Assembly: GCA_947179485.1 (NCBI GenBank)
Contig: OX359248.1
Location: 57,732,386 to 57,796,385, forward strand
Direction: 5' to 3'
Source: Allacma fusca
Lineage: Eukaryota; Arthropoda; Collembola; Symphypleona; Sminthuridae
DNA: 64,000 nucleotides
Within the stretch, counting starts at the first letter, position 1. Each line of letters opens with the position of its first letter. A program made the position numbers and the translations under genes. This document shows positions 1 through 64,000 of the stretch, piece by piece. The notes beneath the pieces are model-generated. The model was not told the origin of the DNA. It made no database searches and saw only the letters and a program-made list of their open reading frames with translations.

Positions 1-305
1 GAATTTGAGATGAATCGAAAAACTTTCGGAAAAGCGATGAAAATGAATTGACGCCCACGTCACTTTTTAAGGTGTTTGCCGAACTCGTCCGAATCTCCTC
101 AAGTTTTGGGATTACACTCGGGCAGTCTCCCAAAGCTCAATTCGCGAATTTTATATGAATCAAAAAACTAAACAGCGATGAAAATGAGGTCTCGTTGCTG
201 TAGTCACTGTTAAACGTGTTTGCTAAGCTCGTCCGAATCTGTTTAAACTTTGGTTATACACTCGGGCTGGCTGCCTAAGCTCAATTCTCGAATTTGATAT
301 GAATC
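1..305 (+). repeat. Partial unit at the left edge: E tail, F', G'
   Basis: The window opens inside an E monomer (1-49), continues with F' (50-193, with CAATTCGCGAATTTT) and G' (194-305, with TGTAGTCACTG and CTCGGGCTGG). As elsewhere, this F'-G' pair leads into a long anchor. G' has one private change, CTGTTAAACG for CTGTTTAACG. Confidence 0.92.
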
Positions 306-539
306 CATGAGTCATAGCAGGCAATCCCAAATATTGTACTGCACCTGACAGTCCCTTTCACTTTTGTTACTCGGCCTTTTGCCATAACTGCAAAGGCCCT
401 TTCTCTTTTCCATACACTTGAATTTTGTCTCTTGAGGAGGTTACTCTGCCCAATTCACTCCTGAATAAACTTTTACTACGGTTTTTATACTTTGTTGAAA
501 TCAATTCATTTTACAAATCATTTCTTGATAATTCATCAC
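306..539 (+). repeat. 234-bp anchor core, reference copy
   Basis: This segment has no resemblance to the 145-bp or 105-bp families and occurs once per unit, 32 times in all. It begins CATGAGTCATAGCAGGC, contains a GGCC-tipped inverted repeat, then a T/C-rich tract and an AT-rich right half ending at CATCAC. I do not recognise a transposon end, target duplication, tail or RNA gene in it. The 68-codon frame across its right half starts with TTG and continues into the 105-bp repeats, so it is not a credible gene. It may be a relic of an ancient insertion, but that is a guess. Confidence 0.85.
373..398. other. Inverted repeat (potential hairpin) in the anchor core
   Basis: GGCCTTTTGC pairs with GCAAAGGCC across a 7-base loop, giving 9 base pairs with one bulged T. 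It recurs at the same place in the anchors. Long-form anchors have loop CATAACT except the one at 49627, while that anchor and the short forms have CATAAAT. It is followed by a T/C-rich stretch. Nothing shows that it is transcribed, so a terminator or processing role is unproven. Confidence 0.6.
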
Positions 540-1032
540 AAAAAGCAACAGCGCAATTTGCAAATCATATGAGAACAGCGCTGCATGGCCCAGGAACGTT
601 CCAAGCTCATCGTGAAAATTCATTTTAGAGGTGCTGCGACGATTACAAGCTAGTTGGGGAAAATGCATATCGGGTAAATACAGCTCTGCGTGGCCCGGAA
701 ACGTTCCAAGCTCAACCTGAAACTTCGTTTGGTATGTGCTGGGACTGTTAACAGCAAGTTGGGTCAATTTTCTAATCAGGTAAATACATCTCTGTATGGC
801 GCGGGAACGTTCTAACGTCGACGGCAAACGTCGTTTGGGAGGTTTTGGGACTATTAAAAGCAACTGCGCAATTTGGACATCATGTGAATACACGTTGTAT
901 GGCCTGGAAACGTTCTATGCTCATCGTCAAACTTCGTTTGGAAGTTGTTTCGATGGTTTAAAGCAAGTTGGGGCAATTTTCTAATCAGGTAAATCCAGCT
1001 CCCTATGGCCCGGGAACGTGCTAACCTCACCT
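540..1032 (+). repeat. 105-bp repeat run, long form (4.7 copies), reference
   Basis: Five copies at 540-644, 645-750, 751-853, 854-959 and 960-1032 share GGAACGTTC or GGAAACGTTCC at spacings of 105, 106, 103 and 106 bp. Copies 1 and 4 also share AAAAGCAAC and GCGCAATTTG. Copies are visibly more diverged from each other than the same copy is between units. The last copy stops at CTCACCT, where monomer A begins. This five-copy form occurs in only five anchors. Confidence 0.9.
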
Positions 1033-1176
1033 GACGTTTAGGTCACTTGTCAAGGTGTTTGACGAACTCGTCCAAATCTCTAAACTTTGTGAATACACAC
1101 GGGCAGTCTGCTAAAGCTCAATTCTCGAATTTAAGACGCATCGAAAAACTAAACATGGCGATGAAAATGAGGTCTG
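1033..1176 (+). repeat. Reference monomer class A (first after the anchor)
   Basis: Class A is 144 bp and always follows the last 105-bp repeat of the anchor. Diagnostic words are GACGTTTAGGTCACTTGTC at the start, GACGAACTCGTCC in the middle and ACACACGGGCAGTCTGC later. It is one of four classes that keep the dyad TGAC-N6-GTCA at the monomer start. Its left edge is the point where similarity to the 105-bp family ends and similarity to class C begins. Confidence 0.9.
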
Positions 1177-1319
1177 GTTGCTATGGTCACTGTTTAACGT
1201 GTTTGCTGAGCTCATCCGAATCTCTTTAAACTTTGATATTACACTCAGGCAGTCTTCCAAAGCTCAATTCTCAAATTTGAGATGAATCTAAAAACTTTAA
1301 ACAGCGATGAACATGAAGT
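1177..1319 (+). repeat. Reference monomer class B
   Basis: Class B is 143 bp and occurs once per unit, always after A. It is marked by GTTGCTATGGTCACTG at its start, GCTGAGCTCATCCGAATC, and CACTCAGGCAGTCTTCC. Its start has lost the dyad found in A, D, E and F. In units near 36-43 kb it carries a private CTAAACTATG variant. In units at about 29 and 31 kb it has a 2-bp deletion. Confidence 0.9.
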
Positions 1320-1464
1320 GGCGTTTAGGACACTTTTTTTGGTGTTTGCCGAACTCTTCCGAATCTCCTTAAACTTTGTTAATACACTCGGGCAGTCTGC
1401 CAAAGCTCAATTCTCAAATTTTAGATGAATTGATAATTTTTGGAAAAAGCAATGAAAATGACGT
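1320..1464 (+). repeat. Reference monomer class C (first member of the mobile C-D-E trimer)
   Basis: Class C is 145 bp, marked by GGCGTTTAGGACAC, GCCGAACTCTTCCGAATCTC and a right part containing GATAATTTTTGGAAAAAGC. This copy reads CTTTGTTAATACAC where most read CTTTGGTAATACAC. A second form, called C' here, has the same body but begins with the F-type hexamer (GACGCCCACGTCAC). C' occurs when a C follows an E or a recombinant junction. Confidence 0.9.
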
Positions 1465-1607
1465 GACGCTCAGGTCACTTTTTAAGATGTTTACCGAACT
1501 CGACCGAATCTCCTCAAGTTTTGGAATTACACTCTTGCAGGCTGCCAAAGCTCAATTCTCGAATTTCAGATGAATTGAAAAACTGGAAAAAGCGATGAAA
1601 ATGACGT
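1465..1607 (+). repeat. Reference monomer class D (second member of the C-D-E trimer)
   Basis: Class D is 143-145 bp and is marked by GTTTACCGAACTCGACCG. Its main form reads CACTCTTGCAGGCTGCC. A second form, D', reads CACTCGGGCAGGCTGCC and precedes an E through a junction two bases shorter (AAAAACTGGAAAAAG). A third form, D'', reads CACTCGGGCAGTCTGCC. This copy has the CTCTTGCAGG body but the shortened right edge, so it is itself a mosaic. Confidence 0.88.
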
Positions 1608-1620
1608 GACGCTCAGGTCA
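1607..1620. other. Recurrent dyad TGAC-N6-GTCA at the monomer boundary
   Basis: TGACGCTCAGGTCA here is one instance. In the same block class A has TGACGTTTAGGTCA (1032-1045), class D repeats the E form (1464-1477) and class F has TGACGCCCACGTCA (1752-1765). The two arms are kept while the six central bases differ, which is what a two-fold-symmetric binding site would look like. Classes B, C and G have lost one arm. A protein partner is not known. Confidence 0.5.
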
Positions 1621-1752
1621 CTTTTTAAGGTGTTTGCTGAACTCGTCTGAATCTGCTTAAACTTTGGAAATAAACTCGGGCATTCTGCCAAAGCACAATT
1701 CTCGAATTTGAGAGGAATCGAAAAACTTTCGGAAAAGCGATGAAAATGAATT
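1608..1752 (+). repeat. Reference monomer class E (third member of the C-D-E trimer)
   Basis: Class E is 145 bp and is marked by GCTGAACTCGTCTGAATCTG, GGAAATAAACTCGGGCATTC and the unusual CAAAGCACAATTCTCG. Its right part is either the C-like GAATCTAAAAACTTTAAACA (when another C follows) or the F-like GAATCGAAAAACTTTCGG (when F or C' follows). Here it carries GAGAGGAATCG, a variant found mainly before the final F of expanded units. Confidence 0.9.
1721..1746. other. Helically phased A-tracts in the monomer
   Basis: A5 at 1721-1725, A4 at 1733-1736 and A4 at 1743-1746 have centres about 11.5 and 10 bp apart, close to one helical turn. A T5 run follows in the next monomer. Similar runs occur at this position in most classes. 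Phased A-tracts are known to cause intrinsic DNA curvature, so the array is probably regularly bent. That inference has not been computed here. Confidence 0.5.
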
Positions 1753-1894
1753 GACGCCCACGTCACTTTTTAAGGTGTTTGCCGAACTCGTCCGAATCTC
1801 CTCAAGTTTTGGGATTACACGGGCAGTCTCCCAAAGCTCAATTCTCGAATTTTATATGAATCAAAAAACTAAACAGCGATGAAAATGAGGTCTC
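1753..1894 (+). repeat. Reference monomer class F
   Basis: Class F starts with GACGCCCACGTCAC and contains GCCGAACTCGTCCGAATC, GGGATTACACTCGGG and GCAGTCTCCCAAAGC. It occurs once per unit, always before G. This copy has lost two bases and reads GGATTACACGGGCAG, a deletion otherwise seen only near 51574. A sister form, F', has CAATTCGCGAATTTTATATG and is tied to long anchors. Confidence 0.9.
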
Positions 1895-2006
1895 GTTGCT
1901 GTGGTCACTGTTTAACGTGTTTGCTAAGCTCGTCCGAATCTGTTTAAACTTTGGTTATACACTCGGACTGGCTGCCTAAGCTCAATTCTCGAATTTGATA
2001 TGAATC
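1895..2006 (+). repeat. Reference monomer class G (truncated at the anchor)
   Basis: Class G is about 112 bp because similarity to the 145-bp family stops at GATATGAATC, where the anchor begins. It is marked by GTTGCTGTGGTCACTG, GCTAAGCTCGTCCGAATC and CTCGGACTGGCTGCCTAAGC. The form before long anchors, G', reads TGTAGTCACTG and CTCGGGCTGG. The truncation point is the same before all 32 anchors, so the anchor joined the array once and spread with it. Confidence 0.9.
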
Positions 2007-5000
2007 CATGAGTCATAGCAGGCAATCCCAAATATTGTACTGCACCTGACAGTCCCTTTCACTTTTGTTACTCGGCCTTTTGCCATAAATGCAAAGGCCC
2101 TTTCTCTTTTCCATACACTTGAATTTTGTCTCTTGAGGAGGTTACTCTGCCCAATTCATTCCTGAATAAACTTTTACTACGGTTTTTATACTTTGTTGAA
2201 ATCAATTCATTTTACAAATTATTTCTTGATAATTCATCACAAAAAGCAACAGCGCAATTTGCAAATCATATGAGAACAGCGATGCATGGCCCGGAAACGT
2301 TCCAAGCTCATCGTGAAAATTCATTTTAGAGGTGCTGCGACGATTACAAGCTAGTTGGGGAAAATGCATATCGGGTAAATACAGCTCTGCGTGGCCCGGA
2401 AACGTTCCAAGCTCAACCTGAAACTTCGTTTGGTATGTGCTGGGACTGTTAACCGCAAGTTGGGTCAATTTTCTAATCAGGTAAATCCAGCTCCCTATGG
2501 CCCGGGAACGTTCTAACCTCACCTGACGTTTAGGTCACTTGTCAAGGTGTTTGACGAACTCGTCCCAATCTCTAAACTTTGTGAATACACACGGGCAGTC
2601 TGCTAAAGCTCAATTCTCGAATTTAAGACGCATCGAAAAACTAAACATGGCGATGAAAATGAGGTCTGGTTGCTATGGTCACTGTTTAACGTGTTTGCTG
2701 AGCTCATCCGAATCTCATTAAACTTTGATATTACACTCAGGCAGTCTTCCAAAGCTCAATTCTCAAATTTGAGATGAATCTAAAAACTTTAAACAGCGAT
2801 GAACATGAAGTGGCGTTTAGGACACTTTTTTAGGTGTTTGCCGAACTCTTCCGAATCTCCTTAAACTTTGGTAATACACTCGGGCAGTCTGCCAAAGCTC
2901 AATTCTCAAATTTTAGATGAATTGATAATTTTTGGAAAAAGCAATGAAAATGACGTGACGCTCAGGTCACTTTTTAAGGTGTTTACCGAACTCGACCGAA
3001 TCTCCTCAAGTTTTGGAATTACACTCTTGCAGGCTGCCAAAGCTCAATTCTCGAATTTCAGATGAATTGAAAAACTTTGGAAAAAGCGATGAAAATGACG
3101 TGACGCTCAGGTCACTTTTTAAGGTGTTTGCTGAACTCGTCTGAATCTGCTTAAACTTTGGAAATAAACTCGGGCATTCTGCCAAAGCACAATTCTCGAA
3201 TTTGAGATGAATCTAAAAACTTTAAACAGCGATGAACATGAAGTGGCGTTTAGGACACTTTTTTTGGTGTTTGCCGAACTCTTCCGAATCTCCTTAAACT
3301 TTGGTAATACACTCGGGCAGTCTGCCAAAGCTCAATTCTCAAATTTTAGATGAATTGATAATTTTTGGAAAAAGCAATGAAAATGACGTGACGCTCAGGT
3401 CACTTTTTAAGGTGTTTACCGAACTCGACCGAATCTCCTCAAGTTTTGGAATTACACTCTTGCAGGCTGCCAAAGCTCAATTCTCGAATTTCAGATGAAT
3501 TGAAAAACTTTGGAAAAAGCGATGAAAATGACGTGACGCTCAGGTCACTTTTTAAGGTGTTTGCTGAACTCGTCTGAATCTGCTTAAACTTTGGAAATAA
3601 ACTCGGGCATTCTGCCAAAGCACAATTCTCGAATTTGAGATGAATCTAAAAACTTTAAACAGCGATGAACATGAAGTGGCGTTTAGGACACTTTTTTAGG
3701 TGTTTGCCGAACTCTTCCGAATCTCCTTAAACTTTGGTAATACACTCGGGCAGTCTGCCAAAGCTCAATTCTCAAATTTTAGATGAATTGATAATTTTTG
3801 GAAAAAGCAATGAAAATGACGTGACGCTCAGGTCACTTTTTAAGGTGTTTACCGAACTCGACCGAATCTCCTCAAGTTTTGGAATTACACTCTTGCAGGC
3901 TGCCAAAGCTCAATTCTCGAATTTCAGATGAATTGAAAAACTTTGGAAAAAGCGATGAAAATGACGTGACGCTCAGGTCACTTTTTAAGGTGTTTGCTGA
4001 ACTCGTCTGAATCTGCTTAAACTTTGGAAATAAACTCGGGCATTCTGCCAAAGCACAATTCTCGAATTTGAGATGAATCGAAAAACTTTCGGAAAAGCGA
4101 TGAAAATGAATTGACGCCCACGTCACTTTTTAAGGTGTTTGCCGAACTCTTCCGAATCTCCTTAAACTTTGGTAATACACTCGGGCAGTCTGCCAAAGCT
4201 CAATTCTCAAATTTTAGATGAATTGATAATTTTTGGAAAAAGCAATGAAAATGACGTGACGCTCAGGTCACTTTTTAAGGTGTTTACCGAACTCGACCGA
4301 ATCTCATCAAGTTTTGGAATTACACTCGGGCAGGCTGCCAAAGCTCAATTCTCGAATTTCAGATGAATTGAAAAACTGGAAAAAGCGATGAAAATGACGT
4401 GACGCTCAGGTCACTTTTTAAGGTGTTTGCTGAACTCGTCTGAATCTGCTTAAACTTTGGAAATAAACTCGGGCATTCTGCCAAAGCACAATTCTCGAAT
4501 TTGAGATGAATCTAAAAACTTTAAACAGCGATGAACATGAAGTGGCGTTTAGGACACTTTTTTTGGTGTTTGCCGAACTCTTCCGAATCTCCTTAAACTT
4601 TGGTAATACACTCGGGCAGTCTGCCAAAGCTCAATTCTCAAATTTTAGATGAATTGATAATTTTTGGAAAAAGCAATGAAAATGACGTGACGCTCAGGTC
4701 ACTTTTTAAGGTGTTTGCTGAACTCGTCTGAATCTGCTTAAACTTTGGAAATAAACTCGGGCATTCTGCCAAAGCACAATTCTCGAATTTGAGATGAATC
4801 GAAAAACTTTCGGAAAAGCGATGAAAATGAATTGACGCCCACGTCACTTTTTAAGGTGTTTGCCGAACTCTTCCGAATCTCCTTAAACTTTGGTAATACA
4901 CTCGGGCAGTCTGCCAAAGCTCAATTCTCAAATTTTAGATGAATTGATAATTTTTGGAAAAAGCAATGAAAATGACGTGACGCTCAGGTCACTTTTTAAG

Positions 5001-6390
5001 GTGTTTACCGAACTCGACCGAATCTCCTCAAGTTTTGGAATTACACTCTTGCAGGCTGCCAAAGCTCAATTCTCGAATTTCAGATGAATTGAAAAACTTT
5101 GGAAAAAGCGATGAAAATGACGTGACGCTCAGGTCACTTTTTAAGGTGTTTGCTGAACTCGTCTGAATCTGCTTAAACTTTGGAAATAAACTCGGGCATT
5201 CTGCCAAAGCACAATTCTCGAATTTGAGATGAATCTAAAAACTTTAAACAGCGATGAACATGAAGTGGCGTTTAGGACACTTTTTTTGGTGTTTGCCGAA
5301 CTCTTCCGAATCTCCTTAAACTTTGGTAATACACTCGGGCAGTCTGCCAAAGCTCAATTCTCAAATTTTAGATGAATTGATAATTTTTGGAAAAAGCAAT
5401 GAAAATGACGTGACGCTCAGGTCACTTTTTAAGGTGTTTACCGAACTCGACCGAATCTCCTCAAGTTTTGGAATTACACTCTTGCAGGCTGCCAAAGCTC
5501 AATTCTCGAATTTCAGATGAATTGAAAAACTTTGGAAAAAGCGATGAAAATGACGTGACGCTCAGGTCACTTTTTAAGGTGTTTGCTGAACTCGTCTGAA
5601 TCTGCTTAAACTTTGGAAATAAACTCGGGCATTCTGCCAAAGCACAATTCTCGAATTTGAGATGAATCGAAAAACTTTCGGAAAAGCGATGAAAATGAAT
5701 TGACGCCCACGTCACTTTTTAAGGTGTTTGCCGAACTCTTCCGAATCTCCTTAAACTTTGGTAATACACTCGGGCAGTCTGCCAAAGCTCAATTCTCAAA
5801 TTTTAGATGAATTGATAATTTTTGGAAAAAGCAATGAAAATGACGTGACGCTCAGGTCACTTTTTAAGGTGTTTACCGAACTCGACCGAATCTCATCAAG
5901 TTTTGGAATTACACTCGGGCAGGCTGCCAAAGCTCAATTCTCGAATTTCAGATGAATTGAAAAACTGGAAAAAGCGATGAAAATGACGTGACGCTCAGGT
6001 CACTTTTTAAGGTGTTTGCTGAACTCGTCTGAATCTGCTTAAACTTTGGAAATAAACTCGGGCATTCTGCCAAAGCACAATTCTCGAATTTGAGAGGAAT
6101 CGAAAAACTTTCGGAAAAGCGATGAAAATGAATTGACGCCCACGTCACTTTTTAAGGTGTTTGCCGAACTCGTCCGAATCTCCTCAAGTTTTGGGATTAC
6201 ACTCGGGCAGTCTCCCAAAGCTCAATTCTCGAATTTTATATGAATCAAAAAACTAAACAGCGATGAAAATGAGGTCTCGTTGCTGTGGTCACTGTTTAAC
6301 GTGTTTGCTAAGCTCGTCCGAATCTGTTTAAACTTTGGTTATACACTCGGACTGGCTGCCTAAGCTCAATTCTCGAATTTGATATGAATC
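2007..6390 (+). repeat. Unit 2: short anchor + 27 monomers, 4384 bp (largest)
   Basis: Order: A-B, C-D-E three times, C'-D'-E, C-E, C'-D-E, C-D-E, C'-D'-E, F-G. The trimer thus occurs eight times, once without its D (C at 4544-4688 joins E at 4689). C' marks trimers that follow an E with the F-like right edge, so there is a 6-to-9-monomer pattern above the trimer. The anchor (2007-2524) has the private change CAATTCATTCC. Confidence 0.92.
2241..2524 (+). repeat. 105-bp repeat run, short form (2.7 copies), reference
   Basis: Copies 1 and 2 match the long form. They are followed directly by the start of long-form copy 3 fused to the end of long-form copy 5. The fusion lies in CAATTTTCTAATCAGGTAAA, which is identical in copies 3 and 5. 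The result is 209 bp shorter, exactly copies of 103 and 106 bp. This is the common form, present in 27 anchors. Confidence 0.9.
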
Positions 6391-8317
6391 CATGAGTCAT
6401 AGCAGGCAATCCCAAATATTGTACTGCACCTGACAGTCCCTTTCACTTTTGTTACTCGGCCTTTTGCCATAAATGCAAAGGCCCTTTCTCTTTTCCATAC
6501 ACTTGAATTTTGTCTCTTGAGGAGGTTACTCTGCCCAATTCACTCCTGAATAAACTTTTACTACGGTTTTTATACTTTGTTGAAATCAATTCATTTTACA
6601 AATTATTTCTTGATAATTCATCACAAAAAGCAACAGCGCAATTTGCAAATCATATGAGAACAGCGATGCATGGCCCGGAAACGTTCCAAGCTCATCGTGA
6701 AAATTCATTTTAGAGGTGCTGCGACGATTACAAGCTAGTTGGGGAAAATGCATATCGGGTAAATACAGCTCTGCGTGGCCCGGAAACGTTCCAAGCTCAA
6801 CCTGAAACTTCGTTTGGTATGTGCTGGGACTGTTAACCGCAAGTTGGGTCAATTTTCTAATCAGGTAAATCCAGCTCCCTATGGCCCGGGAACGTTCTAA
6901 CCTCACCTGACGTTTAGGTCACTTGTCAAGGTGTTTGACGAACTCGTCCCAATCTCTAAACTTTGTGAATACACACGGGCAGTCTGCTAAAGCTCAATTC
7001 TCGAATTTGACGCATCGAAAAACTAAACATGGCGATGAAAATGAGGTCTGGTTGCTATGGTCACTGTTTAACGTGTTTGCTGAGCTCATCCGAATCTCTT
7101 TAAACTTTGATATTACACTCAGGCAGTCTTCCAAAGCTCAATTCTCAAATTTGAGATGAATCTAAAAACTTTAAACAGCGATGAACATGAAGTGGCGTTT
7201 AGGACACTTTTTTAGGTGTTTGCCGAACTCTTCCGAATCTCCTTAAACTTTGGTAATACACTCGGGCAGTCTGCCAAAGCTCAATTCTCAAATTTTAGAT
7301 GAATTGATAATTTTTGGAAAAAGCAATGAAAATGACGTGACGCTCAGGTCACTTTTTAAGGTGTTTACCGAACTCGACCGAATCTCCTCAAGTTTTGGAA
7401 TTACACTCTTGCAGGCTGCCAAAGCTCAATTCTCGAATTTCAGATGAATTGAAAAACTTTGGAAAAAGCGATGAAAATGACGTGACGCTCAGGTCACTTT
7501 TTAAGGTGTTTGCTGAACTCGTCTGAATCTGCTTAAACTTTGGAAATAAACTCGGGCATTCTGCCAAAGCACAATTCTCGAATTTGAGATGAATCGAAAA
7601 ACTTTCGGAAAAGCGATGAAAATGAATTGACGCCCACGTCACTTTTTAAGGTGTTTGCCGAACTCTTCCGAATCTCCTTAAACTTTGGTAATACACTCGG
7701 GCAGTCTGCCAAAGCTCAATTCTCAAATTTTAGATGAATTGATAATTTTTGGAAAAAGCAATGAAAATGACGTGACGCTCAGGTCACTTTTTAAGGTGTT
7801 TACCGAACTCGACCGAATCTCATCAAGTTTTGGAATTACACTCGGGCAGGCTGCCAAAGCTCAATTCTCGAATTTCAGATGAATTGAAAAACTGGAAAAA
7901 GCGATGAAAATGACGTGACGCTCAGGTCACTTTTTAAGGTGTTTGCTGAACTCGTCTGAATCTGCTTAAACTTTGGAAATAAACTCGGGCATTCTGCCAA
8001 AGCACAATTCTCGAATTTGAGAGGAATCGAAAAACTTTCGGAAAAGCGATGAAAATGAATTGACGCCCACGTCACTTTTTAAGGTGTTTGCCGAACTCGT
8101 CCGAATCTCCTCAAGTTTTGGGATTACACTCGGGCAGTCTCCCAAAGCTCAATTCTCGAATTTTATATGAATCAAAAAACTAAACAGCGATGAAAATGAG
8201 GTCTCGTTGCTGTGGTCACTGTTTAACGTGTTTGCTAAGCTCGTCCGAATCTGTTTAAACTTTGGTTATACACTCGGACTGGCTGCCTAAGCTCAATTCT
8301 CGAATTTGATATGAATC
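6391..8317 (+). repeat. Unit 3: short anchor + 10 monomers, 1927 bp
   Basis: Order: A-B-C-D-E-C'-D'-E-F-G. A has a private 2-bp deletion (CGAATTTGACGCATC near 7004-7018), which accounts for the 2-bp difference from 1929-bp units. The last E has the GAGAGGAATCG variant. Confidence 0.92.
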
Positions 8318-10391
8318 CATGAGTCATAGCAGGCAATCCCAAATATTGTACTGCACCTGACAGTCCCTTTCACTTTTGTTACTCGGCCTTTTGCCATAAA
8401 TGCAAAGGCCCTTTCTCTTTTCCATACACTTGAATTTTGTCTCTTGAGGAGGTTACTCTGCCCAATTCACTCCTGAATAAACTTTTACTACGGTTTTTAT
8501 ACTTTGTTGAAATCAATTCATTTTACAAATTATTTCTTGATAATTCATCACAAAAAGCAACAGCGCAATTTGCAAATCATATGAGAACAGCGATGCATGG
8601 CCCGGAAACGTTCCAAGCTCATCGTGAAAATTCATTTTAGAGGTGCTGCGACGATTACAAGCTAGTTGGGGAAAATGCATATCGGGTAAATACAGCTCTG
8701 CGTGGCCCGGAAACGTTCCAAGCTCAACCTGAAACTTCGTTTGGTATGTGCTGGGACTGTTAACCGCAAGTTGGGTCAATTTTCTAATCAGGTAAATCCA
8801 GCTCCCTATGGCCCGGGAACGTTCTAACCTCACCTGACGTTTAGGTCACTTGTCAAGGTGTTTGACGAACTCGTCCCAATCTCTAAACTTTGTGAATACA
8901 CACGGGCAGTCTGCTAAAGCTCAATTCTCGAATTTAAGACGCATCGAAAAACTAAACATGGCGATGAAAATGAGGTCTGGTTGCTATGGTCACTGTTTAA
9001 CGTGTTTGCTGAGCTCATCCGAATCTCTTTAAACTTTGATATTACACTCAGGCAGTCTTCCAAAGCTCAATTCTCAAATTTGAGATGAATCTAAAAACTT
9101 TAAACAGCGATGAACATGAAGTGGCGTTTAGGACACTTTTTTTGGTGTTTGCCGAACTCTTCCGAATCTCCTTAAACTTTGGTAATACACTCGGGCAGTC
9201 TGCCAAAGCTCAATTCTCAAATTTTAGATGAATTGATAATTTTTGGAAAAAGCAATGAAAATGACGTGACGCTCAGGTCACTTTTTAAGGTGTTTACCGA
9301 ACTCGACCGAATCTCCTCAAGTTTTGGAATTACACTCTTGCAGGCTGCCAAAGCTCAATTCTCGAATTTCAGATGAATTGAAAAACTTTGGAAAAAGCGA
9401 TGAAAATGACGTGACGCTCAGGTCACTTTTTAAGGTGTTTGCTGAACTCGTCTGAATCTGCTTAAACTTTGGAAATAAACTCGGGCATTCTGCCAAAGCA
9501 CAATTCTCGAATTTGAGATGAATCTAAAAACTTTAAACAGCGATGAACATGAAGTGGCGTTTAGGACACTTTTTTTGGTGTTTGCCGAACTCTTCCGAAT
9601 CTCCTTAAACTTTGGTAATACACTCGGGCAGTCTGCCAAAGCTCAATTCTCAAATTTTAGATGAATTGATAATTTTTGGAAAAAGCAATGAAAATGACGT
9701 GACGCTCAGGTCACTTTTTAAGGTGTTTACCGAACTCGACCGAATCTCCTCAAGTTTTGGAATTACACTCTTGCAGGCTGCCAAAGCTCAATTCTCGAAT
9801 TTCAGATGAATTGAAAAACTTTGGAAAAAGCGATGAAAATGACGTGACGCTCAGGTCACTTTTTAAGGTGTTTGCTGAACTCGTCTGAATCTGCTTAAAC
9901 TTTGGAAATAAACTCGGGCATTCTGCCAAAGCACAATTCTCGAATTTGAGATGAATCGAAAAACTTTCGGAAAAGCGATGAAAATGAATTGACGCCCACG
10001 TCACTTTTTAAGGTGTTTGCCGAACTCTTCCGAATCTCCTTAAACTTTGGTAATACACTCGGGCAGTCTGCCAAAGCTCAATTCTCAAATTTTAGATGAA
10101 TCGAAAAACTTTCGGAAAAGCGATGAAAATGAATTGACGCCCACGTCACTTTTTAAGGTGTTTGCCGAACTCGTCCGAATCTCCTCAAGTTTTGGGATTA
10201 CACTCGGGCAGTCTCCCAAAGCTCAATTCTCGAATTTTATATGAATCAAAAAACTAAACAGCGATGAAAATGAGGTCTCGTTGCTGTGGTCACTGTTTAA
10301 CGTGTTTGCTAAGCTCGTCCGAATCTGTTTAAACTTTGGTTATACACTCGGACTGGCTGCCTAAGCTCAATTCTCGAATTTGATATGAATC
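8318..10391 (+). repeat. Unit 4: short anchor + 11 monomers, 2074 bp
   Basis: Order: A-B-C-D-E-C-D-E-C'-F-G. The third trimer is cut to its C', whose right part switches at about 10095 from the C pattern (TTTTAGATGAAT) to the E pattern (CGAAAAACTTTCGG) before F. One unequal exchange between C and E right halves explains the loss of D and E. Confidence 0.9.
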
Positions 10392-13186
10392 CATGAGTCA
10401 TAGCAGGCAATCCCAAATATTGTACTGCACCTGACAGTCCCTTTCACTTTTGTTACTCGGCCTTTTGCCATAAATGCAAAGGCCCTTTCTCTTTTCCATA
10501 CACTTGAATTTTGTCTCTTGAGGAGGTTACTCTGCCCAATTCACTCCTGAATAAACTTTTACTACGGTTTTTATACTTTGTTGAAATCAATTCATTTTAC
10601 AAATTATTTCTTGATAATTCATCACAAAAAGCAACAGCGCAATTTGCAAATCATATGAGAACAGCGATGCATGGCCCGGAAACGTTCCAAGCTCATCGTG
10701 AAAATTCATTTTAGAGGTGCTGCGACGATTACAAGCTAGTTGGGGAAAATGCATATCGGGTAAATACAGCTCTGCGTGGCCCGGAAACGTTCCAAGCTCA
10801 ACCTGAAACTTCGTTTGGTATGTGCTGGGACTGTTAACCGCAAGTTGGGTCAATTTTCTAATCAGGTAAATCCAGCTCCCTATGGCCCGGGAACGTTCTA
10901 ACCTCACCTGACGTTTAGGTCACTTGTCAAGGTGTTTGACGAACTCGTCCCAATCTCTAAACTTTGTGAATACACACGGGCAGTCTGCTAAAGCTCAATT
11001 CTCGAATTTAAGACGCATCGAAAAACTAAACATGGCGATGAAAATGAGGTCTGGTTGCTATGGTCACTGTTTAACGTGTTTGCTGAGCTCATCCGAATCT
11101 CTTTAAACTTTGATATTACACTCAGGCAGTCTTCCAAAGCTCAATTCTCAAATTTGAGATGAATCTAAAAACTTTAAACAGCGATGAACATGAAGTGGCG
11201 TTTAGGACACTTTTTTTGGTGTTTGCCGAACTCTTCCGAATCTCCTTAAACTTTGGTAATACACTCGGGCAGTCTGCCAAAGCTCAATTCTCAAATTTTA
11301 GATGAATTGATAATTTTTGGAAAAAGCAATGAAAATGACGTGACGCTCAGGTCACTTTTTAAGGTGTTTACCGAACTCGACCGAATCTCCTCAAGTTTTG
11401 GAATTACACTCTTGCAGGCTGCCAAAGCTCAATTCTCGAATTTCAGATGAATTGAAAAACTTTGGAAAAAGCGATGAAAATGACGTGACGCTCAGGTCAC
11501 TTTTTAAGGTGTTTGCTGAACTCGTCTGAATCTGCTTAAACTTTGGAAATAAACTCGGGCATTCTGCCAAAGCACAATTCTCGAATTTGAGATGAATCTA
11601 AAAACTTTAAACAGCGATGAACATGAAGTGGCGTTTAGGACACTTTTTTTGGTGTTTGCCGAACTCTTCCGAATCTCCTTAAACTTTGGTAATACACTCG
11701 GGCAGTCTGCCAAAGCTCAATTCTCAAATTTTAGATGAATTGATAATTTTTGGAAAAAGCAATGAAAATGACGTGACGCTCAGGTCACTTTTTAAGGTGT
11801 TTACCGAACTCGACCGAATCTCCTCAAGTTTTGGAATTACACTCTTGCAGGCTGCCAAAGCTCAATTCTCGAATTTCAGATGAATTGAAAAACTTTGGAA
11901 AAAGCGATGAAAATGACGTGACGCTCAGGTCACTTTTTAAGGTGTTTGCTGAACTCGTCTGAATCTGCTTAAACTTTGGAAATAAACTCGGGCATTCTGC
12001 CAAAGCACAATTCTCGAATTTGAGATGAATCGAAAAACTTTCGGAAAAGCGATGAAAATGAATTGACGCCCACGTCACTTTTTAAGGTGTTTGCCGAACT
12101 CTTCCGAATCTCCTTAAACTTTGGTAATACACTCGGGCAGTCTGCCAAAGCTCAATTCTCAAATTTTAGATGAATTGATAATTTTTGGAAAAAGCAATGA
12201 AAATGACGTGACGCTCAGGTCACTTTTTAAGGTGTTTACCGAACTCGACCGAATCTCATCAAGTTTTGGAATTACACTCGGGCAGGCTGCCAAAGCTCAA
12301 TTCTCGAATTTCAGATGAATTGAAAAACTGGAAAAAGCGATGAAAATGACGTGACGCTCAGGTCACTTTTTAAGGTGTTTGCTGAACTCGTCTGAATCTG
12401 CTTAAACTTTGGAAATAAACTCGGGCATTCTGCCAAAGCACAATTCTCGAATTTGAGAGGAATCGAAAAACTTTCGGAAAAGCGATGAAAATGAATTGAC
12501 GCCCACGTCACTTTTTAAGGTGTTTGCCGAACTCTTCCGAATCTCCTTAAACTTTGGTAATACACTCGGGCAGTCTGCCAAAGCTCAATTCTCAAATTTT
12601 AGATGAATTGATAATTTTTGGAAAAAGCAATGAAAATGACGTGACGCTCAGGTCACTTTTTAAGGTGTTTACCGAACTCGACCGAATCTCATCAAGTTTT
12701 GGAATTACACTCGGGCAGGCTGCCAAAGCTCAATTCTCGAATTTCAGATGAATTGAAAAACTGGAAAAAGCGATGAAAATGACGTGACGCTCAGGTCACT
12801 TTTTAAGGTGTTTGCTGAACTCGTCTGAATCTGCTTAAACTTTGGAAATAAACTCGGGCATTCTGCCAAAGCACAATTCTCGAATTTGAGAGGAATCGAA
12901 AAACTTTCGGAAAAGCGATGAAAATGAATTGACGCCCACGTCACTTTTTAAGGTGTTTGCCGAACTCGTCCGAATCTCCACAAGTTTTGGGATTACACTC
13001 GGGCAGTCTCCCAAAGCTCAATTCTCGAATTTTATATGAATCAAAAAACTAAACAGCGATGAAAATGAGGTCTCGTTGCTGTGGTCACTGTTTAACGTGT
13101 TTGCTAAGCTCGTCCGAATCTGTTTAAACTTTGGTTATACACTCGGACTGGCTGCCTAAGCTCAATTCTCGAATTTGATATGAATC
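10392..13186 (+). repeat. Unit 5: short anchor + 16 monomers, 2795 bp
   Basis: Order: A-B, C-D-E twice, C'-D'-E twice, F-G. The two C'-D'-E trimers (ORF-like marker positions 12121 and 12554, 433 bp apart) look identical, including GAGAGGAATCG, so this is a fresh tandem duplication. F has the private change CGAATCTCCACAAG near 12971-12984. Confidence 0.92.
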
Positions 13187-16100
13187 CATGAGTCATAGCA
13201 GGCAATCCCAAATATTGTACTGCACCTGACAGTCCCTTTCACTTTTGTTACTCGGCCTTTTGCCATAAATGCAAAGGCCCTTTCTCTTTTCCATACACTT
13301 GAATTTTGTCTCTTGAGGAGGTTACTCTGCCCAATTCACTCCTGAATAAACTTTTACTACGGTTTTTATACTTTGTTGAAATCAATTCATTTTACAAATT
13401 ATTTCTTGATAATTCATCACAAAAAGCAACAGCGCAATTTGCAAATCATATGAGAACAGCGATGCATGGCCCGGAAACGTTCCAAGCTCATCGTGAAAAT
13501 TCATTTTAGAGGTGCTGCGACGATTACAAGCTAGTTGGGGAAAATGCATATCGGGTAAATACAGCTCTGCGTGGCCCGGAAACGTTCCAAGCTCAACCTG
13601 AAACTTCGTTTGGTATGTGCTGGGACTGTTAACCGCAAGTTGGGTCAATTTTCTAATCAGGTAAATCCAGCTCCCTAATGCCCGGGAACGTTCTAACCTC
13701 ACCTGACGTTTAGGTCACTTGTCAAGGTGTTTGACGAACTCGTCCCAATCTCTAAACTTTGTGAATACACACGGGCAGTCTGCTAAAGCTCAATTCTCGA
13801 ATTTAAGACGCATCGAAAAACTAAACATGGCGATGAAAATGAGGTCTGGTTGCTATGGTCACTGTTTAACGTGTTTGCTGAGCTCATCCGAATCTCTTTA
13901 AACTTTGATATTACACTCAGGCAGTCTTCCAAAGCTCAATTCTCAAATTTGAGATGAATCTAAAAACTTTAAACAGCGATGAACATGAAGTGGCGTTTAG
14001 GACACTTTTTTAGGTGTTTGCCGAACTCTTCCGAATCTCCTTAAACTTTGGTAATACACTCGGGCAGTCTGCCAAAGCTCAATTCTCAAATTTGAGATGA
14101 GTTGATAATTTTTGGAAAAAGCAATGAAAATGACGTGACGCTCAGGTCACTTTTTAAGGTGTTTACCGAACTCGACCGAATCTCCTCAAGTTTTGGAATT
14201 ACACTCTTGCAGGCTGCCAAAGCTCAATTCTCGAATTTCAGATGAATTGAAAAACTTTGGAAAAAGCGATGAAAATGACGTGACGCTCAGGTCACTTTTT
14301 AAGGTGTTTGCTGAACTCGTCTGAATCTGCTTAAACTTTGGAAATAAACTCGGGCATTCTGCCAAAGCACAATTCTCGAATTTGAGATGAATCTAAAAAC
14401 TTTAAACAGCGATGAACATGAAGTGGCGTTTAGGACACTTTTTTTGGTGTTTGCCGAACTCTTCCGAATCTCCTTAAACTTTGGTAATACACTCGGGCAG
14501 TCTGCCAAAGCTCAATTCTCAAATTTTAGATGAATTGATAATTTTTGGAAAAAGCAATGAAAATGACGTGACGCTCAGGTCACTTTTTAAGGTGTTTACC
14601 GAACTCGACCGAATCTCCTCAAGTTTTGGAATTACACTCTTGCAGGCTGCCAAAGCTCAATTCTCGAATTTCAGATGAATTGAAAAACTTTGGAAAAAGC
14701 GATGAAAATGACGTGACGCTCAGGTCACTTTTTAAGGTGTTTGCTGAACTCGTCTGAATCTGCTTAAACTTTGGAAATAAACTCGGGCATTCTGCCAAAG
14801 CACAATTCTCGAATTTGAGATGAATCGAAAAACTTTCGGAAAAGCGATGAAAATGAATTGACGCCCACGTCACTTTTTAAGGTGTTTGCCGAACTCTTCC
14901 GAATCTCCTTAAACTTTGGTAATACACTCGGGCAGTCTGCCAAAGCTCAATTCTCAAATTTTAGATGAATTGATAATTTTTGGAAAAAGCAATGAAAATG
15001 ACGTGACGCTCAGGTCACTTTTTAAGGTGTTTACCGAACTCGACCGAATCTCCTCAAGTTTTGGAATTACACTCTTGCAGGCTGCCAAAGCTCAATTCTC
15101 GAATTTCAGATGAATTGAAAAACTTTGGAAAAAGCGATGAAAATGACGTGACGCTCAGGTCACTTTTTAAGGTGTTTGCTGAACTCGTCTGAATCTGCTT
15201 AAACTTTGGAAATAAACTCGGGCATTCTGCCAAAGCACAATTCTCGAATTTGAGATGAATCTAAAAACTTTAAACAGCGATGAACATGAAGTGGCGTTTA
15301 GGACACTTTTTTTGGTGTTTGCCGAACTCTTCCGAATCTCCTTAAACTTTGGTAATACACTCGGGCAGTCTGCCAAAGCTCAATTCTCAAATTTTAGATG
15401 AATTGATAATTTTTGGAAAAAGCAATGAAAATGACGTGACGCTCAGGTCACTTTTTAAGGTGTTTACCGAACTCGACCGAATCTCCTCAAGTTTTGGAAT
15501 TACACTCTTGCAGGCTGCCAAAGCTCAATTCTCGAATTTCAGATGAATTGAAAAACTTTGGAAAAAGCGATGAAAATGACGTGACGCTCAGGTCACTTTT
15601 TAAGGTGTTTGCTGAACTCGTCTGAATCTGCTTAAACTTTGGAAATAAACTCGGGCATTCTGCCAAAGCACAATTCTCGAATTTGAGATGAATCGAAAAA
15701 CTTTCGGAAAAGCGATGAAAATGAATTGACGCCCACGTCACTTTTTAAGGTGTTTGCCGAACTCTTCCGAATCTCCTTAAACTTTGGTAATACACTCGGG
15801 CAGTCTGCCAAAGCTCAATTCTCAAATTTTAGATGAATTGATAATTTTTGGAAAAAGCAATGAAAATGACGTGACGCTCAGGTCACTTTTTAAGGTGTTT
15901 ACCGAACTCGACCGAATCTCATCAAGTTTTGGAATTACACTCGGGCAGGCTGCCAAAGCTCAATTCTCGAATTTCAGATGAATTGAAAAACTGGAAAAAG
16001 CGATGAAAATGACGTGACGCTCAGGTCACTTTTTAAGGTGTTTGCTGAACTCGTCTGAATCTGCTTAAACTTTGGAAATAAACTCGGGCATTCTGCCAAA

Positions 16101-16416
16101 GCACAATTCTCGAATTTGAGAGGAATCGAAAAACTTTCGGAAAAGCGATGAAAATGAATTGACGCCCACGTCACTTTTTAAGGTGTTTGCCGAACTCGTC
16201 CGAATCTCCTCAAGTTTTGGGATTACACTCGGGCAGTCTCCCAAAGCTCAATTCTCGAATTTTATATGAATCAAAAAACTAAACAGCGATGAAAATGAGG
16301 TCTCGTTGCTGTGGTCACTGTTTAACGTGTTTGCTAAGCTCGTCCGAATCTGTTTAAACTTTGGTTATACACTCGGACTGGCTGCCTAAGCTCAATTCTC
16401 GAATTTGATATGAATC
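13187..16416 (+). repeat. Unit 6: short anchor + 19 monomers, 3230 bp
   Basis: Order: A-B-C-D-E-C-D-E-C'-D-E-C-D-E-C'-D'-E-F-G. The block C-D-E-C'-D-E pattern suggests duplication of two trimers at once. The first C has a private right part GAGATGAGTTGATAA near 14092. The anchor has CTCCCTAATGCCCGG in place of CTCCCTATGGCCCGG, a change seen again only at about 20330. Confidence 0.91.
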
Positions 16417-18345
16417 CATGAGTCATAGCAGGCAATCCCAAATATTGTACTGCACCTGACAGTCCCTTTCACTTTTGTTACTCGGCCTTTTGCCATAAAT
16501 GCAAAGGCCCTTTCTCTTTTCCATACACTTGAATTTTGTCTCTTGAGGAGGTTACTCTGCCCAATTCACTCCTGAATAAACTTTTACTACGGTTTTTATA
16601 CTTTGTTGAAATCAATTCATTTTACAAATTATTTCTTGATAATTCATCACAAAAAGCAACAGCGCAATTTGCAAATCATATGAGAACAGCGATGCATGGC
16701 CCGGAAACGTTCCAAGCTCATCGTGAAAATTCATTTTAGAGGTGCTGCGACGATTACAAGCTAGTTGGGGAAAATGCATATCGGGTAAATACAGCTCTGC
16801 GTGGCCCGGAAACGTTCCAAGCTCAACCTGAAACTTCGTTTGGTATGTGCTGGGACTGTTAACCGCAAGTTGGGTCAATTTTCTAATCAGGTAAATCCAG
16901 CTCCCTATGGCCCGGGAACGTTCTAACCTCACCTGACGTTTAGGTCACTTGTCAAGGTGTTTGACGAACTCGTCCCAATCTCTAAACTTTGTGAATACAC
17001 ACGGGCAGTCTGCTAAAGCTCAATTCTCGAATTTAAGACGCATCGAAAAACTAAACATGGCGATGAAAATGAGGTCTGGTTGCTATGGTTACTGTTTAAC
17101 GTGTTTGCTGAGCTCATCCGAATCTCTTTAAACTTTGATATTACACTCAGGCAGTCTTCCAAAGCTCAATTCTCAAATTTGAGATGAATCTAAAAACTTT
17201 AAACAGCGATGAACATGAAGTGGCGTTTAGGACACTTTTTTAGGTGTTTGCCGAACTCTTCCGAATCTCCTTAAACTTTGGTAATACACTCGGGCAGTCT
17301 GCCAAAGCTCAATTCTCAAATTTTAGATGAATTGATAATTTTTGGAAAAAGCAATGAAAATGACGTGACGCTCAGGTCACTTTTTAAGGTGTTTACCGAA
17401 CTCGACCGAATCTCCTCAAGTTTTGGAATTACACTCTTGCAGGCTGCCAAAGCTCAATTCTCGAATTTCAGATGAATTGAAAAACTTTGGAAAAAGCGAT
17501 GAAAATGACGTGACGCTCAGGTCACTTTTTAAGGTGTTTGCTGAACTCGTCTGAATCTGCTTAAACTTTGGAAATAAACTCGGGCATTCTGCCAAAGCAC
17601 AATTCTCGAATTTGAGATGAATCGAAAAACTTTCGGAAAAGCGATGAAAATGAATTGACGCCCACGTCACTTTTTAAGGTGTTTGCCGAACTCTTCCGAA
17701 TCTCCTTAAACTTTGGTAATACACTCGGGCAGTCTGCCAAAGCTCAATTCTCAAATTTTAGATGAATTGATAATTTTTGGAAAAAGCAATGAAAATGACG
17801 TGACGCTCAGGTCACTTTTTAAGGTGTTTACCGAACTCGACCGAATCTCCTCAAGTTTTGGAATTACACTCGGGCAGTCTGCCAAAGCTCAATTCTCGAA
17901 TTTCAGATGAATTGAAAAACTGGAAAAAGCGATGAAAATGACGTGACGCTCAGGTCACTTTTTAAGGTGTTTGCTGAACTCGTCTGAATCTGCTTAAACT
18001 TTGGAAATAAACTCGGGCATTCTGCCAAAGCACAATTCTCGAATTTGAGATGAATCGAAAAACTTTCGGAAAAGCGATGAAAATGAATTGACGCCCACGT
18101 CACTTTTTAAGGTGTTTGCCGAACTCGTCCGAATCTCCTCAAGTTTTGGGATTACACTCGGGCAGTCTCCCAAAGCTCAATTCTCGAATTTTATATGAAT
18201 CAAAAAACTAAACAGCGATGAAAATGAGGTCTCGTTGCTGTGGTCACTGTTTAACGTGTTTGCTAAGCTCGTCCGAATCTGTTTAAACTTTGGTTATACA
18301 CTCGGACTGGCTGCCTAAGCTCAATTCTCGAATTTGATATGAATC
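16417..18345 (+). repeat. Unit 7: short anchor + 10 monomers, 1929 bp
   Basis: Order: A-B-C-D-E-C'-D''-E-F-G. D'' reads CACTCGGGCAGTCTGCC, and the last E has the unmodified GAGATGAATCG rather than GAGAGGAATCG, so the two features travel together here. B has a private CTATGGTTACTG near 17083-17094. Confidence 0.92.
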
Positions 18346-19841
18346 CATGAGTCATAGCAGGCAATCCCAAATATTGTACTGCACCTGACAGTCCCTTTCA
18401 CTTTTGTTACTCGGCCTTTTGCCATAAATGCAAAGGCCCTTTCTCGTTTCCATACACTTGAATTTTGTCTCTTGAGGAGGTTACTCTGCCCAATTCACTC
18501 CTGAATAAACTTTTACTACGGTTTTTATACTTTGTTGAAATCAATTCATTTTACAAATTATTTCTTGATAATTCATCACAAAAAGCAACAGCGCAATTTG
18601 CAAATCATATGAGAACAGCGATGCATGGCCCGGAAACGTTCCAAGCTCATCGTGAAAATTCATTTTAGAGGTGCTGCGACGATTACAAGCTAGTTGGGGA
18701 AAATGCATATCGGGTAAATACAGCTCTGCGTGGCCCGGAAACGTTCCAAGCTCAACCTGAAACTTCGTTTGGTATGTGCTGGGACTGTTAACCGCAAGTT
18801 GGGTCAATTTTCTAATCAGGTAAATCCAGCTCCCTATGGCCCGGGAACGTTCTAACCTCACCTGACGTTTAGGTCACTTGTCAAGGTGTTTGACGAACTC
18901 GTCCCAATCTCTAAACTTTGTGAATACACACGGGCAGTCTGCTAAAGCTCAATTCTCGAATTTAAGACGCATCGAAAAACTAAACATGGCGATGAAAATG
19001 AGGTCTGGTTGCTATGGTCACTGTTTAACGTGTTTGCTGAGCTCATCCGAATCTCTTTAAACTTTGATATTACACTCAGGCAGTCTTCCAAAGCTCAATT
19101 CTCAAATTTGAGATGAATCTAAAAACTTTAAACAGCGATGAACATGAAGTGGCGTTTAGGACACTTTTTTTGGTGTTTGCCGAACTCTTCCGAATCTCCT
19201 TAAACTTTGGTAATACACTCGGGCAGTCTGCCAAAGCTCAATTCTCGAATTTGAGATGAATCGAAAAACTTTCGGAAAAGCGATGAAAATGAATTGACGC
19301 CCACGTCACTTTTTAAGGTGTTTACCGAACTCGACCGAATCTCCTCAAGTTTTGGAATTACACTCTTGCAGGCTGCCAAAGCTCAATTCTCGAATTTCAG
19401 ATGAATTGAAAAACTTTGGAAAAAGCGATGAAAATGACGTGACGCTCAGGTCACTTTTTAAGGTGTTTGCTGAACTCGTCTGAATCTGCTTAAACTTTGG
19501 AAATAAACTCGGGCATTCTGCCAAAGCACAATTCTCGAATTTGAGATGAATCGAAAAACTTTCGGAAAAGCGATGAAAATGAATTGACGCCCACGTCACT
19601 TTTTAAGGTGTTTGCCGAACTCGTCCGAATCTCCTCAAGTTTTGGGATTACACTCGGGCAGTCTCCCAAAGCTCAATTCTCGAATTTTATATGAATCAAA
19701 AAACTAAACAGCGATGAAAATGAGGTCTCGTTGCTGTGGTCACTGTTTAACGTGTTTGCTAAGCTCGTCCGAATCTGTTTAAACTTTGGTTATACACTCG
19801 GACTGGCTGCCTAAGCTCAATTCTCGAATTTGATATGAATC
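18346..19841 (+). repeat. Unit 8: short anchor + 7 monomers, 1496 bp, C/D conversion patch
   Basis: Order: A-B-C*-D*-E-F-G. At about 19246-19305 the C/D junction is replaced by E/F junction sequence (CGAATTTGAGATGAATCG through GACGCCCACGTCAC), after which D continues with TTTACCGAACTCGACCG. The anchor has TTTCTCGTTTCC instead of TTTCTCTTTTCC, shared with units 9, 10, 12 and 15. Confidence 0.92.
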
Positions 19842-22203
19842 CATGAGTCATAGCAGGCAATCCCAAATATTGTACTGCACCTGACAGTCCCTTTCACTTT
19901 TGTTACTCGGCCTTTTGCCATAAATGCAAAGGCCCTTTCTCGTTTCCATACACTTGAATTTTGTCTCTTGAGGAGGTTACTCTGCCCAATTCACTCCTGA
20001 ATAAACTTTTACTACGGTTTTTATACTTTGTTGAAATCAATTCATTTTACAAATTATTTCTTGATAATTCATCACAAAAAGCAACAGCGCAATTTGCAAA
20101 TCATATGAGAACAGCGATGCATGGCCCGGAAACGTTCCAAGCTCATCGTGAAAATTCATTTTAGAGGTGCTGCGACGATTACAAGCTAGTTGGGGAAAAT
20201 GCATATCGGGTAAATACAGCTCTGCGTGGCCCGGAAACGTTCCAAGCTCAACCTGAAACTTCGTTTGGTATGTGCTGGGACTGTTAACCGCAAGTTGGGT
20301 CAATTTTCTAATCAGGTAAATCCAGCTCCCTAATGCCCGGGAACGTTCTAACCTCACCTGACGTTTAGGTCACTTGTCAAGGTGTTTGACGAACTCGTCC
20401 CAATCTCTAAACTTTGTGAATACACACGGGCAGTCTGCTAAAGCTCAATTCTCGAATTTAAGACGCATCGAAAAACAAAACATGGCGATGAAAATGAGGT
20501 CTGGTTGCTATGGTCACTGTTTAACGTGTTTGCTGAGCTCATGCGAATCTCTTTAAACTTTGATATTACACTCAGGCAGTCTTCCAAAGCTCAATTCTCA
20601 AATTTGAGATGAATCTAAAAACTTTAAACAGCGATGAACATGAAGTGGCGTTTAGGACACTTTTTTTGGTGTTTGCCGAACTCTTCCGAATCTCCTTAAA
20701 CTTTGGTAATACACTCGGGCAGTCTGCCAAAGCTCAATTCTCGAATTTGAGATGAATCGAAAAACTTTCGGAAAAGCGATGAAAATGAATTGACGCCCAT
20801 GTCACTTTTTAAGGTGTTTACCGAACTCGACCGAATCTCCTCAAGTTTTGGAATTACACTCTTGCAGGCTGCCAAAGCTCAATTCTCGAATTTCAGATGA
20901 ATTGAAAAACTTTGGAAAAAGCGATGAAAATGACGTGACGCTCAGGTCACTTTTTAAGGTGTTTGCTGAACTCGTCTGAATCTGCTTAAACTTTGGAAAT
21001 AAACTCGGGCATTCTGCCAAAGCACAATTCTCGAATTTGAGATGAATCTAAAAACTTTAAACAGCGATGAACATGAAGTGGCGTTTAGGACACTTTTTTA
21101 GGTGTTTGCCGAACTCTTCCGAATCTCCTTAAACTTTGGTAATACACTCGGGCAGTCTGCCAAAGCTCAATTCTCAAATTTTAGATGAATTGATAATTTT
21201 TGGAAAAAGCAATGAAAATGACGTGACGCTCAGGTCACTTTTTAAGGTGTTTACCGAACTCGACCGAATCTCCTCAAGTTTTGGAATTACACTCTTGCAG
21301 GCTGCCAAAGCTCAATTCTCGAATTTCAGATGAATTGAAAAACTTTGGAAAAAGCGATGAAAATGACGTGACGCTCAGGTCACTTTTTAAGGTGTTTGCT
21401 GAACTCGTCTGAATCTGCTTAAACTTTGGAAATAAACTCGGGCATTCTGCCAAAGCACAATTCTCGAATTTGAGATGAATCGAAAAACTTTCGGAAAAGC
21501 GATGAAAATGAATTGACGCCCACGTCACTTTTTAAGGTGTTTGCCGAACTCTTCCGAATCTCCTTAAACTTTGGTAATACACTCGGGCAGTCTGCCAAAG
21601 CTCAATTCTCAAATTTTAGATGAATTGATAATTTTTGGAAAAAGCAATGAAAATGACGTGACGCTCAGGTCACTTTTTAAGGTGTTTACCGAACTCGACC
21701 GAATCTCATCAAGTTTTGGAATTACACTCGGGCAGGCTGCCAAAGCTCAATTCTCGAATTTCAGATGAATTGAAAAACTGGAAAAAGCGATGAAAATGAC
21801 GTGACGCTCAGGTCACTTTTTAAGGTGTTTGCTGAACTCGTCTGAATCTGCTTAAACTTTGGAAATAAACTCGGGCATTCTGCCAAAGCACAATTCTCGA
21901 ATTTGAGAGGAATCGAAAAACTTTCGGAAAAGCGATGAAAATGAATTGACGCCCACGTCACTTTTTAAGGTGTTTGCCGAACTCGTCCGAATCTCCTCAA
22001 GTTTTGGGATTACACTCGGGCAGTCTCCCAAAGCTCAATTCTCGAATTTTATATGAATCAAAAAACCTAACAGCGATGAAAATGAGGTCTCGTTGCTGTG
22101 GTCACTGTTTAACGTGTTTGCTAAGCTCGTCCGAATCTGTTTAAACTTTGGTTATACACTCGGACTGGCTGCCTAAGCTCAATTCTCGAATTTGATATGA
22201 ATC
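19842..22203 (+). repeat. Unit 9: short anchor + 13 monomers, 2362 bp
   Basis: Order: A-B-C*-D*-E-C-D-E-C'-D'-E-F-G. The conversion patch lies at about 20742-20800 and here has GACGCCCATGTCAC, which breaks the dyad. Private changes include AAAAACAAAACATGG in A and CTCATGCGAATC in B. The anchor carries CCCTAATGCCC, shared with unit 6, and TTTCTCGTTTCC. Confidence 0.92.
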
Positions 22204-24565
22204 CATGAGTCATAGCAGGCAATCCCAAATATTGTACTGCACCTGACAGTCCCTTTCACTTTTGTTACTCGGCCTTTTGCCATAAATGCAAAGGCCCTTT
22301 CTCGTTTCCATACACTTGAATTTTGTCTCTTGAGGAGGTTACTCTGCCCAATTCACTCCTGAATAAACTTTTACTACGGTTTTTATACTTTGTTGAAATC
22401 AATTCATTTTACAAATTATTTCTTGATAATTCATCACAAAAAGCAACAGCGCAATTTGCAAATCATATGAGAACAGCGATGCATGGCCCGGAAACGTTCC
22501 AAGCTCATCGTGAAAATTCATTTTAGAGGTGCTGCGACGATTACAAGCTAGTTGGGGAAAATGCATATCGGGTAAATACAGCTCTGCGTGGCCCGGAAAC
22601 GTTCCAAGCTCAACCTGAAACTTCGTTTGGTATGTGCTGGGACTGTTAACCGCAAGTTGGGTCAATTTTCTAATCAGGTAAATCCAGCTCCCTATGGCCC
22701 GGGAACGTTCTAACCTCACCTGACGTTTAGGTCACTTGTCAAGGTGTTTGACGAACTCGTCCCAATCTCTAAACTTTGTGAATACACACGGGCAGTCTGC
22801 TAAAGCTCAATTCTCGAATTTAAGACGCATCGAAAAACTAAACATGGCGATGAAAATGAGGTCTGGTTGCTATGGTCACTGTTTAACGTGTTTGCTGAGC
22901 TCATCCGAATCTCTTTAAACTTTGATATTACACTCAGGCAGTCTTCCAAAGCTCAATTCTCAAATTTGAGATGAATCTAAAAACTTTAAACAGCGATGAA
23001 CATGAAGTGGCGTTTAGGACACTTTTTTTGGTGTTTGCCGAACTCTTCCGAATCTCCTTAAACTTTGGTAATACACTCGGGCAGTCTGCCAAAGCTCAAT
23101 TCTCGAATTTGAGATGAATCGAAAAATTTTCGGAAAAGCGATGAAAATGAATTGACGCCCACGTCACTTTTTAAGGTGTTTACCGAACTCGACCGAATCT
23201 CCTCAAGTTTTGGAATTACACTCTTGCAGGCTGCCAAAGCTCAATTCTCGAATTTCAGATGAATTGAAAAACTTTGGAAAAAGCGATGAAAATGACGTGA
23301 CGCTCAGGTCACTTTTTAAGGTGTTTGCTGAACTCGTCTGAATCTGCTTAAACTTTGGAAATAAACTCGGGCATTCTGCCAAAGCACAATTCTCGAATTT
23401 GAGATGAATCTAAAAACTTTAAACAGCGATGAACATGAAGTGGCGTTTAGGACACTTTTTTAGGTGTTTGCCGAACTCTTCCGAATCTCCTTAAACTTTG
23501 GTAATACACTCGGGCAGTCTGCCAAAGCTCAATTCTCAAATTTTAGATGAATTGATAATTTTTGGAAAAAGCAATGAAAATTAATTGACGCCCACGTCAC
23601 TTTTTAAGGTGTTTACCGAACTCGACCGAATCTCCTCAAGTTTTGGAATTACACTCTTGCAGGCTGCCAAAGCTCAATTCTCGAATTTCAGATGAATTGA
23701 AAAACTTTGGAAAAAGCGATGAAAATGACGTGACGCTCAGGTCACTTTTTAAGGTGTTTGCTGAACTCGTCTGAATCTGCTTAAACTTTGGAAATAAACT
23801 CGGGCATTCTGCCAAAGCACAATTCTCGAATTTGAGATGAATCGAAAAACTTTCGGAAAAGCGATGAAAATGAATTGACGCCCACGTCACTTTTTAAGGT
23901 GTTTGCCGAACTCTTCCGAATCTCCTTAAACTTTGGTAATACACTCGGGCAGTCTGCCAAAGCTCAATTCTCAAATTTTAGATGAATTGATAATTTTTGG
24001 AAAAAGCAATGAAAATGACGTGACGCTCAGGTCACTTTTTAAGGTGTTTACCGAACTCGACCGAATCTCATCAAGTTTTGGAATTACACTCGGGCAGGCT
24101 GCCAAAGCTCAATTCTCGAATTTCAGATGAATTGAAAAACTGGAAAAAGCGATGAAAATGACGTGACGCTCAGGTCACTTTTTAAGGTGTTTGCTGAACT
24201 CGTCTGAATCTGCTTAAACTTTGGAAATAAACTCGGGCATTCTGCCAAAGCACAATTCTCGAATTTGAGAGGAATCGAAAAACTTTCGGAAAAGCGATGA
24301 AAATGAATTGACGCCCACGTCACTTTTTAAGGTGTTTGCCGAACTCGTCCGAATCTCCTCAAGTTTTGGGATTACACTCGGGCAGTCTCCCAAAGCTCAA
24401 TTCTCGAATTTTATATGAATCAAAAAACTAAACAGCGATGAAAATGAGGTCTCGTTGCTGTGGTCACTGTTTAACGTGTTTGCTAAGCTCGTCCGAATCT
24501 GTTTAAACTTTGGTTATACACTCGGACTGGCTGCCTAAGCTCAATTCTCGAATTTGATATGAATC
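22204..24565 (+). repeat. Unit 10: short anchor + 13 monomers, 2362 bp
   Basis: Order matches unit 9 and the length is identical, so one of the two was probably copied from the other. The first patch (23104-23163) has GAAAAATTTTCGG. The second trimer carries an additional, smaller patch near 23579 (AAAATTAATTGACGCCCAC) joining a C right end to an F-type start before D. Confidence 0.92.
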
Positions 24566-26061
24566 CATGAGTCATAGCAGGCAATCCCAAATATTGTACT
24601 GCACCTGACAGTCCCTTTCACTTTTGTTACTCGGCCTTTTGCCATAAATGCAAAGGCCCTTTCTCTTTTCCATACACTTGAATTTTGTCTCTTGAGGAGG
24701 TTACTCTGCCCAATTCACTCCTGAATAAACTTTTACTACGGTTTTTATACTTTGTTGAAATCAATTCATTTTACAAATTATTTCTTGATAATTCATCACA
24801 AAAAGCAACAGCGCAATTTGCAAATCATATGAGAACAGCGATGCATGGCCCGGAAACGTTCCAAGCTCATCGTGAAAATTCATTTTAGAGGTGCTGCGAC
24901 GATTACAAGCTAGTTGGGGAAAATGCATATCGGGTAAATACAGCTCTGCGTGGCCCGGAAACGTTCCAAGCTCAACCTGAAACTTCGTTTGGTATGTGCT
25001 GGGACTGTTAACCGCAAGTTGGGTCAATTTTCTAATCAGGTAAATCCAGCTCCCTATGGCCCGGGAACGTTCTAACCTCACCTGACGTTTAGGTCACTTG
25101 TCAAGGTGTTTGACGAACTCGTCCCAATCTCTAAACTTTGTGAATACACACGGGCAGTCTGCTAAAGCTCAATTCTCGAATTTAAGACGCATCGAAAAAC
25201 TAAACATGGCGATGAAAATGAGGTCTGGTTGCTATGGTCACTGTTTAACGTGTTTGCTGAGCTCATCCGAATCTCTTTAAACTTTGATATTACACTCAGG
25301 CAGTCTTCCAAAGCTCAATTCTCAAATTTGAGATGAATCTAAAAACTTTAAACAGCGATGAACATGAAGTGGCGTTTAGGACACTTTTTTTGGTGTTTGC
25401 CGAACTCTTCCGAATCTCCTTAAACTTTGGTAATACACTCGGGCAGTCTGCCAAAGCTCAATTCTCGAATTTGAGATGAATCGAAAAACTTTCGGAAAAG
25501 CGATGAAAATGAATTGACGCCCACGTCACTTTTTAAGGTGTTTACCGAACTCGACCGAATCTCCTCAAGTTTTGGAATTACACTCTTGCAGGCTGCCAAA
25601 GCTCAATTCTCGAATTTCAGATGAATTGAAAAACTTTGGAAAAAGCGATGAAAATGACGTGACGCTCAGGTCACTTTTTAAGGTGTTTGCTGAACTCGTC
25701 TGAATTTGCTTAAACTTTGGAAATAAACTCGGGCATTCTGCCAAAGCACAATTCTCGAATTTGAGATGAATCGAAAAACTTTCGGAAAAGCGATGAAAAT
25801 GAATTGACGCCCACGTCACTTTTTAAGGTGTTTGCCGAACTCGTCCGAATCTCCTCAAGTTTTGGGATTACACTCGGGCAGTCTCCCAAAGCTCAATTCT
25901 CGAATTTTATATGAATCAAAAAACTAAACAGCGATGAAAATGAGGTCTCGTTGCTGTGGTCACTGTTTAACGTGTTTGCTAAGCTCGTCCGAATCTGTTT
26001 AAACTTTGGTTATACACTCGGACTGGCTGCCTAAGCTCAATTCTCGAATTTGATATGAATC
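24566..26061 (+). repeat. Unit 11: short anchor + 7 monomers, 1496 bp
   Basis: Order: A-B-C*-D*-E-F-G, as in unit 8, with the patch at about 25466-25525. The anchor has the usual TTTCTCTTTTCC, unlike unit 8, so anchor and monomer variants have been reshuffled. E has a private C-to-T change (CGTCTGAATTTGC near 25698). Confidence 0.92.
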
Positions 26062-28420
26062 CATGAGTCATAGCAGGCAATCCCAAATATTGTACTGCAC
26101 CTGACAGTCCCTTTCACTTTTGTTACTCGGCCTTTTGCCATAAATGCAAAGGCCCTTTCTCGTTTCCATACACTTGAATTTTGTCTCTTGAGGAGGTTAC
26201 TCTGCCCAATTCACTCCTGAATAAACTTTTACTACGGTTTTTATACTTTGTTGAAATCAATTCATTTTACAAATTATTTCTTGATAATTCATCACAAAAA
26301 GCAACAGCGCAATTTGCAAATCATATGAGAACAGCGATGCATGGCCCGGAAACGTTCCAAGCTCATCGTGAAAATTCATTTTAGAGGTGCTGCGACGATT
26401 ACAAGCTAGTTGGGGAAAATGCATATCGGGTAAATACAGCTCTGCGTGGCCCGGAAACGTTCCAAGCTCAACCTGAAACTTCGTTTGGTATGTGCTGGGA
26501 CTGTTAACCGCAAGTTGGGTCAATTTTCTAATCAGGTAAATCCAGCTCCCTATGGCCCGGGAACGTTCTAACCTCACCTGACGTTTAGGTCACTTGTCAA
26601 GGTGTTTGACGAACTCGTCCCAATCTCTAAACTTTGTGAATACACACGGGCAGTCTGCTAAAGCTCAATTCTCGAATTTAAGACGCATCGAAAAACTAAA
26701 CATGGCGATGAAAATGAGGTCTGGTTGCTATGGTCACTGTTTAACGTGTTTGCTGAGCTCATCCGAATCTCTTTAAACTTTGATATTACACTCAGGCAGT
26801 CTTCCAAAGCTCAATTCTCAAATTTGAGATGAATCTAAAAACTTTAAACAGCGATGAACATGAAGTGGCGTTTAGGACACTTTTTTTGGTGTTTGCCGAA
26901 CTCTTCCGAATCTCCTTAAACTTTGGTAATACACTCGGGCAGTCTGCCAAAGCTCAATTCTCGAATTTGAGATGAATCGAAAAACTTTCGGAAAAGCGAT
27001 GAAAATGAATTGACGCCCACGTCACTTTTTAAGGTGTTTACCGAACTCGACCGAATCTCCTCAAGTTTTGGAATTACACTCTTGCAGGCTGCCAAAGCTC
27101 AATTCTCGAATTTCAGATGAATTGAAAAACTTTGGAAAAAGCGATGAAAATGACGTGACGCTCAGGTCACTTTTTAAGGTGTTTGCTGAACTCGTCCGAA
27201 TCTCTTTAAACTTTGATATTACACTCAGGCAGTCTTCCAAAGCTCAATTCTCAAATTTGAGATGAATCTAAAAACTTTAAACAGCGATGAACATGAAGTG
27301 GCGTTTAGGACACTTTTTTTGGTGTTTGCCGAACTCTTCCGAATCTCCTTAAACTTTGGTAATACACTCGGGCAGTCTGCCAAAGCTCAATTCTCAAGTT
27401 TTAGATGAATTGATAATTTTTGGAAAAAGCAATGAAAATGACGTGACGCTCAGGTCACTTTTTAAGGTGTTTACCGAACTCGACCGAATCTCCTCAAGTT
27501 TTGGAATTACACTCTTGCAGGCTGCCAAAGCTCAATTCTCGAATTTCAGATGAATTGAAAAACTTTGGAAAAAGCGATGAAAATGACGTGACGCTCAGGT
27601 CACTTTTTAAGGTGTTTGCTGAACTCGTCTGAATCTGCTTAAACTTTGGAAATAAACTCGGGCATTCTGCCAAAGCACAATTCTCGAATTTGAGATGAAT
27701 CGAAAAACTTTCGGAAAAGCGATGAAAATGAATTGACGCCCACGTCACTTTTTAAGGTGTTTGCCGAACTCTTCCGAATCTCCTTAAACTTTGGTAATAC
27801 ACTCGGGCAGTCTGCCAAAGCTCAATTCTCAAATTTTAGATGAATTGATAATTGGAAAAAGCAATGAAAATGACGTGACGCTCAGGTCACTTTTTAAGGT
27901 GTTTACCGAACTCGACCGAATCTCATCAAGTTTTGGAATTACACTCGGGCAGGCTGCCAAAGCTCAATTCTCGAATTTCAGATGAATTGAAAAACTGGAA
28001 AAAGCGATGAAAATGACGTGACGCTCAGGTCACTTTTTAAGGTGTTTGCTGAACTCGTCTGAATCTGCTTAAACTTTGGAAATAAATTTGGGCATTCTGC
28101 CAAAGCACAATTCTCGAATTTGAGAGGAATCGAAAAACTTTCGGAAAAGCGATGAAAATGAATTGACGCCCACGTCACTTTTTAAGGTGTTTGCCGAACT
28201 CGTCCGAATCTCCTCAAGTTTTGGGATTACACTCGGGCAGTCTCCCAAAGCTCAATTCTCGAATTTTATATGAATCAAAAAACTAAACAGCGATGAAAAT
28301 GAGGTCTCGTTGCTGTGGTCACTGTTTAACGTGTTTGCTAAGCTCGTCCGAATCTGTTTAAACTTTGGTTATACACTCGGACTGGCTGCCTAAGCTCAAT
28401 TCTCGAATTTGATATGAATC
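26062..28420 (+). repeat. Unit 12: short anchor + 13 monomers with an E/B hybrid, 2359 bp
   Basis: Order: A-B-C*-D*-(E/B)-C-D-E-C'-D'-E-F-G. The hybrid at 27157-27299 starts as E (GTTTGCTGAACTCGT) and switches to B (CCGAATCTCTTTAAAC, CACTCAGGCAGTCTTCC). The third C has a 3-bp deletion (GATAATTGGAAAAAG near 27845), explaining 2359 instead of 2362 bp. The final E reads AAATTTGGGCATTC near 28084. Confidence 0.91.
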
Positions 28421-30347
28421 CATGAGTCATAGCAGGCAATCCCAAATATTGTACTGCACCTGACAGTCCCTTTCACTTTTGTTACTCGGCCTTTTGCCAT
28501 AAATGCAAAGGCCCTTTCTCTTTTCCATACACTTGAATTTTGTCTCTTGAGGAGGTTACTCTGCCCAATTCACTCCTGAATAAACTTTTACTACGGTTTT
28601 TATACTTTGTTGAAATCAATTCATTTTACAAATTATTTCTTGATAATTCATCACAAAAAGCAACAGCGCAATTTGCAAATCATATGAGAACAGCGATGCA
28701 TGGCCCGGAAACGTTCCAAGCTCATCGTGAAAATTCATTTTAGAGGTGCTGCGACGATTACAAGCTAGTTGGGGAAAATGCATATCGGGTAAATACAGCT
28801 CTGCGTGGCCCGGAAACGTTCCAAGCTCAACCTGAAACTTCGTTTGGTATGTGCTGGGACTGTTAACCGCAAGTTGGGTCAATTTTCTAATCAGGTAAAT
28901 CCAGCTCCCTATGGCCCGGGAACGTTCTAACCTCACCTGACGTTTAGGTCACTTGTCAAGGTGTTTGACGAACTCGTCCCAATCTCTAAACTTTGTGAAT
29001 ACACACGGGCAGTCTGCTAAAGCTCAATTCTCGAATTTAAGACGCATCGAAAAACTAAACATGGCGATGAAAATGAGGTCTGGTTGCTATGGTCACTGTA
29101 ACGTGTTTGCTGAGCTCATCCGAATCTCTTTAAACTTTGATATTACACTCAGGCAGTCTTCCAAAGCTCAATTCTCAAATTTGAGATGAATCTAAAAACT
29201 TTAAACAGCGATGAACATGAAGTGGCGTTTAGGACACTTTTTTAGGTGTTTGCCGAACTCTTCCGAATCTCCTTAAACTTTGGTAATACACTCGGGCAGT
29301 CTGCCAAAGCTCAATTCTCAAATTTTAGATGAATTGATAATTTTTGGAAAAAGCAATGAAAATGACGTGACGCTCAGGTCACTTTTTAAGGTGTTTACCG
29401 AACTCGACCGAATCTCCTCAAGTTTTGGAATTACACTCTTGCAGGCTGCCAAAGCTCAATTCTCGAATTTCAGATGAATTGAAAAACTTTGGAAAAAGCG
29501 ATGAAAATGACGTGACGCTCAGGTCACTTTTTAAGGTGTTTGCTGAACTCGTCTGAATCTGCTTAAACTTTGGAAATAAACTCGGGCATTCTGCCAAAGC
29601 ACAATTCTCGAATTTGAGATGAATCGAAAAACTTTCGGAAAAGCGATGAAAATGAATTGACGCCCACGTCACTTTTTAAGGTGTTTGCCGAACTCTTCCG
29701 AATCTCCTTAAACTTTGGTAATACACTCGGGCAGTCTGCCAAAGCTCAATTCTCAAATTTTAGATGAATTGATAATTTTTGGAAAAAGCAATGAAAATGA
29801 CGTGACGCTCAGGTCACTTTTTAAGGTGTTTACCGAACTCGACCGAATCTCATCAAGTTTTGGAATTACACTCGGGCAGGCTGCCAAAGCTCAATTCTCG
29901 AATTTCAGATGAATTGAAAAACTGGAAAAAGCGATGAAAATGACGTGACGCTCAGGTCACTTTTTAAGGTGTTTGCTGAACACGTCTGAATCTGCTTAAA
30001 CTTTGGAAATAAACTCGGGCATTCTGCCAAAGCACAATTCTCGAATTTGAGAGGAATCGAAAAACTTTCGGAAAAGCGATGAAAATGAATTGACGCCCAC
30101 GTCACTTTTTAAGGTGTTTGCCGAACTCGTCCGAATCTCCTCAAGTTTTGGGATTACACTCGGGCAGTCTCCCAAAGCTCAATTCTCGAATTTTATATGA
30201 ATCAAAAAACTAAACAGCGATGAAAATGAGGTCTCGTTGCTGTGGTCACTGTTTAACGTGTTTGCTAAGCTCGTCCGAATCTGTTTAAACTTTGGTTATA
30301 CACTCGGACTGGCTGCCTAAGCTCAATTCTCGAATTTGATATGAATC
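28421..30347 (+). repeat. Unit 13: short anchor + 10 monomers, 1927 bp
   Basis: Order: A-B-C-D-E-C'-D'-E-F-G. B has lost two Ts (CACTGTAACGTG near 29094), a change shared only with unit 14. The last E reads CTGAACACGTCTG near 29987. The conversion patch of the preceding 10 kb is absent from here on except in units 15 and 23. Confidence 0.92.
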
Positions 30348-32274
30348 CATGAGTCATAGCAGGCAATCCCAAATATTGTACTGCACCTGACAGTCCCTTT
30401 CACTTTTGTTACTCGGCCTTTTGCCATAAATGCAAAGGCCCTTTCTCTTTTCCATACACTTGAATTTTGTCTCTTGAGGAGGTTACTCTGCCCAATTCAC
30501 TCCTGAATAAACTTTTACTACGGTTTTTATACTTTGTTGAAATCAATTCATTTTACAAATTATTTCTTGATAATTCATCACAAAAAGCAACAGCGCAATT
30601 TGCAAATCATATGAGAACAGCGATGCATGGCCCGGAAACGTTCCAAGCTCATCGTGAAAATTCATTTTAGAGGTGCTGCGACGATTACAAGCTAGTTGGG
30701 GAAAATGCATATCGGGTAAATACAGCTCTGCGTGGCCCGGAAACGTTCCAAGCTCAACCTGAAACTTCGTTTGGTATGTGCTGGGACTGTTAACCGCAAG
30801 TTGGGTCAATTTTCTAATCAGGTAAATCCAGCTCCCTATGGCCCGGGAACGTTCTAACCTCACCTGACGTTTAGGTCACTTGTCAAGGTGTTTGACGAAC
30901 TCGTCCCAATCCCTAAACTTTGTGAATACACACGGGCAGTCTGCTAAAGCTCAATTCTCGAATTTAAGACGCATCGAAAAACTAAACATGGCGATGAAAA
31001 TGAGGTCTGGTTGCTATGGTCACTGTAACGTGTTTGCTGAGCTCATCCGAATCTCTTTAAACTTTGATATTACACTCAGGCAGTCTTCCAAAGCTCAATT
31101 CTCAAATTTGAGATGAATCTAAAAACTTTAAACAGCGATGAACATGAAGTGGCGTTTAGGACACTTTTTTAGGTGTTTGCCGAACTCTTCCGAATCTCCT
31201 TAAACTTTGGTAATACACTCGGGCAGTCTGCCAAAGCTCAATTCTCAAATTTTAGATGAATTGATAATTTTTGGAAAAAGCAATGAAAATGACGTGACGC
31301 TCAGGTCACTTTTTAAGGTGTTTACCGAACTCGACCGAATCTCCTCAAGTTTTGGAATTACACTCTTGCAGGCTGCCAAAGCTCAATTCTCGAATTTCAG
31401 ATGAATTGAAAAACTTTGGAAAAAGCGATGAAAATGACGTGACGCTCAGGTCACTTTTTAAGGTGTTTGCTGAACTCGTCTGAATCTGCTTAAACTTTGG
31501 AAATAAACTCGGGCATTCTGCCAAAGCACAATTCTCGAATTTGAGATGAATCGAAAAACTTTCGGAAAAGCGATGAAAATGAATTGACGCCCACGTCACT
31601 TTTTAAGGTGTTTGCCGAACTCTTCCGAATCTCCTTAAACTTTGGTAATACACTCGGGCAGTCTGCCAAAGCTCAATTCTCAAATTTTAGATGAATTGAT
31701 AATTTTTGGAAAAAGCAATGAAAATGACGTGACGCTCAGGTCACTTTTTAAGGTGTTTACCGAACTCGACCGAATCTCCTCAAGTTTTGGAATTACACTC
31801 GGGCAGTCTGCCAAAGCTCAATTCTCGAATTTCAGATGAATTGAAAAACTGGAAAAAGCGATGAAAATGACGTGACGCTCAGGTCACTTTTTAAGGTGTT
31901 TGCTGAACTCGTCTGAATCTGCTTAAACTTTGGAAATAAACTCGGGCATTCTGCCAAAGCACAATTCTCGAATTTGAGATGAATCGAAAAACTTTCGGAA
32001 AAGCGATGAAAATGAATTGACGCCCACGTCACTTTTTAAGGTGTTTGCCGAACTCGTCCGAATCTCCTCAAGTTTTGGGATTACACTCGGGCAGTCTCCC
32101 AAAGCTCAATTCTCGAATTTTATATGAATCAAAAAACTAAACAGCGATGAAAATGAGGTCTCGTTGCTGTGGTCACTGTTTAACGTGTTTGCTAAGCTCG
32201 TCCGAATCTGTTTAAACTTTGGTTATACACTCGGACTGGCTGCCTAAGCTCAATTCTCGAATTTGATATGAATC
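30348..32274 (+). repeat. Unit 14: short anchor + 10 monomers, 1927 bp
   Basis: Order: A-B-C-D-E-C'-D''-E-F-G. It shares the CACTGTAACG deletion (near 31021) with unit 13, so one duplicated from the other. The second D is D'' and the last E keeps GAGATGAATCG, as in unit 7, so the right half comes from a different source. A has CCCAATCCCTAAAC near 30905. Confidence 0.92.
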
Positions 32275-33912
32275 CATGAGTCATAGCAGGCAATCCCAAA
32301 TATTGTACTGCACCTGACAGTCCCTTTCACTTTTGTTACTCGGCCTTTTGCCATAAATGCAAAGGCCCTTTCTCGTTTCCATACACTTGAATTTTGTCTC
32401 TTGAGGAGGTTACTCTGCCCAATTCACTCCTGAATAAACTTTTACTACGGTTTTTATACTTTGTTGAAATCAATTCATTTTACAAATTATTTCTTGATAA
32501 TTCATCACAAAAAGCAACAGCGCAATTTGCAAATCATATGAGAACAGCGATGCATGGCCCGGAAACGTTCCAAGCTCATCGTGAAAATTCATTTTAGAGG
32601 TGCTGCGACGATTACAAGCTAGTTGGGGAAAATGCATATCGGGTAAATACAGCTCTGCGTGGCCCGGAAACGTTCCAAGCTCAACCTGAAACTTCGTTTG
32701 GTATGTGCTGGGACTGTTAACCGCAAGTTGGGTCAATTTTCTAATCAGGTAAATCCAGCTCCCTATGGCCCGGGAACGTTCTAACCTCACCTGACGTTTA
32801 GGTCACTTGTCAAGGTGTTTGACGAACTCGTCCCAATCTCTAAACTTTGTGAATACACACGGGCAGTCTGCTAAAGCTCAATTCTCGAATTTAAGACGCA
32901 TCGAAAAACTAAACATGGCGATGAAAATGAGGTCTGGTTGCTATGGTCACTGTTTAACGTGTTTGCTGAGCTCATCCGAATCTCTTTAAACTTTGATATT
33001 ACACTCAGGCAGTCTTCCAAAGCTCAATTCTCAAATTTGAGATGAATCTAAAAACTTTAAACAGCGATGAACATGAAGTGGCGTTTAGGACACTTTTTTT
33101 GGTGTTTGCCGAACTCTTCCGAATCTCCTTAAACTTTGGTAATACACTCGGGCAGTCTGCCAAAGCTCAATTCTCGAATTTGAGATGAATCTAAAACTTT
33201 CGGAAAAGCGATGAAAATGAATTGACGCCCACGTCACTTTTTAAGGTGTTTGCCGAACTCTTCCGAATCTCCTTAAACTTTGGTAATACACTCGGGCAGT
33301 CTGCCAAAGCTCAATTCTCAAATTTTAGATGAATTGATAATTTTTGGAAAAAGCAATGAAAATGACGTGACGCTCAGGTCACTTTTTAAGGTGTTTACCG
33401 AACTCGACCGAATCTCCTCAAGTTTTGGAATTACACTCGGGCAGTCTGCCAAAGCTCAATTCTCGAATTTCAGATGAATTGAAAAACTGGAAAAAGCGAT
33501 GAAAATGACGTGACGCTCAGGTCACTTTTTAAGGTGTTTGCTGAACTCGTCTGAATCTGCTTAAACTTTGGAAATAAACTCGGGCATTCTGCCAAAGCAC
33601 AATTCTCGAATTTGAGATGAATCGAAAAACTTTCGGAAAAGCGATGAAAATGAATTGACGCCCACGTCACTTTTTAAGGTGTTTGCCGAACTCGTCCGAA
33701 TCTCCTCAAGTTTTGGGATTACATTCGGGCAGTCTCCCAAAGCTCAATTCTCGAATTTTATATGAATCAAAAAACTAAACAGCGATGAAAATGAGGTCTC
33801 GTTGCTGTGGTCACTGTTTAACGTGTTTGCTAAGCTCGTCCGAATCTGTTTAAACTTTGGTTATACACTCGGACTGGCTGCCTAAGCTCAATTCTCGAAT
33901 TTGATATGAATC
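32275..33912 (+). repeat. Unit 15: short anchor + 8 monomers, 1638 bp
   Basis: Order: A-B-C*-C'-D''-E-F-G. C* ends in E-type sequence with one A deleted (CTAAAACTTTCGG near 33191) and runs straight into C', giving two adjacent C-bodied monomers. F has TTACATTCGGGCAG near 33720. Both features recur in unit 23. Confidence 0.91.
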
Positions 33913-35408
33913 CATGAGTCATAGCAGGCAATCCCAAATATTGTACTGCACCTGACAGTCCCTTTCACTTTTGTTACTCGGCCTTTTGCCATAAATGCAA
34001 AGGCCCTTTCTCTTTTCCATACACTTGAATTTTGTCTCTTGAGGAGGTTACTCTGCCCAATTCACTCCTGAATAAACTTTTACTACGGTTTTTATACTTT
34101 GTTGAAATCAATTCATTTTACAAATTATTTCTTGATAATTCATCACAAAAAGCAACAGCGCAATTTGCAAATCATATGAGAACAGCGATGCATGGCCCGG
34201 AAACGTTCCAAGCTCATCGTGAAAATTCATTTTAGAGGTGCTGCGACGATTACAAGCTAGTTGGGGAAAATGCATATCGGGTAAATACAGCTCTGCGTGG
34301 CCCGGAAACGTTCCAAGCTCAACCTGAAACTTCGTTTGGTATGTGCTGGGACTGTTAACCGCAAGTTGGGTCAATTTTCTAATCAGGTAAATCCAGCTCC
34401 CTATGGCCCGGGAACGTTCTAACCTCACCTGACGTTTAGGTCACTTGTCAAGGTGTTTGACGAACTCGTCCCAATCTCTAAACTTTGTGAATACACACGG
34501 GCAGTCTGCTAAAGCTCAATTCTCGAATTTAAGACGCATCGAAAAACTAAACATGGCGATGAAAATGAGGTCTGGTTGCTATGGTCACTGTTTAACGTGT
34601 TTGCTGAGCTCATCCGAATCTCTTTAAACTTTGATATTACACTCAGGCAGTCTTCCAAAGCTCAATTCTCAAATTTGAGATGAATCTAAAAACTTTAAAC
34701 AGCGATGAACATGAAGTGGCGTTTAGGACACTTTTTTTGGTGTTTGCCGAACTCTTCCGAATCTCCTTAAACTTTGGTAATACACTCGGGCAGTCTGCCA
34801 AAGCTCAATTCTCAAATTTTAGATGAATTGATAATTTTTGGAAAAAGCAATGAAAATGACGTGACGCTCAGGTCACTTTTTAAGGTGTTTACCGAACTCG
34901 ACCGAATCTCCTCAAGTTTTGGAATTACACTCTTGCAGGCTGCCAAAGCTCAATTCTCGAATTTCAGATGAATTGAAAAACTTTGGAAAAAGCGATGAAA
35001 ATGACGTGACGCTCAGGTCACTTTTTAAGGTGTTTGCTGAACTCGTCTGAATCTGCTTAAACTTTGGAAATAAACTCGGGCATTCTGCCAAAGCACAATT
35101 CTCGAATTTGAGATGAATCGAAAAACTTTCGGAAAAGCGATGAAAATGAATTGACGCCCACGTCACTTTTAAAGGTGTTTGCTGAACTCGTCCGAATCTC
35201 CTCAAGTTTTGGGATTACACTCGGGCAGTCTCCCAAAGCTCAATTCGCGAATTTTATATGAATCAAAAAACTAAACAGCGATGAAAATGAGGTCTCGTTG
35301 CTGTAGTCACTGTTTAACGTGTTTGCTAAGCTCGTCCGAATCTGTTTAAACTTTGGTTATACACTCGGGCTGGCTGCCTAAGCTCAATTCTCGAATTTGA
35401 TATGAATC
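33913..35408 (+). repeat. Unit 16: short anchor + 7 monomers ending F'-G', 1496 bp
   Basis: Order: A-B-C-D-E-F'-G'. F' has CACTTTTAAAGGTGTTTGCTG (split here as an A-for-T change plus an E-like GCTGAAC), then CAATTCGCGAATT. G' has TGTAGTCACTG. The next anchor is long. Units 20 and 22 have the same structure and appear identical in the places compared. Confidence 0.92.
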
Positions 35409-37111
35409 CATGAGTCATAGCAGGCAATCCCAAATATTGTACTGCACCTGACAGTCCCTTTCACTTTTGTTACTCGGCCTTTTGCCATAACTGCAAAGGC
35501 CCTTTCTCTTTTCCATACACTTGAATTTTGTCTCTTGAGGAGGTTACTCTGCCCAATTCACTCCTGAATAAACTTTTACTACGGTTTTTATACTTTGTTG
35601 AAATCAATTCATTTTACAAATCATTTCTTGATAATTCATCACAAAAAGCAACAGCGCAATTTGCAAATCATATGAGAACAGCGCTGCATGGCCCAGGAAC
35701 GTTCCAAGCTCATCGTGAAAATTCATTTTAGAGGTGCTGCGACGATTACAAGCTAGTTGGGGAAAATGCATATCGGGTAAATACAGCTCTGCGTGGCCCG
35801 GAAACGTTCCAAGCTCAACCTGAAACTTCGTTTGGTATGTGCTGGGACTGTTAACAGCAAGTTGGGTCAATTTTCTAATCAGGTAAATACATCTCTGTAT
35901 GGCGCGGGAACGTTCTAACGTCGACGGCAAACGTCGTTTGGGAGGTTTTGGGACTATTAAAAGCAACTGCGCAATTTGGACATCATGTGAATACACGTTG
36001 TATGGCCTGGAAACGTTCTATGCTCATCGTCAAACTTCGTTTGGAAGTTGTTTCGATGGTTTAAAGCAAGTTGGGGCAATTTTCTAATCAGGTAAATCCA
36101 GCTCCCTATGGCCCGGGAACGTGCTAACCTCACCTGACGTTTAGGTCACTTGTCAAGGTGTTTGACGAACTCGTCCAAATCTCTAAACTTTGTGAATACA
36201 CACGGGCAGTCTGCTAAAGCTCAATTCTCGAATTTAAGACGCATCGAAAAACTAAACATGGCGATGAAAATGAGGTCTGGTTGCTATGGTCACTGTTTAA
36301 CGTGTTTGCTGAGCTCATCCGAATCTCTCTAAACTATGATATTACACTCAGGCAGTCTTCCAAAGCTCAATTCTCAAATTTGAGATGAATCTAAAAACTT
36401 TAAACAGCGATGAACATGACGTGGCGTTTAGGACACTTTTTTAGGTGTTTGCCGAACTCTTCCGAATCTCCTTAAGCTTTGGTAATACACTCGGGCAGTC
36501 TGCCAAAGCTCAATTCTCAAATTTTAGATGAATTGATAATTTTTGGAAAAAGCAATGAAAATGACGTGACGCTCAGGTCACTTTTTAAGGTGTTTACCGA
36601 ACTCGACCGAATCTCCTCAAGTTTTGGAATTACACTCGGGCAGGCTGCCAAAGCTCAATTCTCGAATTTCAGATGAATTGAAAAACTGGAAAAAGCGATG
36701 AAAATGACGTGACGCTCAGGTCACTTTTTAAGGTGTTTGCTGAACTCGTCTGAATCTGCTTAAACTTTGGAAATAAACTCGGGCATTCTGCCAAAGCACA
36801 ATTCTCGAATTTGAGATGAATCGAAAAACTTTCCGAAAAGCGATGAAAATGAATTGACGCCCACGTCACTTTTTAAGGTGTTTGCCGAACTCGTCCGAAT
36901 CTCCTCAAGTTTTGGAATTACACTCGGGCAGTCTCCCAAAGCTCAATTCTCGAATTTTATATGAATCAAAAAACTAAACAGCGATGAAAATGAGGTCTCG
37001 TTGCTGTGGTCACTGTTTAACGTGTTTGCTAAGCTCGTCCGAATCTGTTTAAACTTTGGTTATACACTCGGACTGGCTGCCTAAGCTCAATTCTCGAATT
37101 TGATATGAATC
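35409..37111 (+). repeat. Unit 17: long anchor (35409-36135) + 7 monomers, 1703 bp
   Basis: Order: A-B-C-D'-E-F-G. This is the first of a local subfamily with CTAAACTATG in B, GACGTGGCGTTTAGG and CCTTAAGCTTTGG in C, ACTTTCCGAAAAGC in E, and GGAATTACACTCGGGCAGTC in F. B here has CTCTCTAAACTATG, two bases longer than in units 18, 19 and 21, so it looks like an intermediate step. Confidence 0.92.
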
Positions 37112-38603
37112 CATGAGTCATAGCAGGCAATCCCAAATATTGTACTGCACCTGACAGTCCCTTTCACTTTTGTTACTCGGCCTTTTGCCATAAATGCAAA
37201 GGCCCTTTCTCTTTTCCATACACTTGAATTTTGTCTCTTGAGGAGGTTACTCTGCCCAATTCACTCCTGAATAAACTTTTACTACGGTTTTTATACTTTG
37301 TTGAAATCAATTCATTTTACAAATTATTTCTTGATAATTCATCACAAAAAGCAACAGCGCAATTTGCAAATCATATGAGAACAGCGATGCATGGCCCGGA
37401 AACGTTCCAAGCTCATCGTGAAAATTCATTTTAGAGGTGCTGCGACGATTACAAGCTAGTTGGGGAAAATGCATATCGGGTAAATACAGCTCTGCGTGGC
37501 CCGGAAACGTTCCAAGCTCAACCTGAAACTTCGTTTGGTATGTGCTGGGACTGTTAACCGCAAGTTGGGTCAATTTTCTAATCAGGTAAATCCAGCTCCC
37601 TATGGCCCGGGAACGTTCTAACCTCACCTGACGTTTAGGTCACTTGTCAAGGTGTTTGACGAACTCGTCCCAATCTCTAAACTTTGTGAATACACACGGG
37701 CAGTCTGCTAAAGCTCAATTCTCGAATTTAAGACGCATCGAAAAACTAAACATGGCGATGAAAATGAGGTCTGGTTGCTATGGTCACTGTTTAACGTGTT
37801 TGCTGAGCTCATCCGAATCTCTAAACTATGATATTACACTCAGGCAGTCTTCCAAAGCTCAATTCTCAAATTTGAGATGAATCTAAAAACTTTAAACAGC
37901 GATGAACATGACGTGGCGTTTAGGACACTTTTTTAGGTGTTTGCCGAACTCTTCCGAATCTCCTTAAGCTTTGGTAATACACTCGGGCAGTCTGCCAAAG
38001 CTCAATTCTCAAATTTTAGATGAATTGATAATTTTTGGAAAAAGCAATGAAAATGACGTGACGCTCAGGTCACTTTTTAAGGTGTTTACCGAACTCGACC
38101 GAATCTCCTCAAGTTTTGGAATTACACTCGGGCAGGCTGCCAAAGCTCAATTCTCGAATTTCAGATGAATTGAAAAACTGGAAAAAGCGATGAAAATGAC
38201 GTGACGCTCAGGTCACTTTTTAAGGTGTTTGCTGAACTCGTCTGAATCTGCTTAAACTTTGGAAATAAACTCGGGCATTCTGCCAAAGCACAATTCTCGA
38301 ATTTGAGATGAATCGAAAAACTTTCCGAAAAGCGATGAAAATGAATTGACGCCCACGTCACTTTTTAAGGTGTTTGCCGAACTCGTCCGAATCTCCTCAA
38401 GTTTTGGAATTACACTCGGGCAGTCTCCCAAAGCTCAATTCTCGAATTTTATATGAATCAAAAAACTAAACAGCGATGAAAATGAGGTCTCGTTGCTGTG
38501 GTCACTGTTTAACGTGTTTGCTAAGCTCGTCCGAATCTGTTTAAACTTTGGTTATACACTCGGACTGGCTGCCTAAGCTCAATTCTCGAATTTGATATGA
38601 ATC
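37112..38603 (+). repeat. Unit 18: short anchor + 7 monomers, 1492 bp
   Basis: Order: A-B-C-D'-E-F-G. It carries the full set of variants of the 36-43 kb subfamily, with B shortened by 4 bp (AATCTCTAAACTATG near 37816). That deletion explains 1492 instead of 1496 bp. Confidence 0.92.
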
Positions 38604-40095
38604 CATGAGTCATAGCAGGCAATCCCAAATATTGTACTGCACCTGACAGTCCCTTTCACTTTTGTTACTCGGCCTTTTGCCATAAATGCAAAGGCCCTTT
38701 CTCTTTTCCATACACTTGAATTTTGTCTCTTGAGGAGGTTACTCTGCCCAATTCACTCCTGAATAAACTTTTACTACGGTTTTTATACTTTGTTGAAATC
38801 AATTCATTTTACAAATTATTTCTTGATAATTCATCACAAAAAGCAACAGCGCAATTTGCAAATCATATGAGAACAGCGATGCATGGCCCGGAAACGTTCC
38901 AAGCTCATCGTGAAAATTCATTTTAGAGGTGCTGCGACGATTACAAGCTAGTTGGGGAAAATGCATATCGGGTAAATACAGCTCTGCGTGGCCCGGAAAC
39001 GTTCCAAGCTCAACCTGAAACTTCGTTTGGTATGTGCTGGGACTGTTAACCGCAAGTTGGGTCAATTTTCTAATCAGGTAAATCCAGCTCCCTATGGCCC
39101 GGGAACGTTCTAACCTCACCTGACGTTTAGGTCACTTGTCAAGGTGTTTGACGAACTCGTCCCAATCTCTAAACTTTGTGAATACACACGGGCAGTCTGC
39201 TAAAGCTCAATTCTCGAATTTAAGACGCATCGAAAAACTAAACATGGCGATGAAAATGAGGTCTGGTTGCTATGGTCACTGTTTAACGTGTTTGCTGAGC
39301 TCATCCGAATCTCTAAACTATGATATTACACTCAGGCAGTCTTCCAAAGCTCAATTCTCAAATTTGAGATGAATCTAAAAACTTTAAACAGCGATGAACA
39401 TGACGTGGCGTTTAGGACACTTTTTTAGGTGTTTGCCGAACTCTTCCGAATCTCCTTAAGCTTTGGTAATACACTCGGGCAGTCTGCCAAAGCTCAATTC
39501 TCAAATTTTAGATGAATTGATAATTTTTGGAAAAAGCAATGAAAATGACGTGACGCTCAGGTCACTTTTTAAGGTGTTTACCGAACTCGACCGAATCTCC
39601 TCAAGTTTTGGAATTACACTCGGGCAGGCTGCCAAAGCTCAATTCTCGAATTTCAGATGAATTGAAAAACTGGAAAAAGCGATGAAAATGACGTGACGCT
39701 CAGGTCACTTTTTAAGGTGTTTGCTGAACTCGTCTGAATCTGCTTAAACTTTGGAAATAAACTCGGGCATTCTGCCAAAGCACAATTCTCGAATTTGAGA
39801 TGAATCGAAAAACTTTCCGAAAAGCGATGAAAATGAATTGACGCCCACGTCACTTTTTAAGGTGTTTGCCGAACTCGTCCGAATCTCCTCAAGTTTTGGA
39901 ATTACACTCGGGCAGTCTCCCAAAGCTCAATTCTCGAATTTTATATGAATCAAAAAACTAAACAGCGATGAAAATGAGGTCTCGTTGCTGTGGTCACTGT
40001 TTAACGTGTTTGCTAAGCTCGTCCGAATCTGTTTAAACTTTGGTTATACACTCGGACTGGCTGCCTAAGCTCAATTCTCGAATTTGATATGAATC
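38604..40095 (+). repeat. Unit 19: short anchor + 7 monomers, 1492 bp
   Basis: It has the same length, order and variants as unit 18, with no difference noticed by eye. A whole-unit tandem duplication is the simplest explanation, and it must be very recent or under active homogenisation. Confidence 0.92.
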
Positions 40096-41591
40096 CATGA
40101 GTCATAGCAGGCAATCCCAAATATTGTACTGCACCTGACAGTCCCTTTCACTTTTGTTACTCGGCCTTTTGCCATAAATGCAAAGGCCCTTTCTCTTTTC
40201 CATACACTTGAATTTTGTCTCTTGAGGAGGTTACTCTGCCCAATTCACTCCTGAATAAACTTTTACTACGGTTTTTATACTTTGTTGAAATCAATTCATT
40301 TTACAAATTATTTCTTGATAATTCATCACAAAAAGCAACAGCGCAATTTGCAAATCATATGAGAACAGCGATGCATGGCCCGGAAACGTTCCAAGCTCAT
40401 CGTGAAAATTCATTTTAGAGGTGCTGCGACGATTACAAGCTAGTTGGGGAAAATGCATATCGGGTAAATACAGCTCTGCGTGGCCCGGAAACGTTCCAAG
40501 CTCAACCTGAAACTTCGTTTGGTATGTGCTGGGACTGTTAACCGCAAGTTGGGTCAATTTTCTAATCAGGTAAATCCAGCTCCCTATGGCCCGGGAACGT
40601 TCTAACCTCACCTGACGTTTAGGTCACTTGTCAAGGTGTTTGACGAACTCGTCCCAATCTCTAAACTTTGTGAATACACACGGGCAGTCTGCTAAAGCTC
40701 AATTCTCGAATTTAAGACGCATCGAAAAACTAAACATGGCGATGAAAATGAGGTCTGGTTGCTATGGTCACTGTTTAACGTGTTTGCTGAGCTCATCCGA
40801 ATCTCTTTAAACTTTGATATTACACTCAGGCAGTCTTCCAAAGCTCAATTCTCAAATTTGAGATGAATCTAAAAACTTTAAACAGCGATGAACATGAAGT
40901 GGCGTTTAGGACACTTTTTTTGGTGTTTGCCGAACTCTTCCGAATCTCCTTAAACTTTGGTAATACACTCGGGCAGTCTGCCAAAGCTCAATTCTCAAAT
41001 TTTAGATGAATTGATAATTTTTGGAAAAAGCAATGAAAATGACGTGACGCTCAGGTCACTTTTTAAGGTGTTTACCGAACTCGACCGAATCTCCTCAAGT
41101 TTTGGAATTACACTCTTGCAGGCTGCCAAAGCTCAATTCTCGAATTTCAGATGAATTGAAAAACTTTGGAAAAAGCGATGAAAATGACGTGACGCTCAGG
41201 TCACTTTTTAAGGTGTTTGCTGAACTCGTCTGAATCTGCTTAAACTTTGGAAATAAACTCGGGCATTCTGCCAAAGCACAATTCTCGAATTTGAGATGAA
41301 TCGAAAAACTTTCGGAAAAGCGATGAAAATGAATTGACGCCCACGTCACTTTTAAAGGTGTTTGCTGAACTCGTCCGAATCTCCTCAAGTTTTGGGATTA
41401 CACTCGGGCAGTCTCCCAAAGCTCAATTCGCGAATTTTATATGAATCAAAAAACTAAACAGCGATGAAAATGAGGTCTCGTTGCTGTAGTCACTGTTTAA
41501 CGTGTTTGCTAAGCTCGTCCGAATCTGTTTAAACTTTGGTTATACACTCGGGCTGGCTGCCTAAGCTCAATTCTCGAATTTGATATGAATC
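40096..41591 (+). repeat. Unit 20: short anchor + 7 monomers ending F'-G', 1496 bp
   Basis: Order: A-B-C-D-E-F'-G'. It lacks the 36-43 kb subfamily variants and matches units 16 and 22. Together with the following long unit it forms a 3197-bp dimer that is repeated from 43293. Confidence 0.92.
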
Positions 41592-43292
41592 CATGAGTCA
41601 TAGCAGGCAATCCCAAATATTGTACTGCACCTGACAGTCCCTTTCACTTTTGTTACTCGGCCTTTTGCCATAACTGCAAAGGCCCTTTCTCTTTTCCATA
41701 CACTTGAATTTTGTCTCTTGAGGAGGTTACTCTGCCCAATTCACTCCTGAATAAACTTTTACTACGGTTTTTATACTTTGTTGAAATCAATTCATTTTAC
41801 AAATCATTTCTTGATAATTCATCACAAAAAGCAACAGCGCAATTTGCAAATCATATGAGAACAGCGCTGCATGGCCCAGGAACGTTCCAAGCTCATCGTG
41901 AAAATTCATTTTAGAGGTGCTGCGACGATTACAAGCTAGTTGGGGAAAATGCATATCGGGTAAATACAGCTCTGCGTGGCCCGGAAACGTTCCAAGCTCA
42001 ACCTGAAACTTCGTTTGGTATGTGCTGGGACTGTTAACAGCAAGTTGGGTCAATTTTCTAATCAGGTAAATACATCTCTGTATGGCGCGGGAACGTTCTA
42101 ACGTCGACGGCAAACGTCGTTTGGGAGGTTTTGGGACTATTAAAAGCAACTGCGCAATTTGGACATCATGTGAATACACGTTGTATGGCCTGGAAACGTT
42201 CTATGCTCATCGTCAAACTTCGTTTGGAAGTTGTTTCGATGGTTTAAAGCAAGTTGGGGCAATTTTCTAATCAGGTAAATCCAGCTCCCTATGGCCCGGG
42301 AACGTGCTAACCTCACCTGACGTTTAGGTCACTTGTCAAGGTGTTTGACGAACTCGTCCGAATCTCTAAACTTTGTGAATACACACGGGCAGTCTGCTAA
42401 AGCTCAATTCTCGAATTTAAGACGCATCGAAAAACTAAACATGGCGATGAAAATGAGGTCTGGTTGCTATGGTCACTGTTTAACGTGTTTGCTGAGCTCA
42501 TCCGAATCTCTAAACTATGATATTACACTCAGGCAGTCTTCCAAAGCTCAATTCTCAAATTTGAGATGAATCTAAAAACTTTAAACAGCGATGAACATGA
42601 CGTGGCGTTTAGGACACTTTTTTAGGTGTTTGCCGAACTCTTCCGAATCTCCTTAAGCTTTGGTAATACACTCGGGCAGTCTGCCAAAGCTCAATTCTCA
42701 AATTTTAGATGAATTGATAATTTTTGGAAAAAGCAATGAAAATGACGTGACGCTCAGGTCACTTTTTAAGGTGTTTACCGAACTCGACCGAATCTCCTCA
42801 AGTTTTGGAATTACACTCGGGCAGGCTGCCAAAGCTCAATTCTCGAATTTCAGATGAATTGAAAAACTGGAAAAAGCGATGAAAATGACGTGACGCTCAG
42901 GTCACTTTTTAAGGTGTTTGCTGAACTCGTCTGAATCTGCTTAAACTTTGGAAATAAACTCGGGCATTCTGCCAAAGCACAATTCTCGAATTTGAGATGA
43001 ATCGAAAAACTTTCCGAAAAGCGATGAAAATGAATTGACGCCCACGTCACTTTTTAAGGTGTTTGCCGAACTCGTCCGAATCTCCTCAAGTTTTGGAATT
43101 ACACTCGGGCAGTCTCCCAAAGCTCAATTCTCGAATTTTATATGAATCAAAAAACTAAACAGCGATGAAAATGAGGTCTCGTTGCTGTGGTCACTGTTTA
43201 ACGTGTTTGCTAAGCTCGTCCGAATCTGTTTAAACTTTGGTTATACACTCGGACTGGCTGCCTAAGCTCAATTCTCGAATTTGATATGAATC
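41592..43292 (+). repeat. Unit 21: long anchor (41592-42318) + 7 monomers, 1701 bp
   Basis: Order: A-B-C-D'-E-F-G. A has GACGAACTCGTCCGAATC in place of the usual CGTCCCAATC, shared with unit 23. B to F carry the same variants as units 18 and 19, so a long anchor has been joined to that monomer block. Confidence 0.92.
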
Positions 43293-44788
43293 CATGAGTC
43301 ATAGCAGGCAATCCCAAATATTGTACTGCACCTGACAGTCCCTTTCACTTTTGTTACTCGGCCTTTTGCCATAAATGCAAAGGCCCTTTCTCTTTTCCAT
43401 ACACTTGAATTTTGTCTCTTGAGGAGGTTACTCTGCCCAATTCACTCCTGAATAAACTTTTACTACGGTTTTTATACTTTGTTGAAATCAATTCATTTTA
43501 CAAATTATTTCTTGATAATTCATCACAAAAAGCAACAGCGCAATTTGCAAATCATATGAGAACAGCGATGCATGGCCCGGAAACGTTCCAAGCTCATCGT
43601 GAAAATTCATTTTAGAGGTGCTGCGACGATTACAAGCTAGTTGGGGAAAATGCATATCGGGTAAATACAGCTCTGCGTGGCCCGGAAACGTTCCAAGCTC
43701 AACCTGAAACTTCGTTTGGTATGTGCTGGGACTGTTAACCGCAAGTTGGGTCAATTTTCTAATCAGGTAAATCCAGCTCCCTATGGCCCGGGAACGTTCT
43801 AACCTCACCTGACGTTTAGGTCACTTGTCAAGGTGTTTGACGAACTCGTCCCAATCTCTAAACTTTGTGAATACACACGGGCAGTCTGCTAAAGCTCAAT
43901 TCTCGAATTTAAGACGCATCGAAAAACTAAACATGGCGATGAAAATGAGGTCTGGTTGCTATGGTCACTGTTTAACGTGTTTGCTGAGCTCATCCGAATC
44001 TCTTTAAACTTTGATATTACACTCAGGCAGTCTTCCAAAGCTCAATTCTCAAATTTGAGATGAATCTAAAAACTTTAAACAGCGATGAACATGAAGTGGC
44101 GTTTAGGACACTTTTTTTGGTGTTTGCCGAACTCTTCCGAATCTCCTTAAACTTTGGTAATACACTCGGGCAGTCTGCCAAAGCTCAATTCTCAAATTTT
44201 AGATGAATTGATAATTTTTGGAAAAAGCAATGAAAATGACGTGACGCTCAGGTCACTTTTTAAGGTGTTTACCGAACTCGACCGAATCTCCTCAAGTTTT
44301 GGAATTACACTCTTGCAGGCTGCCAAAGCTCAATTCTCGAATTTCAGATGAATTGAAAAACTTTGGAAAAAGCGATGAAAATGACGTGACGCTCAGGTCA
44401 CTTTTTAAGGTGTTTGCTGAACTCGTCTGAATCTGCTTAAACTTTGGAAATAAACTCGGGCATTCTGCCAAAGCACAATTCTCGAATTTGAGATGAATCG
44501 AAAAACTTTCGGAAAAGCGATGAAAATGAATTGACGCCCACGTCACTTTTAAAGGTGTTTGCTGAACTCGTCCGAATCTCCTCAAGTTTTGGGATTACAC
44601 TCGGGCAGTCTCCCAAAGCTCAATTCGCGAATTTTATATGAATCAAAAAACTAAACAGCGATGAAAATGAGGTCTCGTTGCTGTAGTCACTGTTTAACGT
44701 GTTTGCTAAGCTCGTCCGAATCTGTTTAAACTTTGGTTATACACTCGGGCTGGCTGCCTAAGCTCAATTCTCGAATTTGATATGAATC
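43293..44788 (+). repeat. Unit 22: short anchor + 7 monomers ending F'-G', 1496 bp
   Basis: It is a copy of unit 20 displaced by 3197 bp. The copy extends through the long anchor that follows and into monomers A and B of unit 23. Confidence 0.92.
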
Positions 44789-46635
44789 CATGAGTCATAG
44801 CAGGCAATCCCAAATATTGTACTGCACCTGACAGTCCCTTTCACTTTTGTTACTCGGCCTTTTGCCATAACTGCAAAGGCCCTTTCTCTTTTCCATACAC
44901 TTGAATTTTGTCTCTTGAGGAGGTTACTCTGCCCAATTCACTCCTGAATAAACTTTTACTACGGTTTTTATACTTTGTTGAAATCAATTCATTTTACAAA
45001 TCATTTCTTGATAATTCATCACAAAAAGCAACAGCGCAATTTGCAAATCATATGAGAACAGCGCTGCATGGCCCAGGAACGTTCCAAGCTCATCGTGAAA
45101 ATTCATTTTAGAGGTGCTGCGACGATTACAAGCTAGTTGGGGAAAATGCATATCGGGTAAATACAGCTCTGCGTGGCCCGGAAACGTTCCAAGCTCAACC
45201 TGAAACTTCGTTTGGTATGTGCTGGGACTGTTAACAGCAAGTTGGGTCAATTTTCTAATCAGGTAAATACATCTCTGTATGGCGCGGGAACGTTCTAACG
45301 TCGACGGCAAACGTCGTTTGGGAGGTTTTGGGACTATTAAAAGCAACTGCGCAATTTGGACATCATGTGAATACACGTTGTATGGCCTGGAAACGTTCTA
45401 TGCTCATCGTCAAACTTCGTTTGGAAGTTGTTTCGATGGTTTAAAGCAAGTTGGGGCAATTTTCTAATCAGGTAAATCCAGCTCCCTATGGCCCGGGAAC
45501 GTGCTAACCTCACCTGACGTTTAGGTCACTTGTCAAGGTGTTTGACGAACTCGTCCGAATCTCTAAACTTTGTGAATACACACGGGCAGTCTGCTAAAGC
45601 TCAATTCTCGAATTTAAGACGCATCGAAAAACTAAACATGGCGATGAAAATGAGGTCTGGTTGCTATGGTCACTGTTTAACGTGTTTGCTGAGCTCATCC
45701 GAATCTCTTTAAACTTTGATATTACACTCAGGCAGTCTTTTAAAGCTCAATTCTCAAATTTGAGATGAATCTAAAAACTTTAAACAGCGATGAACATGAA
45801 GTGGCGTTTAGGACACTTTTTTTGGTGTTTGCCGAACTCTTCCGAATCTCCTTAAACTTTGGTAATACACTCGGGCAGTCTGCCAAAGCTCAATTCTCGA
45901 ATTTGAGATGAATCGAAAACTTTCGGAAAAGCGATGAAAATGAATTGACGCCCACGTCACTTTTTAAGGTGTTTGCCGAACTCTTCCGAATCTCCTTAAA
46001 CTTTGGTAATACACTCGGGCAGTCTGCCAAAGCTCAATTCTCAAATTTTAGATGAATTGATAATTTTTGGAAAAAGCAATGAAAATGACGTGACGCTCAG
46101 GTCACTTTTTAAGGTGTTTACCGAACTCGACCGAATCTCCTCAAGTTTTGGAATTACACTCGGGCAGTCTGCCAAAGCTCAATTCTCGAATTTCAGATGA
46201 ATTGAAAAACTGGAAAAAGCGATGAAAATGACGTGACGCTCAGGTCACTTTTTAAGGTGTTTGCTGAACTCGTCTGAATCTGCTTAAACTTTGGAAATAA
46301 ACTCGGGCATTCTGCCAAAGCACAATTCTCGAATTTGAGATGAATCGAAAAACTTTCGGAAAAGCGATGAAAATGAATTGACGCCCACGTCACTTTTTAA
46401 GGTGTTTGCCGAACTCGTCCGAATCTCCTCAAGTTTTGGGATTACATTCGGGCAGTCTCCCAAAGCTCAATTCTCGAATTTTATATGAATCAAAAAACTA
46501 AACAGCGATGAAAATGAGGTCTCGTTGCTGTGGTCACTGTTTAACGTGTTTGCTAAGCTCGTCCGAATCTGTTTAAACTTTGGTTATACACTCGGACTGG
46601 CTGCCTAAGCTCAATTCTCGAATTTGATATGAATC
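44789..46635 (+). repeat. Unit 23: long anchor (44789-45515) + 8 monomers, 1847 bp
   Basis: Order: A-B-C*-C'-D''-E-F-G. The left part copies unit 21. From C* on it matches unit 15, sharing the one-A deletion (CGAAAACTTTCGG near 45914) and TTACATTCGGGCAG near 46443. The unit is therefore a junction between two exchange tracts. B has CAGTCTTTTAAAGC near 45733. Confidence 0.91.
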
Positions 46636-48419
46636 CATGAGTCATAGCAGGCAATCCCAAATATTGTACTGCACCTGACAGTCCCTTTCACTTTTGTTAC
46701 TCGGCCTTTTGCCATAAATGCAAAGGCCCTTTCTCTTTTCCATACACTTGAATTTTGTCTCTTGAGGAGGTTACTCTGCCCAATTCACTCCTGAATAAAC
46801 TTTTACTACGGTTTTTATACTTTGTTGAAATCAATTCATTTTACAAATTATTTCTTGATAATTCATCACAAAAAGCAACAGCGCAATTTGCAAATCATAT
46901 GAGAACAGCGATGCATGGCCCGGAAACGTTCCAAGCTCATCGTGAAAATTCATTTTAGAGGTGCTGCGACGATTACAAGCTAGTTGGGGAAAATGCATAT
47001 CGGGTAAATACAGCTCTGCGTGGCCCGGAAACGTTCCAAGCTCAACCTGAAACTTCGTTTGGTATGTGCTGGGACTGTTAACCGCAAGTTGGGTCAATTT
47101 TCTAATCAGGTAAATCCAGCTCCCTATGGCCCGGGAACGTTCTAACCTCACCTGACGTTTAGGTCACTTGTCAAGGTGTTTGACGAACTCGTCCCAATCT
47201 CTAAACTTTGTGAATACACACGGGCAGTCTGCTAAAGCTCAATTCTCGAATTTAAGACGCATCGAAAAACTAAACATGGCGATGAAAATGAGGTCTGGTT
47301 GCTATGGTCACTGTTTAACGTGTTTGCTGAGCTCATCCGAATCTCTTTAAACTTTGATATTACACTCAGGCAGTCTTCCAAAGCTCAATTCTCAAATTTG
47401 AGATGAATCTAAAAACTTTAAACAGCGATGAACATGAAGTGGCGTTTAGGACACTTTTTTTGGTGTTTGCCGAACTCTTCCGAATCTCCTTAAACTTTGG
47501 TAATACACTCGGGCAGTCTGCCAAAGCTCAATTCTCAAATTTTAGATGAATTGATAATTTTTGGAAAAAGCAATGAAAATGACGTGACGCTCAGGTCACT
47601 TTTTAAGGTGTTTACCGAACTCGACCGAATCTCCTCAAGTTTTGGAATTACACTCTTGCAGGCTGCCAAAGCTCAATTCTCGAATTTCAGATGAATTGAA
47701 AAACTTTGGAAAAAGCGATGAAAATGAATTGACGCCCACGTCACTTTTTAAGGTGTTTGCCGAACTCTTCCGAATCTCCTTAAACTTTGGTAATACACTC
47801 GGGCAGTCTGCCAAAGCTCAATTCTCAAATTTTAGATGAATTGATAATTTTTGGAAAAAGCAATGAAAATGACGTGACGCTCAGGTCACTTTTTAAGGTG
47901 TTTACCGAACTCGACCGAATCTCCTCAAGTTTTGGAATTACACTCGGGCAGTCTGCCAAAGCTCAATTCTCGAATTTCAGATTAATTGAAAAACTGGAAA
48001 AAGCGATGAAAATGACGTGACGCTCAGGTCACTTTTTAAGGTGTTTGCTGAACTCGTCTGAATCTGCTTAAACTTTGGAAATAAACTCGGGCATTCTGCC
48101 AAAGCACAATTCTCGAATTTGAGATGAATCGAAAAACTTTCCGAAAAGCGATGAAAATGAATTGACGCCCACGTCACTTTTTAAGGTGTTTGCCGAACTC
48201 GTCCGAATCTCCTCAAGTTTTGGAATTACACTCGGGCAGTCTCCCAAAGCTCAATTCTCGAATTTTATATGAATCAAAAAACTAAACAGCGATGAAAATG
48301 AGGTCTCGTTGCTGTGGTCACTGTTTAACGTGTTTGCTAAGCTCGTCCGAATCTGTTTAAACTTTGGTTATACACTCGGACTGGCTGCCTAAGCTCAATT
48401 CTCGAATTTGATATGAATC
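46636..48419 (+). repeat. Unit 24: short anchor + 9 monomers, 1784 bp
   Basis: Order: A-B-C-D-C'-D''-E-F-G, so the first trimer lacks its E. The D-to-C' junction at about 47701-47760 joins a D right part to an F-type start. D'' ends CAGATTAATTGAAAAAC, a change seen again only near 62407. E has ACTTTCCGAAAAGC like units 17-21. Confidence 0.91.
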
Positions 48420-49626
48420 CATGAGTCATAGCAGGCAATCCCAAATATTGTACTGCACCTGACAGTCCCTTTCACTTTTGTTACTCGGCCTTTTGCCATA
48501 AATGCAAAGGCCCTTTCTCTTTTCCATACACTTGAATTTTGTCTCTTGAGGAGGTTACTCTGCCCAATTCACTCCTGAATAAACTTTTACTACGGCTTTA
48601 TACTTTGTTGAAATCAATTCATTTTACAAATTATTTCTTGATAATTCATCACAAAAAGCAACAGCGCAATTTGCAAATCATATGAGAACAGCGATGCATG
48701 GCCCGGAAACGTTCCAAGCTCATCGTGAAAATTCATTTTAGAGGTGCTGCGACGATTACAAGCTAGTTGGGGAAAATGCATATCGGGTAAATACAGCTCT
48801 GCGTGGCCCGGAAACGTTCCAAGCTCAACCTGAAACTTCGTTTGGTATGTGCTGGGACTGTTAACAGCAAGTTGGGTCAATTTTCTAATCAGGTAAATCC
48901 AGCTCCCTATGGCCCGGGAACGTTCTAACCTCACCTGACGTTTAGGTCACTTGTCAAGGTGTTTGACGAACTCGTCCGAATCTCTTTAAACTTTGTGAAT
49001 ACACACGGGCAGTCTGCTAAAGCTCAATTCTCAAATTTAAGACGCATCGAAAAACTAAACATGGCGATGAAAATGAGGTCTGGTTGCTATGGTCACTGTT
49101 TAACGTGTTTGCTGAGCTCATCCGAATCTCTTTAAACTTTGATATTACACTCAGGCAGTCTTCCAAAGCTCAATTCTCAAATTTGAGATGAATCTAAAAA
49201 CTTTAAACAGCGATGAACATGACGTGGCGTTTAGGACACTTTTTGAGGTGTTTGCCGAACTCTTCCGAATCTCCTTAAACTTTGGTAATACACTCGGGCA
49301 GTCTGCCAAAGCTCAATTCTCAAATTTTAGATGAATTGATAATTTTTGGAAAAAGCAATGAAAATGACGTGACGCTCAGGTCACTTTTTAAGGTGTTTGC
49401 CGAACTCGTCCGAATCTCCTCAAGTTTTGGGATTACACTCGGGCAGTCTCCCAAAGCTCAATTCGCGAATTTTATATGAATCAAAAAACTAAACAGCGAT
49501 GAAAATGAGGTCTCGTTGCTGTAGTCACTGTTTAACGTGTTTGCTAAGCTCGTCCGAATCTGTTTAAACTTTGGTTATACACTCGGGCTGGCTGCCTAAG
49601 CTCAATTCTCGAATTTGATATGAATC
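48420..49626 (+). repeat. Unit 25: short anchor + 5 monomers, 1207 bp (smallest)
   Basis: Order: A-B-C-(D/F')-G'. At about 49381-49410 a D/E-type start (GACGCTCAGGTCAC) passes into F (GCCGAACTCGTCCG), deleting the remainder of D and all of E. The anchor (48420-48936) is one base short (ACGGCTTTATAC) and has GTTAACAGC like long anchors, although it has the short repeat number. Confidence 0.91.
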
Positions 49627-51761
49627 CATGAGTCATAGCAGGCAATCCCAAATATTGTACTGCACCTGACAGTCCCTTTCACTTTTGTTACTCGGCCTTT
49701 TGCCATAAATGCAAAGGCCCTTTCTCTTTTCCATACACTTGAATTTTGTCTCTTGAGGAGGTTACTCTGCCCAATTCACTCCTGAATAAACTTTTACTAC
49801 GGTTTTTATATTTTGTTGAAATCAATTCATTTTACAAATCATTTCTTGATAATTCATCACAAAAAGCAACAGCGCAATGTGCAAATCATATGAGAACAGC
49901 GATGCATGGCCCGGAAACGTTCCAAGCTCATCGAGAAAATTCATTTTAGAGGTGCTGCGACGATTACAAGCTAGTTGGGGAAAATGCATATCGGGTAAAT
50001 ACAGCTCTGCGTGGCCCGGAAACGTTCCAAGCTCAACCTGAAACTTCGTTTGGTATGTGCTGGGACTGTTAACAGCAAATTGGGTCAATTTTCTAATCAG
50101 GTAAATACAGCTCTGTATGGCGCGGGAACGTTCTAACGTCGACGGCAAACGTCGTTTGGGAGGTTTTGGGACTATTAAAAGCAACTGCGCAATTTGGACA
50201 TCATGTGAATACACGTTGTATGGCCTGGAAACGTTCCCAGCTCATCGTCAAACTTTGTTTGGAAGTTGTTTCGATGGTTTAAAGCAAGTTGGGGCAATTT
50301 TGGAATCAGGTGAATCCAGCTCCCTATGGCCCGGGAACGTTCTAACCTCACCTGACGTTTAGGTCACTTGTCAAGGTGTTTGACGAACTCGTCCGAATCT
50401 CTTTAAACTTTGTGAATACACACGGGCAGTCTGCTAAAGCTCAATTCTCGAATTTAAGACGCATCGAAAAACTAAACATGGCGATGAAAATGAGGTCTGG
50501 TTGCTATGGTCACTGTTTAACGTGTTTGCTGAGATCCGAATCTCTGTAAACTTTGATATTACACTCAGGCAGTCTTTCAAAGCTCAATTCTCAAATTTGA
50601 GATGAATCTAAAAACTTTAAACAGCGATGAACATGACGTGGCGTTTAGGACACTTTTTTAGGTGTTTGCCGAACTCTTCCGAATCTCCTTAAACTTTGGT
50701 AATACACTCGGGCAGTCTGCCAAAGCTCAATTCTCAAATTTTAGATGAATTGATAATTTTTGGAAAAAGCAATGAAAATGACGTGACGCTGAGGTCACTT
50801 TTTAAGGTGTTTACCGAACTCGACCGAATCTCCTCAAGTTTTGGAATTACACTCCTGCAGGCTGCCAAAGCTCAATTCTCGAATTTCAGATGAATTGAAA
50901 AACTTTGGAAAAAGCGATGAAAATGACGTGACGCTCAGGTCACTTTTTAAGGTGTTTGCTGAACTCGTCTGAATCTGCTTAAACTTTGGAAATAAACTCG
51001 GGCATTCTGCCAAAGCACAATTCTCGAATTTGAGATGAATCGAAAAACTTTCGGAAAAGCGATGAAAATGAATTGACGCCCACGTCACTTTTTAAGATGT
51101 TTGCCGAACTCTTCCGAATCTCCTTAAACTTTGGTAATACACTCGGGCAGTCTGCCAAAGCTCAATTCTCAAATTTTAGATGAATTGATAATTTTTGGAA
51201 AAAGCAATGAAAATGACGTGACGCTCAGGTCACTTTTTAAGGTGTTTACCGAACTCGACCGAATCTCCTCAAGTTTTGGAATTACACTCGGGCAGGCTGC
51301 CAAAGCTCAATTCTCGAATTTCAGATGAATTGAAAAACTGGAAAAAGCGATGAAAATGACGTGACGCTCAGGTCACTTTTTAAGGTGTTTGCTGAACTCG
51401 TCTGAATCTGCTTAAACTTTGGAAATAAACTCGGGCATTCTGCCAAAGCACAATTCTCGAATTTGAGATGAATCGAAAAACTTTCGGAAAAGCGATGAAA
51501 ATGAATTGACGCCCACGTCACTTTTTAAGGTGTTTGCCGAACTCGTCCGAATCTCCTCAAGTTTTGGGATTACACGGGCAGTCTCCCAAAGCTCAATTCT
51601 CGAATTTTATATGAATCAAAAAACTAAACAGCGATGAAAATGAGGTCTCGTTGCTGTGGTCACTGTTTAACGTGTTTGCTAAGCTCGTCCGAATCTGTTT
51701 AAACTTTGGTTATACACTCGGACTGGCTGCCTAAGCTCAATTCTCGAATTTGATATGAATC
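49627..51761 (+). repeat. Unit 26: divergent long anchor (49627-50353) + 10 monomers, 2135 bp
   Basis: Order: A-B-C-D-E-C'-D'-E-F-G. The long anchor has many private changes (GCGCAATGTGC, TCATCGAGAAAAT, AACAGCAAATTGGG, CAATTTTGGAATCAGGTG) and also short-form states (ATGGCCCGGAAACG, CATAAAT loop). B has lost three bases (GCTGAGATCCG). F has the 2-bp deletion shared with unit 1. It may be the oldest or least homogenised unit here. Confidence 0.91.
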
Positions 51762-54121
51762 CATGAGTCATAGCAGGCAATCCCAAATATTGTACTGCAC
51801 CTGACAGTCCCTTTCACTTTTGTTACTCGGCCTTTTGCCATAAATGCAAAGGCCCTTTCTCTTTTCCATACACTTGAATTTTGTCTCTTGAGGAGGTTAC
51901 TCTGCCCAATTCACTCCTGAATAAACTTTTACTACGGTTTTTATACTTTGTTGAAATCAATTCATTTTACAAATTATTTCTTGATAATTCATCACAAAAA
52001 GCAACAGCGCAATTTGCAAATCATATGAGAACAGCGATGCATGGCCCGGAAACGTTCCAAGCTCATCGTGAAAATTCATTTTAGAGGTGCTGCGACGATT
52101 ACAAGCTAGTTGGGGAAAATGCATATCGGGTAAATACAGCTCTGCGTGGCCCGGAAACGTTCCAAGCTCAACCTGAAACTTCGTTTGGTATGTGCTGGGA
52201 CTGTTAACCGCAAGTTGGGTCAATTTTCTAATCAGGTAAATCCAGCTCCCTATGGCCCGGGAACGTTCTAACCTCACCTGACGTTTAGGTCACTTGTCAA
52301 GGTGTTTGACGAACTCGTCCCAATCTCTAAACTTTGTGAATACACACGGGCAGTCTGCTAAAGCTCAATTCTCGAATTTAAGACGCATCGAAAAACTAAA
52401 CATGGCGATGAAAATGAGGTCTGGTTGCTATGGTCACTGTTTAACGTGTTTGCTGAGCTCATCCGAATCTCTTTAAACTTTGATATTACACTCAGGCAGT
52501 CTTCCAAAGCTCAATTCTCAAATTTGAGATGAATCTAAAAACTTTAAACAGCGATGAACATGAAGTGGCGTTTAGGACACTTTTTTTGGTGTTTGCCGAA
52601 CTCTTCCGAATCTCCTTAAACTTTGTTAATACACTCGGGCAGTCTGCCAAAGCTCAATTCTCAAATTTTAGATGAATTGATAATTTTTGGAAAAAGCAAT
52701 GAAAATGACGTGACGCTCAGGTCACTTTTTAAGGTGTTTACCGAACTCGACCGAATCTCCTCAAGTTTTGGAATTACACTCTTGCAGGCTGCCAAAGCTC
52801 AATTCTCGAATTTCAGATGAATTGAAAAACTTTGGAAAAAGCGATGAAAATGAATTGACGCCCACGTCACTTTTTAAGGTGTTTGCTGAACTCGTCTGAA
52901 TCTGCTTAAACTTTGGAAATAAACTCGGGCATTCTGCCAAAGCACAATTCTCGAATTTGAGATGAATCTAAAAACTTTAAACAGCGATGAACATGAAGTG
53001 GCGTTTAGGACACTTTTTTTGGTGTTTGCCGAACTCTTCCGAATCTCCTTAAACTTTGGTAATACACTCGGGCAGTCTGCCAAAGCTCAATTCTCAAATT
53101 TTAGATGAATTGATAATTTTTGGAAAAAGCAATGAAAATGACGTGACGCCCACGTCACTTTAAGGTGTTTGCCGAACTCTTCCGAATCTCCTTAAACTTT
53201 GGTAATACACTCGGGCAGTCTGCCAAAGCTCAATTCTCAAATTTTAGATGAATTGATAATTTTTGGAAAAAGCAATGAAAATGACGTGACGCTCAGGTCA
53301 CTTTTTAAGGTGTTTACCGAACTCGACCGAATCTCCTCAAGTTTTGAAATTGCACTCTTGCAGGCTGCCAAAGCTCAATTCTCGAATTTCAGATGAATTG
53401 AAAAACTTTGGAAAAAGCGATGAAAATGAATTGACGCCCACGTCACTTTTTAAGGTGTTTGCCGAACTCTTCCGAATCTCCTTAAACTTTGGTAATACAC
53501 TCGGGCAGTCTGCCAAAGCTCAATTCTCAAATTTTAGATGAATTGATAATTTTTGGAAAAAGCAATGAAAATGACGTGACGCTCAGGTCACTTTTTAAGG
53601 TGTTTACCGAACTCGACCGAATCTCATCAAGTTTTGGAATTACACTCGGGCAGGCTGCCAAAGCTCAATTCTCGAATTTCAGATGAATTGAAAAACTGGA
53701 AAAAGCGATGAAAATGACGTGACGCTCAGGTCACTTTTTAAGGTGTTTGCTGAACTCGTCTGAATCTGCTTAAACTTTGGAAATAAACTCGGGCATTCTG
53801 CCAAAGCACAATTCTCGAATTTGAGAGGAATCGAAAAACTTTCGGAAAAGCGATGAAAATGAATTGACGCCCACGTCACTTTTTAAGGTGTTTGCCGAAC
53901 TCGTCCGAATCTCCTCAAGTTTTGGGATTACACTCGGGCAGTCTCCCAAAGCTCAATTCGCGAATTTTATATGAATCAAAAAACTAAACAGCGATGAAAA
54001 TGAGGTCTCGTTGCTGTGGTCACTGTTTAACGTGTTTGCTAAGCTCGTCCGAATCTGTTTAAACTTTGGTTATACACTCGGACTGGCTGCCTAAGCTCAA
54101 TTCTCGAATTTGATATGAATC
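51762..54121 (+). repeat. Unit 27: short anchor + 13 monomers with C-C' junction, 2360 bp
   Basis: Order: A-B-C-D-E-C-C'-D-C'-D'-E-F-G. It is the first unit with the C-C' join (53141-53160, GACGTGACGCCCACGTCAC), here with a 2-bp deletion just after it. The first E starts with the F-type hexamer. D reads GAAATTGCACTC near 53346. The final F has CAATTCGCGAATT although G is ordinary, so F' is unlinked from G' here. Confidence 0.91.
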
Positions 54122-56193
54122 CATGAGTCATAGCAGGCAATCCCAAATATTGTACTGCACCTGACAGTCCCTTTCACTTTTGTTACTCGGCCTTTTGCCA
54201 TAAATGCAAAGGCCCTTTCTCTTTTCCATACACTTGAATTTTGTCTCTTGAGGAGGTTACTCTGCCCAATTCACTCCTGAATAAACTTTTACTACGGTTT
54301 TTATACTTTGTTGAAATCAATTCATTTTACAAATTATTTCTTGATAATTCATCACAAAAAGCAACAGCGCAATTTGCAAATCATATGAGAACAGCGATGC
54401 ATGGCCCGGAAACGTTCCAAGCTCATCGTGAAAATTCATTTTAGAGGTGCTGCGACGATTACAAGCTAGTTGGGGAAAATGCATATCGGGTAAATACAGC
54501 TCTGCGTGGCCCGGAAACGTTCCAAGCTCAACCTGAAACTTCGTTTGGTATGTGCTGGGACTGTTAACCGCAAGTTGGGTCAATTTTCTAATCAGGTAAA
54601 TCCAGCTCCCTATGGCCCGGGAACGTTCTAACCTCACCTGACGTTTAGGTCACTTGTCAAGGTGTTTGACGAACTCGTCCCAATCTCTAAACTTTGTGAA
54701 TACACACGGGCAGTCTGCTAAAGCTCAATTCTCGAATTTAAGACGCATCGAAAAACTAAACATGGCGATGAAAATGAGGTCTGGTTGCTATGGTCACTGT
54801 TTAACGTGTTTGCTGAGCTCATCCGAATCTCTTTAAACTTTGATATTACACTCAGGCAGTCTTCCAAAGCTCAATTCTCAAATTTGAGATGAATCTAAAA
54901 ACTTTAAACAGCGATGAACATGAAGTGGCGTTTAGGACACTTTTTTTGGTGTTTGCCGAACTCTTCCGAATCTCCTTAAACTTTGTTAATACACTCGGGC
55001 AGTCTGCCAAAGCTCAATTCTCAAATTTTAGATGAATTGATAATTTTTGGAAAAAGCAATGAAAATGACGTGACGCTCAGGTCACTTTTTAAGGTGTTTA
55101 CCGAACTCGACCGAATCTCCTCAAGTTTTGGAATTACACTCTTGCAGGCTGCCAAAGCTCAATTCTCGAATTTCAGATGAATTGAAAAACTTTGGAAAAA
55201 GCGATGAAAATGAATTGACGCCCACGTCACTTTTTAAGGTGTTTGCTGAACTCGTCTGAATCTGCTTAAACTTTGGAAATAAACTCGGGCATTCTGCCAA
55301 AGCACAATTCTCGAATTTGAGATGAATCTAAAAACTTTAAACAGCGATGAACATGAAGTGGCGTTTAGGACACTTTTTTTGGTGTTTGCCGAACTCTTCC
55401 GAATCTCCTTAAACTTTGGTAATACACGCGGGCAGTCTGCCAAAGCTCAATTCTCAAATTTTAGATGAATTGATAATTTTTGGAAAAAGCAATGAAAATG
55501 ACGTGACGCCCACGTCACTTTTTAAGGTGTTTGCCGAACTCTTCCGAATCTCCTTAAACTTTGGTAATACACTCGGGCAGTCTGCCAAAGCTCAATTCTC
55601 AAATTTTAGATGAATTGATAATTTTTGGAAAAAGCAATGAAAATGACGTGACGCTCAGGTCACTTTTTAAGGTGTTTACCGAACTCGACCGAATCTCATC
55701 AAGTTTTGGAATTACACTCGGGCAGGCTGCCAAAGCTCAATTCTCGAATTTCAGATGAATTGAAAAACTGGAAAAAGCGATGAAAATGACGTGACGCTCA
55801 GGTCACTTTTTAAGGTGTTTGCTGAACTCGTCTGAATCTGCTTAAACTTTGGAAATAAACTCGGGCATTCTGCCAAAGCACAATTCTCGAATTTGAGAGG
55901 AATCGAAAAACTTTCGGAAAAGCGATGAAAATGAATTGACGCCCACGTCACTTTTTAAGGTGTTTGCCGAACTCGTCCGAATCTCCTCAAGTTTTGGGAT
56001 TACACTCGGGCAGTCTCCCAAAGCTCAATTCTCGAATTTTATATGAATCAAAAAACTAAACAGCGATGAAAATGAGGTCTCGTTGCTGTGGTCACTGTTT
56101 AACGTGTTTGCTAAGCTCGTCCGAATCTGTTTAAACTTTGGTTATACACTCGGACTGGCTGCCTAAGCTCAATTCTCGAATTTGATATGAATC
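54122..56193 (+). repeat. Unit 28: short anchor + 11 monomers, 2072 bp
   Basis: Order: A-B-C-D-E-C-C'-D'-E-F-G. It has the C-C' join at about 55500-55518 but only one trimer after it. A private change AATACACGCGGGCAG lies near 55421. The first C has GTTAATACAC. Confidence 0.92.
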
Positions 56194-58555
56194 CATGAGT
56201 CATAGCAGGCAATCCCAAATATTGTACTGCACCTGACAGTCCCTTTCACTTTTGTTACTCGGCCTTTTGCCATAAATGCAAAGGCCCTTTCTCTTTTCCA
56301 TACACTTGAATTTTGTCTCTTGAGGAGGTTACTCTGCCCAATTCACTCCTGAATAAACTTTTACTACGGTTTTTATACTTTGTTGAAATCAATTCATTTT
56401 ACAAATTATTTCTTGATAATTCATCACAAAAAGCAACAGCGCAATTTGCAAATCATATGAGAACAGCGATGCATGGCCCGGAAACGTTCCAAGCTCATCG
56501 TGAAAATTCATTTTAGAGGTGCTGCGACGATTACAAGCTAGTTGGGGAAAATGCATATCGGGTAAATACAGCTCTGCGTGGCCCGGAAACGTTCCAAGCT
56601 CAACCTGAAACTTCGTTTGGTATGTGCTGGGACTGTTAACCGCAAGTTGGGTCAATTTTCTAATCAGGTAAATCCAGCTCCCTATGGCCCGGGAACGTTC
56701 TAACCTCACCTGACGTTTAGGTCACTTGTCAAGGTGTTTGACGAACTCGTCCCAATCTCTAAACTTTGTGAATACACACGGGCAGTCTGCTAAAGCTCAA
56801 TTCTCGAATTTAAGACGCATCGAAAAACTAAACATGGCGATGAAAATGAGGTCTGGTTGCTATGGTCACTGTTTAACGTGTTTGCTGAGCTCATCCGAAT
56901 CTCTTTAAACTTTGATATTACACTCAGGCAGTCTTCCAAAGCTCAATTCTCAAATTTGAGATGAATCTAAAAACTTTAAACAGCGATGAACATGAAGTGG
57001 CGTTTAGGACACTTTTTTTGGTGTTTGCCGAACTCTTCCGAATCTCCTTAAACTTTGTTAATACACTCGGGCAGTCTGCCAAAGCTCAATTCTCAAATTT
57101 TAGATGAATTGATAATTTTTGGAAAAAGCAATGAAAATGACGTGACGCTCAGGTCACTTTTTAAGGTGTTTACCGAACTCGACCGAATCTCCTCAAGTTT
57201 TGGAATTACACTCTTGCAGGCTGCCAAAGCTCAATTCTCGAATTTCAGATGAATTGAAAAACTTTGGAAAAAGCGATGAAAATGAATTGACGCCCACGTC
57301 ACTTTTTAAGGTGTTTGCTGAACTCGTCTGAATCTGCTTAAACTTTGGAAATAAACTCGGGCATTCTGCCAAAGCACAATTCTCGAATTTGAGATGAATC
57401 TAAAAACTTTAAACAGCGATGAACATGAAGTGGCGTTTAGGACACTTTTTTTGGTGTTTGCCGAACTCTTCCGAATCTCCTTAAACTTTGGTAATACACT
57501 CGGGCAGTCTGCCAAAGCTCAATTCTCAAATTTTAGATGAATTGATAATTTTTGGAAAAAGCAATGAAAATGACGTGACGCCCACGTCACTTTTTAAGGT
57601 GTTTGCCGAACTCTTCCGAATCTCCTTAAACTTTGGTAATACACTCGGGCAGTCTGCCAAAGCTCAATTCTCAAATTTTAGATGAATTGATAATTTTTGG
57701 AAAAAGCAATGAAAATGACGTGACGCTCAGGTCACTTTTTAAGGTGTTTACCGAACTCGACCGAATCTCCTCAAGTTTTGAAATTACACTCTTGCAGGCT
57801 GCCAAAGCTCAATTCTCGAATTTCAGATGAATTGAAAAACTTTGGAAAAAGCGATGAAAATGAATTGACGCCCACGTCACTTTTTAAGGTGTTTGCCGAA
57901 CTCTTCCGAATCTCCTTAAACTTTGGTAATACACTCGGGCAGTCTGCCAAAGCTCAATTCTCAAATTTTAGATGAATTGATAATTTTTGGAAAAAGCAAT
58001 GAAAATGACGTGACGCTCAGGTCACTTTTTAAGGTGTTTACCGAACTCGACCGAATCTCATCAAGTTTTGGAATTACACTCGGGCAGGCTGCCAAAGCTC
58101 AATTCTCGAATTTCAGATGAATTGAAAAACTGGAAAAAGCGATGAAAATGACGTGACGCTCAGGTCACTTTTTAAGGTGTTTGCTGAACTCGTCTGAATC
58201 TGCTTAAACTTTGGAAATAAACTCGGGCATTCTGCCAAAGCACAATTCTCGAATTTGAGAGGAATCGAAAAACTTTCGGAAAAGCGATGAAAATGAATTG
58301 ACGCCCACGTCACTTTTTAAGGTGTTTGCCGAACTCGTCCGAATCTCCTCAAGTTTTGGGATTACACTCGGGCAGTCTCCCAAAGCTCAATTCTCGAATT
58401 TTATATGAATCAAAAAACTAAACAGCGATGAAAATGAGGTCTCGTTGCTGTGGTCACTGTTTAACGTGTTTGCTAAGCTCGTCCGAATCTGTTTAAACTT
58501 TGGTTATACACTCGGACTGGCTGCCTAAGCTCAATTCTCGAATTTGATATGAATC
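56194..58555 (+). repeat. Unit 29: short anchor + 13 monomers, 2362 bp
   Basis: Order: A-B-C-D-E-C-C'-D-C'-D'-E-F-G, the same plan as unit 27. The C-C' join lies at about 57571-57590, and the D after it reads TTTTGAAATTACACTC. Consecutive C-body monomers from 57488 to 58120 are spaced exactly 145 bp. Confidence 0.92.
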
Positions 58556-60484
58556 CATGAGTCATAGCAGGCAATCCCAAATATTGTACTGCACCTGACA
58601 GTCCCTTTCACTTTTGTTACTCGGCCTTTTGCCATAAATGCAAAGGCCCTTTCTCTTTTCCATACACTTGAATTTTGTCTCTTGAGGAGGTTACTCTGCC
58701 CAATTCACTCCTGAATAAACTTTTACTACGGTTTTTATACTTTGTTGAAATCAATTCATTTTACAAATTATTTCTTGATAATTCATCACAAAAAGCAACA
58801 GCGCAATTTGCAAATCATATGAGAACAGCGATGCATGGCCCGGAAACGTTCCAAGCTCATCGTGAAAATTCATTTTAGAGGTGCTGCGACGATTACAAGC
58901 TAGTTGGGGAAAATGCATATCGGGTAAATACAGCTCTGCGTGGCCCGGAAACGTTCCAAGCTCAACCTGAAACTTCGTTTGGTATGTGCTGGGACTGTTA
59001 ACCGCAAGTTGGGTCAATTTTCTAATCAGGTAAATCCAGCTCCCTATGGCCCGGGAACGTTCTAACCTCACCTGACGTTTAGGTCACTTGTCAAGGTGTT
59101 TGACGAACTCGTCCCAATCTCTAAACTTTGTGAATACACACGGGCAGTCTGCTAAAGCTCAATTCTCGAATTTAAGACGCATCGAAAAACTAAACATGGC
59201 GATGAAAATGAGGTCTGGTTGCTATGGTCACTGTTTAACGTGTTTGCTGAGCTCATCCGAATCTCTTTAAACTTTGATATTACACTCAGGCAGTCTTCCA
59301 AAGCTCAATTCTCAAATTTGAGATGAATCTAAAAACTTTAAACAGCGATGAACATGAAGTGGCGTTTAGGACACTTTTTTTGGTGTTTGCCGAACTCTTC
59401 CGAATCTCCTTAAACTTTGGTAATACACTCGGGCAGTCTGCCAAAGCTCAATTCTCAAATTTTAGATGAATTGATAATTTTTGGAAAAAGCAATGAAAAT
59501 GACGTGACGCCCACGTCACTTTTTAAGGTGTTTGCCGAACTCTTCCGAATCTCCTTAAACTTTGGTAATACACTCGGGCAGTCTGCCAAAGCTCAATTCT
59601 CAAATTTTAGATGAATTGATAATTTTTGGAAAAAGCAATGAAAATGACGTGACGCTCAGGTCACTTTTTAAGGTGTTTACCGAACTCGACCGAATCTCCT
59701 CAAGTTTTGAAATTACACTCTTGCAGGCTGCCAAAGCTCAATTCTCGAATTTCAGATGAATTGAAAAACTTTGGAAAAAGCGATGAAAATGAATTGACGC
59801 CCACGTCACTTTTTAAGGTGTTTGCCGAACTCTTCCGAATCTCCTTAAACTTTGGTAATACACTCGGGCAGTCTGCCAAAGCTCAATTCTCAAATTTTAG
59901 ATGAATTGATAATTTTTGGAAAAAGCAATGAAAATGACGTGACGCTCAGGTCACTTTTTAAGGTGTTTACCGAACTCGACCGAATCTCATCAAGTTTTGG
60001 AATTACACTCGGGCAGGCTGCCAAAGCTCAATTCTCGAATTTCAGATGAATTGAAAAACTGGAAAAAGCGATGAAAATGACGTGACGCTCAGGTCACTTT
60101 TTAAGGTGTTTGCTGAACTCGTCTGAATCTGCTTAAACTTTGGAAATAAACTCGGGCATTCTGCCAAAGCACAATTCTCGAATTTGAGAGGAATCGAAAA
60201 ACTTTCGGAAAAGCGATGAAAATGAATTGACGCCCACGTCACTTTTTAAGGTGTTTGCCGAACTCGTCCGAATCTCCTCAAGTTTTGGGATTACACTCGG
60301 GCAGTCTCCCAAAGCTCAATTCTCGAATTTTATATGAATCAAAAAACTAAACAGCGATGAAAATGAGGTCTCGTTGCTGTGGTCACTGTTTAACGTGTTT
60401 GCTAAGCTCGTCCGAATCTGTTTAAACTTTGGTTATACACTCGGACTGGCTGCCTAAGCTCAATTCTCGAATTTGATATGAATC
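58556..60484 (+). repeat. Unit 30: short anchor + 10 monomers, 1929 bp
   Basis: Order: A-B-C-C'-D-C'-D'-E-F-G. It equals unit 29 with the first C-D-E trimer removed, so the C-C' join (about 59500-59519) follows B-C directly. Its first C reads GGTAATACAC, as expected if the deletion removed the GTTAATACAC copy. Confidence 0.92.
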
Positions 60485-62846
60485 CATGAGTCATAGCAGG
60501 CAATCCCAAATATTGTACTGCACCTGACAGTCCCTTTCACTTTTGTTACTCGGCCTTTTGCCATAAATGCAAAGGCCCTTTCTCTTTTCCATACACTTGA
60601 ATTTTGTCTCTTGAGGAGGTTACTCTGCCCAATTCACTCCTGAATAAACTTTTACTACGGTTTTTATACTTTGTTGAAATCAATTCATTTTACAAATTAT
60701 TTCTTGATAAGTCATCACAAAAAGCAACAGCGCAATTTGCAAATCATATGAGAACAGCGATGCATGGCCCGGAAACGTTCCAAGCTCATCGTGAAAATTC
60801 ATTTTAGAGGTGCTGCGACGATTACAAGCTAGTTGGGGAAAATGCATATCGGGTAAATACAGCTCTGCGTGGCCCGGAAACGTTCCAAGCTCAACCTGAA
60901 ACTTCGTTTGGTATGTGCTGGGACTGTTAACCGCAAGTTGGGTCAATTTTCTAATCAGGTAAATCCAGCTCCCTATGGCCCGGGAACGTTCTAACCTCAC
61001 CTGACGTTTAGGTCCCTTGTCAAGGTGTTTGACGAACTCGTCCCAATCTCTAAACTTTGTGAATACACACGGGCAGTCTGCTAAAGCTCAATTCTCGAAT
61101 TTAAGACGCATCGAAAAACTAAACATGGCGATGAAAATGAGGTCTGGTTGCTATGGTCACTGTTTAACGTGTTTGCTGAGCTCATCCGAATCTCTTTAAA
61201 CTTTGATATTACACTCAGGCAGTCTTCCAAAGCTCAATTCTCAAATTTGAGATGAATCTAAAAACTTTAAACAGCGATGAACATGAAGTGGCGTTTAGGA
61301 CACTTTTTTTGGTGTTTGCCGAACTCTTCCGAATCTCCTTAAACTTTGTTAATACACTGGGGCAGTCTGCCAAAGCTCAATTCTCAAATTTTAGATGAAT
61401 TGATAATTTTTGGAAAAAGCAATGAAAATGACGTGACGCTCAGGTCACTTTTTAAGGTGTTTACCGAACTCGACCGAATCTCCTCAAGTTTTGGAATTAC
61501 ACTCTTGCAGGCTGCCAAAGCTCAATTCTCGAATTTCAGATGAATTGAAAAACTTTGGAAAAAGCGATGAAAATGAATTGACGCCCACGTCACTTTTTAA
61601 GGTGTTTGCTGAACTCGTCTGAATCTGCTTAAACTTTGGAAATAAACTCGGGCATTCTGCCAAAGCACAATTCTCGAATTTGAGATGAATCTAAAAACTT
61701 TAAACAGCGATGAACATGAAGTGGCGTTTAGGACACTTTTTTTGGTGTTTGCCGAACTCTTCCGAATCTCCTTAAACTTTGGTAATACACTCGGGCAGTC
61801 TGCCAAAGCTCAATTCTCAAATTTTAGATGAATTGATAATTTTTGGAAAAAGCAATGAAAATGACGTGACGCCCACGTCACTTTTTAAGGTGTTTGCCGA
61901 ACTCTTCCGAATCTCCTTAAACTTTGGTAATACACTCGGGCAGTCTGCCAAAGCTCAATTCTCAAATTTTAGATGAATTGATAATTTTTGGAAAAAGCAA
62001 TGAAAATGACGTGACGCTCAGGTCACTTTTTAAGGTGTTTACCGAACTCGACCGAATCTCCTCAAGTTTTGAAATTACACTCTTGCAGGCTGCCAAAGCT
62101 CAATTCTCGAATTTCAGATGAATTGAAAAACTTTGGAAAAAGCGATGAAAATGAATTGACGCCCACGTCACTTTTTAAGGTGTTTGCCGAACTCTTCCGA
62201 ATCTCCTTAAACTTTGGTAATACACTCGGGCAGTCTGCCAAAGCTCAATTCTCAAATTTTAGATGAATTGATAATTTTTGGAAAAAGCAATGAAAATGAC
62301 GTGACGCTCAGGTCACTTTTTAAGGTGTTTACCGAACTCGACCGAATCTCCTCAAGTTTTGGAATTACACTCGGGCAGTCTGCCAAAGCTCAATTCTCGA
62401 ATTTCAGATTAATTGAAAAACTGGAAAAAGCGATGAAAATGACGTGACGCTCAGGTCACTTTTTAAGGTGTTTGCTGAACTCGTCTGAATCTGCTTAAAC
62501 TTTGGAAATAAACTCGGGCATTCTGCCAAAGCACAATTCTCGAATTTGAGAGGAATCGAAAAACTTTCGGAAAAGCGATGAAAATGAATTGACGCCCACG
62601 TCACTTTTTAAGGTGTTTGCCGAACTCGTCCGAATCTCCTCAAGTTTTGGGATTACACTCGGGCAGTCTCCCAAAGCTCAATTCGCGAATTTTATATGAA
62701 TCAAAAAACTAAACAGCGATGAAAATGAGGTCTCGTTGCTGTGGTCACTGTTTAACGTGTTTGCTAAGCTCGTCCGAATCTGTTTAAACTTTGGTTATAC
62801 ACTCGGACTGGCTGCCTAAGCTCAATTCTCGAATTTGATATGAATC
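60485..62846 (+). repeat. Unit 31: short anchor + 13 monomers, 2362 bp
   Basis: Order: A-B-C-D-E-C-C'-D-C'-D''-E-F-G. D'' has CAGATTAATTGAAAAAC near 62404, shared with unit 24. F has CAATTCGCGAATT before an ordinary G, shared with unit 27. Private changes are TTGATAAGTCATC in the anchor, GGTCCCTTGTC in A (breaking the dyad) and CACTGGGGCAGTC in C. Confidence 0.92.
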
Positions 62847-64000
62847 CATGAGTCATAGCAGGCAATCCCAAATATTGTACTGCACCTGACAGTCCCTTTC
62901 ACTTTTGTTACTCGGCCTTTTGCCATAAATGCAAAGGCCCTTTCTCTTTTCCATACACTTGAATTTTGTCTCTTGAGGAGGTTACTCTGCCCAATTCACT
63001 CCTGAATAAACTTTTACTACGGTTTTTATACTTTGTTGAAATCAATTCATTTTACAAATTATTTCTTGATAATTCATCACAAAAAGCAACAGCGCAATTT
63101 GCAAATCATATGAGAACAGCGATGCATGGCCCGGAAACGTTCCAAGCTCATCGTGAAAATTCATTTTAGAGGTGCTGCGACGATTACAAGCTAGTTGGGG
63201 AAAATGCATATCGGGTAAATACAGCTCTGCGTGGCCCGGAAACGTTCCAAGCTCAACCTGAAACTTCGTTTGGTATGTGCTGGGACTGTTAACCGCAAGT
63301 TGGGTCAATTTTCTAATCAGGTAAATCCAGCTCCCTATGGCCCGGGAACGTTCTAACCTCATCTGACGTTTAGGTCACTTGTCAAGGTGTTTGACGAACT
63401 CGTCCCAATCTCTAAACTTTGTGAATACACACGGGCAGTCTGCTAAAGCTCAATTCTCGAATTTAAGACGCATCGAAAAACTAAACATGGCGATGAAAAT
63501 GAGGTCTGGTTGCTATGGTCACTGTTTAACGTGTTTGCTGAGCTCATCCGAATCTCTTTAAACTTTGATATTACACTCAGGCAGTCTTCTAAAGCTCAAT
63601 TCTCAAATTTGAGATGAATCTAAAAACTTTAAACAGCGATGAACATGAAGTGGCGTTTAGGACACTTTTTTTGGTGTTTGCCGAACTCTTCCGAATCTCC
63701 TTAAACTTTGTTAATACACTCGGGCAGTCTGCCAAAGCTCAATTCTCAAATTTTAGATGAATTGATAATTTTTGGAAAAAGCAATGAAAATGACGTGACG
63801 CTCAGGTCACTTTTTAAGGTGTTTACCGAACTCGACCGAATCTCCTCAAGTTTTGGAATTACACTCTTGCAGGCTGCCAAAGCTCAATTCTCGAATTTCA
63901 GATGAATTGAAAAACTTTGAAAAAAGCGATGAAAATGAATTGACGCCCACGTCACTTTTTAAGGTGTTTGCCGAACTCTTCCGAATCTCCTTAAACTTTG
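62847..64000 (+). repeat. Unit 32: short anchor + A-B-C-D-C' to the right edge (partial)
   Basis: The anchor is 62847-63364, followed by A, B, C (with GTTAATACAC), D and the start of C' before the window ends. Private changes are CCTCATCTGACG at the anchor end, AGTCTTCTAAAGC in B and ACTTTGAAAAAAGCG in D. The D-to-C' join without an E resembles units 24 and 27. Confidence 0.92.

Follow-up and report, generated by a model that had tools for sequence, protein, structure and literature searches.

A 145-bp satellite array of Allacma fusca chromosome 4, probably (peri)centromeric, with a captured Copia LTR fragment amplified in its higher-order unit

Background

A stretch of 64 kb of Allacma fusca chromosome 4, lying about 1 Mb from the chromosome end and analysed at its full length (hereafter the window), consists of a 145-bp satellite array punctuated by 32 anchors. 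Where does the anchor come from, how did it enter the satellite, and what kind of chromosomal region does such an array occupy? We consider, with a probability of roughly 0.7, that on chromosome 4 a 145-bp (peri)centromeric satellite, built much like alpha satellite, forms the block to which the window belongs, and that a captured piece of a Copia LTR has been amplified within its unit. No description of a springtail centromere or satellite was found in the open-access literature, judged by titles and the start of abstracts, and words beginning with centromer or satellite are absent from the main text of both A. fusca genome papers.

Organisation of the 145-bp array

A first-pass annotation of the sequence had proposed three nested levels, a trimer inside a heptamer inside anchored units. 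This nesting is borne out in detail: 63,952 of the 64,000 bases belong to one of 329 plus-strand monomers or 32 anchors. The self-comparison suggested at that time gave identity maxima at shifts of 145 (0.459), 433 (0.416) and 2362 (0.414); a single base-shuffled copy of the window did not exceed 0.266. The monomer search in the window also returned 42 weak minus-strand matches (21.9-24.5 bits, 119-129 bases), which were excluded ahead of counting. The monomer shows a faint likeness to its own reverse complement.

Using a class cut-off of 10%, we recovered the seven monomer classes described before, to which an eighth has to be added: class H, a recombinant with a left part from C and a right part from E. 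The class sizes are A 32, B 33, C 67, D 65, E 59, F 32, G 32 and H 8, plus a further monomer truncated at the end of the window. Identity ranges from 97 to 99.5% within classes and from 56 to 90% between them, the top value being that of C and the recombinant H. The monomers follow a fixed order, ABCDEFG, with trimer variation, and thus form a higher-order repeat in which diverged monomers belong to a far more homogeneous repeated unit.

The C-D-E trimer does expand and contract as previously claimed. The 31 complete units fall into 15 class strings; between AB and FG they contain 1 to 23 monomers, and their lengths differ by whole trimers (433 bp). The plain ABCDEFG string is found in only 8 of them (1032..2007, 34430..35409, 36135..37112, 37629..38604, 39121..40096, 40613..41592, 42318..43293 and 43810..44789). 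ABCDECDEFG occurs at 6908..8318, 16934..18346, 28938..30348, 30865..32275 and 50353..51762, ABCDECDECDECDEFG at 10909..13187 and ABCDECDECDECDECDEFG at 13704..16417. Trimer expansion culminates in the longest unit, ABCDECDECDECDECECDECDECDEFG (2524..6391), and the shortest is ABCFG (48936..49627). Class H enters ABCDECDEHFG (8835..10392), ABHDEFG (18863..19842 and 25083..26062), ABHDECDECDEFG (20359..22204 and 22721..24566), ABHDBCDECDEFG (26579..28421) and ABHCDEFG (32792..33913 and 45515..46636). The other strings are ABCDCDEFG (47153..48420), ABCDECCDCDEFG (52279..54122, 56711..58556 and 61002..62847), ABCDECCDEFG (54639..56194) and ABCCDCDEFG (59073..60485). The window opens on the end of a unit (..FG, 1..306) and closes on ABCD and a cut monomer (63364..64000), this last unit continuing past the window end.

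The anchor and its Copia LTR origin

The count of 32 anchors stands, and all of them lie on the plus strand with a start-to-start spacing of 1207-4384 bp. Their make-up, a 234-bp core followed by 105-bp repeats, also agrees with the first-pass annotation. Five anchors have a long form of 725 bp with 4.4 copies of the 105-bp repeat: anchor 1 (307..1031, with the core at 307-540 and the repeats at 541-1031) and anchors 17 (35410..36134), 21 (41593..42317), 23 (44790..45514) and 26 (49628..50352). The other 27, of 515-516 bp, equal the long form minus 209 bp, an in-phase loss of two 105-bp copies, and retain 2.4 copies. Anchor 25 (48421..48935) measures 515 bp. The short anchors 2 to 8 are located at 2008..2523, 6392..6907, 8319..8834, 10393..10908, 13188..13703, 16418..16933 and 18347..18862, and anchors 9 to 16 at 19843..20358, 22205..22720, 24567..25082, 26063..26578, 28422..28937, 30349..30864, 32276..32791 and 33914..34429. 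They are followed by anchors 18 to 20 (37113..37628, 38605..39120 and 40097..40612), 22 (43294..43809), 24 (46637..47152) and 27 to 32 (51763..52278, 54123..54638, 56195..56710, 58557..59072, 60486..61001 and 62848..63363). The composition of the anchor had been called unrelated to that of the monomer; consistently, neither the core nor the 105-bp repeat showed any likeness to the 145-bp monomer, the best E value being about 0.2 among the matches listed, which extended into class D.

What changes is the nature of the core, which is the 3' end of a Ty1/Copia LTR whose family is also dispersed in the genome. In all 11 dispersed loci fetched, the match to the anchor begins at position 1 or 2 and reaches 234, with 82-95% identity; it stops at 234 in 8 of them and at 235-238 in 3. 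The LTR has TGTGAT...ATCACA termini (TG...CA type). Perfect 5-bp target duplications flank the copies at loci L052 (GATTT) and L054 (ATCTA), and 4 of 5 bases are duplicated at L051; a clean duplication was absent at L049, at L056 and at the two LTRs of L059 that have satellite on both sides. On its inner side the LTR is followed by an open frame that encodes Copia gag, integrase and zinc-knuckle domains (L050:3-2135:-, with PF14223 at E 4.7e-19, PF22936, PF13976, PF00665 at E 4.3e-11, and PF25597). Among 60 LTR starts, 19 neighbouring pairs lie 6.5-7.0 kb apart, corresponding to two LTRs per element. The captured piece begins just downstream of the TATA-like stretch of the dispersed LTRs, so that the likely promoter was left out.

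The 105-bp repeats had been regarded as a second, independent tandem family, a view that we do not retain. Copies are about 72% identical inside one anchor, and anchors are on average 99% identical to one another (lowest pair 96.7%). The family therefore lacks the alike copies of an independently homogenising array and represents an old, frozen passenger; these copies look like a fossil insertion site. No intact 105-bp array was seen on chromosome 4. At L014:7150-7478 a 105-bp stretch without the LTR piece is joined directly to a G-kind monomer, which we take for a deletion, though it could be another arrangement.

Capture and turnover of the composite unit

The left junction of the anchor, GATATGAATCC directly followed by ATGAGTCATAGC, is identical in the 32 anchors of the window and recurs in 12 of 12 anchors at four loci outside it, spanning about 0.8 Mb; one of these outside anchors is 93.5% identical to those of the window. 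The right junction falls at a constant point throughout the window; 5 of its 32 anchors show base changes. Since the left junction is shared by all these copies, the LTR piece and the 105-bp copies most simply joined the 145-bp satellite once. We estimate that chromosome 4 holds about 200 anchor copies (227 forward matches to a core word, minus dispersed copies and about 20 expected from the control).

From these features we infer the following order of events. A Ty1/Copia element would have inserted into an array of 105-bp repeats. The last 234 bp of its LTR, together with the adjoining 105-bp copies, would then have joined a 145-bp monomer at a short shared sequence, most simply once. Unequal exchange or a similar turnover may next have amplified the composite to some 200 copies along chromosome 4. 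The same turnover would move the C-D-E trimer in and out, and would have shortened most of the window's anchors by two 105-bp copies.

As the process driving this turnover, unequal exchange was weighed against rolling-circle amplification of an excised circle. The length steps of whole trimers and the in-phase loss of two 105-bp copies count in favour of such turnover. Adjacent units of identical type are found 8 times versus 2.9 in shuffles (p ~0.0016). Such local runs, like the recombinant class H, are expected from exchange in place and argue against the circle. In the fixed parts of the units, neighbours are no more alike than distant units (Mantel r -0.03, p 0.64; adjacent p 0.39), so that substitutions do not support local exchange alone. 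This absence of any effect of distance on divergence would suit rolling-circle amplification, as would the presence of 28 distinct units among the 31, with about 99% identity in their fixed parts. We regard the circle as the less likely route, though one with a real share of the probability, and retain unequal exchange.

Genomic distribution and the centromere question

A word from the monomer matched the genome 8007 + 2844 times, against 13 + 15 for the control. Among the matches listed, 145-bp arrays were seen on five of the six chromosomes (1, 2, 3, 4 and X1), those of chromosomes 2 and 3 being known from short stretches; in limited searches no 145-bp array was found on X2 among the matches listed. 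At least two monomer types exist, and the arrays read from chromosomes 1, 4 and X1 differ in their organisation. On chromosome 1 a 6-kb sample contains a 2779-bp repeat (self-identity 0.86), to be compared with 1207-4384 bp for the units of the window. On X1, TRF detects a 1160-bp period (93% match), yet the class string of the array is irregular, and its monomers form a separate cluster of their own. Higher-order repeats thus differ between chromosomes 1 and 4.

The Copia family clusters at the satellite sites. Of its 60 listed LTR starts (control 0), 49 are no more than 1 Mb away from a mapped array of the 145-bp satellite, a zone making up 3.1% of the genome; another 6 form a single cluster on X2 at 0.59-1.23 Mb, and 5 lie elsewhere. 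The figure of 49 is partly circular because the arrays of chromosomes 2 and 3 were first met through LTR matches; on chromosomes 1, X1 and 4 alone, 18 of 19 starts lie within 1 Mb of an array. Since this family is also concentrated at the 145-bp sites on other chromosomes, satellite and retrotransposon probably mark centromeric regions jointly, which suggests a centromere function for the 145-bp arrays.

A subtelomeric or other heterochromatic satellite devoid of any centromere role, in which Copia elements accumulate through weak selection and recombination, is a somewhat unlikely alternative. It is conceivable for the end-near sites, because 4 of the 6 sites are near a scaffold end and the chromosome-4 block stops about 0.3 Mb short of it; in addition, a 12-bp satellite fills the last 10 kb of that scaffold. 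However, the sites are internal on chromosome 1 (22.5-23.0 of 81.9 Mb) and chromosome 2 (50.5-51.4 of 75.6 Mb), and each chromosome has a single cluster of listed LTR starts, with 5 of 60 falling outside. Together with the 18 of 19 starts close to an array, this favours the (peri)centromeric reading.

The anchor itself might be a selected functional element, for instance a boundary, a promoter or a poly(A)/termination signal shaping satellite transcription. It occurs once per window unit in a single orientation with its high mean identity, and AATAAA is present in all 32 window cores. We nevertheless find such selection doubtful: amplification alone also yields this likeness, the likely promoter lies outside the captured piece, two 105-bp copies are missing from 27 anchors, one L014 anchor appears to have lost the LTR piece, and samples taken at 58.40 and 58.50 Mb within the same locus carry no anchor. 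Finally, wrongly joined or multiplied repeat copies are highly improbable even though satellites are difficult to assemble and the assembly comprises 744 contigs in 95 scaffolds, because it was built from HiFi reads with a QV of 58.7 (PMC10427803), the window is free of any N, and the same junction recurs across about 0.8 Mb with anchor divergence up to 6.5%.

If the sites are (peri)centromeric, they provide sequence-level candidates for springtail centromeric regions, on five chromosomes through the satellite and Copia LTRs and on X2 through the Copia cluster alone. A bolder proposal, which we consider unlikely, is that they are the A. fusca centromeres themselves, with one 145-bp block per chromosome, invaded by a single Copia family that seeks out centromeres, and, on chromosome 4, an LTR fragment fixed in the active centromere unit. 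As X1 monomers cluster apart and limited searches found no 145-bp array on X2, this DNA might then help the machinery to tell an eliminated X from the autosomes. A. fusca is regarded as a species with elimination of paternal chromosomes, and two X chromosomes are lost in its male embryos (PMC10427803, PMC9630974). The part, if any, of centromere DNA in this elimination would become testable with chromosome-specific satellite probes.

Comparison with known systems

The 145-bp array resembles alpha satellite in its near-nucleosome-sized monomers, far less alike within a unit than units are to each other, in its two or more monomer types, in its chromosome-specific organisation and in its growth and shrinkage by whole monomers. 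The likeness concerns organisation, and no sequence relation is claimed. The CENP-B box is a feature of primate alpha satellite; the human motif had 0 matches in the window (0.46 expected), and 2 versus 10.1 expected with one mismatch allowed. In contrast to alpha satellite, the window has in each of its units a fragment of an LTR together with parts of a second repeat.

In agreement with the first-pass annotation, which had not recognised the family, six words of 19-21 bases retrieved no described satellite from the open-access literature, repeat libraries such as Repbase and Dfam being outside this search. The kind of satellite is already known, and no description of the present member was found in the literature searched. 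Composite satellites built with transposon pieces are covered by a review (PMC12628747), and PMC8122249 cites satellites of parasitoid wasps that bear insertions, as well as a 500-bp repeat of Arabidopsis related to pAL1. As described in these sources, they share with our array a transposon-derived or foreign stretch built into the amplified unit. In contrast to them, the foreign piece of A. fusca sits in a multi-monomer unit of variable length, next to a second tandem repeat present in 2.4 or 4.4 frozen copies.

CoLT, the centromeric Copia-like transposon of Phytophthora sojae, likewise clusters at centromeric regions and is sparse elsewhere, as reported in PMC7082073. In P. sojae, CENP-A ChIP served to define the centromeres, whereas those of A. 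fusca are presumed, and common descent of the elements is not claimed. Similarly, retrotransposon-linked repeats of Lathyrus sativus expand mainly in primary constrictions, according to PMC7004042. There, tandem repeats inside the element expanded, whereas in A. fusca a truncated LTR rides in the unit of an unrelated satellite. The array offers a clear and datable example of a retrotransposon fragment carried within a satellite higher-order unit.

Satellite architecture

The first-pass annotation had described a 145-bp satellite nested in three levels and punctuated by anchors. The decomposition bears this out, 329 monomers and 32 anchors together covering 63,952 of the 64,000 bases of the window. 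Forty-two weak minus-strand monomer matches were removed before counting. Clustering at 10% recovered the seven proposed monomer classes (A to G), plus one cut monomer and a class H, whose left part matches C and whose right part matches E. The expansion and contraction proposed for the C-D-E trimer also stood: between AB and FG, 1 to 23 monomers were counted, of kinds C, D, E and H (B once). The plain string ABCDEFG makes up 8 of the 31 complete units, and 15 class strings were found in all. The anchors, formed of a 234-bp core and 105-bp repeats, measure 515-516 bp in 27 cases and 725 bp in the other 5; in the one long/short pair aligned, the 209 bp absent from the short anchor correspond to two 105-bp copies.

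Chance periodicity was ruled out by the self-comparison of the window against a base-shuffled copy. Kinship among the monomer, the 105-bp repeat and the core was also rejected, the best E value being about 0.2 among the matches listed. No CENP-B box is present in the window, a search for phage relatives of the anchor returned none, and the single RNA family match in window positions 1-4000 (E 0.97) scored 25.3 bits against a curated value of 50. Between the monomer and its reverse complement there is a weak likeness across 119-129 bases (the 42 minus-strand matches, 21.9-24.5 bits), and a worn dyad symmetry is possible. No unusual folding was found in the 6 monomers folded, all of them no better than shuffles (z-scores -0.50 to 1.05).

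The anchor core and its Copia relatives

Among the matches listed, exact copies of a 20-base core word stand at 16 places beyond the chromosome-4 array, and each of the six chromosomes has some. Eleven loci covering 14 of these 16 places were fetched (L numbers denote stretches fetched from the A. fusca genome, G000, where C1, C8 and C12 are, by their lengths, chromosomes 1, 2 and 4). All 11 are 82-95% alike to the anchor from position 1 or 2 to position 234, the likeness ending at 234 in 8 loci and at 235-238 in 3. Anchor position 234 is the terminus of an LTR. The dispersed LTRs end in ATCACA on the right. Their TGTGAT lies 637-847 bp further left in 10 of the 12 spans measured and 885 and 1175 bp away in the remaining two; at the threshold used, the LTR start word was not found in L057 and L058. 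A 5-bp target duplication is perfect in L052 and L054 and holds at 4 of 5 bases in L051, and no clean duplication was found in L049, L056 or two satellite-flanked LTRs of L059. Next to the LTR, L050, L053 and L059 have TGGTAGC..., a putative primer-binding site, with open frames beyond it. The frame scanned in L050 contains Copia gag, integrase and zinc-knuckle domains. The LTR itself includes 30-bp tandem repeats in variable copy number.

A 434-aa open frame of the element lies directly before an LTR at L059:4698-5999 (minus strand) and looks envelope-like by eye. It gave no Pfam match at E 0.01, and its three PHROG matches (E 0.044-0.063) and one PDB chain (E 0.72) were not convincing.

Probable capture of the LTR piece

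The right edge of the anchor's LTR piece is the true LTR end and adjoins a 105-bp repeat, which indicates that a Copia element had inserted into the 105-bp repeats. No LTR end marks the left edge, which falls just past a TATA-like stretch of the dispersed LTRs; at this junction the satellite (ATATGAATCC) and the LTR (ATATGCC) have a few bases in common. The same left junction is found in 32 of 32 window anchors and in all 12 anchors whose LTR start is visible in four other chromosome-4 stretches, at 57.51 Mb (L014), 58.04 Mb (L031), 58.13 Mb (L015) and 58.30 Mb (L019). The 58.30 Mb anchor is 93.5% alike to those of the window, where the right junction stands at a constant point and 5 of the 32 anchors show base changes there. 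A single founding event for the composite unit is the simplest reading. The one exception is L014:7090-7478 (G000:C12:57517090-57517478), where a G-kind monomer directly joins 105-bp copies (7150-7478) without the LTR piece; this is likely a deletion.

With 0 or 1 mismatch, a word of the 105-bp repeat was found on chromosome 4 only, among the matches listed. On X2, a relative of this repeat (66-70% alike) makes up a roughly 2.2-kb array that abuts a Copia LTR of the same family, joined to it, by eye, at a different repeat point than in the anchor.

A second composite occurs on chromosome 1 at L059:1-6001 (G000:C1:22936700-22942700), where three or more tandem copies consist of Copia LTR alternating with 145-bp satellite stretches. 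Its core words are spaced 992, 872 and 842 bp apart, and the array sits between parts of longer copies. The units of this composite hold the complete LTR, so it would have been made independently of the chromosome-4 composite.

Turnover of the array

The 105-bp copies are about 72% alike inside the anchor compared, and anchors are on average 99% alike to one another. Unit types run together along the window (8 adjacent identical pairs vs 2.9 in shuffles, p 0.0016), and the H and CC unit variants are clustered (p 0.0004). How far apart two units lie does not predict the substitutions between their fixed parts (Mantel p 0.64; for adjacent units, p 0.39), which counts against simple local exchange. 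We read these patterns as exchange that acted throughout the window, most substitutions being older than the structural variants. We consider it less likely that the composite array was made by rolling-circle copying.

Genomic distribution

The searched genome amounts to 392.74 Mb in 91 contigs. The assembly report gives 81.9, 75.61, 66.08, 58.81, 55.59 and 48.07 Mb for chromosomes 1, 2, 3, 4, X1 and X2, with a scaffold N50 of 66,084,411 bp (PMC10427803). The window lies on chromosome 4, about 1 Mb from the chromosome end. A plant host was rejected on the arthropod-like look of the flanking frames. The final 10 kb of this scaffold (L009:1-10000; G000:C12:58800163-58810162) consist of a 12-bp satellite, TAGTTAAGCTTG, in 835 copies with 88% match, and contain no run of the telomere repeats tested; this satellite is possibly subtelomeric or a telomere substitute.

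Allowing 2 mismatches at most, an 18-base word from the monomer matches the forward strand 8007 times and the reverse strand 2844 times; its reversed control matches 13 and 15 times. The word finds 296 of the 329 window monomers; in four other samples it finds 41 of 69, 36 of 70, 28 of 34 and 18 of 38. Since it misses monomers, the genome counts are lower bounds. Arrays were located on chromosome 1 (22.53-22.58 Mb among the matches listed), X1 (54.58-54.87 Mb), chromosome 3 (63.21-63.39 Mb), chromosome 2 (50.546-50.548 and 51.37 Mb) and chromosome 4 (57.51-58.13 and 58.29-58.53 Mb, seen in samples). The chromosome-3 and chromosome-2 monomer searches scored 6 of 1029 and 1 of 1136 candidates, respectively, and among the matches listed no array lay on X2. 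Self-comparison of a 6-kb chromosome-1 sample revealed a 2779-bp repeat. For X1, TRF found a period of 1160 bp, and the monomer classes follow one another irregularly there. Clustered at 20%, the monomers of chromosomes 1 and 4 share two clusters, and the 33 X1 monomers form a separate one. Anchors are absent from the samples at 58.40 and 58.50 Mb (L020, L021) in the right chromosome-4 block.

Just right of the window, G000:C12:57808052-57816292 holds monomers 79-80% alike to the chromosome-3 query, as alike as the other chromosome-3 copies among the 6 of 1029 candidates scored, which might reflect exchange between chromosomes 3 and 4. A match to PF05380, the BEL/Pao peptidase, lies at the right edge of the array (L015:4710-7742). 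Directly right of the anchored array follow some 6 kb of mitochondrial-like DNA (L016:1306-7774; L016 is G000:C12:58140001-58150000), with cox2, atp6, cox3, nad5, nad4 and cytb look-alikes by eye under the invertebrate mitochondrial code; the nad4-like frame, the sole one profile-tested there, matches PF00361 (2.6e-63). Left of the array, L012 and L011 (G000:C12:57480001-57500000) carry long frames in series with the look, by eye, of large Maverick-type elements; three L012 frames scanned had no Pfam match.

Starts of the Copia LTR (first 27 bases, up to 3 mismatches) number 60 genome-wide, with 0 for the control. Forty-nine lie no more than 1 Mb from a mapped 145-bp array, such zones making up 3.1% of the genome; 6 others form a single X2 cluster (0.59-1.23 Mb) and 5 lie elsewhere. 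The non-circular part of this clustering is that of chromosomes 1, X1 and 4 (18 of 19), because the arrays of chromosomes 2 and 3 were first met via the LTR. Nineteen neighbouring pairs are 6.5-7.0 kb apart, as full-length copies would give. At G000:C8:51156022-51176506, four LTR starts on one strand are spaced by 6757, 6757 and 6944 bp, apparently tandem elements with common LTRs.

Interpretation and known systems

As a whole, we read the array as a (peri)centromeric, alpha-satellite-like satellite that has captured an LTR piece, with a probability of about 0.7. By analogy, an alpha-like satellite seen on five or more of the six chromosomes, together with a Copia family concentrated at its sites, resembles centromeric regions elsewhere, from which we infer a putative centromere function of these sites. 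A purely subtelomeric nature could be proposed, four sites being near-terminal, and is unlikely given that the other two are internal.

The (peri)centromeric reading has parallels. In Phytophthora sojae, a Copia element is described as enriched in CENP-A chromatin (PMC7082073), and the likeness is that of a Copia family concentrated at centromeric sites, here presumed ones. Retrotransposon-linked satellites of Lathyrus are reported to expand mainly in constrictions (PMC7004042). Satellites that have taken up transposon pieces are already on record (PMC12628747, PMC8122249), and the chromosome-4 composite is therefore counted with this known kind, its history being unusually clear and its host interesting.
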